From: Bryum argenteum
Taxonomy: Eukaryota > Streptophyta > Bryopsida > Bryales > Bryaceae
DNA length: 64,000 nucleotides
Assembly: GCA_037043015.1 (NCBI GenBank)
Contig: CM073321.1
Coordinates: forward strand, 33,706,101 to 33,770,100
Direction: 5' to 3'
Positions 1 through 64,000 of this stretch are shown piece after piece (within the stretch, counting starts at the first letter, position 1; every line of letters begins with the position of its first letter). The translations under genes and the position numbers were made by a program. Below the pieces are notes generated by a model. The model searched no databases and was not told the DNA's origin. It worked only from the letters and a program-made list of their open reading frames with translations.

Positions 1-730
1 TTGAAGGAATAGAACGAGGGAGATCCTCCACGGCATCATTACGCTCCATCGTTGCTCATCCTCCAGTCTCTAAATTCTGCGTTCCTTGTGCTTTCGAGTA
101 AACATTGCTTCAACTTCCATCCTTTGTCGCGCCTGCGCCTCCTCCTGCATTCTAACAAGCCTTTCCATTAGAGTGTCAACAGATGATGATTCCCTTCGCT
201 TCTTCTCACGCGAAGGGGTGGAAGCCGGAAGAGAGCTATCGGAGAGGCCATGTTTATGGGGATGAAGAAGATGAGAAGATGAGCCTCGTCCAGTTTGGGG
301 CGTTATCGGAAGTTGGGATTCGTAGGCCTCAACTTCTTGATCAGGATTGTCATCGTCGTCACTTGTCCCGATTACTATCCGTCTTGGGGCATTCACGTCA
401 AGTGGTAACTCTACTCCCCTGCCCTTTTTCTTCGCCTTCTCCTTCTTGGCCTTCATGGCGGGTGGTGGTGGTTCCAGTCTTTCCTTGGATCCGGAAGCCT
501 CACCGATCGGGTACCCACCTTCAATATCTTGACGATCCAAGTTGAAGACCTCCATCGAAAGTTTGACGACTTCGTCGTGCTCGTTGCTAGAGCTGATCGT
601 GTAATTCATCAGCGAACACATCTGCGAGTAGACATAGCAAGATATAAACATCTCAATAACTTGTACGTTTAACCCGATTTGAGTTAAAACGGACCTAGCG
701 TGTGAGAGCAGTATAATAATCGGCTGTTTG

Positions 731-1010
731 CATTCAACTCGACTCGTGTTCGATACGAAATATGAACTACTAAGCGCCAGCAATCAATACATTCAACTCG
801 AGTCGAGTTAAATTTAAGAACGCATGAGAAAACATGGTTTTGTAGTAGATTTAATAATCCATTCAACTCGAGTCGAGTTGAATAGAATCCAAGTTAGTGT
901 GAAATGATCCCTCGACACTGAAGTGCGCACTAACCTTGACTCCAATTAAATACAACAAACTTAGGAAGAAACAGATTCATGTCAAAATAGTCAACTCGAA
1001 TCGAGTTGAA
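731..1010. repeat. Type A palindromes inside an intron of the element I gene
   Basis: Palindromes lie at 791-813, 861-883 and 988-1010, with a decayed one near 731. The arms are ATTCAACTCGA and TCGAGTTGAAT around one central base. They fall in the intron between the glycine-rich motif exon and the C-terminal exon, so they are not confined to the element end. Confidence 0.85.
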
Positions 1011-2419
1011 ATATAAAGGATGTCCTTATCCAGGCCGCACAGTAGAGCTTCCCGCCTCCAAAAACACTAAGGATCGCATCCCTTTCCATGTAGAAGAGAT
1101 CAAGCAGCTTCAGGTAGAACTCCATCCTCAATTCTGTATTATAAATACGGTACTCGAGTTCGTTGTATCTCCCGCAGATGTTGAACTCTGGAGTGTCGGG
1201 GGCCGTGAAGAACTTCGGGAGGTTAGTAATCTTCAGTTTCTGCGATTTTTGAAACAAGAAGAGGATCCGGACATGATCCTTGGCCTTCTTGGTCGAGAGA
1301 ATATGATCCTCAAGTCGCTCATATGGAGCCGGAATATATTCCGCATACTCTATCTTGTAGTTCTTTCCGAACTTGCAACTATCGAAGTGATTCTTAATCT
1401 TTGCCTCAACATCCCTACTTCCTCAGATTCAAACCCAAACGGAGATTTCAGTAACCACCGAGTCCGTCATAGACTTTAGGACTTGGAGGACGTTGTAGAA
1501 GTACGAGCCTAATGACGATCTTGATGAAACTGATACCTCCTGTGCTCCGGGGAGATTACGGAAGTCCATTATTCCGACCTTGATTCTCTTGGAAGATAAT
1601 TTGTTCCAAGAGTCACCGTGCCATTCCCTTAGCACATCGTTGTCCAGGTTGTAGGCCCTGAAGTTTGCCTCGCCCTTTGGAACCTGAAACTTCCCCTTGT
1701 TGGCGAGAAAGACTCTAAAGAACTCTGCTGCATACGGCAAGAGTTGCTCTACAGACTTGTTCTTGTTGCTGGGGAATTTGGACCAAGCGATGAACGTCTC
1801 TCCGGGATTCGTAATCATAACGTTTAGTGTAGCAGGCGTTATCTTAAAATCGTTCTTAAATTTCTTCCAGTTCTCCGTCCTAAAGTCCCTACTCGTGCTA
1901 AACAGCATTAAGTCACGGCGCATGTTGTGAATCACACGCTTCACGATGGTCTTCCTCTTGCAGCGCTCCAGCCAGTCGTAAGAGCTGTAGCAATCTACAA
2001 CCACACTCTTCATATGCTTCAAAGTGACTTTGGGGTATGGAAATGACCGTTTTGGGTTCGGTTTGTTTAGCATATGTTCGGCTAATCGTTTGAGCTGGGG
2101 GTAGCTTGTGTTGCCGATCCATTTGAAGAACTCCCTAGAGATGTTTCCATGCTCAAGCTTCCACTTCCCCAACTCCATCTTCCTTCCTGTGTCGGGGTCG
2201 ATGAGCTCCCTTTGGGATGCGGCTGAGATAAGCTCAAGCCAGACCTCGTGGACATCATCAGGAGCACATATGCTTTTAAGCTCATTCTGGATGTTGAGCT
2301 TTTCTCTGGCAGCCTTGCTTGATGTCACTGCTTTCTGGGCCCCCTTAACGTCAATGAGAGCAAATCTAAGCTTTACAGCTTCCATGAACTCTTGTATCAA
2401 CTGCGATATTGAGTTAAGT

Positions 2420-2536
2420 ATTTAACTCGAGTCGAGTTGAAATAGGTTACAGCTAGAATGGAGTCTAGAGAAGGTGTTCATCGAAATAGTTCATCGTTAG
2501 TACTGTAGGACACAATTCAACTCGAATCAAGTTGAA
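2420..2536. repeat. Two type A palindromes in a short intron (about 2409-2553)
   Basis: Palindromes at 2420-2442 and 2514-2536 lie between a donor (AAC|GTATGTG, minus strand, near 2553) and an acceptor (ATATCGCAG, near 2409). The whole intron is about 145 bases, so the pair makes up nearly a third of it. Confidence 0.75.
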
Positions 2537-4039
2537 TGGAGTTGCACATACGTTGAATGCGTCCTTAGCTGGTTTCTAACCCTTCAAGGCCTTCTGTGTG
2601 ACGGTTCTGCCAACCTCATTAGCCTCCTTTGGATTCTCCGGTCTACCAAGGCTTTCCCTCATCTCCCGCGCCCCGATGATGTTTGTCGCCCACGTTGGAT
2701 TTGTATTCATGAAGTGGTTGACCCTGTTGTAGAACGCGGAGATTCTCCGAATCACATACTTATCTTCATTCCATACTACGAAGCAGTTTCATGCCTTAAA
2801 AGAGTCCTTAATCTTCACATCTACATCTAGCCTGTTTTGCAACTGCTTGGAGGCCTCGACACAGTGTTGTCCATCGACCATGTAGAACTCCCCATCTTGT
2901 ATCTCCATTGAAGATTGGGGCTTTACAAGCTTATTCTTCGGGAAGACGCAGAGGCTGTTCTTCTTCTCCTTATCGCACATCTCAATCAGGAAATGCATCG
3001 TGTGCTTGACTTTTTCCTGGTCGAGGTTCCGGATGTTCAGGTCTGTAGGGGGGGGGGGAAAGAGATGCTCGATCGGAATCCCGAAAGTGGCATCTGATAC
3101 GAAGATGTAAGAGTCCTGGCAAAGAGCCCTGTAGTTCTTGAAGACATTCATGGACTCTTTGTAGTCGACAACTTTCTCTACGTTGTCGATTGGGACGTCT
3201 GTCAAGGCGGACACTAAGCTCGCCTGATCAATCTCTACGGGATCAGCCAGAGTCGACTTCTTCGTCGTGACTGATTTGAGCTTCTTTGGTGTCGGCCCCT
3301 GCTGTGTTTGAGACGGATTTGCCTTGCGCCTCTTTGATCTTGTTGTTGGAGGAGTCTGATATAGGATTGACTTGTGGCTGCCACTGTGCATGCTGACTTC
3401 CTGCGTCAAACGAAGGGGCTACATTTGCATCTTCTTGCATTGCAGCTTTGCCTTGAAGTTCACCATGGCATTGACCAATGATCGGAGACGAGGGGCGAGA
3501 ACACTTGGGGGCTGCTGGTTACCAAGCTTGGTTGTGAATCGATACTCGAGAATGTGTTGCTCGACATTTTTCGCCAAGGGATCGTACTGAGAATCTTTAT
3601 ACTCTGGACATGAGCCCAAATGTCGAATTCGATCTTCATAGTGTCGATCATGTAAGTGAACCGGTAGTCTTGGTCCAGAGTCGTGTCTTGAGTGGGGTTG
3701 TCCACGATGCACGTCATGCAGATCCAGTGCGTGTTGTGGACGACGACATTGATGATGTTCTCCTCCAAATTGATAGGAAGGTTGCGCTCTGCTCCCCTGT
3801 ACTTGGTGACGAGAGCCAACTTGTCCGTGTGAGGTGTAAGAAGCATACTCCACCATTCGACATCAGAAGGCTTTGTGTGCACCCACATGTTGCCAAATAT
3901 TACTGGGTCCGCGACTTTGCTGTCTTAATCAGGAACATAGGGCTTGAAGAATGTTGAGAGCCTTTTTTTCGAATTGTTCTCTTGATGAGACGCAGGGGCC
4001 AAATTAGTATTCATATCAGTTTATGGTTACTGCCATGAT

Positions 4040-5056
4040 ATTCAACTCGAGTCAAGTTGAACTAGAAAGCTATCAGTAATTGAGACAGTACGTAGTTGGA
4101 GAGTAAATGTCACGAGAGTTATATTCAACTCGATACGAGTTGAATATATCCTATAGGAAGTATTTCTATCTCCTACATCAGTACATGTTTACTTTTAACT
4201 TGATTCGAGTTGAAAGTTTCGTTACAAGCAATTAACTGTCCAGTATTAGCTTTCTTATTCGAGTTTAATTGTCACGAATTAAATTTAACTCAATTCGAGT
4301 TAAACGTATCCTAGAGGAAGTGCTTTGGTTTCCAACAACTGGACATGTATACTTTCAACTTGAGTCGAGTTGAAAGTTTCATCACGAGCAATTAACTGTA
4401 AAGAACTAGCTCTCTTATTCGAGATTAATTGTTACAAATAGCATATTTGTATGTACTTGATTCGGGTTTGTGATCTTGTGGCAACGATGTTTGGGCATTC
4501 CCTGTCTGCATATACTGATACGGATCTATGAAACTTCAACACGAGGGTGTTTATCTAATTCAACTCGAATCGAGTTGGATATTCAAACTGTTGTTCTTTC
4601 GGGGCTGAGTAGACTGATTTGATCTACTACCTCAATGGCATAGTAGAACCATTGCAACACCGTTCATATCTCGTTCTACTATGCCATTGAGGTAGTAGAT
4701 CGAATCAGTCTACCATCAAGTTTTCTTTATTCAAACCAAACCATCAACTAGAATCGAGTTGAATTGTTCAAGCCTAATTTGACTTTAACCATTAAGAGGA
4801 TTCTAGGTTAGAGATTCAACTCGGGTCGAGTTGGATTCTCTCTGGTCTGTGAACTCGCGGTTTAATTCTTAGAAACGAATTATTTCGAGAATGCAACTCG
4901 GCCCGAGTTGAATCTGATTGTATTCTATACTAATATTGGTATGTACAGGTAATAAAATGTGTTTCTAATTCAAATCCGGTTGAGTTGAACTGCTGAACTT
5001 TATTGAATCTTTGAAACATCAACACAACTCGGTTATCGTTGACTCAAGTTGATCCG
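4040..5056. repeat. Array of type A palindromes, regular spacing, 5' of the element I gene
   Basis: Copies start near 4040, 4123, 4193, 4283, 4353, 4558, 4742, 4814, 4891 and 4968, with a decayed one near 5030. Spacing is 70-90 bases except for two gaps. The gap at 4353-4558 fits loss of copies (half-site TTATTCGAG near 4417). The gap at 4558-4742 is explained by a hairpin insertion of about 105 bases. Spacers between copies share partial similarity (for example 4220-4260 and 4385-4435), so the array is a decaying tandem repeat whose palindrome has been kept. Confidence 0.85.
4609..4713. repeat. Near-perfect hairpin: 41 bp arms, 23 bp loop
   Basis: The left arm (4609-4649) starts GTAGACTGATT and the right arm (4673-4713) ends AATCAGTCTAC. 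They are reverse complements with one mismatch, which would be a G-U pair in RNA. The hairpin lies in one spacer of the palindrome array and accounts for that spacer being too long. I see no clear target duplication. It could be a tiny foldback element or a small-RNA precursor. Confidence 0.8.
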
Positions 5057-5945
5057 TTTTGTAAGCTAAGTATAAAAAACTTGTATTTCGAATAATACAC
5101 GAATACAGAAATTCAATGCCAAACTATACTACTACAACATAGTCAGATTCAGCGAGATTAAAGTAGTGATTACTCACCCATTGTTATACCTGCTTCCTTC
5201 TAGTCTGTGGATACCAAAATTAATTGAACAAGCCTCAGCTTTGTCCTAATTCTGAAGCAAACAATAACGGAATCAAATTTGATCAGTTTTGTGATATCAT
5301 TCATTCACTATCGACAGAGTTATTAGAGAACCATGAAAATCACTACACAACTCAAAGGGCTTCTTAGGAAGGAATTCCATTGAAATCATCAGAATAAAGT
5401 CAAACGCAATTCTAAAGCCTCAAAAAGACAATACATTGATGCATTTTCAAATTACATTTACATCTGCACAAAACAAAATTCAATGCAATCCTGAATGCCC
5501 TTTTTTAGAGCAATTAAATTGTACAATGAATGATTCATAAGGAAATTCTCAAAAGTAACGCAAATTCAAGTAGAAAATCACATACTAGTTACATTCAATT
5601 GCAAATGATTGAGAAATCGATGATCTGGAAGTGAACATACGCATCCTGAATATCTAAAATCACTAAGTACAATCTGATTGACAACTCTCATAAATTGGCA
5701 ATTGAACAGATTTCTGAACTATCTCGAACTAACCCTAAACAACTCAAAAAAATCCACCCACTATGTTTCAAAATTCAATTTCCAGAGCTGCTCTTCAAAA
5801 TTTAGGGTTTTAAAAATTTGATCAACCAGCTATAACAAGCCAGTTTCATCTTTTTCTCTAAATCAGACCTCTACACTCAAAGTTGCTCCTCATCTTTTCC
5901 AAATTAGTCACTCAAATTTCAAGTATCCTTACAGCCATTCAAATT
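5057..5945. other. AT-rich stretch without recognisable genes
   Basis: No coherent reading frame or repeat stands out. By position it would be the outer part of the leader intron of the minus-strand element I gene. Confidence 0.5.
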
Positions 5946-6740
5946 CTAGTGATGTAGTGTGGAAAACTCACAGAAATGAACAAAAAAGGCAACAACCAGA
6001 GAATGAAAATTCAAAACAAAAGCTACAAACAATGGCAAATAACCTACAGGAAGTTGGGAAGTCCAGAAACTTGGGTGAGCGCCGCCCAAGCCGCAAAAGC
6101 GCCATCGATTACAAGCCACCCACGTAATGCAGCGAGAAATGCAATTACCAGACGCGCGGAAAACAGCTCCAATAGCCAATAGCGTCGTGCAACAGAAGTC
6201 TACACCTGCGGAGGCTATCAGGTTCGAAAAGCAGAGAAAGAAGCAATGATGAGCACAGCTAACTGAGTCGAAGCACTACAAGCAGAGAATATATAAACAA
6301 ACGAGTAGCACGACCTACGAGGCCAGGAGATAGGGCGCGCATAAACTCAAAAAGAGGGTGAGCAAATTGCTTGTCAACAAAAACAATGTCGCTGAGAGAC
6401 CGGCGAGTACAGAAACAAGCGGCGGTTCAGAGAGGAGGAAGATGAGGAATCGATTGACAAATACGAGCAACAATAGCATGCGGCGAAGGAAGCGAGCACG
6501 ACGGCGGTGTAAAAACGAGCAAGACGAGGAATCGAATGGGGACCAAACCCTAGCTTCCCCACTCTCTCTTCCCGACCTGAATTGGGGCGGGCTGCCCCAA
6601 ATCCTGCCCGGGCCACCTTTCACACTGCCCTTGCCTACCCAGGCCGCCTTAGACGCTGCCCCCGCCGAATATTGCCGTAGGCAGCCTTTTCTAGCCCTTT
6701 TCATGTCTGCCCCTCTCTGCCCATCCTTATTTGAGTGTGT
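5946..6740 (-). promoter_or_regulatory. GC-rich leader/promoter-like region of element I
   Basis: Read on the minus strand this is a CT-rich and GC-rich tract with small open frames and no conserved protein. It sits outside the palindrome array, exactly as the leader of element II does at 52,563-53,020. Its outer end carries GGGCAGCCCG-type sequence (about 6590). The role as promoter and non-coding first exon is inferred from position and composition. Confidence 0.4.
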
Positions 6741-8100
6741 GCCCGATCTTTTAGAAATAATTTACTTCTCCAACTATATGAAAATTATGTTGCATCACTT
6801 TACAAATCTTATTGCGCATCATAACACAACACTAAATTTTGAGATTACAATTGGATACTCTAATTTCTAACAATCTTTTCTAGTTTATTTTTCTGAAAAC
6901 AAGATTAGTTCAGTAAATGCCAATTCTAACACTATATTAGTTGTATCGTAAAAATTTAGGCTCCACAACACTTTACAATAGTACGTGTAGTGTTAGATAA
7001 AATGTGTTAGCGAAAATAGAATAAATTAATAGCTAAAAAGTTGTTTGTAGGAATATATTGATATTAGATACAAACAAGAAAAAACAATCATAACTTAATT
7101 GTCAACACCCAAGCAATAATTCAACTTTGATAATGCTCATATCCCACTACCCATTACTTAACGTTCTCTAAACCAATAAAGTCATCATTGTATGGAGAAG
7201 GGAGCTAAAAAAATTATCCCCTCTCTACCAATTTCTAAGATGTTGTCATGCTCATTATTTTTATCTGTGCGTGTTTTTTTTTTTTTTTTTTTTTTGTTCT
7301 TTTTGGTTTGTTATTTTTCCTTCGTTGACATTTTTTTTTAATGTAATCCAAAAAGCATAAAAAGTAGGTGAGTAGGTAAGTACGTTAGTATGTTGGTAGA
7401 CAGGTAGGAATGTTTGTACAGAAAAATTACGTAGGTTGATAGGAAGGATCGCCAAATCTATCACCAATAACCCAACTCTCTTATACAAGAAATGTCCCTA
7501 TCAACAAGGCGTAGAAGCTAAAAAAGTATCATGTGTCTACAATTCTTTCAAACAACACTATGTTTATTATAATTATGTATATATCTGTTTTTTACTCGAG
7601 TATACGTAGTTCAAAAACAAGACGAGATTCACAAATTGGAAATTGGCTTTGCAAAATTAACCATATAAACTTTGGAGTAGAGGGAGCATCCATCGAAAAA
7701 TTTAAACTAAACTATTACTTTCAACCTATTCATCTACGGTACTCAAATAGCAAAAGCCTGATTTGGTCATCCTAGATCTTTAGGGGTTAACGGATAATAA
7801 CAAAGTAATTGTCTGTAGGTTTTTATATAAGTTAGATACAAACAATAATAAACAAACATTATTTCATTGTCAACACTCAAATATTGATTCAACATTGATA
7901 ATGCTCATTTTTCAGTACTTATTTCTTAACTAACTCTAAACTAGTAAGGTCCTCGTTGTCCTCTTGACGCTGAAGCTAAAAACGTATATTCTATCTACCA
8001 AGTTTTTAAAGATCATGAAGCTCATTATTTTTATGTGTGCATGTTTATTTTCTTGTTGCTTTTTATTTATTTATGTCGACTCCTATATATACTACCAGAT
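6741..8100. repeat. AT-rich spacer with a direct repeat of about 230 bp (7,055-7,280 and 7,825-8,048)
   Basis: Both copies start GTTAGATACAAACAA, include GATAATGCTCAT, and end with GCTCATTATTTTTAT followed by GTGTGCATG or its variant. They are about 770 bases apart. A weaker third match (TATCAACACTCAAAT) lies near 8,905. No gene is visible. A long T run lies at 7,274-7,296. Confidence 0.65.
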
Positions 8101-8186
8101 AGGAAGCTTCTTCTGAGACTTCTCAAGCGACTTCCGAAACTTCTCAAGCGCCTTCCGAGACGCTTCGAGATGCTTCTCCATCTTCT
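8101..8186. repeat. Short tandem repeat of CTTCNNGAAAC/CTTCTCAAGCG units
   Basis: Units of about 18 bases (CTTCTGAGACTTCTCAAGCG and variants) are repeated about four times and end in TTCTAGAAG. The pattern of alternating TTC and GAA resembles heat-shock elements, but composition alone could explain it. Confidence 0.35.
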
Positions 8187-9110
8187 AGAAGTTTCTAATG
8201 TATGTCCGTGACAATATATATACTAGTAAAGTCACCATTGCTAAAATGGATACGTGTAGACATGGCCTCCCACGATGGGGAACATCAATTACATCGATCG
8301 ATACCTGAAGATGGAAAATCACTCTAATATCATGTCCACCCGTGTCTATGATATAACTTGTTTGTCCTATTAATACCAATTTTTGTTCTAAATCCTTGGA
8401 CCTAGGTACTATAAATAGAATAACTTCTTCCCAAATTTATTTGGCCTGTATTGTACTATTACTACAACTACTATATTATTCCTATTACATTAAATCATCA
8501 TTAAATTATGAGTATTATATTAATACTATTACAACATAAAATTTTATTAATAATATTATTAGATAGATACATAAGTGGGTAGGAAGGTTTGAAAGAACGT
8601 ATTGAACAATATAAATAAGACAGTGAGAGTATATTGATAGAAGATATCTTTGAGAAACATCATGTATACTATAGACATGCATCACATATATCATGGCCAT
8701 ACATCATTCATACCATAGCCATACATCATACATACCAAAAGATCGTCCAATAGTATTATGTTATAGAAGTAGATTACTGGCTACAAACCGCCTTACAAAC
8801 ACTAACACAATATTTTTCTAATAGTCTTCGAGAAGTCACTTCAAATAGAATGAGAGTCAATTTAGTTATATTGAACCTATATAACGATGAAATATAACTT
8901 AATTATCAACACTCAAATCTTGCACAATTGTTATAACTTTTATACTAGAAATATAACATTAAAATACTAATAATATAGCTAATATATTATTATAATGTAA
9001 TGTTTAGTTAAAAACAAGAAACACATGAAAAAACGAACTAGAGTAAATTTAAGAAGAATTACCCTTGTTTCTTAATTTGTATTCAACTTTATCTTAGAAT
9101 TAATATAATT
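8187..9110. other. AT-rich non-coding stretch
   Basis: No conserved open frame is visible. Short repeats of CATACATCAT occur near 8,690-8,730. Confidence 0.5.
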
Positions 9111-9111
9111 G

Positions 9112-10042
<931 letters not shown>

Positions 10043-10049
<7 letters not shown>

Positions 10050-10544
10050 TTATATTTATTCATATGCCCATTTATTTGTGCTTTTTTTATTCTATGTTAG
10101 TATTCTATGGTTTATTAAGTAGTGTACCACATATTTGATTCCATTGATTGTACCTAATTAAGTAAAGATTTGTTAATGGAATGTTTTCAATTACTCTAGT
10201 TACTCTCATTTTGAAATTATTATATTTTATTTTTTAAATATATAAATACGAATTTGTATTTTTTCCACAAGTCATAGTTATGTATGAAATATTGAATTTT
10301 ATGGAGAAAAATTTAAGACACAATTGTTAGTAAAATATAAAAAATCCATATTTATAGATGGGTTACCCTTTAAAATCAGTTTCCCCCCAAAACATCTTTG
10401 CTGCCTAATATTTTCTAAATCCCGTTTTAAAAAGTGGAATCCTATTTCGGAGCCTAATAAGACAAAATTCATGTTGTGACAAAATGCGTCGGCTTTTTGC
10501 ACAATATCGGGCGTTGAGGATACTCTCACGATGAAGTTGTTGAG
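10043..10544. other. AT-rich non-coding stretch
   Basis: A minus-strand open frame of 96 codons (10,299-10,589) has no family likeness I can recognise and is probably chance. No repeat stands out. Confidence 0.4.
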
Positions 10545-11100
10545 GTCGGGCTGGGTCGGGCTAGTCAGTCTCTCAACCTTTCCTTTCATTTTCTCTCATT
10601 GTCCTCCGTGCTCTCAAGGTTGCGTGTTTGTGTAGGAGTTTGAGTTGGTGCTGACTGCGTCTGATGTAGTTTCTCATTTAGAGGTTTCAGTGTTGAGGAA
10701 AAGGCCCATGATGTATTAGTTTGATTTTGTTTCAAGTTATGACAGTTGCTCATCATGTATTTTTTGACTTCTCTATTAGCTACTGATTTTTGTGCGTGGT
10801 TTCTTCAATTGCGAGCCCTACTTTTCCTTTCAAAATTTGCGTATCGCGCGTGAGCGTGGTTCGCAAATTGAGTGCAAGGCACATTTCTTCAGTACTTCAA
10901 CACTTACTATTAATAGCATGCACGTTATCCACGGGTCGCGGATAAATTTTCTCTGTCTGTGGGGATGATGTCCTAGAATATGTGCTCATTCATTGGATAA
11001 GGTCCATGCGGCACCTTATTTGTCATTGTATATAATATCGAGTGTTAGCTGGTTTTGAGTTTCGTAAATTCCGCCGATATTTCCGGGAGAATGTTTAAGC
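10545..11100 (+). promoter_or_regulatory. Leader/promoter-like region upstream of the type A transposase
   Basis: The tract opens with two CGGGCT motifs (10,545-10,562) and a CT-rich stretch, then precedes the palindrome array and the transposase start at 12,101. The order of leader, palindromes and start codon matches elements II and III. A precise promoter or splice donor could not be fixed. Confidence 0.35.
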
Positions 11101-11121
11101 ATACTAGTCCCTCGTGAATGA

Positions 11122-11698
11122 ATTCAACTGGAGTCGAGTTCAAATTATATAGCCGTACTATGTATGTCTGATTTCCGATGTACAATTTCAACTCAAGTCG
11201 AGTTAAATTGTAATTTGTGAATTATCAGTCATGGTGTCAGAATTAGGAATGATACATTCATAGGTGTTGATATTCACCTCGAATCGAGTTGAATTGGAAA
11301 TCATCTAGTATCATGTAGTTTATCGTAAGGGCATGTTCCCTTTATGTATGAGGATATTCAACTCGATTCGAGTTGAAATCCACGGTGTGTATATTCGGCA
11401 GGGACACTTCATACTATTATCATCCCTAAATATTTAAATCGAATCGAGTTAAATATTAATTATCACATAATTACAGATATATTTGTTGAGTATCAATAAT
11501 TTTCACAGAATCAGGAATGATATATTCATGGGTGTCGAAATTCAACTCGATTCGAGTTGAATTGGACATCATCCAGTGTGGTCTGCCTTAGCCCTGAGAA
11601 GATAATCTCTTTATAGATCCGAATATTCAACTCAAGTCGAATACATCATCAAATTCAAGACCCTCTTAAGTCTAAATAGACTCGAATACTAAACACCG

Positions 11699-11761
<63 letters not shown>

Positions 11762-12042
11762 TTGATTGGTGTGATTTAATGGCTACTTATTAACAGCTAG
11801 ACACGCTCGTGACACTTTAAATTCCTTAAGTATCTAGAGTACCAGATTCTACGATAATGACTGTTTCGAATATCGTAGGAATTCTATTCCAGGGATTTCA
11901 ACTCGAGTCGAGTTGAATCTATTCATACATCTTCACTTTCTCTAAATTATTTTCTTCTTTTTCTGTTTCTTGGATCGCTTTCAGTGAAATATAAAACTGG
12001 GTAGGTTCAGTCATTATTGTATTCAACTTGACTCGAGTTGAA
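11122..12042. repeat. Array of type A palindromes upstream of the transposase
   Basis: Copies start near 11,122, 11,186, 11,271, 11,355, 11,431, 11,539, 11,895 and 12,020, with a truncated one at 11,630. Most are 65-110 bases apart. The array is split by a pure (TA)n tract (11,701-11,759) and flanking unrelated sequence. Core variants keep the TCGA next to the centre while the outer AAC/GTT drifts. Confidence 0.85.
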
Positions 12043-12100
12043 CCGCAACCAATTCATTTGTTCCTAAGCTATCGTTTGTGATGATTTTTCAATCTCTACC

Positions 12101-14940
12101 ATGGCTGCTCAAGATGTTCAAATGTTTGGTGATTACTCCTCTGGTGAGGATGTTGTGGTGCAACCGGAGGAGCTAGAAAACGTTCCAAACTGTGAAGGTA
12201 TCCCCCGGCGTCTTTGGGCTACTAAGTTCGTTACCCTTTACTGTGACGAGGGTTGGCATGTAGCGGAGGGCCTATGTCACAACATCAATTACGATCTCGT
12301 CCTCGGTAGCAACGGTCCACTTGGGCACTCCCGTGTCGCGGTTCAAATCTCGAAGACCCTTGATGCCATAGTGGTGCCAGATGAGTGGAGATACTCTGTC
12401 AGGGCGTAGCCGTTCGATAAAGTCTTCTATAATGGGGCTAGTCTCAGAGATCATGAGATAAGACACATCCATGACTCTCGTGTTGCACTTCTTGCGAGAC
12501 CTCAGTCACCGCGTAGCGGACGTTACAACTATACAGCTCGGAACCCGCCACGTGATAAATTCGTCAAATCCAAAGGATTATTAACTCAGGAGTCTATCAA
12601 TTCTGTCTCAAGCAAAGTTTGCTGCACCAGAAACTGCGTTCAGCCCTTCCCGAGGGAGAAGATCCGATGTTTCCGAGAGCGGATGTATAGTGGAACGACC
12701 TACCAATTTAGGTTTTACATGAAGCTTGATGTTCACAAGCAGGTTCATCGGAATGCTGACGGGAAGAGGGTGGTCACGGTTGAGGGAATTGATGTTTGCT
12801 TGCCTGCGTGGAGATATATTGCTGGAGTGTCCGAGGCAACCTTCCATCGGTTTCAAACGGACGTGGCCGATGGCGTCATGGCGCATCCCTATGGAAATTC
12901 GTCTTTGCTTAAGCCGCGTAAGCACACGTCGCAGGCAACTGCAACCCTGCGTTGCATTCTTGATAACTCTGCCAATCACATGCCGCATCGAACGAGGACA
13001 TTGAAATCTGGAGAGAAGGTTGTATCGATGATTCTTCCCGCTACGTGGAAATGGAAGAGTGCCATCCCAAAGATCAATGCCGCAAATGAAGGCTTCGATT
13101 TGAAGATGGTCTCGCCATCTTGTCTAAGTAGAATTCGAAAGTTACACTTTCCTGAATTTGATGCCAAGAAACCCGGGGATAACTTCGCTCGGTGCTCCAA
13201 ATGTGATCGGTTGCACACACTCTCTCGTGGCTATATTTCTGGGTTGCAACAAGCACTACTTTGGGCAAAGAAGCTCGAGGTACACTTGGCTGCAGCCGGT
13301 GCTCTTCGGGAGTTATATTATGCAAACAGGTTTAGGTCAAAAACCTACCCGCATGAGTGTTTGGCCATTATGCATGACAAAACGGATCATGCGAAGACCG
13401 CTTCGCCTGTCTTTTCTCACAAGAGTAAGGAGCTTGATGGTCTAATGAAGCTACTAGTATCCGTCACAGGATTGATCGCTCATGGCCACGGAGATGTACG
13501 TTACGCGCATTATGGTCTAGATATTCTCGCACACGATTCAAATTACACGGTGGGCTCTTTTGCTAAGCTGCTCCAATGTATAGAGTTGCCACCAAAGTAC
13601 TCTTCGAAGGAGCTTTTTGTTGGGTCGAGGTCGGCACCTATCTTTGATGCTGTTCTCTAAGGTGCGGAGACTTGCATATTATCACTCCGTCTAGCACCAG
13701 CTCTTCCACTTTGAGGGATTCCTCTTTCGCCAATTCTCAATGTTCAGATGGACAATGCAGTAGGTGACAACAAGAATAGATATGTCTTTCGTTTTTAGTC
13801 TCTCATTGTCGCAAAGAAGATCTTCCGGGAGGTATACGTCAATTTCATGTTGGTTGGGCATACCCATGATGACATCGATGCAATGTTTGAGAGGTGGAGC
13901 ATGTTGTTGAGGAAAGACAATTTTCCCACTATTCCGTTACTCATGAAATCTTTCATCGACGTGGAATCTATTCTAGCCATCCTCCACCTTGTTGAAGAGG
14001 TGTCGGATTTTAAAAGATTTATCGAAGGGTTTATTAAGGATGGAGGGGAAGCACTTTCTGGTCATACGAAGGCACAACAATTAATTTTTTTTTTGGATTT
14101 GACTGGTTGTCGCGAGATGAAGTACAAGGTTTTGTGCAGAGCAGAAGATTGGTTGCCAAATGATACAACCGGAATTAAGTTGTGGAGAGAGGACTCGAAA
14201 GGTCGTTGTTTGTGGCTACGTGGTGATCCAACTCCTAGGACGCATCGTGCAATGAGGGGTGTGGAGGACATTGTGAAGGGCATATCTAGATTTATCAAGT
14301 ACTGGGAGGCAATGTCTAATGAAGATAGAACTGGAGAGTATAGAAGACACTATGAACATCTTGTGTTCTATTGGTGCGCTGTGAAGGTAGCATTAGAGGT
14401 TCCCATTGAACCATCGAATGTTCTTCGGGACGGATTTTGGCCATTATCGAGAATAGATGCGACTTCGGAGGACCAATTTGTGGAAGATGGCAAACTTCTT
14501 GAGGAGTTTGGAGAGGATGAGGCCTATGTTGGAGAGATCCGAGATCGCCCTCAACCATCTTTTTGTGTAGCTCGTGATGTTTATGAAGGATACTTGGTTG
14601 CTATTCGGCTGCTGATGGTGACTCGCGACCGGTGTGGATTGCGCGAGCGTTGTCAGATCCGAACATAAACCCCAAGCAGTCAAATTGCATCCTTATTCAA
14701 TTCTTTCAGCCTACATCAAGGGTTCGAGATGTGCAAGAGACCTACAATGGATGGGATTCGGACAATGGATTGCGTTGGAAGGTTGACAATGCTCAACCTC
14801 CTTTGTGGAAGAATACAGCTTCATTGATGACTTCATGGAAGTCAAAGGTCAAGAAGGATACAACCGAGTGCACTTTAAAATTTTTGGTGGATCAAATTAA
14901 TGTCATTCACGATACTATAGTTGAATTTTCAAATGCTTGA
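12101..14940 (+). pseudogene. DUF7869-type (RNase H-like) transposase, nearly full length, interrupted
   Basis: The start at 12,101 follows the palindrome array. Frame 2 continues to 14,668 with in-frame stops near 12,407 and 13,658 and two more within 13,700-13,800. A single shift near 14,640 then continues to 14,940. Visible parts: an acidic N-terminus; a Cys cluster KVCCTRNCVQPF (about 12,620); KLDVHKQVHR; a CSKCDRLH pair; MHDKTDHAK (13,371); QMDNAVGDNKNRY (13,750); and VGHTHDDIDAMF (13,850). The D-N-K and GHTHDDID motifs are the hallmark of the DUF7869 family, which probably uses an RNase H-like DD(D/E) fold. The C-terminal part (from 14,260) with DIVKGI and FQPTSR is shared with the copy at 61.3 kb. 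Likely role: moving the palindrome-bearing elements. The family name is from memory, not a search. Confidence 0.75.
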
Positions 14941-15892
14941 AGGTCTTATATGTATTAACATCGTATTTGTGTGTTGTAACAACTACATAGTCATGGCTTT
15001 GTCTTACGACTTAGAAATATTAATCTTTCATTTCAAATTCAAAAGATTATAGGCATTTAAAAGTATAGAAGATATGTTAGACCAAATGGTCTACAAGGAT
15101 GTATGGTTTGGAATGTTGGTAGTATTAATGGGGTATGGAATATTTTCAAGTTACTTAGCTTGCTTCGAGCAACACTTTTTCGTGGTAATGGGTTTCATTC
15201 GAAACTAAAAGTACATTGTACGCATTTATGAAATTCTATTTCTATAAAATATTATAGTGTAGGTTTGTTCTTTCCATTTAATACTTTTGTCGATCGATTT
15301 CTGTTATCAAAAATGATAACATGTATTTTATTTGTTCTAAATGATAATAGTGGTTAGCACCACTGATGTTTATGTGCGTCATACATGTCACAACTAAGGA
15401 TACGTGGCTGGTTGGTAGCTCAAATTTTCCTGCCCGCCGAAGCTCACTTAGCAGTACCAAGTCATGTGTACATTTTAGCTGCTCAAACGAGTCCGATCAG
15501 AATCGAACTCGGACCACCTTCGTTATACAGAGACTCCTTCTCATCCAACCACTCAACTCATGACTTGGTGTCCATTTCAAAATTACTCCGGCCTTTATAT
15601 TAATCAATTGGAATTCCGACTTGAAAAGTCCACAATGCACAAACTTTCCCCCATATTATACTATAAATTGAATGGAAACTTTAAGATTCATAACTTTCTA
15701 AGTTATTTGTGTACAACAAAACATCAATCAAAAACCTCTCAATTTTATTTTGAGAGGATTATTAACTCTCAAATTAATGAATATTGGGTTCTAAGGAATG
15801 TTTTCCTCCAAGAGAACATTTTATTGATATGAAAGCACACATACAATTTATTGGTGTAATTGTAGACCTCCAACGAGTAGGCATTATATTAT
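14941..15892. other. AT-rich 3' flank containing a SINE-like piece
   Basis: Apart from the tRNA-like segment at 15,490-15,565 there is no recognisable gene. The stretch joins the type A transposase to genes whose palindromes are type B, so the junction between two elements probably lies here or just to the right. Confidence 0.4.
15420..15580 (-). mobile_element. tRNA-derived SINE-like fragment
   Basis: On the minus strand a box A-like segment (GAGTTGAGTGGTTGG, 15,545-15,559) is followed about 50 bases later by a good box B (GAGTTCGATTCTG, 15,498-15,510). This is the spacing of a tRNA-type polymerase III promoter. It does not fold as an intact tRNA that I can recognise, so a SINE head is more likely. 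Confidence 0.5.
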
Positions 15893-17773
15893 CTACCAAT
15901 CATGACGTGGCGGAGAGGAGGTATCACCACTAGAATTTTTCTTAGTGAATAGACGTTCCTCACTACGTCTATATTTAGAGAATGCAGCCTCGTTTATCTC
16001 CATAAACGCGCCACTTCTACGACGCTTCGATGCAAGCCTCCGTAATAGACGGTGACTCTCGGACGTTAATCGTGCAAGATGAACGCGAGTGTTTGCTCCA
16101 AGAGACAAGGTGCAACGAGCGACATTATTCGACAAGGAACTCTTTAGATTGAATCGAGCTAAATAGACACGGCCATCTACCACGGAGTTGGGAAACACAG
16201 CTTCACCTTGTGGTGCCGCTGCAACCGAGGTCATCACACCGATTAGATCATGGCGGTTTGCAATAATTGGTTGAGTCTGAATAGGGGGACTGTCTACTAC
16301 ACCGTCCTTGTCATTATCCATGTCCTCCTTCGTGTAATCTACAGCCGACGCGTCGTCTGGAGCACAATACATCAACCGACCCCGCCTTTGTTCCAAGGAA
16401 GTTCTCGAGTCCTGACTTGTAATGGAAGGATCGGACACCGTTGAAGGACCAATTACAAGATTTGCTTGCAAAGCACATATGACATATTTGACTAAATATG
16501 GACTGTCCACGCTTTACAATTAAGAACAATAGTTGCAAAATGATTTCTAGAATCTAGGTTCTATGGAGATACTCTTCAAATATTTAGATTTTAAGGTCAT
16601 GAATGGAGGGATCTCCCCATGTTTTAAAGTCCATAAATAAGCCCAAAGTCCATATTTAGTGAAATGATGCATACATGATGGAAGTGGAGAGAGCTGACGT
16701 CCAACGGCAGCAACCTGGTTTATAAACACACCCATTTTAGAAAGTAAGTCCATGACACTATATGCAATGAAAATGGTAGACAATAGAACAATGCAATTAA
16801 TGACGTATGTCGAGGGGAGATTCACCGATCGATCTACAATATGTCTCCATCTAAGCAACAGATAAATATAAGGTTCCTAGGGTGAAAATTAGAATAATAC
16901 CAATTATGAAAGTATTCAAGGCAAATTCTTCCCACTGATTCGGCCCTGATTCCTCAAATATGGAAGATTACGGCTCACGAGCTTATACAACTCTGAATCC
17001 TTTGATAGTTCATTATACGTCAGTCTACGATAGCGCATAGTCTCATAGAAATTCTCAGGACCGTTCAAGTGCACGGCAAGACATATCTCGCCTATTCTTT
17101 TTAATAACTCAGACTTTGGCTCCACCGTACAGGAATGGTTCCACGGATGAGTGAAAAGTGTGTTCTTTGTGGGAACCACAATGCAAGTCTCAGGCTTGGA
17201 AACGACAATGAGCAAGTTATCGTCATTGAGATTGATACCCTTCCTAGGATACAACCGCTGCCGAGGATATTTTAAGAGGATGGAATTTGCCGTAAATGGG
17301 TACTTGGCGAATGCGTAATTCTTCCACAACAGATTATCGCATTGGTTGGAAGCCATGAAAACACTAGGGGCGGCCTCTGACTTCGAGAACAAAAAGGAGC
17401 ATTGTCCATGGACAACCTTAGGACCTAGGGTACTCTAGACGTGGATGTGGCAAAACAAATTTAATAATAAAAGGAACGCGGTCAACCCTGAACGACAGTA
17501 GACGACTTTGCCGACAACTAAGATTGGGACGGTGGAGGAAAAGACCGGAAGATAATTGGGATCCGGAAAAGACAGACACTCTGCAGGCGTTGGGGTAGAG
17601 ACAGAGGCAATTGAACATAGAACCCCGTCCAACTCCAACATCACATTCAACCACTTGGGCTTGGATCGCGAAAGACTGCGCAAGATATGCGTAATGGGTA
17701 GCTCGGGCGAGGTACGATGTTTGGGATGTTTAGACCGTCCTACCTGCAGCGAGGGAACATGTAACAAAGGCAC
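15893..17773 (-). pseudogene. FCP1/HAD-phosphatase-like gene fragment with C-terminal exons
   Basis: Reading from 17,773 on the minus strand: KPKWLNVMLELDGVL corresponds to the DLDGTL/DLDGLL motif of the FCP1-homology (NLI-interacting, HAD) fold, with Leu or Glu where the first catalytic Asp is expected. After a segment ending CHIHV comes an in-frame TAG where relatives have VW(S/T), then STLGPKVV. Further on come YPRQRLYPRKG, NLNDDNLLIVVSKPE and FTHPWNHSC, which match the DDSP and PHPY region of plant FCP1-like proteins. The ORF ends at 16,916. Two further open stretches (16,858-16,547 and 16,510-15,893) may be C-terminal exons with no recognised domain. It lies among transposon genes in the same direction as the ParB gene, so capture of a host gene is a plausible reading. 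Altered catalytic residues suggest no phosphatase activity. Confidence 0.5.
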
Positions 17774-18400
17774 AGGGTATTAAAACAAGAGGGTGTGTAT
17801 CTTGCAAAATGCCGAAGTATGCAAAGAACTGCCAGCACTGATTTGATATTGAATCGCGACACCCACATGGAACATGATGTGGTTGGTGGGGGATTTTGAA
17901 GCAATCGGACAGAACAAGGTATTCAGAAGGGGAGCCTAGTAGAAAAGGACAATGTTTAGGACCTTGTGATGAAAATGACATAGACTCACTGAAGACAAAA
18001 AGTGATGTAGAAAAAAAGAGTCTCAATTTTATTGAATGATATTTCAATAAGTTCAACGTTTATTATTGTACTATGTACTAAAAGCGAAAGAGCATCCAAT
18101 TATTTGGAGACTACTCATCAACCTACTTGTTGCCATTGGTGCCGGACTCTTGTAAAACAAAGAGCGCCGGCTTGAAGATTACTACAAGCAAAAAATTCAA
18201 GATTTAAGGGAACAGCAGAGCAACTGCCATCACCATCAACAATCACAAAGACAATAAAAAAGAAAGGTTAGAAACTAACCTCTTGATTTATTGGTGAACC
18301 AAAGGTTCGACGGTTTGACGATCTTGTCTCTTGCGTTTGTGTTGATTCTCATGAACCTTCACCATAGCAACCGCAAATGCCTGGATCAAAGCAAAACGAA
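17774..18400 (-). other. Possible upstream exons of the FCP1-like gene
   Basis: A minus-strand open stretch (18,056-17,730) has no recognised domain. The interval from 18,060 to 18,300 contains short open pieces only. It lies downstream of the ParB-like gene at 18.4-19.9 kb, and the two genes could not be separated cleanly. Confidence 0.3.
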
Positions 18401-19861
18401 TAAGAAACATGCAATGCGGTTTTAGCTCGAGTCGAAAACATGTCGCATTGCATGTTTCAAAAAACATCTACATACAAGGCGAATATAGCCAAACAGAAAT
18501 CTATTTTGCAAAGAAAAATACATGTCATCTCATACCTCATATCTGGTACGGTTATGTAATTCCTTTGGTATTTCACGACGGTGTGGCTTTTTCACTTTCA
18601 CCGGGTAGCTGTAATCTTTCCAAACCTTTCTTACGCCCTTGATGTTAATTGCCCAGGAAGGAGTGAACGTGCCAGCATTGTTTGTCTTGTTCGCCATATC
18701 CGACACGTCCAGAATCTTGCTTATGTTCGAATGCTACACAACATGGGCTTTCCATGTTTGCAAGGCAAGGAACTTGGTGTCATCAACCTTCCGGTCACAA
18801 GTCAACTCTTTCGCAACCTGAACGTGGTGCTGCCCAATGATAATCCGGAACCGACAAGTTTTGACCAACAATTCCCAATCCCACATCTCAGGCTCATCTT
18901 CAATCTTCAGCATAATGATTATAGTTTGTCTGGAACTGACATCGAGGAAATTCATCAATATGTTCTGGGAATGGGCGATTCCGATCTGTTCCAACGATCT
19001 TACGATGAATCTCGGTTCTGGAGGGTCGAGGAAGTCAATCGACACGTCAAGCGAATTGTTGCAACCAAAGACATAACAATCTGCGCAGTTCCCCCGATAG
19101 TCCTAGAGAGCCTTCGTCGCTTCCGCATACTTGATCTCCTTCTCCGAGACAACCACGTTTATTGTGGGGTTCATGAACGTAAGTGCGCTTCCGGAGGATT
19201 TGCTCCTTTTGGAGCCACAACTGGATGAGATCGGGTTTGGTCTCTTCGATCCCTGCCCGCCTAGACTTCCCTCTGGAGTGCCTAGACTTGACGGAGCATT
19301 TTCGGATGGAGCTTGCAACAGTAGATTCCCGGTCCGTTTCATTGAAGCCTTCCTTTTTTTCTTCGTAGTCTCGAAATTAGATAGAGCCTTCTTCCAAATC
19401 TGCGCCGTGTATGGAAGGTACGATCTTACAAAGGCTTTTGGCAACAAAAAATTGGGTAGCAATCTCGTGTCGAAATGATGCAGCTGAGTGGGATCCACCT
19501 TCCTGACCTTATAATCGCAGATGAAGTCGTGGGAGAATTAGACTACAGTGGGCAGAAATACAATGGTGAAGTCGAAACCCTTGACCTCGAATGCTTCGAA
19601 CTTAATCAAGAGGTATGCGTCTTCATAAGTAACAAGACCGATGAAGGCATCAATACACACAGGTAAAAATGCCCCGTAGGTCCCTGATTGTTGGAAGAAG
19701 AAAAAATGGGTCTTGTTCATCGGACAAATAGACCAAGAGAAAATGGAATTCTTCTTGGGGGTCCACAACCTCCCCAATTGCGCGTCCTCAGCAACAACTG
19801 CAAGCGGATCGTCTGCTGATTCGAGTACGACTGGTTCAAGGTATCCCTCTAGTGCTTGCAT
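18369..19861 (-). pseudogene. ParB/sulfiredoxin-like gene of element II without a methyltransferase part
   Basis: The first Met is at 19,861. An N-terminal domain of about 120 residues precedes a lysine/serine-rich linker (KKRKASMKR, near 19,350). Then comes DYRGNCADCYVFGCNN and, after 18,840, CRFRIIIGQHHVQVAKEL, which aligns with FYMVDGQHCVEASKQL in element I. The following segment (PSWAINIKGVRKVWKD) aligns with PTWATNIIGAREMRES of element I. The reading ends near 18,300 with a basic tail (HKRKRQDR). Two or three in-frame stops interrupt it. No methyltransferase motifs follow, in contrast to element I. A ParB-like fold binding or cleaving DNA is inferred from the GQHxV motif only. Confidence 0.5.
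18404..18458. repeat. 15 bp inverted repeat around a decayed type B palindrome
   Basis: GAAACATGCAATGCG (18,404-18,418) and CGCATTGCATGTTTC (18,444-18,458) are exact reverse complements. Between them lies TTTTAGCTCGAGTCGAAAAC, a type B palindrome whose right arm is changed. The structure sits in an intron-like interval of the ParB-like gene. Confidence 0.8.
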
Positions 19862-19900
19862 GTTGTAGGTGACCTGAAAATAACAAATTTACAGAGGACA

Positions 19901-19923
19901 AATTAGCTCGACTCGAGCTAAAT
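19901..19923. repeat. Single type B palindrome 5' of the ParB-like gene
   Basis: The arms AATTAGCTCGA and TCGAGCTAAAT surround a central C. It lies 40 bases upstream of the Met at 19,861 and belongs to the same dialect as the array at 51.9-52.4 kb. Confidence 0.85.
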
Positions 19924-20225
19924 GAACACATCAAATGAGCTTATGGATATGAGATGGAGTCTTACCATTGTCTCTCAACATGATTTAATATTTTTTACAC
20001 ACTTTTATTTGAATTATGGGATCGAGATTATATTTTATTTTAGTGACATTTAAATTGGAGTAGTGATTTTTACATTAGAATTAGGGCTGACGTCATCATT
20101 TTCCATTACAGTGTATTGACCTTCGTGAAGCACTTAGTGTATGTTTAGATATCAACGATAATCACGATAAGTAATAATTCAATACTGAATTCAAGAACAC
20201 ATAAATAAATAGTATATTATGGCAA

Positions 20226-23200
20226 TCACGAATACATGGCGCTACCAAGTTGAGTACCTATCGGAAAACAAAGCACATACTTCGCTGAAGGTGTAGCACC
20301 ATTGAAGTGCAGGTCACACTCATCAGCCTCAAAGTCTATATACTTAAGCACACTATTACTATAACGTGGACGTGTAGTGTCAGACAAGATGGAAGATGGA
20401 GCTTGAACAAACTTTTGAGCAAGACGCTTAGCGTAGGAAGGTAGGGTGAATGTTGATGGAGAGCTATTGTAGAGATGAGCGTTGCGAGTCAATCGCTCTT
20501 TTAGACCTACAATGCTTAAAGTACAAAGAAAGTCAGTACAATATATTTGTAAGAGCAGAATACGAAATAGAGAAAGAAAATATACGAAGCTACTACGCAC
20601 CAATAAATTTCCGTGGCTTCTTCACAAGCGGTTTGTCAAAGTCATAATCTACGGGGGGGCTGATTCTCCACTTTCTTCATCAGTGGGAAGACCATTCTTG
20701 TAATCCGCTAGTACACCATCAAAGATTTGTTCGTCAGGTTCCATAGCGATGAGGTGTTGGTTTGAGCACGCGCAAGCAATTACAGATGCACCTAAGAAAG
20801 CAGAAACCCACGTTAGAAATGCGAAATGTATAAACAAATTCTCAATTAGCGTTTACGGAAACATTACATGTACTTGCGCTCCAGTCGAAGACTATACCCC
20901 CGTTGTGCGTGAGACAATCTACGAAACATTGAATGAAGGAGGGGTCCTTCTCTCGTGAGCCTCGCCATGGCGTACCGTCCGGACGATAACATAATGTCTC
21001 TTTGTCTACAAAGTTAGAGAGGTGGTCTTCCTCATCAGGTATGATTGCTACACCCGCATATGCGTGTGCCACTTGCCGAGTTTGGAACTTCGAAAGATAC
21101 TCTTTACGAACATAAACTTTGATATGAAAGCAGTGAGTCTGCAAAATACAAGTATAGATATATTAACATACAAGCATAGAAGGCGTTAATAATGAATTGT
21201 GAAAATGGAAACTACAAAGTGCCTTGTTCGTCTTTCGGGTGCAGTACGGTAGAGACCATTGTGAGAGGATTATATCCCCACCAGTCTCGAACAATACAAA
21301 AACTATATGTATGCGACTCAGAATCGAAAGTACGCTTGATTCTACGACATTTGGGATGCATCAAAAGAATGTCTCCAACGTCCGTCAAGTGGTATGCGAC
21401 AAAGAAAAAAAGTTCTTAAAGTAGTTTTTATCAAGTCGGTTCCAGGTTGGAATTTCCGTTGGAGACACACCAGGCACAGGCAAGTTCTCTGGAGCGTCTG
21501 CAAAAATGAGATCAATCCTTGGATGCTTGAGATTATATTCCATCGCCGTACACGGGTACTTCCGGTCTTTTCCAACTTGAGATACACGTGATACATTAAG
21601 TAGTGGATAATAGATTTACATGCACAAGATATAACTAGGGAAATTATAAATGACAAATGTACGGAATAGTACCTTGTTGATGTGTTGGATGATATCGAGG
21701 ATTTGCAAATCACAGTTTCCAGTCTTTGACGACTGATGAACCAAATCTCCAATGTTCCTCTTCTCGAGATACATAGGCAGAGTGACTGAAATTTTTGACG
21801 ACGTGCTGCTACCAATGTGATTGGGTTTTGAAAGAAGGCGTTTGGCAAATTTTGGCTAACTGAGACGGCGAGGAGACTGCGGAGAGTTGTGGTCAACGGT
21901 AAAGGACACAGGAGGGGATCCCGCATTCGTAAGTCCACCTCCGGAAACCTGGGTCAGTCTTCCACCACGTCGAACGACATTGATTGTCGCACCATGTGAA
22001 GTTTGAGTAAGATTAGGGTCCTCGGGACCTTCCAGTTGGAGAGGAGCAATTTCTCCGGAATCTTGTTGAGAATCTTCTACAGGATCCGCAATAGCGTTGC
22101 GTCGCTTCTTCTTTGCTCGAGCTTTGGGCAGTGCCGCCGGGGACGGTGGTGTAGAGCATGAGACAGGTGCGCTTGGTAGAATCGAGAGGTCGTCGTCGTC
22201 GCCGTCATCATCGATCTCCACAGGTGCATCACCAGCTAGACGTGAACCGAGGTTTTGAACAAGTTCTTTCTCCTCCTTGTGCAAAAAGTTAGCCTGACAC
22301 CCAAGAAACCAACCCTCCGTCATCAACTGTGCGTTAGTAAATTGCCTCTGTTGGAATTCGGAGAAGATGCTAGAGGGATTGTTTGTGACTGCAATGTCTT
22401 CCAACTCCAAAGGAATGGACCATGAAGCTAATGCTCCCTTCGCAACAAGCTCTTGCTTCAAGTACCTATAAACAGAAGATCATATTAGAACAACGGAATG
22501 GAATATATGAAGTAGAGTTTTTTAGTAGAAAATTATCTAATGGGAGGCATACCGAAATAACAGTCGTTTGATGGTGACTTTACCACCTCCAATCTTTTGA
22601 ATATCTGTGCCTTTGATGAACTTTGGGCTGGCATTTGGAGCAAGGTAGTTGGCAAATGTCTTCTCCCAGTATAGCAACCTTCACTTCTCGACATATGCGG
22701 ATGGCTTGAGGACGGCATCAGACCATTGAATGTTGAGATTCTCTTTCTCGATAAGCTTCTCCAATTCACTTTTAAGAGATTTCTCCAAGTGCACATACAT
22801 AGAACACGTTAAAAAATATATTACTCAAATGGCAATAGTAAGGTAAATACAGAAGTAGGGACCAAATTACCTATGCCCATAGAGAAGCACGATGGAGAAA
22901 TCTAATCAAACTTTTATCCTTCATAGGGCAAGCCTCCGGGAAGTGGACTGATTGACGAACATCGTTTGGTGAGTTCCACCATTGCAACCACTTTCCCTTG
23001 AATTCAAAGTGAACATTTGTAGTTGCTACCATGTGCAAGCGATTGATTGTCATATCCGGTTTGAGATTTTTGCTGTAGTGTGCATAAATCTGCATACAAT
23101 ACGGATTGGAATACAAAATTTAGTATTGGAAAGCAATAATATATAGGTGGAAAAGGAACCTTAAAAAAATGACATACACACGTCTTTCGGGAATTCTCTC

Positions 23201-24600
23201 CGAAGATTGTAATTCGCCACTGAGACCATCTTGTCGAAATTTTTGCCACGGAATGCTTTTATTTCTGCTTTGATCGCATTATCCATGGCACTCTATACTC
23301 CCGGTCCCGATTGCTTCTCTTTCAGGACAGTGGCATAGTAAGCAGTCTCGGCATCGTCCGATGCTTTGGCCAACCTCCTCTGTACAAAGAAAAACCAAAA
23401 ATAAGAAAATGAGAAAAATTAAATATTATGTACAATAGACAAGTACATGTAACCAGGGTTGTCATACCGGGCGGGCACGCCGCCCGCCTGTCCGTCCGAT
23501 TGAGTTGTGGCTCGCCCGATAGGGTCAAACGGCTGTTGACTTTTAGTTTAGGTAAAAAAACAACGACGTGGCAAGGATTTAGGTGAAAACTAAGCCGCGT
23601 ACGGGCCGCGTGGAACGCCACACACGCTTCTTACTGCAAAGTTTGTTACCCACAAAAAATTACACACCCTCTACAATCAAGGTGGGCGGGCACGCCCGTC
23701 CGTCCGGGACAACTCGAGACCCGTTTTGCCCGCCCGGTTACCTCAACACGCCCAATATGACAACCTTGCATGTAACGAGAACTTACCAAACATAAAAACT
23801 TAACGAATATGTCTAGGATGACAAGGTACCAAGTTTCTTTTTTCGCCTTGGCATTCCTGCAGATTCTGTAGTCCTCTGAACCTATGAGATCTTTGAAATC
23901 ATGCACTTTCAGCTTATTAAATTTCCTCATGCGTTGAAGTTTAGCACATAGGCTATCTTCAACATGGTCATGTTCAGTAGGCCTACATAGCGGAATCAGA
24001 AATTAGTAACATTGTAGGAAGATAAAATATATAACAAATTGAAGTTAAAAATAAGTGATATCCTCTTACCAATTGATGTCATTCATAACGTCGAGGAGCA
24101 AACTGCTCTCCCCGCGAGCATCAAGGATGATACAGTCGACCGAAATATGCCACGGAGCATCCAGCTTATTGTACCTTTCAATGTGCCGCATCCACGCCGT
24201 AACACGATGGTTACCTTTGTGAACATAGAAGTACTTACCGATGAGATTATGGAGATCCGGATCCGACCGCAACGTCTTTTCAAACTCGTCATTAGCCTTT
24301 CTCCAAAGCGTATCCGTGAACACATCATCTTTGGCATCGACAATTTTTTCTCTCACTTTCCTATCGAAGGGAGAAACGTACATGACCCGGCGCCCTGGCG
24401 ATAGCCTTTGTTGAACTTATTCTCCAATTTTCTGACGTCTTATTCCTAGACAAACAAGACGACACAATGGAATTAGCATGCGAGACTTCTTCACAGGTTT
24501 GTATCGCAACCTGTTGATGATGGCAATTGAATCACTCTTGTGAATCATTCGCATCTCATTTGCACTCCAGTCTGGATCTTTGTTTTAGAGATTAGGGGGC
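20226..24600 (-). pseudogene. ParB-like plus amino-methyltransferase-like gene of element II (3' part)
   Basis: Several exons read on the minus strand. Near 24,383-24,066 an exon carries GKYFYVHKGNHRVTAWMRH, a ParB/sulfiredoxin-like motif. Linker exons follow (23,985-22,000), including an acidic stretch and a nuclear-signal-like RAKKKRR (22,100). From about 21,600 comes a permuted amino-methyltransferase fold: PRIDLIFADAPENLP (place of DPPY), LTDVGDILLMHP, VRDWWGYNPL, then PWRGSREKDPSFIQCF and NGGIVFDWSAST (SAM motif, 20,890), and GASVIACACSNQHLIAMEPD (20,790). The last exon ends near 20,226. The domain order equals element I. The DPPY equivalent reads DAPE, so activity is uncertain. The 5' part continues at 42,763 beyond the inserted hAT element. 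Frame changes and stops are present. Confidence 0.65.
23446..23776. mobile_element. hAT-type MITE, 315 bp, with 8 bp target duplication
   Basis: The element runs 23,454-23,768. It begins CAGGGTTGTCATA and ends TATGACAACCTTG, which are inverted copies with one mismatch. It is flanked on both sides by CATGTAAC (23,446-23,453 and 23,769-23,776), an 8 bp target duplication as hAT elements make. The inside is GC-rich near both ends (GGGCGGGCACGCC and GGGCGGGCACGCCC). It has no coding capacity. The first 11 bases equal the ends of the giant hAT element 0.8 kb away, so that element's transposase could have moved it. Confidence 0.92.
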
Positions 24601-24608
24601 ATGTGGAC
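24601..24608. repeat. 8 bp target-site duplication, left copy (ATGTGGAC)
   Basis: Identical to 42,755-42,762 and directly next to the CAGGGTTGTCA terminus. Confidence 0.93.
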
Positions 24609-24729
24609 CAGGGTTGTCAGGACGACCGGACCAGGGCGACGATCGACCACCATGGTCCGTCGTCCCTCGGCCCCTAGGACTGTCGGTGACATAACGGGTT
24701 TTTTATAATTTACCTAGGGTAAATTACCG

Positions 24730-25145
24730 TCCGACAGTGGCCGACCGCACCCGTCCAACCGACCGCACTTCGTCCGACCGTTTGACGGCCGACCGCACTT
24801 CGTCCGACTCTCCGACCGCCGACCGGTGCCGGGACCGAGCGTTCGAGGCCGACCGGTGTGCGGTCGGGCGAGGTCGGCCGCCGACCGCCCCGAGACCGGC
24901 GAGGTCGGCCGCCGACGACCGGTGACGACCGGCGAGGTCGGCCGCCGACCGGGTGACGACCGGCGAGGTCGGCCGCCGACCGGGGTGACGACCGGCGAGT
25001 CGGCCGCCCGACATTGCCGCGACCGGCGAGGTCGGCCGCCGACATTGCGCGCGACGGGCGAGGTCGGCCGCCGACCACTGCGGCGACCGGCAAGGTTGGC
25101 CGCCGACCGTGGCGACCGCCGAGGTCGGCCGCTCTCGGCCCCGAC
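24730..25145. repeat. GC-rich repeat block 1 (GGTCGGCCGCCGACC units)
   Basis: Units of about 35-45 bases containing GAGGTCGGCCGCCGACC are repeated at least seven times. Each unit holds a GGTCGGC...GCCGACC inverted repeat. The block ends about 55 bases before the TATA box of the transposase gene. Open frames through it are translations of the repeat, not genes. Confidence 0.85.
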
Positions 25146-25201
25146 CACTTGAATTCAACGGCAGAAATTCAAATTTCAACGGTCAAATTCAGGGTTGAAG
25201 G

Positions 25202-25209
25202 TATATAAG
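25202..25209 (+). promoter_or_regulatory. TATA box of the hAT transposase module
   Basis: TATATAAG lies between the GC block and the first Met at 25,410, leaving a leader of roughly 180 bases. Confidence 0.6.
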
Positions 25210-25409
25210 AGAAGAGACACAAGGCCTCATTTCACTTCCGAATTGTGAATGCGACCCAAAGTCTCTGAGCTGCATAACTTTATGTTATGTGTCCGTTGCT
25301 TGGGCACGTATTGAGTTCGGAAGTGCAGAGTTCGTTTACGAACTCTTGACATTTTTTTCTACATATCTATTACCACGTTTGATCATTTTGAGGTGTCCTA
25401 CCTATTAAA

Positions 25410-28274
25410 ATGGCCAACAAATCATCCTCACCTTGGTTCACCGATGTTCATGAAGTACAAGGCCAACCTACCACGACCCCAATCTGTCCAATGCAATCTC
25501 TCATCATAAGGTTATGAGCAAGAGGCTAGAACGGCAAACTCGACCACCTTGGTTATGAAGGCAAGCGTGGGGTCCGCCTTAATACGATTACGCTTTGTCC
25601 AAAATTGAACACCCGAGTGATGGATTTATTTCAAGATGTGACGGGCGGTTCCCTCCACATAATGGAGAAATGAGCGGTTTTCATTCAATACCATCGTCAT
25701 CGAAGTTCCGAATGTTGGCACGCCAAGGTCCACTGGTGGAGACTCTTGCGTGGGATCTTCTCGAAGCTACCCTTCGATTCCATCAACACCTTTAGTTGGA
25801 TCAATCTCCGCCGTTCCTAACTTTGCGGGACAAGTGAGGGTTGGTGGGCATATCAATAGGGCGATGAAACAATCAGTGATTGAAGATGGTTTTTCTTTGA
25901 AGCGGATAGGCGGGAACTAGACATACTTTGGGCAAAGTTTTTCTATGAAGCAACGTACGTTTCCGTTTCTTTGTAGCACGAATCCGATCTTCAAGGAAGC
26001 CGTAATGAAAACTGCTTCTTTCCGAAAACCATATGTCCCACCTTCTTACCATGACATTCGGACAAAGTTGTTGGGACAAGTAAAAAGTGATCTAGAAGGA
26101 AAACTAGATAGTAGACTCAAGGAGAGCCTTCGGAAGTTCGGGGAACTTTAGCCATGGATGGATGGTCATCTCAGCGAGTAGTCGCCCTCTTGTAAATGCA
26201 ATGCTAGTGACTCCTGTTGGAGAGCTTTTTCTTGGCGCCGTCGATACTATCGGCAAAGAAAAGACAGCAATGTATATGGCCTCTATCATGGTCAAGTTCA
26301 TCAAACAAGTTGGCCCTGAGAACGTTGTCCAAGTCCGCACGGACAACGCTTCAGAATGATTAATGCCTCTCGATTAGTCGTTGAGGATTATCCCCATATA
26401 TTCATTCGGGATGCGCCACGCATGCGATGGATTTGTTGTTGGAAGATTGGGGAAAGGCGTCATGGGTGAAAGAAACTTTGGAAAAGGCCAAGGGCTTGGT
26501 CAAGTTCATCAAAAATCGTCAAATGCCTTTAGCCGTGTTTCGTAAACATGAGACAAGGTTTAGCCTATTGATGCCTGGGAAAACAAGATTTGCGTGCAAT
26601 TTTATAATGATAGATCGCTTATTGCGGGTTCGCGATTCTTTGGAGCAAACTTTTGTAGATCCCGGTGGTTGTCATATGCCTCGAAGAAGTCTCTATCGAC
26701 TAGAGATAAATTACCGGAGTCCCGCAACGTAAGAAAAGTGGTTTTGGATGACGGTTTTTGGCGTTGTACAAACTTCCGAGATATGGTGGCCCCGAGAGTG
26801 TATGCTCTTCGAATTCGACGGCAAGGAGCCTTGTACGGGCAAGGCTTTGCATATCGTTCGTCGGCTCGAGAAGCATGTACTGACGCTATCTACAGAACCA
26901 TTTTCACTCCCGACGGATTTAGCGGACATTGCGAAGGAGAACTTCTACGCAAGGAAAAAGATGATGACAACAGATCTGCTTTCTGTCTTTGGTGCACTTT
27001 TGAATCCTTATTTACTACATGACAAAGAGTTAGCGATGATGATACGAGGTCCGGCATGGGTGCGGGCGTGTTCTAAAAACTCTATGTGCTCCGGGCACTT
27101 ATCATGATGTGGCGAATGAATATATGGCATTTCGAATGAGGAGTGCACCATTTCATGAGATGTTGGATCCTACTGAGTCGAAATGTTCTCCCTTTGTTTG
27201 GTGGGAAATTGAAGGGTTTGTTGGAAAACTCCTTGCTCCAATTGCAAAGCAAATCCTAGCTTAAACGGTGTCATCGTCGGCGTGCGAACGAACGCAATTG
27301 GAGCAATTACTTTTCTTTCGTTCACGATAGGAAGCGGAATCGGTTGCTACCGGAAAGGGCTGATGACTTGGTCTTTGTATACACCAACTCAAAGTTACTT
27401 GCAAACGCAAAGTTAACGGATGAGAAGAGGTGGTACTCGGAGAACTTGGATGTAGAGGATCGTGACGTACGTGACTCCGAGGATGAAGAAACCCCCCATA
27501 ACTCAATTGGTGAAGGCTTTTCGGATCACGTTTTGGAGGACCTAGAAGATGACCTCAATAGCATCCCCGCTATGAGCTTGCAAGATGCTTTGAACGTCCC
27601 GAACACCACGTATGACTTTGTTGACGATGAAGCTGAGGCGGATGATCCAGATGAATTGTTGCCCCTAGCTCATTTACCACGGTTTCAAAAGGATACCGAC
27701 AAAGTCACATGTGATAATACCCCTCGCTCGCGGACTAACTCCAAATACGGACGAAACGTTGTTCAATGTGAAAATCGTGGGGATGATACTCATGGCCGTC
27801 TTCATTACGTTGGATCCAATAACGATAAATATGACGTCCGCCATCGCGACGAACCTCGCTTTGCTCTTTGTTGCCTCTCGGTCTCTATTTCAAAAATGTG
27901 ATTTAGAGGTCCCTACAGTGATGGAGAAATCTTCCAAACGTTTGGTGTCACTTTCAAATCAAGTGCGACCTCGAACAGTACGTTCCAATTCCGGCGGAAT
28001 CTCTAGTGACTCGGATGTACCGCTTCTTCAATTGGGATACAAGAACCTTCCAGGAGGTTCAGGGCTACGGAAGAAGGAGCCTCCAAGAGTTATGACGAAA
28101 CGTAAAGCTCCAATGCTTCCGTTTCTTCATGATAAACCGAAGAATCCCCTTGATGCCATTGAGAATGCGGGAAAATTCAAGATCATTCATTCGGGAAGTC
28201 ACAAACGAAGAATCAAACAAGAAGTTAGTAGTGATTTCGAAGATGACCCTACGGGATCTAGCGGAGTCAAGTAA
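25410..28274 (+). pseudogene. hAT transposase (DUF659-type), decayed
   Basis: The first Met is at 25,410. A zinc-finger-like N-terminus is expected but not clean. Recognisable pieces: a DUF659-like segment in two frames (25,945-26,360, with ASSRPLVNAMLVTPVGELFL and VGPENVVQVRTDNASE); the central region (26,427-26,732, DWGKASWVKETLEKAKGLVKF and MPGKTRFACNFIMIDRLL); and the hAT C-terminal dimerisation motif (27,290-27,420, RNRLLPERADDLVFVYTNSKLL). An acidic then basic tail runs to 28,274. Stops and frame changes are numerous (more than five), so this copy cannot make a full protein. Its place next to the left terminus and the matching TIR/TSD type identify it as the element's own transposase. 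Confidence 0.8.
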
Positions 28275-28635
28275 AAGGAGACAAATGATTATGCAATTCC
28301 TACCGATGTGGATGAATAGACATTAATTACATGCTCAGACACGTAGTAGAGGTCTAGCATACTTCGTGTATGCTAGAGATAGTATAGCTCGTGAAACTTT
28401 ATTACCAAACTGTTGATATGTTCGTACTTTATTTTGTCTGAAAATGTCGGTGAATAGTCAACAAAAGACTATTACATCATAAGAAATAAAAAACTTCATT
28501 ATAAAAACCATGCATTACAAATCCAAAATGGTATGCGACCCTATTCCGGGAACTGTAACCCTCCTTAACCGTCTACGCTTCTACTGGATTTCTATTACAT
28601 CGCAACTGAATGCTCTTCTGTATCAATTGTATTTG
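28275..28635. other. Tail-to-tail gap between hAT modules 1 and 2
   Basis: About 360 bases hold the presumed 3' ends of the transposase (+) and passenger gene (-). An AATAAA-like AAGAAATAAAAAAC lies near 28,480. Nothing else is visible. Confidence 0.4.
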
Positions 28636-31600
28636 CTATACTACGAGTCCGGGGTCTTTGGCTTGGTCTAGCAATTCTACCGCCCTCGTCGTATTCTTGA
28701 TCCACTGCAGACAATTTTCTCTCTCGTTGTTGCCCGACATCCAATCGTCGCCGCTCTCATTGCCATCATCCCTTTTCCGTTTCTTGGGTGGGTTAGCATT
28801 TTTGGAACGGAAGATTTTCATGGCCTCCTCGATTCGTCCCACCACATCCTTCACAAAGGAGTCCTCTGCTGTGATAGACACCAATAACTCCGGCTTCGGG
28901 TCTTTGATCATTGTCGTCCAATGAGTAATGATGTTCTTAATGCGCGACTCAAATTTCTCTACCGCCTCCCAGAAAGTACAGTCTGCGTCTTTGAAAGATT
29001 CCTCCTTCGTTGAAATCCGTAAGTGTGCGGCCTCTTCCAACTTGGCTAGGACTAAAGCCCTTCCAATCGGCCTATCATCGTACTTCTTGTACTCCTCTCC
29101 AAACTCAATGTCACTTGTTACCTCATGCCACAAACCATCTTCTCCCTTCTCCACTCTCTTTGGAGGGAATCGGAAGAAACGATTGTGTTCGATGCTCAAT
29201 GTCCTCCAAAGTTGCGGCAAAACATCTCTCGTTGCTCGCCGTCTTCAATATCTCGCGCCCTAATCTCCACCTCGTAGTCACGTGTCATCCAAAGCAATGG
29301 ATCTGTCTCGCCCTACATACCGCTTGAGGAGTCGGTGTTTTGATGTTGAACTATCCCATTCAAGTGCTTTCCCCACTCACGAAAGTTGTGAAGTTTCTTT
29401 GGAAGTTGATCCAAAGGGAGATTCCATCGGTTGAACTCGTGCCAGGTGGCATGACATCGCGCATCCCCATCACTTCGTAGAATCTCGTGCTAATTGGAGA
29501 ACGACATATAGGACATGATGATTTTCCCGGCGCGCTTGCTATGCAAGTAACATGAAAGTTATGGCCACATTGGCCTAGTGTGTACGCTCCTTCGGACCGA
29601 AATGATATCGGCACATGCCACATTTTTCCTTCATATTGTCGGTGGGGGTCGCATGTGTAAACGACATTTCGATTTGATTCCACAAAATGCGATGAGAATG
29701 AGTTGTATGGCACCCATCCTTCTCGCTACTTCCAAACTCCAATCAATATCATCATCTTTTCCCATCCGATTGAAATTTGTTCGCTCCATCATCTCCTCGA
29801 CATCACCCCAAATAGTGACCTTAGTAGGTTCGGTGTTCTCGTAATCTTTCGTATTTTTAAATTCCTCCAATGATGTATTCACATGTTCACTCGAACCACA
29901 TGATTTGGCGGCGATCTTCTTGATTATGTTGTGCCTTTGAAACCATGGCCTCCCTATCTTGAAGTCGGTGAACCCAAGCCAACCAAGGCAATATGTTCTC
30001 TTCGCGTGGTGTATAATCCACATTTCTCAATGCCATTCGTATGGATTCTAGTTCAGCTCGTGCCTCATCTCTCTACTTCATCATCGCTTCCAATTGCATT
30101 TCCAGTGTTTCTTTAGGACATTGATTATGTAGGCAATCTTTTCCCTTCGAATGTGTATCATCCTCTACACGCACGCCCCTCCTTCCATTGTCCTCCGATT
30201 CCGTATCATCGTCCAAATCGATGATTTGTTTTCCTTTCTCCTGCGTACTGAACCGTGCTTCCTTCTCTTGAATGTCCTCTACTGCCTCAGTAGGCCCTGG
30301 CTCGCATGATGGAGTACCTTTCATCTCCGGGCCATCACTCTTATTATTCCCATCATTATTAGATGGGATAAGATCACCTTCCCTTTCGATCCTTTCTCCA
30401 ATTTTTGAAATTGGAGAATTATCTTTTGGATTTACGGGGACATCTTCCACATCACCTTCTTCGGGAGGATTCAAAATGTTCATCGCTTGCTCCATGAGAT
30501 TGCAGTAGTACGGGGATTTTCTGCGCTCATATCCATTAAGTTTGAAATCATAAACCACCTTGTCAATCACGGTAATTGCTACGTTATACTTATCCTGAAG
30601 ACTTATAAACTCCTTTGTATCCTTTATCCTTGCTTTCACATACGGGAGCCATGCCTCTGATATCTTCTCGTAGTCTATAGCTGCTTCTAGCATTCGAGGC
30701 GTCATTATGGCAAGAGTTTGAGCCAATTCTAAAAACCGTGGAACCATAGCAGCAACAACTTCAACCCCGACTTTCATCTCAGTCCCAGCTTGCAATATAT
30801 GGGTTTTTTTGGTGTCTTCCCACTTCATCTTCGTCTCACCATCTGGAATGGTTTCGTCGTATATGACCTTCGCTACTTCGTCAATAGAAGTGAGATACTC
30901 TCGCAGTTTCTTGTTGCTTGGTACTCTTTCATATAATTCTTCGAAATTTGACCACCAATCCTTCTCCATCTCATGGAGTAATGGAATCGGCATGGATGTT
31001 GTTTCCATTGGTTTACTTGGCCTGCGCTCATTCGATTTTGGATTATTATCGGTCAAATTTAGGCCATTGGGAATAATAGGGTTATCTGGAATGAGAGGAG
31101 AGTACCTCTTCCACTACATTCTCTAAGTCCCCACTGATCTTGCACCGCATTCGCCTCTTCCAATGATCGCTCTCCAATCGTTTACATCCCGAAGCCTATC
31201 AACTGCAGATTGTTCGTTTGATAGACAATCCGTGGCAAGAGGAATGTCTCGTATCCTTTGTAACGACATTCTCATCTTCCGTTGTATCCTCTTGACCTTT
31301 GTTTTTTTTTTTTTTTCCTCAAAACCTCCAAAATATGCTTTGTCAAGGCGATTGTGGATCAAAGCAATCCGGGATATGCTTCGCTTCCTTTCAATGCGAA
31401 GCGGAAATTGAGTATTAGTTTGGTACGTGCTCCAATTTATCTTCCGTTGTAGTATCAACTCAAAGATATACCATTGCCAACAATTGGTAACAAAAGTACC
31501 CTTTTGTTTTGGCACGATCCCGAACAAGGCCCGCCATACTTCCTCCGCACGGTGGATAAAGTGATCATCCTTGCATGTTGCGGGTTGCAACAAAAGTTCT

Positions 31601-31865
31601 TGGTATGAATCGCATGACATTCTTTAGGCCAAAGCTTGCCAATGTGAAACATCTTCACATATTTCTTGCAAATTTGAGCGGTCCAATACTCCGTCACCTC
31701 CGCTTCCCAACCGCGTTCCGCTTTAATGTCTTCATTCTCTAAAATCTCCCAATTCACCATGAGTTGCACCTTTTTGTTTATTCCTCTTCTTAGGCGCGTC
31801 ACGATATCATTGAATTCTCCACCTCCATACTCGTGTTCACGTTCTCGATCGACGTCATCGTGCAA
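28636..31865 (-). pseudogene. Passenger gene: large protein with RING-H2-like segment, decayed
   Basis: The first Met is near 31,865, about 170 bases downstream of a TATA box. The N-terminus (AERGWEAEVTEYWTAQICKKYVKM and KLWPKE) is related to the start of the other passenger at 37.8 kb (WEDEPARIWNCTMCKRYVKM, KLWPRN). A long charged region follows (31,056-30,073; several acidic and coiled-coil-like stretches). A frame at 29,713-29,360 reads LGQCGHNFHVTCI then SSCPICRSPIS, the second half of a RING-H2 finger typical of E3 ubiquitin ligases. The C-terminus (29,220-28,636) ends with PPKKRKRDDG, a nuclear-signal-like motif. At least four frame changes separate these parts. A ubiquitin role is only suggested, because the first half of the RING is not clear. 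Confidence 0.5.
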
Positions 31866-32032
31866 GTATCACCGAAGGATCCACGGGACGAAGCGGCCGC
31901 AACAAATGTGAAAAAAACCGACCCCCTTCTCCTCTCCAACTAGAATGCAAAGAGCGCGCCTTAGCAACCGGAGGCAATTCGAATTGGGTTACCATGAGGA
32001 GAGGAAGTGGTGGAAAATGAAGCCGGACGGCC

Positions 32033-32039
32033 CTTTATA
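32033..32039 (-). promoter_or_regulatory. TATA box of hAT module 2
   Basis: The minus-strand sequence is TATAAAG, directly followed upstream by a GC-rich block. Confidence 0.55.
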
Positions 32040-32047
32040 GTGCCCTC

Positions 32048-32345
32048 ATGCCCGGCCGACCGAACAACCGCCGACCGGGCCTAGCCGTCCAAAGCCCCGG
32101 AGCGGGCCGATCGCTCACGGGCCGCCGTCCGTCCCCGGACTGCCGACCGCCCCGTACCGCCGACCGCCCCGGACTCCGCCGACCGCCCCGGGCCTCGCCG
32201 ACCGCCCCGGACTGCCGACCGCCCCGGCCTGCGCCGACCGACCCCGGACCGGCCGTGGGGCCATCGGGACCGTCCGATTGATCGCCGACCGCCCGGCTCG
32301 GCCGACCGACCGACGGCCGAACCTTCGCAGCCGGGCACGACGGAG
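32048..32345. repeat. GC-rich repeat block 2 (GCCGACCGCCCCGG units)
   Basis: Short tandem units of GCCGACCGCCCCGGAC are repeated about six times, next to the TATA box of module 2. It is the same kind of sequence as blocks 1, 3, 4 and 5 but a different unit, so blocks were amplified independently. Confidence 0.8.
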
Positions 32346-32399
32346 AGGCGGCCGCCGCCGCCCTCTAAACCCTAACCCCAAAATTTGTTGTGCCCCTTT

Positions 32400-35000
32400 A
32401 CAAACCCTAGGCATCAACCAATGAAGATCTATCTATCTCTAAAATATTAAATTTGGGCCCTCGAAGTGGGCATTAGGACTTTATATTGCAAGATCCACTC
32501 TATGACCCACTTTGTAAAGTAGATCTAAAGTTAAGGCACACTTTAAGTCCAAGTGGGCTCAACTCCAAATGGGCCCAACTTCAAATGGCCTCTAGTATAA
32601 AGTAGCCGTAAAAAGTGCCAAAACCCCTCAAAACCAACTTGTTATGAATTTCACTTCAATCCGAAAATGATGAAATTTAGTAGATTCTCTTGTGCACTAA
32701 TAAATTATCATCTCGCAATCTATGAGGCTCTATGAATCAAACTTTTATGCACATGACTTACAAGAGTATGTTTTTTAGGGCATCCTCAATGGAGACTAAA
32801 TAACCGCCCTTTGTACCAAATTCTATGTTTTGAGTGATTTTGAATTAAAAATACAATTACCAACGTAAGAAGCGCATGTAAAAAAAAAAACGTGAGATAG
32901 ATCTCAAGAAATAAGAAATGTGGATAAAATTTTATTCCCAAATTGTGTAAACTTTCCCTACAAATTTAAAGTTGTTTTATTTAAATTTGTTTTAGGTTTT
33001 TTTTAAAAAATTAGACCTAGCTGCTTAAAAGTTTCTACTTCACCGTCTCCCTTGCAACGAATTTCTTATACTAATAGGATAATTATAAACTGGTAATTAC
33101 TGTTCTTCAAGAAGATAGATAGATACAAACTCCAATTTTCATATCGAATATAACAATTGTATATAAATATAACCAAAGAACTCACGACAAAAAATAGTCT
33201 CTTCCATCTTACCCATGAGTTTATATATCCACCTAAAAGTCTTTCTATAGTCTTTTACTTTCCAATTTCTAAAAACAAATCTTATTAATAGATCAATTAT
33301 AGAAATCTAACTCTTCATGTATGTAAACCATTTATATTTAAAGTAGGATATGTATATTTACATATATACTATGTATTAATAAATTAGAATATGTATATTT
33401 ATGTATGTACTTTATGTTTCATAGTATAATATGTATATGAAGGTATATATTATATGTAATAAATATTATAATTGTATCCTATTATTGTTGAATTTATTAT
33501 AAATATAATATTTCCTGTATACATCAATACATGTATAGTATATATACTTATGTATGTACTTTTTGATTTATAGTTCTCGCACACAAAGTAGAATTGATTT
33601 GCTTTACCTCTAAATATGTATTTAAGTAGAACCACTATTTATATAGAACTTGTTTACCTCTAAATAAAATCTCAAAGATTAAATCGCTATTTATGTAGAG
33701 TGACTTTACCTCTAAATATGTTTTTAGCAAAAACCGCTCTATCTTTACCGTATAGTGTATATATATTATTTATTTTATTATTTTCATTTTAGAGGAGACC
33801 CCAGTTAAGAACCAACATCCCGGATGAGACTATAACATGTCCAATATATAATAAAGGAATTAGCCTACAAAGGTTTGTAAAATAATGTATTGGATATGGA
33901 AAAATAAAAATATTAGCTAGGGAAATTAATAAATCCTAGACCATGAACCTTATATCCTATGCTCAAGTGATTTCATCCACAATATACTCTAAATGAAAAA
34001 GCAATGGCTATTCAAATCATTCTATTCCCTAATCAATCCATCAAAGTTTCTAATATAAGAATAATCAACTTCATTTAACATAAAATAGAAGTACTATACG
34101 TGTACAAGATCAAATATGATTATAACTTTATAAGTTAATGCCGTTATTGCCATATGTTAAAAACTTATAGGGTGCGATATTTTTATTAATTTATTTGTAA
34201 CGCTTTTTACTTCTCTTAATTTATGATCACAATATAGAAAACAATAGAACTGTATATCAATTACCTTTACAAGAGGTAAATTAATACACAATGATGAAAT
34301 TATTTCTAAATGCACATGAAATAATATAGACCATAAAATGTGGACAACTTAAGGGCTAAATAGGAAGTTTAAATATTGACTAATACGGTAATACCAAAGT
34401 TATGAAAACAAAATACTCACACATGCTCACCTACATTTAATATATACTTAGATCTCTCCAATGTTAGACATAAGTATACTCTCATCAAGGAATAGGTAAA
34501 AAGTCCGGAAAGTGATATGAGAGGATTTAGGGCCACCTCAAAGTGCACAATAGGGGCCAAGCCATTAATGGGGCCAATACATGAAAACATCTCCTTGTGA
34601 GAATGGATCAATATTTGACAAAAGTTGGGACATTCAAGAAATGAATGAAAATTCATGGCCTAAAAGCGTTCTCTTCATTCAAATTAAGAAAGAATATTTG
34701 TAAGAAATAAAATCAATGAGAACAAATCTAAAACATGGACTCTCGCTAATAATAAGAATTGGCCCCATAACCTTCGTTTTCCTTCTAGAAAAAATGGGCA
34801 CCAACTCCCAACACCTTCACTAATGGGGGAATAGGCATGGGAGATATGTTGGCCTTGACTCCTCTTGCAAGGAGTCCCTTATTATAGAATTATTTGGAGC
34901 CTAGAGTATCTTTGTCATAAAACATTCTTGTTTCGACAAAGAGATCTTCCCGACATTCCTTGTCGAACATTCCCTACCCCGATTTAGACGCCACGTGTGA
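32400..35000. repeat. Non-coding middle of the hAT element built from duplicated segments (first copies)
   Basis: No gene is visible. The segment at 32,645-32,770 is repeated at 35,621-35,752. The segment at about 34,110-34,440 (TATGTTAAAAACTTATAG, TTACCTTTACAAGAGGTAA, ACGGTAATACCAAAGTTATG) is repeated at 36,060-36,490. An AT-rich stretch lies between (33,100-33,800). Confidence 0.65.
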
Positions 35001-35099
35001 CGCGATACGCTAAATATAGAAATGCAAATATGCAATGCGGGGAAGTGAGAGAAGTTGAGGAAACGGGAGTTCGCCTTCTCGGGAGAGAGCAAGAAGAGG

Positions 35100-35310
35100 A
35101 GGGGAGGGAGGTACGCCGGCCGACCGACGGATAGCCGACCGGTCGGTCGGGCAGCCGACCATGAGCCGGCCGGCCGGCGGCCGGTCTCGGCCGGCGGTCC
35201 CGGCCGCTCGGCCGTCCATGGTCGCCGGGCCGGGTCGGTAGGCCGGTCATGCGGTCGGTCCCATCGGTCGGTCGACACGAGCGGCCCAGATTGACCGATC
35301 GTCGTATCGC
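35100..35310. repeat. GC-rich repeat block 3, without an obvious gene
   Basis: CCGGCCGACCGACGG-type repeats with dense inverted repeats, bounded on the left by a CT-rich strip resembling the module 4 leader. No convincing coding region starts on either side, so this may be the remains of a fifth module's promoter. Confidence 0.6.
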
Positions 35311-35538
35311 CATCGCCCGCTTCGGGTTTTTCTTTTTTTTTTTTTTTTATTCTTAGTTTCCATTGTGTTCCTGGAATCTTTCAAAATTACATAGGATCCT
35401 TTTTAAATTTTAATCCCTCTCGATTTACATTATTAGATTCTCAAACATTATTACACAATGAAAAAAGGAATCCTATGTTGATTTGTGAAATGCTATATAT
35501 TCTTTATTCACGGATATTGGTTTAGTGGTTTAGGGTTC

Positions 35539-35583
35539 CGGGTTTAGGGTTTAGGGTTTAGGGTTTAGGGTTTAGGTTTATGG
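35539..35583. repeat. Interstitial telomere-like repeat (TTTAGGG)n
   Basis: About five to six TTTAGGG copies in a row, the plant telomere unit. It lies between GC block 3 and duplicated spacer sequence. Confidence 0.85.
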
Positions 35584-35599
35584 TTTACTTAGAGATTTC

Positions 35600-37120
35600 A
35601 TGATTGCAGTAGCTTTGTTATATGAATTTTCACTTCAATCTAGAAGTGATGAAATTTCGTAAATTCTCTTGTGTACTAACATATTATGATCTCGTAGTAT
35701 ATGAGGTTATATGACTCAACTTTGGGGCACATGACCTACAACTATAACTCTATTTCAATATTGCATGGTTGAGAATGTAAGTTGAGGATCCTCATTTTAA
35801 TATTGGACCCTTATTTTGGAAATGCGACATTTGGTAAAAAATGGACATTAGGTTTGGGGAGTCTATAATCTTAGATGCTATGTTGAATGTTGAAAATACT
35901 ATCAATATATTCCTTGCAACAAACTCGTGATTTATCCCATGTCAATAATAATAACAATGCGATGGAGAAAAGTGGCATTCTAATTGATTAAAAATATAAA
36001 TCAATACTACACCATGCATACACGAATCCCTTATTTTTATTCCACACACAATTGAGTTTCCAAAGATTTCCAACACCAATCTTTATAAGTTGATGCGATA
36101 TGTTAAAAACTTTTAGAGTTGGATATTTTCAAAAATTTATTTGTCTCCCTTTTTACTTCTCTTTATTTGTGATTGCGAAATAGAAAACAATAGAGTCCTC
36201 TTTCTATTACCTTTGTAAGAGGTAAATAAATAATTATTCAAATAAATACAATAAAAAAATGGTACTAATAAATATGGAAAAAGAATATGTGCAAATTAAG
36301 TACAATGATATGTACTACATTATAAATATACTCCTACCTTAGTTCAAGGGTGTCAAACAAAAATAGCCAATAATAGAATGAGTTGTTTAGGCATAATGTT
36401 TTTTCAGTTAAGCCTATTCTTATGTCTAAACGTGGTCAATGTAAGGCCTAACACGGTAATACCAAAGTTATGAAACTAAATGGTCACACATGCTCTATAA
36501 GTCTATTACAATATTACATGTTTGAGAATGTAAATTGTGCATCTTCATTTCAATATAGGACCCTTCATTTGATAATGCGCCATTTGGTTAAAAATAGGCA
36601 CTACGTTTGGGGAGTATATAATCTTAGATCCAATTGGCAAAAAAAAAAAACTTATTTTGTTCCTTTAAGTCATTTTGAAGTATTCTAATTATAATGTGAA
36701 TAAGAATGTAATTAGAAAATACGAGTAATTATTATATACGGTATAAATAAAACCACGTCTATTTACATAAAACCTACTGTTGACATGGAAGACACAAATT
36801 AGGATACACTAGATTCTATCATCCCTGGTTCTAAATTTGGGACGCATGTATGTATAATGAAATTTATATGTTATATGTTTTATACGTACACATATTTTCA
36901 TGAACGCCAATAGCCTTCTATTATAGTTCATGAGAAAATATATTTTTCTGCTAATACATGTTCATTGTAAGTTTGTAACCCTTAACCTCAAATGCCCAAG
37001 GGGGTGTAGACTCTAGAGCCTAGAAACACACGTTTTGCAAAGTGCAAGAGATGAAAATAAAGGTTAGCAATCTAGATCCCAACCGTACAACATTGTAGAA
37101 GACTTGGTTTAGGTCATGTG
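35600..37120. repeat. Duplicated spacer segments (second copies)
   Basis: It holds the partners of the segments at 32.6 and 34.1 kb. A further internal pair (35,755-35,880 and 36,500-36,630) shares GTTTGGGGAGT and ATAATCTTAGATC. No gene is visible. Confidence 0.65.
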
Positions 37121-37290
37121 GAGGAAATTTGGACTCCAAGACTAGAACTATTAAAAAAAAAAAAAATTCTTTCTTTGTGGGCCATGGGAAAGCATGCCTC
37201 ATGTTTGAAAAAAAAAAATCCAAAAACAAGACTTGGTTCTCCATCGCTTTCATTTTCTTCTCCCTATGGAAACCCAACAGTTGTTTAATA

Positions 37291-37298
37291 AAAAAAAA

Positions 37299-37330
<32 letters not shown>

Positions 37331-37340
37331 AAAAAAAAAA
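37291..37340. repeat. Poly-A tract
   Basis: About fifty bases of almost pure A interrupted by two other bases, directly left of GC block 4. Confidence 0.8.
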
Positions 37341-37354
37341 ACAAAACAACAAAG

Positions 37355-37673
37355 CCCCCGCCGACCGGACGGGGGACGGCCGACCGATCGGACGGCGGCG
37401 ACGACGATCGACGGACGGCCACCGATCGCCTCTCGCGACCCGTCGGACGGCGGCGTCGCCGGATCCGCTCGGCCGCGACGGATCGGTCGGCCGCGATAGT
37501 CCGGCCGATCCGGCGGCCGCGACGGATCTGTCGACCGACGGGCGGCTCGCATCGGTCGCCAATGCGGCCATCGGATTGGCCGACCGATCCTGGCCGACCG
37601 ATGGCGGAATCGACCATGGCCGACGGAGATCGGACGGCCGAGGGAACGGGCGAATGCCGACCGCCGCGATCGG
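37355..37673. repeat. GC-rich repeat block 4
   Basis: GCCGACCGATCGG/CGGCCGCGACGGATC-type repeats directly upstream of the TATA box of module 3. Long open frames in all directions reflect lack of stop codons in GC-rich repeats. Confidence 0.8.
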
Positions 37674-37681
37674 TATAAATA
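37674..37681 (+). promoter_or_regulatory. TATA box of hAT module 3
   Basis: TATAAATA lies about 145 bases before the Met at 37,819. Confidence 0.65.
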
Positions 37682-37818
37682 GCCGACCGGGGCTCATTTC
37701 TTCTCACTCGGTGTGCGCCCTCAGTATTGTGGTTTTCCATGTCGATCGCGCTCCCTCGAGTCCCCTCTTGATAATCGACGCCATTTTTTTGCGCTTTTTT
37801 TTTTCTTGTGGCCACAAT

Positions 37819-39397
37819 ATGTCGAGGAACGACGTACTAGTGCACCCAAGGGCAAGGCCCCGGAGATGGATTGGGAAGCAAATCGACGATCCAAATTGTG
37901 TTGCAAGATGGATGGGAAGATGAACCGGCGAGAATTTGGAATTGCACCATGTGCAAGCGATATGTGAAGATGAAACACCTCATGAAGTTATGGCCAAGAA
38001 ATCAAGCGATTATATCGGGGCCACGACGCGAAGGACTAGCCAGCAGTTGCACAAGTCAACATTTCACACTTCGTTATCATGAAGTGACCATTGCCGTTGG
38101 AGTACGGAATACTAGGCCGGAAATCATGTTATATTCCAACATGGCTATGGTTTGGGCAGAAATCGTTCTACATAAGAACGTGAATTGGAGCACCGTAATG
38201 TTTTGAATGTTGCCGAATTGGATCGGAGCCATGATTTCATACCAACTAGTTGGCTTGGACCCAGTGATTGTATGCCCCTTTGGTCAAATCGGACATATAC
38301 GGAGATGTCGGAAGTTCAAGATGAAGAAAGTACACCTCCAAGGAGATATGGAGGTCAGACACGAATTTCTCAAGATACACCTCCGAGGGGATACGAGGGT
38401 CAAACACAACATCAACAAGACACACCTCCGAGGGGATACGAATGTCAATCTGAACATCAACAACATACACCTCCGAGGGGATATGGGGGTCACACAGCAG
38501 ATAATTATAATCGCAGCAATAACAGGGGTATGGTACCAATCTCTTTTGGCATAGGAAGTGGTGGGTATTATCCCGGTAGCAATATATACGGTCCAGAACC
38601 AAGACTCTCGAGACATATAGGCCAGAGCATCCAAGGGATACGTACCAATCCAGAGGCCAACACGATACAAGTCCGAATGCTGGAGGAAGATATATGCCAA
38701 CATATCCTCGGGATACATACGAGTCAGGAGGCCGATACGGTGGAATGAGTGCTCCGGAGAGCTATACGCCAACATATCCTCGGGAATTTAACGATGTTCC
38801 CGGCCAATATGGTAGAGGGACCAGTAGTCCAGAGTACCATATCCCAACACATCCAAGGGACACATACGAGTCTCGAGGCCAGTATGGGAGAGGACCTAAC
38901 ATTCGAGAAAGGTACCCCACAACGTATCCTACTGGATCATACGATGCTCACAACCAATACGGTAGAAGACCTGGGGTTCCAGATAGCTTTAGACCAACGT
39001 ATTCAAGAGATACGCATGATCATCACGGCGAGTACGGTAGAGCTATTACCAATCCCGAGTACCGTACTCCAAGTCAAGCAAGAGATGAATACGAGCCCAG
39101 TTGGAATTACCGGAACAAGGATCGTGAAGAGCATATCACTCAAGATCCATATCCGGGTATGGCCAACATGCATATGGGAACAACAACACTCCCCGCCACC
39201 ATTCCGAACTCGTGAAGAAGAAGATGCGAGAGTTTGAAAGACAACTACGAGAGGCAACAATTCAAAGTCAAGCGGAGTACATCCGCAAGCTTGAAAATGA
39301 TCGTATTTACGACGAGCAGCGCTTGTATGATGCTTATTCGCGAGGGCGGTACTCAGACCAAGCAGGGCCAAGTGGAACACAATATGATAAGGACTAG
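37819..39397 (+). pseudogene. Passenger gene: CxxC N-terminus and Tyr/Gly/Arg-rich repeat protein
   Basis: The Met at 37,819 opens MSRNDVLVHPRARPRRW. After a frame change near 37,915 comes a conserved block with CTMCKRYVKM (shared with module 2, probably a degenerate zinc-binding DNA-contact domain). From 38,290 to 38,500 there are four repeats of about 16-17 codons around TPPRGYEGQTQHQQ. From 38,694 about eight degenerate repeats follow, of the type YPRDTYESRGQYGR. The end (39,210-39,394) is a coiled-coil-like REFERQLREA segment. The middle is a low-complexity, Tyr/Arg/Gly-rich region of the kind often linked to condensate formation. That is inference. Two to three frame changes are visible. 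Confidence 0.55.
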
Positions 39398-40376
39398 GAT
39401 GCAAAGTAGTTATACATTTACATATAGGCATGTTGTAATGTACTGTACGTACATGTAGTATTTGGATGAGAACTCTATTCTCCATATGGTAGAGGTCATT
39501 TTTTAAGACCTTCTTAACCATGTTTTGTTGGTAAACGGACATCATATGAATGATATACGGAATGTAGAAACATAACCTATATTACACATTTATTTGAGTA
39601 AATATGTTATGATTCCATTTATTAACCAGTTTGTTTAAAACTTTATTTGGGATTTGCTTCGGAGGCAGTGTCTCCACGGTGCAAAGGGGGAGTTGGCGAT
39701 TGTTACCAACAAAATTTTGGACATATTTTTTCCCTATATGTAATCAAATGTAGTAAATTCATGCAAAATTTGGGAGGCTCATTCCTCTTGATTGACATTC
39801 TTACAAGTTATTTTCTAAAAGCGAGTCCGAACAATACTATAGTAAAACATGCAGTCATTACGTATATTTCGTATTATAAAGAACTTAGAGTGGGGTATGT
39901 GAGTGTAGGAGTTTGTGATTTTTGAGGTAACTTAGTTCTAACATTTTCCATAATCTAGAATTTTGACAAATTAAAAATATGTAATTCATAATTTACTAAT
40001 ACATTTTGAGCTTGTGTTGGTAATTTCTGAGGTCGCCATCAAAAATTGGTAAATATTATGACTTAAATAATATTGGAATTTCAGTAGTGATTCGCTTATA
40101 AACATATGAGAAGAAAAATAGAAGATAAATCGCTAAATTTGAATTACCCAACCAACACTTAAAAATTGAATCAATAGGTTTTTCTGGGCTTTACCCTAAA
40201 GGCCTCATCCAAATGGTGCAAAGGGGCAAAATATTATAATAAACATAAGTATACTTGGTGGGCCAAAATTTGAAAGGCATGCAATGCATTTGAAACAAAG
40301 AGTATTGTTGCACTGAAAATAGAACAAACATACTAATTCATAAACTATAATAAAACCGATATGCGTAAAACAAATT
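39398..40376. other. AT-rich tail-to-tail gap between modules 3 and 4
   Basis: No conserved frame. By position it holds the 3' ends of the plus-strand module 3 and minus-strand kinase. Confidence 0.45.
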
Positions 40377-41873
40377 CTACGTTCTCCTATTCGTAATTCG
40401 TCCGAAAATGCTCACGAGGCGTAGGCCAATGAAACATATCGCTAAACCGTGAGATGATATGGGACAACCCTCCAGCGCCGTCACGACTCTCGTTGCATAC
40501 TCTATCCATGTAAAAATGGAAAGCTTGTGCAAGGTCTTCATTGGAGAATACCGAAGTATTTCGGTTTCCACGTTGCAAGCTCTCGTACGCCGTAGACATG
40601 GTCATCCCATTAATTCTTTGTGCTATACGGGCCGTGGCAAACTCCTCCGAAGCAATCGAGTATTTTGGAATAACTTGTAAATCCTCACCCGCTTTGTACA
40701 AGAACGCCACTCGTGGATCTACCCAATAACGTTTTCGCAGGGTCTCCACCATCTCCTCACGTTTTGTAAATGTATAAAGGGATTGCATTGGTTCCTGAAC
40801 CGTTGTGGAGAACCCCCAATCGCATACTCCGATATACACTCGTGATTCATCGGCGGGGAAGTGGAGAAGGATATTATCTGGAGATATATCATTATGGAGG
40901 TGGTGGCTCTTGTGGACCTCGTTCATGATATGCAACAACGCCCAAGCAAGCTCTGTCCGTTTTTTACGGAACCGAATCGATTGATGCGCCCGAATAACTT
41001 CGCGTCCGGGTAATTCCCAAAGTTCAAATGTACAAAGACATCGTCACCATAATCCATATCGCGGTTCAACATCTCTCGAATAGTCCCGCCATTCCACCAA
41101 AACGCATAGCCTTGATTCTTCACTGGATGAATGGCCACAAAGCGGATCACACCCGGGTGTCCAATCCTTATCGCCATAGACTCATTCATATGCTCCAATT
41201 TTGCCAACTCCGGTCGTGTCAAGTGGTGAATGGAAGTTTTTGCAAAGAAATTCCCAAAATGGTTCAATGCCTCGCAACACCTTGAAGCGAACTTTGACAA
41301 TAGTACCATACCGTCCCTTCAACCTCGTGTCGTCAACTCGTATGATTTGAGCTGTATCCGGAATGGTAACCAAATGAGTCAATCGCATGGTTTGAGTTTG
41401 TCGTCCCTCTAGCGATTGCCACCATGTTCCAGAGCCTCGACGGTGTGAATTCTTTGAAAATGCCCTCATTTGGGCAAAAAAACAATCAGCCCTATTCACC
41501 ACGTCAACGAAATCCTCATCACCCTTCCGAAATATCCTCCCATATTTGGCTATTACAACCTTGGGATTCCAGAGTGCATCCTTCACCCTATTCTCCAAAA
41601 ACCACATGAACCCTCGTTTCTCTGTCTCTGCTACCCACTTCGGATGCTTCAAAGCACTTCTATCATGAGATCTCTCATTTCAATCTTGAACTTCTGGATG
41701 CCCTCCTCCTGATATCTCACATATTTGCTTTCCAATGCTCGAAGATCATTGGCCTCATAGAATTTGACGGTAAATTCTATCAAGAATACCTTACAAGCGT
41801 CGCCCGGGACCTCATGAGGCTCAAACTTCTCAAAGAAGTTCGCAACACCCTTCTTCTTCTTCTCCTTCGGCAT
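40377..41873 (-). pseudogene. Passenger gene: protein kinase-like, interrupted
   Basis: The Met at 41,873 (MPKEKKKKGVANFFEKF) begins a domain of about 160 residues with no known function. The kinase fold follows. A glycine-rich-loop-like GRYGTIVKVRF lies near 41,310. A C-helix region is followed by HPGVIRFVAIHP (near 41,150) and YAFWWNGGTIREML (hinge). The catalytic loop HNDISPDNILLHF (near 40,880) has HxD and the conserved N. DWGFS stands in place of DFG (near 40,820). The C-lobe runs to 40,387. The VAIK lysine is unclear. Three frame changes break it (near 41,650, 41,290 and 40,930). The TATA box and GC block upstream make it a proper module of the hAT element. Kinases carried by hAT elements are not typical. 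Confidence 0.7.
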
Positions 41874-42093
41874 CTTGATTCCAAAAAAGGAAATATGTAA
41901 AGTGTGAAGTTTTTAAAAAACTTTCAAAAAAAAAAAGAGCAAAAACTCCCCCCGTATAACAAGTGACTTCCTTCCTCCAAAAGACAAGGAGCCAGTGGAC
42001 AGGAATTCACAAAGAATTCCCGGCCAGAGAAACTCCGCATCCTCTCTTCGTGAGAATGGAGGAAAGAAGTGAGAAAAAGGAGGCCGGTCGGCC

Positions 42094-42100
42094 TTTTATA
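42094..42100 (-). promoter_or_regulatory. TATA box of hAT module 4 (kinase)
   Basis: The minus-strand sequence is TATAAAA, next to GC block 5 and about 220 bases upstream of the kinase Met. Confidence 0.6.
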
Positions 42101-42655
42101 GCGGCCGACGGCCCGCCCTGGATCGGACGGCCGATCGGTCGCCTCGCCGACCGACGGACGGCCCGCCCGGATGGCCGACGCGGCCGACCGGCCGGACGGC
42201 CCGACCGCTGGCGACCGCCCTCCAGCCCGACCGACCGCTGGCCGACCGCCCTCCAGCCGACCGACCGCTGGCCGACCGCCCTCCAGCCCGACCGACCGCC
42301 CGCCAGGCCGACCGACCGCCCGCCAGGCCGACCGACCGCCTGGCCGACCGGCCGCCCGGTTTTGCCGACCGATCCGTCCGATCGGACGGCCCGACCGCCT
42401 GGCCGACCGATCGGTCGGCCGCGCCCGGATCCGACGGCCGTCGGGCATGCGGACGGCGCCCCAATCCAACGGCCCGCAACGTTCCATCTTGATCCGACGG
42501 CCAGGATTTGATGCGGTCGGCGGCCGTCCGATCTGACGGAGCGACCGGGGGTCGGTCGGCCAGACCGGGGATCAAGATCTGACGGCTGAGATCCTGCCAG
42601 TGGATGATCCAACGGCCCCAGAAGTTACCAGGCACCGGGGTAACTCCCATTTACC
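42101..42655. repeat. GC-rich repeat block 5 and right subterminal region
   Basis: GACCGACCGCTGGCCGACCGCCCTCCAG units, roughly 30 bases, are repeated several times, then drift to GATCCGACGGCC repeats. The right 100 bases of the element carry GGACCATGGTCC and GTCCGGACTA palindromes, likely transposase contact sites. Confidence 0.8.
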
Positions 42656-42754
42656 CCCCCGGACCATGGTCCGGACTATGGTCCCGGTCGACATAGTCCG
42701 GACTACGTCCGCGGACTAGGTTTACCCCGAATGTCGACCGATTTGACAACCCTG

Positions 42755-42762
42755 ATGTGGAC
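42755..42762. repeat. 8 bp target-site duplication, right copy (ATGTGGAC)
   Basis: Matches 24,601-24,608 exactly and follows the terminal TGACAACCCTG. Confidence 0.93.
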
Positions 42763-43536
42763 ATTCCCAACCTTGACACTTCCCGGCAATGCAGGTTCCT
42801 CATCATTGGAAAGAAAATCTTGTCCATCATCAGCATCGAATGTTTGAGGGAGATGGGCAGCTTCCGACGGACTTTCAAGGGGAACTCCATCGCTCGAGCC
42901 TACTAGCCGTTGTTGTTGCCGAACGATCTCATCGTCACCAATGATGTTATCATTTTTATCGGTAAGAGGAGGTTGAACATCCTCATCAACTTCGACTGGA
43001 GAGGCTGGTGATAATCTTATCTGTCAAAAAAAAAACCAAGTACAACAACGGAACTACATAATAAGAATATGTCGAAATCAAAATATAATATTAATCCAAT
43101 CATAAAATTGTTATATGATGAAGTAAACAATAAAGTATCATATGAATCGAACAAAGATCTATTCCGACTTGGACTTTGCTGCAAGTTGTGGAGAACGTCA
43201 TGGAGCAAATCTGGCCAATGCCTTTGCTTCAAGACAACGTGCTTTTGCTTGTGCGTGATAGTTTCGCATGTAACTTGCCCCTGAAAGCCGACCAACATCA
43301 TCACTTGAAGTGTGAAAGGCATGAGAAGCAGCAGGGGGCGTTACTGGAACCGACAACAATGCTACAGCCAAACGCCGAGACTCAACTACTTTCCGAACAT
43401 AGACTCTAATCTGTGATAAGTCGCTGTTAGCACTGGATTCTTCTTCCTCCACAACGGAAACTTTCTTCAGACTGTTCAGAAGATCCTGCATTCCAACACA
43501 CATAACTATAAGAACTCGAATGATAACAACCATCAA
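42763..43536 (-). pseudogene. 5' exons of the element II ParB-methyltransferase gene
   Basis: On the minus strand an exon at about 43,500-43,200 reads MQDLLNSLKKVSVVEEEESS and goes on with a Ser/Ala-rich stretch. A second (43,018-42,763) is acidic and ends at the target duplication, after which the sequence resumes at 24,600 with DPDWSANEMRMIHKSDS. No known domain is seen here; it is a linker or N-terminal tail. Confidence 0.5.
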
Positions 43537-43589
43537 AAAACAACCACCAGATCAAAAATGGACATATCACCATCAATGCGGGGGGAATC

Positions 43590-44640
43590 AAATAAATTTC
43601 AAAACTTGCCCCTCTGGGGTCAGCCTTGCGTGGACACAAGGCAGTGACTCCCTAGAGAAATCCTCCTCAATTTCCGACAACACCTGCCCCTACCAAAACG
43701 AGGCAGCATTCAAACCGGCACGTAGGCAACGCTCAACCAGCAGGGACCGGCCTCAACAAATCATGACAAGCATCACGGGCAAGGAGAGAGTGTTAATAAA
43801 AAAAATTCAAAAATTGTTCCTCCGCGGTCCGCTTTGCATGGACGCAAGGCACTGACTCCCTGGAGAAATCCAAGACTGAAACCGACAACACCTGCACTGC
43901 CAACACGATGCAGCCTTCAATCCGGCCCCATGGGCAATGCTGAACCAGTTGGGACCGGCCTCAGCAGATCAGACGAGGATCACGAGGAAGGAGAAAGTGT
44001 CAATAAAAAAATTCAAAACTTGTTCCTCCGGGGTCAGCCTTGCGTGGACACAAGGTTGTGACTCCCTGGAGAAATCCAAGACTAAAACCGACACACCTCC
44101 ACTGCCAACACAAGGCAACCTTCAATCCGGCCCCATGGGCAACGCTGAACCAGCAGGGCCGGGGCTCAACAGATCACGACGAGCATCACGAGCAAGGAGA
44201 GAGTGTTAATCAAAAAAGTTTCAAAACTTGATCCTCCACGGTCAGCCTTGCTTGGACACAAGGCTGTGACTCCCTGGAGAAATCCAAGACTAAAACTGAC
44301 ACACTCTGCCTGATACCAACACGAGGCAGCCTCCAATCCAGCCGCATGGGCAACCCTGAACTAACAGAGACCGGCCTCAACAGATCACGACAAGCATCAC
44401 GAGCAAGGAGAGAGTGCTAATAAAAAAAATTCAAAAATTGTTCCTCTAGGGTCAGCCTTGCATGGATGCAAGGCTGTGACTCCCTGGAGAAATCGAAGAC
44501 TGAAACTGACAACATTTGCACTGCCAACACAAGGCAACCTTCAATCCGGCCCCATGGGCAATGCTAAACTAGCAGGGACCGGCCTCAATAGATCACGACC
44601 AGCATCACGAGCAATGAGAGAGTGTTAATCACCCACTGGC
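43590..44640. repeat. Satellite: five tandem units of about 205-210 bp
   Basis: Each unit contains GGGTCAGCCTTGCGTGGAC, GTGACTCCCTGGAGAAATCC, AACACAAGGCAACCTTCAATCC and GATCACGACGAGCATCACGAG. Units start near 43,596, 43,801, 44,010, 44,216 and 44,427. Overlapping short open frames on the plus strand are repeat translations. The array lies in an intron-like position of the minus-strand element II gene. Confidence 0.85.
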
Positions 44641-45120
44641 ACCGATGATCTAGCAGAGAATGACAAAATCAAATCACGATGAACATCACAGGAGGGATCG
44701 GCCCGAAGAGATCACGACGAGCATCAGAATAGCATCAGACAAGGCAGCCCTCAAACCAATGAGTATCACACAAGGCAGCCTTTGAACCGGCCCCGGGCCA
44801 ACGATGAACTAGCAAGAATCACGATGAACATCACAGGAGAGGTGGGAATAAGGAATCGGCACCATGGGCCTCAATGAACCAGCAAGGATTGTTGATAAAC
44901 AAATCACGATGAGCAAGGGGTGTGTTAACCAATAAAATTTTAGCAAGATTCATCAACTGTACGCCTTTGACTCCCCGGAAAAATCTTCAACACTCCCAAG
45001 CAGACTCGCCCTTCGCAATGGGAGGCAGGCTTCAAACAGGCTTATGGACAACGATGAACCAATAGGAATGACGAAGTAAGTTCCACGATGAACATAACAG
45101 GAGCAAGGGGGGAGATTCAT
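44641..45120. repeat. Decayed continuation of the 205 bp satellite
   Basis: Fragments such as CAAGGCAGCC, GATCACGACGAGCATCA, AACGATGAACTAGCA and GAGCAAGGGG recur at irregular distances. Confidence 0.6.
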
Positions 45121-45248
45121 GAACACACCTTGAATTTGCTTGAATACTAGTTCTCTAGCTCCGCACAAGATTTCAACGGTTCTCCAGGAGCATAACGATG
45201 ATTTCTATAAAATTCATTCCAAACTCTTAATTTTGAACTGGTACTCAC

Positions 45249-45319
45249 ATTCTGCAGAGTTGGTTCAATGTTCCCCCCTTGCTTCGCACTCCCTTCTCCT
45301 CTTCGCTTCCGTTTGCCAT
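45249..45319 (-). CDS. Possible first coding exon of the element II gene
   Basis: The minus strand reads ATG at 45,319, MANGSEEEKGVRSKGG, and reaches a good donor (AAT|GTGAGT) at 45,248. It lies at the right distance upstream of the exon at 43.5 kb, with the satellite in the intron between. Assignment is by position and splice signal only. Confidence 0.3.
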
Positions 45320-45424
45320 TTCTTCTTCCTCTGAAATCGCTACTCCGCCCTACAATTTGCTCTTCTAGTAGCTAGTATACAAAATCGCAGCTAGGGTTTC
45401 GGCGTTACGGCCAGGCTCCGCCGC

Positions 45425-45670
45425 CGAGCCACGGGACGATGCCCGCCGAGTCAGCCTCAGCGGCTCCCGGCGAGCCCGCGTCATCGGCTTCCAGGAGCCC
45501 GCGTAATCGGCCCAGGAGAGCCCGCGTCATCGGCCCTCCTTCGTCAGCCTCAGCGGCCTTCCCATGCAGCCTAATCGGCCTGGCCTCGTGGAGACCGGCG
45601 TGGTCTCAGAGATTACCGCCCCCCCCCCCCTCCAAGCAGCCTTACCGGCCTGGCTTCGTGGTAGCCTTAC
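45425..45670. repeat. GC-rich short repeats (GCCCGCGTCATCGG units)
   Basis: GAGCCCGCGTCATCGG and CAGCCTCAGCGG recur, followed by CAGCCTTACCGGCCTGGCTTCGTGG twice. A run of fourteen C lies at 45,617-45,630. It sits directly upstream of the possible exon at 45,319 and could be promoter sequence. Confidence 0.5.
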
Positions 45671-46098
45671 CTTACCGAACACACAATACACACTTTCCGA
45701 GCCAGCCTTGCCAAACAAAAAGAAAAACTTTCTATACTACCAGACGTGAAAGAACTTGCATTAACTAAGAAAGAATTTAAGTATTATTATTTCTATTGTT
45801 TGAGTAACATGTCATCTATGTATTCTCTGAGAAACATGTCATTTACGTGTACAGAAATAACTTCACGAGTATCAAATTACAGAAACAATAGTAAAGTGTG
45901 CGAAATAGAGTGACAGTTTTTTCAAATTGCATAAAATATTAATATTTTTCCAATTGCATAGAATTACAACAGAACGTAGCGTCTAGACTAAAGATGTGAA
46001 GGCTAAGATAGGCCCGGTTTCAATCATGACACTTAGGAAAAAAGACATATCAGTTACCTCCTCTAAAACCGGATCACTAATGTTCTTCTCGTTCTCCT

Positions 46099-46765
46099 AA
46101 GCAGTGAGATCCTTCAATGGATCTATTCGCTCTTCGTCATCAGGGTTATCTTTACCATCCTCCTCATCATAGCCAACGCTTACATTTTCACATCCATCCT
46201 CTTTGTAAGTCCTACCTGCATCATCCTAGTTTTCGAAAAAAAAAATGTCAATTACCACAAAGTACACACTTTACAACGTTCAAACTTTCAGATATCAACG
46301 AACCTCTCTTTCGGAATCAACCGCAACACCATCATCAACAATGTAATAACTCAGAGACTTGCTCGATATTGAGGTTCGTCTCCCACGCTCTAGCTCATCG
46401 ACTATGCTCTTCCACTCCGACAGTCCTTGAGATTTCTCCGTCTCTGCGATCTCCACAACCGTGTCAAGATTGATAGACCGCATCTTCACACTCCGCCTAA
46501 ACTGTGGCCCAACCTCTTCATCGTCTCTGTCGATATCCGCAAGACCACGCTCGTCGCCACTTGACCAAGACACTCCCCCCTTACGCAAAGCGCTCCGCTT
46601 CAGCGCTTTCGTATTATTAAACCTTGTCCCACCCCTCCTTTTCTTTCTCCTAGGCATACTCTCATTCGATCTCTCAGATCCGTGGCTCACAGCATCCATG
46701 ACCTCTAGACTTGTAGAAACAGACACAACTAGAATGGACTCAAATCTTGAATCACCTAAACACAA
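46099..46765 (-). CDS. Unknown charged protein, two exons
   Basis: Exon 1 (46,765 to about 46,303) includes PRRKKRRGGTRFNNTKALKR, a nuclear-signal-like region, then ERGLADIDRDDEEVGPQFRR and LSEWKSIVDELERGRRTS. A donor (AGAG|GTTCG) and an acceptor (ACTAG|GATGATG, near 46,228) join a short acidic exon ending LKDLTA-stop near 46,099. I recognise no family. It is divergent from the MULE gene at 47.2 kb and may be a second MULE gene or a part of element II. Confidence 0.4.
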
Positions 46766-46774
46766 CAGACAATG

Positions 46775-47181
46775 AAAGGGTCGATATTGTCGTCCTCCCT
46801 CTATTTAACACTTTCGACTACCATGCGACCGACCTAGTATCTTTATTTGATCATTAATTATAGCAACTGCAAAGACGGCTCCCGGAGCGCCATAGATGAC
46901 AGTATCTGACAAATGATGCTAATCCGATTTTTAAATATTCATCCAGCTACTCTGATAAAGACGGCCGCCGTCACGTTTCTGGAATTAAAGACTGCACAAT
47001 TTAATGATCTTGTTTATTCTTGCCCATTCACTGACATGATTTAATTTCATGAAACAAACCAACTAAGTAATTTAATACACTTCATGTACCAGTCAATAAT
47101 TACTTTGTAACGCTACCGTCGTATTCTACCAAATAGGGACTCTTAGTAGCCTCTTCTTTATATATAAATACATTCAAACAC
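46775..47181. promoter_or_regulatory. Divergent intergenic region between 46.77 and 47.18 kb
   Basis: About 400 bases without coding potential separate two divergent genes. TATATATAAATAC at 47,158-47,171 is a reasonable TATA box for the plus-strand MULE gene. Confidence 0.4.
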
Positions 47182-50100
47182 ATGGTTTCAATTTCTCTCA
47201 CCTTCACTGAACACATCTCCTCTCGCTTGCCATCCAGCACAATGGATTCCATTCTCAACGTCGTAGACATTAGTTCCAGCATTTCGTCCGCTCCTACACG
47301 CATTCCACCTGGGCCTGATGGCGTGGCTGTTGTCACTCCTCAATGGCTTGCCCTTCGATTTGGATACGATGAGACCTCCTTATAGTTAGAACGCGAGGTG
47401 CTAGACCCAGTTACTCTTCTTGTTCAGTACTCCTAGTTAGAAGCACCTGTGCTTCACGATAACACCAGCAGTATTTGGAAGCTTAGACCAGGCAAATACC
47501 GCCTCTATGGTATCACGAAGTCCGTCATGAACGCAAGTACTGTTCTCTTAACTCCTCGTACTTCTTCTACTATCTCAAATGGAGCTCCGCTCCTAGCTCG
47601 TTTCAAAATCGTACCAGGCCATCGTGTAATATAGATTTGTCGGATTCCTTTAGCGACAAAAAAACATCTCGTGTTCAAACCCGTCGCCCTGCATCCAAGC
47701 TACCTTCACCGAGTTCTGTTTCAATTCCCTCTCTAGATTTAAGTCCTTCGCCATTTACATCGTCACAGGCTAGAAAACCCAAAAAAAATCTACCTTCTCT
47801 TCTGAAACTCAGTTCTGTGTCAGGTACGAAAACTATCTTGAAGAAATTCAACTTCAAAACCATCCGTACTGTCTGTACCCCATTACATCCTCCGTCTTTC
47901 AATGGAGATGTTCCATACATCGTACCTCCCATCACCCCCTCATCTATTCATAGGAATGCCAAGTCTATGGAAGGAATGGACAAGCGTTTTGATGGCCATG
48001 TATAGACGAGGACGATGACCACAAACATCAGCAACACCTTGGGCTTATCCTTTTGCTATTCAAGATGTGTGGGTCATTTGTAGCGCCACAATCAAAATTG
48101 CGATTTCTTAGAACGACCGAATTGGACTGCAGGAGTAAACGAGGTGGAGTTCAAGGGCATTACCAAAGATCCATTTGCGGTTGGCAAAGTACATCCACCT
48201 TCTTCCACCATTGTCTGTAAGATTTGCAAAGAACCTCCAATCTGTGTTGCTCAGTGCTCCGTTAGAATCTTCTATGTCTTCGGGAATGATGATTAGGAGC
48301 GTGCTTGTATTCATCTCGGTACCCACAAACACCCTGTCAAGGTCGGAGTGTATAGATGCACAAAAAAGAAGATAGATGAGTTATTAGGAGAGCATGTCGA
48401 CCGAAATCCCCAAGCAACGGTTTCCAAAATCGTCATGGGAACTAGCATAGATCTGTTAGAAAATATCCTACTCCGTGATGAAGGTGATCCTATAGCCTTG
48501 CAGCTTTCTCTCCAAGAGTTAGAGCGAGTTTTCGAACCATGTAGAGAGTTGAACTCTCCTGCCATACGGCACCGTGTCTACACTTTCAGATTTTTGCGCA
48601 AATATAGAGTTCAAGATGGGATCACTAAGCTTAGAGGGCTTAGCAACTGGGCCTTCGTGCAACGAAACATGTTCCCAGGCCAAGGAGACAACTCCGACAA
48701 AGTCTTCATTTTCAAGATGTGCAAGGTCGGCCATGCTAGCGGCGTTGATCTTGTCCGCCGAATGCAACCTGGCGGCAACCTTTCCCACCCTTGGATGATG
48801 TTCGACCACGTCAAACGAGTCAAAATCAGGACCACTATGGCGTGCCACGTGTACGACTCCCGATACCAACGCATTCTAACTATTGCATGTTGTGATTTCC
48901 AGTCTGAGGATAGAGAAGCTCAACTCATATTTTGGAAGAACCTAAACCATGTTATGGCTAGGCACGGAGTACCAAAGCCTGAGTTTCAAGGATTTATGGC
49001 TGACAGTGCTCAAACTAATTAGAATGTTGTGCGCATAATTTATGGGTCGGGGAACCCTACAGTCCCCATGGAAGGTCGTGAATGAACGTGTTACTTCCAG
49101 TAGACGCAGTCCCTTGAGAAACACACCAAACAATGCATTGTTCACGAACTACAAGATCAACACAAGGTTCTTTGTAAGCAGTACAAAGACGCCCGCATCA
49201 TGGAAGAGGCTGAGACTCGCTACTGGGCCATTTGAGCGTGGTGGTCGTCATCGAACACCACTTCCGAAAGTGGGCTCCGACACCTAGGCCATTGGCTTGC
49301 CTACTGGCATTTCCGCTACAGAAAATGGGGTGGATTTATAGAATTAGTGAGTTTCCTTACCTATATTTTATTTACTTATTTATGATAACGTAATTTATTA
49401 TTTTGATTATATAGGTAAATGATTCTATTTCTCTTTTTTAGATTTCAGAAATTACATTTTTGAAATAAAAAATTTATAAGTTAGAACTATTCTGCCGCAC
49501 ATGTACCCATCATATACTCAAGAAAAACAAATATGTTGAAGCATGTATTAAGCTGTGATGGAAAATGCAATGCAGGAAAAAAAATACTCTCCAGAAGAGT
49601 TAGCGGAGATGCCGTCCTGTAACCTTGCTGAGACGGTACACAATAAATGGTTATAGGCCTCTGGCAATAAGGGAGGGGACCTTTATGTCGCCGCTGTTGA
49701 CAATTATGTTCGCACATTCCTCCAAGTAGTGGCTTATCATCAATTCAACAAGGGTGGCAAAGGTGGTTGTGGCCCATCTACAGAGGAACTTCAACTTCGC
49801 GCTGCTCAAAGCAAAGCTCTCTACACCGCTCAACGCAAAGCTCTTCGCACCGCTCAACGCAAAGCTCATCGAACGAGAGATCCATTAGATATCAACAAGG
49901 CAGTATTGAATTTTCCTAAAGCTCAAGTTTTTTGTACTCGGGACGCCCACTTGGAAGGAGCTAAGGTCTTTGGTACAAAGAAACGGAAGGCAAATGTTCC
50001 AATTGGAGCTGAAGAAGAAACACATCGTCCTGACACCATGAGCTTTTCATATCCTCAAATCGGGAGAAGGGTTACCCAAGCTTGTGCTGTAAGTTTGGGT

Positions 50101-51333
50101 ACTATCTACGAGGAAGACGAAGTTCAAGAATGCCCCTAGGAAACATCTACTTCTCTAAGACCGAGTATCCAACGCGTGACCGCGGTTCAAGAGACTAAGG
50201 TGAACGAGAGGTTGTGGCACATTTCTCAACTCAACGACACATCTTCCAAGGCTTGTTGGGCAAATATGGAAGTGACTAAGAAGAAATGGAAATCACGCAT
50301 AATTCAGAAGGGGAAGGCTACCCCGGCTCCAACTTACAGTGGAATATGGAAGCCCTCTCAGCGCAGCAGCAAAGTTGAAGAACAATTCTTTTTCTGTGCA
50401 GACGATATTGAGAGGTGTGTAAAGGGTTATCGTTGGAGATGGGTTGAGCAATTCTCTCGGACCCAATATCGACCACCTATCCCTTCAGTATGGCCTCTCC
50501 AAATAGGGACAAATCTGACACGTAGCAAAATCGAAGCGTTGGAGAATGCAGGATTCCAACTCCCACAAAAGGAGCGCCTGCCCATAAATCGGACATTCAA
50601 TAACATTGTCCCTCCACGGAACTTGTCACACATCCCGGTGCCTGACGATGCGAACGTCTTTCCCAAATTAACCTCTAAAGGTCCTTGATACAAAATTGTT
50701 TAAATTATCAAAAAGAACCTTCTTCTACTTCAGGTGCAAAGAAACTCAATCTAAGCATTGATTAGAAGATCCAACTGTAGGATCTTGAAGTTAACTTGAC
50801 CCTTTTCTCAAATGTCGATTTTGAACCGTTAATTTTTCTCCAATTTTGAGATTATAATGGTCAAAGTTGGCTGAATTTTCTCCCTGCAGAAATTCCGGAA
50901 AGCGATTTCCGCTTTCTTAGACCTTTAGGGGTTAAGAAAATTCAAGAACCTTCGTCGAGTCACTTCTGCAACACCAAAGTTGATCAAAGTAGTCGATTCG
51001 GCTTGGGCTTTGCAAGCCAGCATACTCAAGGTGACCATGATACCGCAACCTGGTTTTGGTTGTATTGTTGACTTGGAGTTAGATTTGGGGTCAGTTTATC
51101 AAGTTTCAATAAATGCATTGCCTAATTGTACTTGCCCAGTAATGAAGAACACAATCGCTAAGTTGGGTAGGAAAGGATGTCCATGTAGACCCTGTAAGCA
51201 CCTTTACTATATCTTTGTTAGGGTCCATAATTTTGATGCCAATAGCGACCTTTTTATCCACGCGCCTACCTTCAGTTTCAATGAGGTGAATAGGATTCTA
51301 GAGTGTGGGGTCCTAGACCATGCAAGAGACTAG
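47182..51333 (+). pseudogene. MULE-type transposase with zinc finger and SWIM domain, decayed
   Basis: Parts in order: a Ser/Pro-rich N-terminus (47,182-48,005); a zinc finger (about 48,210-48,340: CKICKEPPICVAQC then ACIHLGTHKHPV) like WRKY-GCM1/FLYWCH fingers of MULE proteins; a long open stretch (48,348-49,022) with ILTIACCDFQSEDREAQLIF and FMADSAQTN, the DDE region with its Asp; and, after stops, VRIIYGSGNPTVPM, then ELQDQHKVLCKQYKDA (49,155). A linker follows (49,729-50,688). A SWIM finger follows at about 51,110-51,210 (PNCTCPVMKN then CPCRPCKHLYY). At least six breaks are present. I could not find the terminal inverted repeats. It lies between the 5' exons of element II and its palindrome array, so it probably inserted into element II's leader intron. 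Confidence 0.7.
49780..49872 (+). repeat. 27 bp coding repeat, three units
   Basis: ACCGCTCAACGCAAAGCTCTT-like units, three times, encode AQRKALRT inside the MULE linker. Confidence 0.75.
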
Positions 51334-51865
51334 AGGACACCATACACATACTCTATATCTTATACTATAACATTGTCTCTTTCCTATCTTATATACTATG
51401 ATTTCACAATTTAGTGAAAATCAATATATATAATTATACATGTTTCAAAATCATCTGTTCCTATTTAACAGATTTTATGCTTGTAAGTAGGTATCATGTT
51501 CATGTAATCTTATCGTCTGAGGTAAGAAATGTCTCTATGTGCATATCAAGCATGTATAATTGTAAAATTCTGTCTCCCAATTCCGCGGGTTTAGGGTCTG
51601 AAATCCACGGTAATAAGTCAAGAATATTTGTATATTCTCAAGAATATTCTTTTAAAAAATTTAAAAATCAAAAAAATTTAAATTTTCTTACTAAAAATAC
51701 GAAATCACCGCTCTAAAATCATAATTTCTGACCTCACCGCTCACCGCTCTACGCTCACCCCTCACACCCCGGCTACATCCTTAAATAAACCGACCTATAG
51801 CAATAAGCTTGCGAACATGGAGATCCGCATTCTAAAATTGCGAGACCAGATTAAATTGCGAGACG
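51334..51865. other. AT-rich gap with a short repeat shared with 62.87 kb
   Basis: On the minus strand 51,773-51,585 reads GGTGTGAGGGGTGAGCG, GAGCGGTGAGCGGTGAG, an A/T tract, then CCGTGGATTTC. A similar order (GGTGTGAGCG, GAGCGGT twice, A/T tract, CCGTGGAT) lies at 62,868-63,022. No gene is visible. Confidence 0.4.
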
Positions 51866-52273
51866 ATTTAGCTCGACTCGAGCTAAATAGGCTTGAGATG
51901 TAGGACAAAATTCAGTTCTTGATCTCCTATTTGATTTCTCATGCGCATTTTAACCTGCTCATTTAGCTCGACTCGAGCTAAATGAGCCAACCCCTAGGAC
52001 AAACTTGGGCAATGACATCCGTATTAATACGCTCTATTAAACTTTTCAGCAAATCGCGTGACCATTTAGCTCAACTCGAACTAAATGGGCTTGCGTTGTG
52101 TGACGTAATACAATACTTGATTACTTTTTCTTATCCCATGACCACTTTAACGTGCTCATTTAGCTCGACTCGACCTAAATGAGCTTGCGCTGTATGACAT
52201 AATACAATACTTAATCACTTTTTTGTACCCCATGCGCATTTTAACGTGCTCATTTAGCTCAAGTCGAGCTAAA
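51866..52273. repeat. Array of type B palindromes, period about 95 bp
   Basis: Five palindromes start at 51,866, 51,961, 52,063, 52,158 and 52,251. Arms are ATTTAGCTCGA and TCGAGCTAAAT around one base. Spacers share ATACAATACTT and CATGCGCATTTTAACGTGCTC. The array sits between the leader exon (52,563-53,020, minus) and the coding part of element II, hence in the leader intron. Confidence 0.9.
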
Positions 52274-52318
52274 TGAGCATAGCTGCAGAGATATTATATT
52301 TGATCTAGTAAATTGGCA

Positions 52319-52382
52319 TCGAGCTAAATGGGCATCGAGCTAAATGGGCATCGAGCTAAATAGACATCGAGCTAAATGAGCT
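52319..52382. repeat. Tandem half-sites (CATCGAGCTAAATGGG, four copies)
   Basis: Four head-to-tail units of 14-16 bases, each one arm of the type B palindrome, end the array. They keep the arm but not the symmetry. Confidence 0.9.
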
Positions 52383-52562
52383 GAAAGTTGAAATAAGCGC
52401 ATTCAGCAGAAAAACTCAAATTTCGAAGTCAAGAACACAAATTTGAAGAGCTCCATTACTCTGCGAGCAATATTCATGAACATTGTGCCCTGCAATGTAC
52501 AGAACAAGCTCTGAAAGCGCAACCTCAAATGTAAAACCTAAAATTCAGAATTAGCAACTTAC

Positions 52563-53020
52563 AATAGGCGCAAGAAGCTCGTCGAAAAATGCGAAATGAG
52601 GATGCGGCAGGCCAGGACGCAGCAGGAATCGAGAAGGCGCGGAACAACAAGCACGAATCGAGAAGGAACGCTGTTGGCGCAGCGATGAGTAGGAACGATG
52701 AGCGGAAACGACAAGCAGGAACGACAAGGAGCGCCCTAAATTCTCAAAACGAGGAAGAGGCCGAGCATGAAAGGAGGAGCAGCAGATGAGCATGAATCAA
52801 GGAGGAGGGGCGCTACAGCGCTGTAGGCGCGGCGGAAAACGAAGACGAAGAACGCGAAGAGGAGATGGCGATGGAGCTGAACGCGAAGACGAAGGCTGGA
52901 GCACGCTGCAGCTGGGCGGAATGAGCTGGGCGGGGGGAAGCTGCTCCCGCTCTGTACCTCAGCTCGTCCGCCGCCATTTAGGAGGTACCCGAGCTGACCG
53001 GGCTGCCCGATTTGCCCGTT
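52563..53020 (-). promoter_or_regulatory. Non-coding leader exon and promoter-like region of element II
   Basis: On the minus strand a GC- and CT-rich tract ends in a strong donor (CCTATT|GTAAGTT, near 52,563). Short repeats (TTCTCGATTC, TCGTTCCT) fill it. Its outer edge near 53,000 reads CGGGCAAATCGGGCAGCCCGG, similar to the outer edge of element I. The open frames on the plus strand are not conserved. Confidence 0.5.
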
Positions 53021-53030
53021 TTATTTTCTA

Positions 53031-54612
53031 AACTTTTTTACTTTTTTTGTTTTCATTACATTTTTTTGATTAAATTACTTCTATGTTCGAATCTTTGATG
53101 AATTGGTAGAAAATTTAGATAAGATGAGAAGAAATATTTTTAAATCTTAGAGTAGGTAATGTGATCCAATAAAAAGGATGGTGATTTTATAACTTTTATA
53201 ACTTGTGAAAAAGACGCATCTATATGCTATGAGTTTTTTGCAAAAGTTTTAATACATTAAAACTTTGAATAATAGGAGACATGTAAATAAAATGCGAGAA
53301 TAAGATTTTTGTACTTGTACTACTTTATAAGAACCTTAAAAAAAATAATAGAATCATAAATTAAAATATAGAAGTAACAGATCTACATGTCATCATTTAC
53401 GTTAACCCTCCTAGGTTTGAATAAGGAGGTGGTTATCATTTCTAAAACAAGACCATATATTTGTGGTGGACGGTTAAAAATACTGTAGGATAAATGAAAC
53501 TATGTGTAAAAACGAACGTGAGAATTCAATAATCCAACAGAATTTAGAATAAGTAAAAACAACAAATGTATGGGCAAAAAGAGAGTGTAAGCAGATTTTA
53601 TAACTTTCATAGAAAATAAATCTTAAGTATGTAACCGTATGAATTACTACCTAAGTTGTATATATATATATATATATATATATGTATGAAAAATTTGTAA
53701 TTCAGCTTTCTTATTGATCATGAAAGCATTATGTTCAAAGATGAAAAATAAATCTTTTTTTTCTTCATGCATAATGGTTTTGCTATATTTCCTGAGCCCA
53801 AAAAACCACTTTCGAAATATTTCTGAAGTAGCGTTTTTTCAATTTCTTATTTATATTGACTTTGAAGTGTCCTCTTAGTAAATAAATTTTACCCTTCGGT
53901 ATTATAAAACCTATAAAAAATTTGATCTTTTACATAGAGATATGCGAAAATTCAATAAAAATTGGAAAATTTAGCATATACCGCACTTGTGTGCAAATTT
54001 CACGATTAATGCTCTATTAGAGCCTCAAACCTTAACCACGCATATCTCCTAATCAATGATGAATTCTGAAGCATGTATGCCTTTCTTTGATTTGATAGTC
54101 AATTCTTAGGCTTCCTCTTCAGCATTAAATTTGTTGTTGAGCGTCAGTTATTGTCTAATTGTATGAAAATGTAGTAGTGACCCGTAAATTGCTAAAACAA
54201 TAATTACCATCAATAATAAATTACCTAATAATAATTTAGGAAATTCATATTTATTTATTCAATTTGGTTTTTCGGATCTTTATATTAACTTTTGAAAACA
54301 TCATTATAAGAATTATGGTATTCATGTTATGGGACTAAGTTCTGTACATGACGTTTAACCTTAAACTTATTTAAATATGAGAGATGAAAGCAGTTTTAAT
54401 CAGAACCAAACAAGTCGGTTGACCCTAAAGCGCCAAGGTAGACTCAAAATATCGCATGTATGAATTTGTCACCATAAACGTTATAAACAGTATCAATTAC
54501 AATCATTGCCTACCTGATTCAGCAAGTTTCTAATGATAAAGATGAATATATTATAGATTGATAACCATACTATGTACAGGTCTAAGCCGGATTACTGCTT
54601 TCAAATGCAAAC
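53031..54612. other. AT-rich non-coding DNA
   Basis: A short (TA)n lies at 53,660-53,682. No gene or strong repeat is visible. Confidence 0.5.
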
Positions 54613-55197
54613 TAGGGACCCCTAAGAACTAACTTGGGATCCCAACTGAATTTAGAAAATCTAATTTTATCATTTTATTAAAACTAGTGCATAGAACTAG
54701 AGTCCGAACAAATTCACTTAGGATCCGCTTATTTATATCTAAAACATAAATACAAAAGACCTCTTTACTATTTATAATTATAAGCCTAAATGCAAACTTG
54801 GAACCTCTAAATGCAAACTTGGGACCGGAAGTACAAACTTGGGACCCGCAAGTACGAACTTGGGACCCACAAGTACGAACTTGGGACCCACAAGTACAAA
54901 CTTGGGACCCACAAGTACGAACTTGGGACCCACAAGTACAAACTTGGGACCCACACGTACAAACTTGGGACCCGCAAGTACAAACTTGGGACCCGCAAGT
55001 ACAAACTTGGGACCCGCAAGTACTAACTTGAGACTCGCAAGTACGAACTTGGGATCCTCTAGTGCAAACTAGGGACCCTGAAGTACTAATTTGGGATCCC
55101 AACTGAATTTTAGAATCCAATTTTATGATTCTATCAAAATTAGTGGATAGAACTAAAGTTTAAACAATTAGGATCCTATTATTCATATATATCTTTA
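54613..55197. repeat. 21 bp minisatellite framed by a direct repeat of about 125 bp
   Basis: The minisatellite (54,785-55,065) has about thirteen units of AAGTACGAACTTGGGACCCAC with C/A and G/A variants. The unit is a multiple of three, so several frames stay open with seven-residue repeats. The flanks 54,613-54,740 and 55,070-55,197 are direct copies (GGGATCCCAACTGAATTT, ATAGAACTA, TAGGATCC). Confidence 0.9.
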
Positions 55198-58100
55198 TTA
55201 GAGTCGATCATAATTCACAAGGAAACTGTGACGCCCAATGTAACCAACGAGATTCTAAGATTTCAATCAAGCAAGAGGAACCCCTTGAGCTTCTTTTATA
55301 TCGCCTTCTATTCGGATAGCTTACATTCCTTAGAAGAAATATGAGGGATGACACTCAACTTATCTTGAGTTTCAATTTGGTGCGAAAAGATTGGAGCAAA
55401 CTCTCCAACGTTTTGCATTCTTTCATGTTCAAGAATGTCGAAACGCTGCTTCGGCTATACTTAGAAGCTGTAGAATCAACAAAAATACAACGTTTTTTCT
55501 TATGAAGTATGCGATTCCGCTCCTGCCACAACAAAAAGACATAAGCAAACCTAAGTTTCTTAAGATTGTAAGGTACAGAATCACGAAAAATTATTTTTGA
55601 TTCTACATACTCCGCTTTCATTAGTAAAACATGCTCCATGTTTGATATACACCATTGCTTATTTAATTTTTGTTTAATTCAACTTTATTACATTATTGAC
55701 TTTTATTAAAACAAACTTTTATAAGATCATAAATCTATTGTAAATGTATTAATCCTCACAAGCTCGTCAAGTCCACTGTTCTCTCACTAGAACTTGCGTA
55801 GATTGGTATGCTCATAAAGTAATCAGTCTTTCTCATTTTAGGTCTTCACATTTGGCATATTGCAACGAGATTACAGTCCGTGCTCAGAGTTTTTCACTAA
55901 TTTGCTTCAATGTTGTATCTTGGGGTGCACGTCCATGTAAAAATTATGTTATCATGAACAATTTATCATGTTGAATTAAAATATATATTCAAAGTTATAA
56001 ACAATTATTACAATTAATTCTATTAAGGAAGATGAACGGTCGTGTTTTATTTCTACGAGTTGTGTCGCTTCTAAAAAGCTAGACCTCTTACTTTAATTTA
56101 GACAATAAGCGGACTAGACATATAATATCTATCTAACCACACTTCTCTATCAGCCGAGTGATCTGAATGGTTTTCAGTATTAGTCAATTCTTTGTTGATA
56201 TATGTTTCAATCTAATGAATTCTTTTTCAAAACAAGGCTTGAATAGGTCCTTTCAAAAAACCACTTACTAAGTCTTATAGTTCATATACATATATTATGT
56301 TTTGTTTTGGTAAATGCTTTTCTTAAAACTACAGCTCAAATTATTTTTTGTAGAAGTGTATATTAACTTAACTTCATTTTGACTTACTTTCTCACGTAGA
56401 AAGTGATATCGTAGCTCTATGTGTTTAGATTTATCATGGATCTTAAAATTCTGAGTAAGACCGAACATCCGGTACCATCTACAAACTATTTCTCCGGTAG
56501 CCCCATTTACAACAATATGAAGGATGTGAAGTGTGTAAAGAATGTGAAGAACGTGAAAAATAAGTGAGAATATTGTAGAAAAATGTAAAGAATGTAGGTG
56601 TAGCATGTGTAGAGTTTAAAGAATGTGCAGGGTCGAGAGAATGAAGTATTTGACGCTACTTGTACACCACTGAAGCTCAACCGAAAGATAAAGATAAAGA
56701 TTCTGTTAAACTAATTTCATTGCTCCCATTTTGTCATAATTATGAAAGAATATAACTTTTGCAAGAGTAGGATCGCATTCATTTATAAAATTATGTGCCA
56801 TGGCAAGCTTAAGTTTCTACTATTAGTTAAAAACAAAAAAAAAAAAAAAAAAAAACTATGGTTTTTTTTCTTCTATATTTATCATTTTTCTTTTAAATTT
56901 TTTTGATGAACTATCTTATTTGTAATTAAATTTTTTGTGTATTTTATTATTTATTTATAATAAGTACTTTATTTCTTTGAGATCTTAGACTACACTGTTG
57001 TTTATTTATTTTTATTCTATTCAACTTTATTACGTAAGTGACGATTATAAAAATGAACTTTTATAAGAGCATAATACTATTATAAATTTTATGGTACTTT
57101 TTTATTAAATTAAATTACATTTTTCATAGAGTTTTAAGATTTACATTTATGAAAACGATTTTTTCTAAGAAGAAGATTAAGAATCCTTCTTTACTTGTAA
57201 CTGCAAAAAAAAATCTTGTTTAGTAACTTTTATGTTATAAGTCTGTACTTTATTATTTAAAATTATGGTATTTTTTATCTTAAAAATTATATTTTATTGA
57301 TAGTCACACGTAATAACTGATTACAGCCATATTAACAAAAGTTTGTAGCAAAGTTAGATTTCATTTTAAAGTTTGAAATTAAAATTACAAAGTTTTTGCA
57401 TGTTTTCTATTAGTTGTAATAATTTGAACCTAATTTAATAAATGATAATTTTATATTAAAACCTCATTTCAAAACTGCAAAGAATTTTCTTTTTTACATA
57501 TGGTTTTTATTCTTTATTCTATAAAACAATTTAATCTCTATATTCTTAAAAAAGTTTACGTAATTCTAAAAAATACCTTTAAGTAGTTTTTAAAAAAAAT
57601 ACCTAGTGTTTGACGCACGAATTCTAAAATTTGTGTTTTTCAGTACTTTTCCATACGGATTGTAGTTCAAAGTAACTACCAAGTTTACAATATTTTAGAG
57701 TGTAGTATTTATGATCCAAAGTTAAGTGTTTAGGGTTTAGGGTTTACTATAGAGTATAGAGTTTAGTGTATAGGGTTTAGGCTATAGGTTTTAGGAATTA
57801 AGGTTTTGGATTTAGGGTTAATGGTTCAGGATTAAGATTTAATTATTTTTGAAGTTAACGACTTAGGATTGAAAGGTAAAGATAGAAGCTAGATAGCAAC
57901 TTTATGAAGAAAAACGTAAGTGCGGATACATTCAAAATTTTTAAAAATAGGTTTAGAATACCATAATATAAAAATCATCTTAGCATAAGAATCGAAGTAA
58001 AACTAAATATTATTATGCTTTGGATATCACACATAGAATACTAAACTTGTAAAATATACTTACTCACTAAACGTTAACAAGACTTAATACTAAACGAATA

Positions 58101-59930
58101 ATATTATACTTTAAATATAATATATGGAATAATACACTTAAAAAAAGTAAATAATAAACTTAGATTTCCTCAACTTATTCACTAAGTACTTATCTAAGAG
58201 TATCTCACATAAATAAATTGAATATTATGTTTATGATAACCATTTGTAGAATACAACATTCAGCATAATTGAATAATATACTTAATATACCACACCTAAT
58301 TAAGTAGAAACTAATTTTATAGAATCACATTTAAATAAATTAAATCTTACAATACCTCACATCACGTGTCGATTTTGATAAATTGAGCATAAATGCTAGG
58401 CATAAAGGCTTAGCAAATGTTAATAGCATCCGCCATTTCACATGCTAATTTACCAAAATAAACCTAACAATTGTTATGATTGAAATATGAAAGTAAAGCA
58501 AACAGATTCACATACTCTATTCTACTTTCCATTTGATACTTCATCAGAGCTTTATCAAACTCTTCGAAGTTCTGCGTACTTAATTTTGTATAAAATAAAA
58601 TAAAATCATTCAAGACTACATCAATCCAAGGTAGACAACGAGAACAATTTGTTTTCCCTCTAAACATTTATCAAGTATAAGTTTCATGTAATTAAATATT
58701 TTCATGTCTTTTTCCCTATCCTCTATTTAAGCTCATCTTGTAAAGGTTCAAATGACAAATGACACTATATCTTTAATTACTAGAAGCTTCTTTTTCTCTT
58801 TGTGTAGTCGGATGAATCGTAAAAAATGTTTGCAACAATGGTAAAAGTTTTATTATTAAAGTTTTATTGATTTTTAAAATATCGATTGTTAAGTTAATTA
58901 TGATCAGGGTTTAGAGTTTTTCATTACGGTTTTATGGTTTGATGACAACTTGACTAATTCCTTTACTAACAATACATTAACTCGCCATACATTAACTCGC
59001 CATACATTAACTCGCCACAAAAATTCACCAAAAAAATTTCTTGGCTCAAATAAAAGCCATGCAAATGAATGGTAAAAACTACCGAAAATTTTACAAAGGA
59101 AAAATAGTCCAAAACTAGACCCTTTGCATTCAATATCATGCCTTATCTTCAAAACATCTTCAATCTTGTTAAGGTTTCTACCGCTTAGACTAGGCTCTAA
59201 TTATAGGCCATCCCAAAAAATTAAGTTGAAATCCAACGGTGGATGAGGGAGATATAGCTTCACAAATATCATCCGTTTTGTCACTTTTTCTGTTGACAAA
59301 ACATCATTGCAAATCGAATAGCAAAATCATTGTGATCAGAAAACTTCTCACTACAAAGTTGTTAAGAATCACCTTAAGATCATGACCATGAAAAAGAAAA
59401 TCATGAAAAACTATTTTTAATTTCACATATTTGGCTTGCAATGATAATACATGCCCCATGCTTGGAGACCCAAAAACAAGAGCTGTCTTCACTAAAGTGC
59501 ATTCCATTAATTCATACTTTATTGTATGGGCTTGCAAATTTTGCAACACAAACTAGACTTGATTTGGAACATAACCCAAGTGATTTCATCCAAAATGGAC
59601 CTAGAATGAAGAAGATATGGCTATTAAAAGTTGCTGCCTTCCATCCAATATGTTGTTTATCGACATTCACCGCATTTAGGGGTTAACATTCTAGTGCCCA
59701 ATATGTGATTATTTTGTTAATTTGAGTTTGGGTTATCCATTTTCCTCGCGAATCCGGTTTTTTTAAGTACAATTATGTAATTTCTATTTTTAGAAACATT
59801 CTGGATTTCTCGGAAACTTAACTTCAAATGATTTTTACTCTCCCATGATGTCCCCGTTCCCCCCGAAGTTCCCTCCTTTTTGACCAGTACACGGCCAAGA
59901 CCAACCACATCGCTTTTACTCAAAATTCTC
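55198..59930. other. AT-rich intergenic DNA with old repeat fragments
   Basis: No gene is recognised. A segment at about 55,575-55,650 resembles 59,395-59,470 (ATCATGAAAAACTATTTTT, ACATGCCCCATG), so an unidentified dispersed repeat is present twice. A degenerate TTTAGGG stretch lies at 57,720-57,830. CATACATTAACTCGC is repeated three times at 58,970-59,015. A/T runs are common (for example 56,830-56,853). Confidence 0.5.
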
Positions 59931-59939
59931 TGAGCATTA

Positions 59940-60336
59940 GTGGCCTTTTTTGGCGCCGTTTTTCTACCGAGTTGGTGCTCTTTTTTGGCACCACATTTTT
60001 CTCCTCCGCTTGGTGTTGCTCGCTCTTCTTTCTCATTGCACACTATCCAACTACTCCGCTGCTCCGCTCCTCTGCTCCTCCGATCCTCCGCACCTTCGCA
60101 CCTTTGTCCTTGGCCTGACCTGTGCACCTCCGCACCTCCGCACCTTTGCCCTCTGCCTTCACTGTACTCCGTTTTGCCTATACTCTTTTTCACGTTTGTG
60201 CTTCCAGTTTAGTAAATTCTGAATAGGGTTTGGGACTCTTAGTAGCTCTGGAGTTGATGCGCATGCTGCTTTTGAGGATGTTCGGGGCCTTTGTTGAATT
60301 ATTGCAGCTCTCGGGCACGGCGTGAAGGTGAGTTTG
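59940..60336 (+). promoter_or_regulatory. Leader exon of element III transposase
   Basis: A CT-rich tract with CTCCGCACC and CTGCTCCTCCG repeats ends in a good donor (GTGAAG|GTGAGTTTG, near 60,331). The palindrome array follows in the presumed intron and the start codon lies at 61,280. No TATA box is certain. Confidence 0.45.
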
Positions 60337-60573
60337 ATCAATAACCTTAATTTCAATGTGTAACAAGAATTTGTTGTTGATTGGTCATATATTGCCTTCA
60401 TCGTGGTGCATTCCTGATGGCAAAGTAGATTTCGTCGTAGTTGGTGTGCACGGAAATCGAGGCAAATATATTGTTTTACTTGTGCATGGTTCCCAAGAAT
60501 CATTCTCACAAATCACTGTGCACAAATATCAAGGCAATTTCTTATCACGAATGCATGTAACATAGACAAGCAC

Positions 60574-61147
60574 ATTTAGCTCGAGTCGAGCTAAATGGGC
60601 ATCCACAAACAAATGTTTTGAGTTCATGATGAGTTGTTTGCACGAAGTTCGATTAGCTCGAGTCGAGCTAAATGGTCATCTGCGTTCAAATGATTCGAGT
60701 TCGTCTTGATGGGCAAATTGACGATGTTCATTTAGCTGGACCCGAGCTAAATGGTCATCACGGTAGTTTAATCGAATTCGTTTAGTTGAACAATTTAAGG
60801 GAAGACCATTTAGCTCGACTCGAGCTAAATGGTCATCGACGGAAAAATTATTTGAGTTCGTCTTATGAGATGATTGTAGGAGGATCATTTAGCTCGAGTC
60901 AAGCTTAATGGTCATCCAGATAAGAATGCTTCGGGGTTTGCTTGATAATCTATTATCTGGAATATCATTTAGCGCGACTCGAGCTAAATATTCATCCACA
61001 AGTAAATGACTTGTGTTCATCTTGATGAGATTATTGAAGGTGGATCATTTAGCTCGAGTCGAGCTAAATGGTCATCCACATACAAATGCTTGAAGGTAGC
61101 TTGATGAACTGTTGTTTTGAAGACTATTTAGCTCGAGTCGAGCTAAA
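60574..61147. repeat. Array of eight type B palindromes with 78-80 bp period
   Basis: Starts at 60,574, 60,652, 60,730, 60,808, 60,887, 60,967, 61,047 and 61,125. The distances are 78, 78, 78, 79, 80, 80 and 78. Palindromes are 22-23 bases and mostly exact. The spacers of about 55 bases have diverged but share TGGTCATC and GAGTTCGTCTTGATGAG. It is the best preserved array in the window. Confidence 0.95.
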
Positions 61148-61279
61148 TGGTCATACACATTTCAGATTGCAGGTATATCAATTTACTAGTGATTACTCAT
61201 GATTGTTTGTTTATTGTTGGCATTGAGGTAATCTTTTTAAGAAACTCTTCTATTTCTTCTCTTGGTGTTACTGGTCATT

Positions 61280-62880
61280 ATGGAATTGAGTGATTCCGAT
61301 GGCGACGGAGATTTTCAGCGTCTTTTTCCTGAGGTAGAGGATTTACTTTTTTTGCTTAATATATTTTTGTCTTTTTGTCTTGAGTTTATCCATTGGTACT
61401 AATTCATCTTTGTTTGCGGTCTCATAGGACTTGGATGTCCCTTCCGAGCTTGTTCTTCCGGACCATTTAAAAGATTGCCTCAGACTGCCAAGAAACAAAT
61501 GAGTTACGAAATTTGTGACACTTCTCAACGATAGAGGGGACGTTGTAGGTGAAGGCATTTGTCAGACTTTGGACGCTGAAAGAATGTTACATAGTACTGA
61601 CGAGCCCGTATGTGAAGATCAAGTAGTTGTGCATATCGTGAAGTGCTTGAATTTTGACTTCGTACTTGCTGATACCATATTTGGAACTAGGAGTTGGAAG
61701 CTTAGCCATGCTATCCATGAGGGTTGGTCATTACTTAATCATCTACGAGTTGATCAATTTAACGTCGTTGTTTATGCCCGCGATCATCTAAAGAGAAAGG
61801 AGGTGCGACCGTATAAATTGGGACAACGAAACTCTCGATCCTTAAGGACCAAGAGAGAAGAGGAGCTCTTGACGTCAGATTTTGTCAACTCGGTTGCAAG
61901 CAAGATTTGCTGCAAGAAGAACTGTTGCCAACCTTTCTCTCGAGATAAAATTATGGCTCTCCGAAAGCAGATGTACGAGGCTTCGGGTTTTAAATCTAAG
62001 TCACATTTTAAGATAGATGTTCATAATCGTTTTCATCAGGCACCAGACGGCACGATGATGGTAACCACAGGCATCAACGTTTGCGCGCGTGCATGACAAC
62101 ATATTAGTGGAGTTCTGATTTCAACGTTCTACAGGAGGTACAACCACCGAAGTACAGGAAATCCATTGTTACCTACAGGTGAGATGAAACCTTTGGTACC
62201 TATTCCCATGAAGAACCGTGATGACATTGTAAAAGGCATTGGAGGGTTTATTAAGATGTGGGAGACTTCATGTGCGGAGGACATATCTGGAGAAATTTGT
62301 CGGCGACATGAATTTGTTATTCGCTATTAGCAAGCTGTGAACCTTGCGTTGGTTGAGCCTATAGAAGTGTCTTCATTTTTGAAGAACGGGTGTTGGCCTT
62401 AAACTCGAGTACCTGCGACACGAGAATTCTTAAATACTTGCAAATTGCGAGAGGAATATGGGCGTGATCCGCACTTTATTGGACGCTTGTGTGGCAGACC
62501 AAGGGAGTCGTTTCGGGTTGGTCGAGATGTTTTTGCTGGATATTTTGTAGCTCTACGTCCAACCGATGGGGATGCTCGTCCTTTCTAGATTGCTAGGGCT
62601 TTAGCTGATTTTCACGATTCCCTTGGTCTATCACACAACTGTATTCAAATCCAATATTTTCAACCTATATAAAAAAAAGTGTTGTTCAGGAAACCTATGC
62701 CGGTTGAACTACGAAGAAGACTTTCAAATGGAAAGTTGAAGACACTCACATTCCGGAATGGTTTCATGCTGATGCTATTTTTACGTCATGGAAATCAAGT
62801 GCAAAAATTGGCTCTCAGCGTCCGATTATTTCATTATTGGAGCGTTAAATCGACATGGAAAACCCACCGGTGTGAGCGTT
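61280..62880 (+). pseudogene. DUF7869-type transposase of element III, internally deleted
   Basis: Met at 61,280 (MELSDSDGDGDFQRL), then an intron (about 61,333-61,430), then VTKFVTLLNDRGDVVGEGIC, aligned with the start of the 12.1 kb copy. The Cys cluster SKICCKKNCCQPF (61,900) and FKIDVHNRFH are well kept. After ISGVLISTFYR near 62,130 the sequence jumps to PLVPIPMKNRDDIVKGIGGF. The catalytic core with the DNxxGDNKN and GHTHDDID motifs is missing, about 1.4 kb compared with the other copy. The C-terminal part shows GRDVFAGYFVALRPTDGDAR and IQIQYFQPI. Several stops follow. It cannot be an active transposase. Confidence 0.75.
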
Positions 62881-63022
62881 GAACGTTGAGCGGTAAAGTT
62901 TGAGCGGTAAGAAAAAAAAATTAAAAGTTTATGGCCCTATTACCATAGAATGGGTGGTTCTAAAATTTTGAAATGGTTGTTTTTAAGCATAAAAGTACCA
63001 AAAACCGTGGATATAGGTCTTT
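62868..63022 (+). repeat. Short repeat also present inverted at 51.58-51.77 kb
   Basis: It holds GGTGTGAGCG, two GAGCGGT motifs, an A/T tract and CCGTGGAT in the same order as the minus strand at 51,773-51,585. It cuts off the transposase C-terminus. Confidence 0.35.
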
Positions 63023-63749
63023 TATCCATTTCTTTTTATGGTATTGGGGTCCTACAATATTTTATAAATTATCCATATTTGCAAGTTTAAATAAAAGTTA
63101 ATTAAATTAGTGCTCACATCATCATGTGTAACCAATACAATTCAAATCATATACTCACCCCGTTCACTCAAAAATACAAATTCTGAACCAAAATTTGGGA
63201 TGGTCCTTTGGAGCATCAATAAATTTATTTTACCGATTTTAAAATTTGGAGACTAATTAGGGCTGACGTTAGCAATTTCCTATTACACTTCTCAGAATTA
63301 TATGTAAATGCTTCAGTTTATATAATCTGAAATTTATAACTACAAGTCGTCTTTCTGTGTCTCCTTGTAAAGTGTTCAGAAAGACATTCACGTGGCATTG
63401 TAGTGGTCCGAGTTCGATTCTCCTCGGCCTTGTTGGAGCGTTGCACTACGTGTTAAAGCAGCTATCCTAAGCTATTCAAATACTGGACTAGAGCCGCTAC
63501 CAACATTGGCAAGATTCAATCACTCCAATGGAAAGTAAAGAAACGTTCTGAAACTTTTAGTTTGCATTGAGTTTAAAACTTAAACATTGAGATGAATTAA
63601 GAAATCGTTAAACGTTCATGATTAATAGGTAAACGTCATGGATAGATATAAATGTATAACAAAAGCACATATATGACCAATGCCGTAGGGCAACTACAGA
63701 TAAATGACCCTACGGCCTACGTAGTCCAAACCAAACCACGAAAATGAAA
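63023..63749. other. Spacer between transposase and methyltransferase gene of element III
   Basis: TTAGGGCTGACGT followed by TTCCTATTACA (63,257) matches 20,083-20,112 next to the 3' end of the element II gene, so this is conserved element sequence. A tRNA-like piece lies at 63,360-63,430. Confidence 0.45.
63360..63440 (+). mobile_element. tRNA-derived SINE-like fragment
   Basis: A clean box B (GAGTTCGATTCTCC, 63,410-63,423) is preceded by GTGGTCC as in the piece at 15.5 kb. A box A is only vaguely present. Not an intact tRNA. Confidence 0.4.
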
Positions 63750-64000
63750 AAACCTAGAATGCTGATGGTGAACCACCATTAAAGTGTTGGTCACACTAAT
63801 CAGCCTCATCGTCTATAAACGCAAGCACTCTCGAGCTAAATCATCATTGTCTACTACTGTCCGATAAGACGGGAGAAGGGGTAACGACAAAATCCTGAGC
63901 TATCCTTTCCGCATAAGATGGTAGGGTGAAAGTTTGCGGAGGACTGCTGTAGAGACTTCCGCCGCCAAGTAAGCGTCGATTGAAACCTGCGATTCTAAAA
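63750..64000 (-). pseudogene. C-terminal exon of element III ParB-methyltransferase gene (cut by window edge)
   Basis: The minus strand reads SLYSSPPQTFTLPSYAERIAQDF and PSPVLSD, which matches HLYNSSPSTFTLPSYAKRLAQKF and PSSILSD in element II (20,460-20,390). The next part repeats the CDQHFNGG-like ending out of frame. The gene continues to the right. It lies tail-to-tail with the transposase, with no ParB-only gene between. Confidence 0.6.

Follow-up and report, generated by a model that had tools for sequence, protein, structure and literature searches.

VANC, encoded by the VANDAL transposons (Mutator-like elements of Arabidopsis), is described as the worked example of a sequence-specific anti-silencer carried by a transposable element (PMC5735166, PMC10398659). 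Its target motifs are reported from introns and from intergenic and terminal non-coding DNA, where they form tandem repeats and co-evolve with the protein (PMC5735166). In Shigella, the ParB-type antisilencer VirB (see also PMC10653881, PMC10676424) is described as acting through palindromic virS sites and a CTP clamp (PMC10770331). Phages are reported to carry fusions of the ParB-CTPase fold with N6_N4 methyltransferases, and the commonest eukaryotic form of this fold is given as sulfiredoxin, in a survey whose main text contains no occurrence of 'transpos' or 'plant' (PMC12704722). Among the open-licence PMC papers listed, we found no prior report of a plant transposon bearing such a ParB-like or methyltransferase gene.

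The 64,000-nucleotide stretch of Bryum argenteum DNA analysed here (the window) contains two element families: family 1 ("GQH"), which extends from the window start to about 15,785, and family 2 ("GNHR"), represented by a gene at 20,226-24,600. A preliminary description had treated these as elements I and II of one transposon family. We rejected this grouping on profile misses, profile-profile scores and copy spacing. Family 1 profiles gave no match to 20,226-24,600 (best E 2.6), and comparison of profiles with profiles, in which the GNHR alignments are very shallow, returned a probability of 1.5% (E 0.034) for the ParB parts, where the alignment falls on the GNHR/GQH motif, and one of 0.06% for the C parts. 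Nor are copies of the two families neighbours: among the matches listed, 4 of 150 have one of the other family within 25 kb, against 7.0 expected. The broader statement that plant repeat elements carry ParB-like and methyltransferase-like genes stands well for element II and weakly for element I, and similarity points weakly to the two folds in both families.

Element I had been placed at 70-4014. The analysis confirms it as a broken copy belonging to a large gene family. Its span proved larger than claimed: the element starts to the left of the window and reaches about 15,785. A methyltransferase fold could not be demonstrated in it. The GQH gene lies on the minus strand, with introns inferred from reading frames and homology: exon 1 (2579..3924, broken here) holds the N-terminal part and the ParB-like GQH motif, exon 2 (994..2421) the C half, a candidate degenerate methyltransferase-like region, and an open reading frame at 70..783 is the tail exon of this broken copy, assigned by visual comparison with its counterparts in loci L035-L041. 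Two profiles of metagenomic relatives, which count the two window exons themselves among their rows, matched exon 1 and its ParB half (profile A1; E 1.1e-58, 3.5e-28 and 1.2e-15) and exon 2 (profile A2; E 1.4e-128 for 1432-2421 and 8.3e-36 for 994-1422). A second, eroded GQH relic lies at 18533..19888 on the minus strand (profile A1; E 5.4e-23, 9.3e-9 and 0.0094).

GxxR is the nucleotide-binding motif of the ParB/Srx fold family. Most family 1 rows read GQHS at this position, and the arginine is present in 0 of 34. Since a change of the P-motif arginine is said in the survey to have abolished NTP binding (PMC12704722), a CTP clamp is doubtful for the GQH protein. The ParB/Srx profile proposed as a check on this gene, PF02195, came back negative for the exons and relatives given, leaving two hits: DUF6551 on the window GQH exon (E 0.0034, under its cut-off), the only match to this domain among 34 GQH relatives in the Pfam scan, and phrog_1033, 'ParB-like partition protein', at the GQH motif of P0040 (E 0.048), one of the three N-half relatives given. 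The latter profile otherwise matched only the GNHR exon of the family 2 relative L051 (E 0.0031) and none of the other five proteins given. These matches make the ParB-like identity of the GQH protein marginal. We identified no helix-turn-helix in it; PDB profile searches, NCBIfam (ParB or methyltransferase) and phage records yielded nothing informative, viral contigs gave 67 pattern matches and 0 relatives, and Rfam gave 0 matches. An Ulp1-like peptidase had been considered for the N-terminal part and was rejected, there being no Pfam match.

The C half of family 1 matched no methyltransferase profile, and in element I it has no recognisable catalytic motif. Aligned to L054, a gene intermediate between family 2 and the beta-class methyltransferases, 18 C-half rows gave z scores of -0.4 to 4.2 (0.6 for the window row; at least 3 in 3 of 18), and in 10 of the 18 the best alignment fell on the motif I register or ran across it. 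The methyltransferase part of family 1 is thus not demonstrable by sequence, and the C half may at best be a very degenerate methyltransferase.

We read family 1 as a large repeat element and probably a DNA transposon; the copy here spans at least about 16.5 kb, with the order NIF-like gene, GQH gene, palindromes, spacer, palindromes, DUF7869 gene. The DUF7869 gene (12218..14668, plus strand), a candidate transposase, is divergent from GQH and matches PF25273 with E 3.5e-18 over 13799-14668 and 0.0006 over 12410-13660; no paper on DUF7869 was found in the open-licence PMC literature. Among the matches listed, 57 of 120 GQH places (hand-merged from 150 listed rows) have a DUF7869 match within 25 kb, against a random mean of 10.4, and in 56 of these 57 it is upstream and divergent, 41 of them at 8-12 kb. 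Between the divergent genes lie tandem repeats with a unit of about 250 bp (9071..10060), common to L036-L039. The NIF/FCP1-like phosphatase gene of element I is just left of the window; in 15 of 21 divergent GQH places such a gene follows on the same strand, 3.9-5.6 kb downstream, a count without random control taken from 53 of 144 NIF rows (the top rows and those near GQH copies). The NIF-like protein had 0 matches in PDB, and a relic of a NIF/FCP1-like gene is found at 17135..17686 on the minus strand (tblastn, 26%, E 5e-8). The right part of element I (14560..15785) is 88.8% identical to L053 over 1,237 bp, and homology then ceases at about 15,785-15,790. Of the two ends only this right one was located, and neither terminal repeats nor target duplications were seen, so that we infer mobility from copy number and similarity. 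A second DUF7869-related gene, of another lineage, lies at 61503..62560 on the plus strand (34-42% to window 12218-14668), and its part at 61503-62096 had no Pfam match of its own.

The palindromes are 21 bp long, with 10-bp arms around one base, and fall into an A type (TTCAACTCGANTCGAGTTGAA) and a B type (TTTAGCTCGANTCGAGCTAAA). The window holds 34 (25 with a TCGA core), against a mean of 5.7 in three single-base shuffles, in the company of family 1 and DUF7869 genes. Palindromic arrays had been described beside the genes of both elements; this is true of family 1 and not of the element II gene, as neither 20,226-24,600 nor the 4.4 kb of L051 contains an A or B palindrome. In element I, A-type palindromes occupy one intron at 792..1010 (792-812, 862-882, 990-1010), intron 1 at 2421..2536 (2421-2441, 2516-2536), an array 5' of the GQH gene (4041..4912) and an array upstream of the DUF7869 gene (11273..12042), to which L052 corresponds with 11 A-type palindromes (up to two mismatches). 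B-type palindromes lie on the 5' side of the GQH relic (19902..19922), in an array at 51867..52273 and in another upstream of the second DUF7869-related gene (60575..61147). Across 14 of the 15 fetched 10-kb copies (the degenerate L046 excluded), we counted 263 palindromes in 86,529 bp of non-coding DNA and 0 in 52,085 bp of exonic DNA, allowing three mismatches to the clade's type; introns of the GQH gene contain them in 14 of 15 copies, L046 being the exception. Among 73 proteins from metagenomic relatives, 70 belonging to family 1 and 3 to family 2, the peptide encoded by the palindrome (at most one residue off) appears past the exon edge in 25 (a 26th match, P0069, was inside an exon and was dropped), compared with 0 of 73 for reversed peptides. 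Genome-wide, exact B-type 21-mers number 5,878 and A-type 17-mers 947, with 0 for reversed controls.

Palindrome type follows the protein. With up to two mismatches, loci L001-L039 carry 1-19 A-type and 0-3 B-type palindromes, nine B loci (L040-L045, L047-L049) carry 10-31 B-type and 0 A-type, and L046 carries 1 A-type; L001-L004 had been retrieved through their A site, and there is overlap between some of the loci. On a protein tree of 47 rows (39 labelled; N-half rows only, with 7 of the 29 loci L006-L034), type requires at least 2 changes, compared with a shuffled mean of 12.7 and 0 of 500 shuffles as low, a result that near-copies favour. The metagenomic row P0032 is apparently of type B within an A clade. 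Family 1 therefore has, in its non-coding DNA, a motif that is specific to the element and changes with protein clade, as a VANC-like model requires.

For element II, the preliminary description was borne out as to the gene (20,226..24,600, minus strand), its GNHR ParB-like motif, which is of the GxxR type, and the permuted arrangement, with motif IV ahead of motif I: the ParB-like exon is at 24,069-24,416, motif IV at about 21,388-21,570 and motif I at about 20,650-20,950. Family 2 yielded 150 scored matches among 992 candidates, and its relative L051 has 83.6-86.1% DNA identity to the window gene. A third copy reported at 63,750 is likewise confirmed; it is the final exon of a further family 2 gene, truncated where the window ends (63750..64000, minus strand; over 195 bp, 68.7% DNA identity with 20,284-20,475, E 9e-14). 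The Pfam profile N6_N4_Mtase (PF01555), also suggested as a check, had no direct match in the window gene, the first exon of L051 or P0072, and ties element II to beta-class methyltransferases by way of L054, which matches it with E 3.5e-6, over the curated cut-off, and aligns with L051 at motifs I/IV with z 12.1 and 17.8 (0 of 500 shuffles as high). The motif I region of L054, rather than of the window gene, also aligns with the adenine methyltransferases DpnA (PDB 5hfj, E 5.7e-4) and CcrM (6pbd, E 0.03). Through this intermediate, family 2 can be shown to pair a ParB-like domain with a relative of beta-class methyltransferases in one gene, as the phage fusions are described as doing, whereas its setting is a plant genome, its gene is split by introns and its catalytic motif is altered: motif IV reads DAPE in the window gene and L051, DAPS in P0072 and DTPF in L054, and none of the four has a DPPY-type motif. 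A common element for family 2 and DUF7869 was rejected: among the matches listed, 9 of 150 family 2 places have a DUF7869 match within 25 kb, against 8.0 expected; the second DUF7869 lineage is near 3 of 150, among the matches listed and without random control.

We tentatively propose, with somewhat less than even confidence, that family 1 encodes a sequence-specific self-recognition system in which the GQH protein binds the element's own palindromes and counters silencing in the manner of VANC and VirB. A family 1 factor would recognise the 21-bp palindromes across the element's own non-coding DNA, in the arrays that precede the two divergent genes and in the GQH gene introns. The recogniser would be the GQH protein itself, bound as a dimer; by coating the element's regulatory DNA it would keep host silencing from settling, and the two site types, tracking protein clade, would keep the lineages' systems private. 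RNA polymerase II is a possible target of the NIF-like protein, a guess from its family, and DUF7869 would supply mobility. A self-recognition system had been suggested before, and the placement of the palindromes and their clade-tracking types fit this role.

As palindromes also stand upstream of DUF7869 genes (11,273-12,042; 60,575-61,147; L052), the DUF7869 protein could instead be the binder, using them as sites for transposition with GQH as its helper. That DUF7869 and GQH travel together is consistent with this; nonetheless, the sites in GQH introns, present in all but one of the 10-kb copies, are in most cases separated from the DUF7869 match by 8-12 kb, and any terminal placement of sites would be conjecture; we regard this alternative as rather unlikely. 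Action in RNA, as intron or leader hairpins that aid splicing or yield small RNAs, would suit both the 10-bp arms around one base and the presence in introns. Arrays are found upstream of genes too, however, and clade members share sequence beyond what pairing alone would ask; moreover, because changes within sites are mostly one-sided and uncompensated (64 versus 13 still paired for A, 55 versus 1 for B), it is sequence rather than RNA pairing that is conserved. Such hairpins are in our view improbable.

The preliminary description had suggested, as well as self-recognition, self-marking, in which a ParB/methyltransferase protein would methylate the palindromes at adenine or cytosine-N4 (6mA/4mC). 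The methyltransferase relative in family 2 and the existence of phage ParB-N6_N4 methyltransferase fusions (PMC12704722) speak for it. Against it, family 2 has DAPE or DAPS in place of DPPY at motif IV, and among the copies examined palindromes occur only in the family whose methyltransferase part cannot be demonstrated; we give marking little credence. Equally little attaches to the view that the palindromes are passive non-coding repeats diverging with the element and bound by nothing: tandem spacings that include 33 and 46 bp do suggest local duplication, but the palindromes persist past exon edges in metagenomic relatives, and from site to site the centre base varies whereas the arms, which the search rule itself constrains in part, hardly do.

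The proposed self-recognition by GQH likens family 1 to VANC and VirB by way of working, not by membership. Like VANC as described (PMC5735166, PMC10398659), family 1 has clustered motifs in introns and in intergenic and upstream non-coding DNA, which vary between related families along with the protein; the VANC21 motif, by contrast, is reported as the 9-base YAGTATTAY rather than a 21-bp palindrome, and the partner genes here are DUF7869 and NIF-like, in a family known from sequence alone. No VANC-type or Mutator-type transposase domain was among the Pfam matches, to which this comparison is confined. With VirB, the GQH protein would share a putative ParB-like domain, palindromes upstream of genes and, as proposed, anti-silencing, while differing in that it lacks the GxxR arginine, that no helix-turn-helix was identified and that it belongs to a eukaryotic element. 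A bolder version, which we consider doubtful, is a eukaryotic counterpart of ParB-parS on a plant transposon, in which a ParB-fold protein would load at the palindromes, spread along the element and block silencing, its specificity changing together with that of its sites; a second family of this genome, with no visible kinship in sequence, likewise joins a ParB-like domain to a methyltransferase relative.

The A and B protein/site pairs are natural material for a direct specificity-swap test. If the proposal is true, the anti-silencing strategy can arise from another type of protein, a ParB-like one acting with 21-bp palindromes, and ParB-like biology would extend to plant mobile DNA.

The 21-bp palindromes of family 1 are classed as A (TTCAACTCGANTCGAGTTGAA) or B (TTTAGCTCGANTCGAGCTAAA), and lie in arrays 5' of the ParB-like GQH gene, within the inferred introns of that gene, and upstream of the DUF7869 genes. 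Across 14 copies of the family, 263 palindromes were found in 86,529 bp of non-coding DNA and none in 52,085 bp of exons. Exact counts in the genome (25 contigs, 258.8 Mb in total) were 5,878 for the B 21-mer and 947 for an A 17-mer, compared to 0 for reversed controls. For 25 of the 73 metagenomic proteins, the reading frame continues beyond the exon into the peptide of the palindrome, indicating that this placement is common to distant relatives.

Essentially one palindrome type occurs per copy, with 0–3 near-B sites at A loci, and hybrids such as TTTAACTCGAATCGAGCTAAA exist. A protein tree with 39 labelled rows revealed at least two changes of type (shuffled mean 12.7; 0 of 500 shufflings as low), one of which depends only on P0032, a metagenomic protein with a B peptide that differs by one residue. 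P0032 and its close relative P0027 (type A) apparently differ in type, a possible recent change. Spacings between palindromes, for example 33 and 46 bp, are read as tandem expansion. The arms are constant, in part through a search rule that allowed up to 3 mismatches, and the base at the centre varies. Most changes are one-sided. Together this pattern fits DNA binding by a protein better than pairing in RNA.

The broken GQH gene of element I occupies 70–3,924 on the minus strand, homology to other copies extends through window position 10.1 kb, and the right end lies at ~15,785. The element is at least about 16.5 kb long. Another copy, 17 Mb distant, repeats its arrangement: GQH, palindromes, spacer, a further 11 palindromes, and a DUF7869 gene of 88% identity, the later part of which falls outside the segment analysed. 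When the best 135 of 1,660 DUF7869 candidates were scored, 57 of 120 GQH places had a match within 25 kb, as compared to 10.4 for random placement; 56 of these matches were upstream and divergent, and 41 of the 57 lay at 8–12 kb. The copies L038 and L039 share 93.6% identity across 5.6 kb and 96.8% across 4.1 kb, which suggests that family 1 spread fairly recently.

A NIF/FCP1-like gene adjoins the left edge of the window from outside, with 84.6% identity to its counterpart in L038; PF03031 was detected in the gene as carried by L041, another copy (E 2e-12), and by L038 (E 2.1e-14). Canonical members of this family carry a DxDx motif; L041:8649-9455 and relatives, and L050:2776-3498, read DLNG in its place. 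A gene resembling RNA polymerase II CTD phosphatases is unusual in itself inside a repeat element. A further repeated gene, SWIM-like by eye (CTCP...CRPCKH) and perhaps a Mutator-like element, was seen at 48,297–51,333 (plus strand) and at L053:1233-3501 (minus strand), there immediately beyond the right terminus of a different copy of family 1. GC-rich stretches with RPTDRP/GRPSDRP-type repeats in several frames occur at 24,710–25,180, 32,041–32,424, 37,285–37,700 and 41,924–42,650.

The best 150 of 691 GQH candidates in the genome were scored, and several have open frames of ~500 amino acids. Public metagenomic proteins supplied 40 relatives of the N-terminal, ParB-like half and 30 of the C half; in the window, their profiles matched element I and an eroded relic at 18,533–19,888. 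The conserved block (WTIRAFEERG...LCVMP...FWIINGQHSVAAS) we take, by motif, to resemble ParB/Srx proteins. Statistical support for this putative identity is weak: DUF6551 matched below cut-off (Pfam, E 0.0034) in 1 of 34 GQH relatives, and phrog_1033 (E 0.048) in 1 of 3 N-half relatives submitted. All 34 family 1 rows lack the arginine of the GxxR motif of ParB, which weakens the case for a ParB-type clamp mechanism in GQH. One survey gives sulfiredoxin as the commonest eukaryotic form of ParB-fold proteins (PMC12704722). For the C half, neither profile libraries nor the PDB yielded a useful match. Aligned with L054, a methyltransferase relative from the same genome, 18 C-half rows scored z -0.4 to 4.2 (at least 3 in three; window row 0.6), and for 10 of the 18 the best alignment coincided with or passed through a shared motif I register, e.g. 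FYIRILDMFCEQGDSVFELYAGT on FFQTLIDMCSKEGDIVVDLTAST; the C half is possibly a degenerate methyltransferase.

The second family combines a ParB-like domain with a clearer methyltransferase relative. Its gene in the window (20,226–24,600, minus strand) has exons reading YFYVHKGNHRVTAWMRHIERY...WHISVDCIILD, then HPRIDLIFADAPENLP, then GGIVFDWSAST...HLIAMEP; in its relative L051 (83.6–86.1% DNA identity) the corresponding exons are apparently open, and the GNHR exon matches phrog_1033 at E 0.0031. The best 150 of 992 candidates lie on 13 contigs and are mostly stop-free. In the genome PF01555 exceeded its cut-off twice, at C4:20498341 and C7:9878472, in the methyltransferase part of a further gene that is related to family 2 and has a near-canonical motif (DTPF). 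One of the two is L054, which reads VDLIIIDTPFD, then EGDIVVDLTASTGASLRACRASGRHFFGIEEDY, passes in Pfam (E 3.5e-6), matches DpnA (E 5.7e-4) and gives z 12.1 and 17.8 in alignments with L051; the permuted motif order (IV before I) proposed for element II in the preliminary description is thereby borne out. The catalytic motif of family 2 is changed to DAPE/DAPS, making activity doubtful. Neither palindrome type occurs in the 4.4 kb of L051, and among the matches listed family 2 showed no association with GQH or with either lineage of DUF7869. Our searches of the open-access literature listed no earlier report of a ParB-like/methyltransferase pair in a plant transposon.

Contig C1 (44.1 of 258.8 Mb), on which the window spans 33,706,101–33,770,100, holds 93 of the 120 GQH places, 97 of the 135 for DUF7869 and 61 of the 150 for family 2 among the matches listed, which were ranked by similarity to the window's own C1 copies; it may be repeat-rich, perhaps a sex chromosome. 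AUX/IAA was found at one place in the genome (two adjacent exon matches above cut-off) and in 0 of 14 control genomes, which marks the host as a land plant; that the gene is single suggests bryophyte grade.

Non-coding sites, tandem expansion, essentially a single type in each element and agreement of that type with the protein clade are the traces expected of a recogniser, encoded by the element, that would bind palindromes in the element's own non-coding segments; that some such protein does so is probable. The chief rival to GQH for this role is the DUF7869 protein. Family 1 resembles the VANDAL transposons in its non-coding sites, tandem expansion and type tracking protein clade: their anti-silencing protein VANC occupies introns, intergenic and terminal non-coding DNA, its motifs evolved by tandem repetition (PMC5735166), and RdDM targets the same regions (PMC10398659). 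VirB of Shigella is a ParB-type antisilencer that loads at palindromic virS sites and slides (PMC10770331). By analogy with these two systems we favor GQH as the recogniser, acting in anti-silencing, a complete chain that we advance tentatively, as falling a little short of probable.
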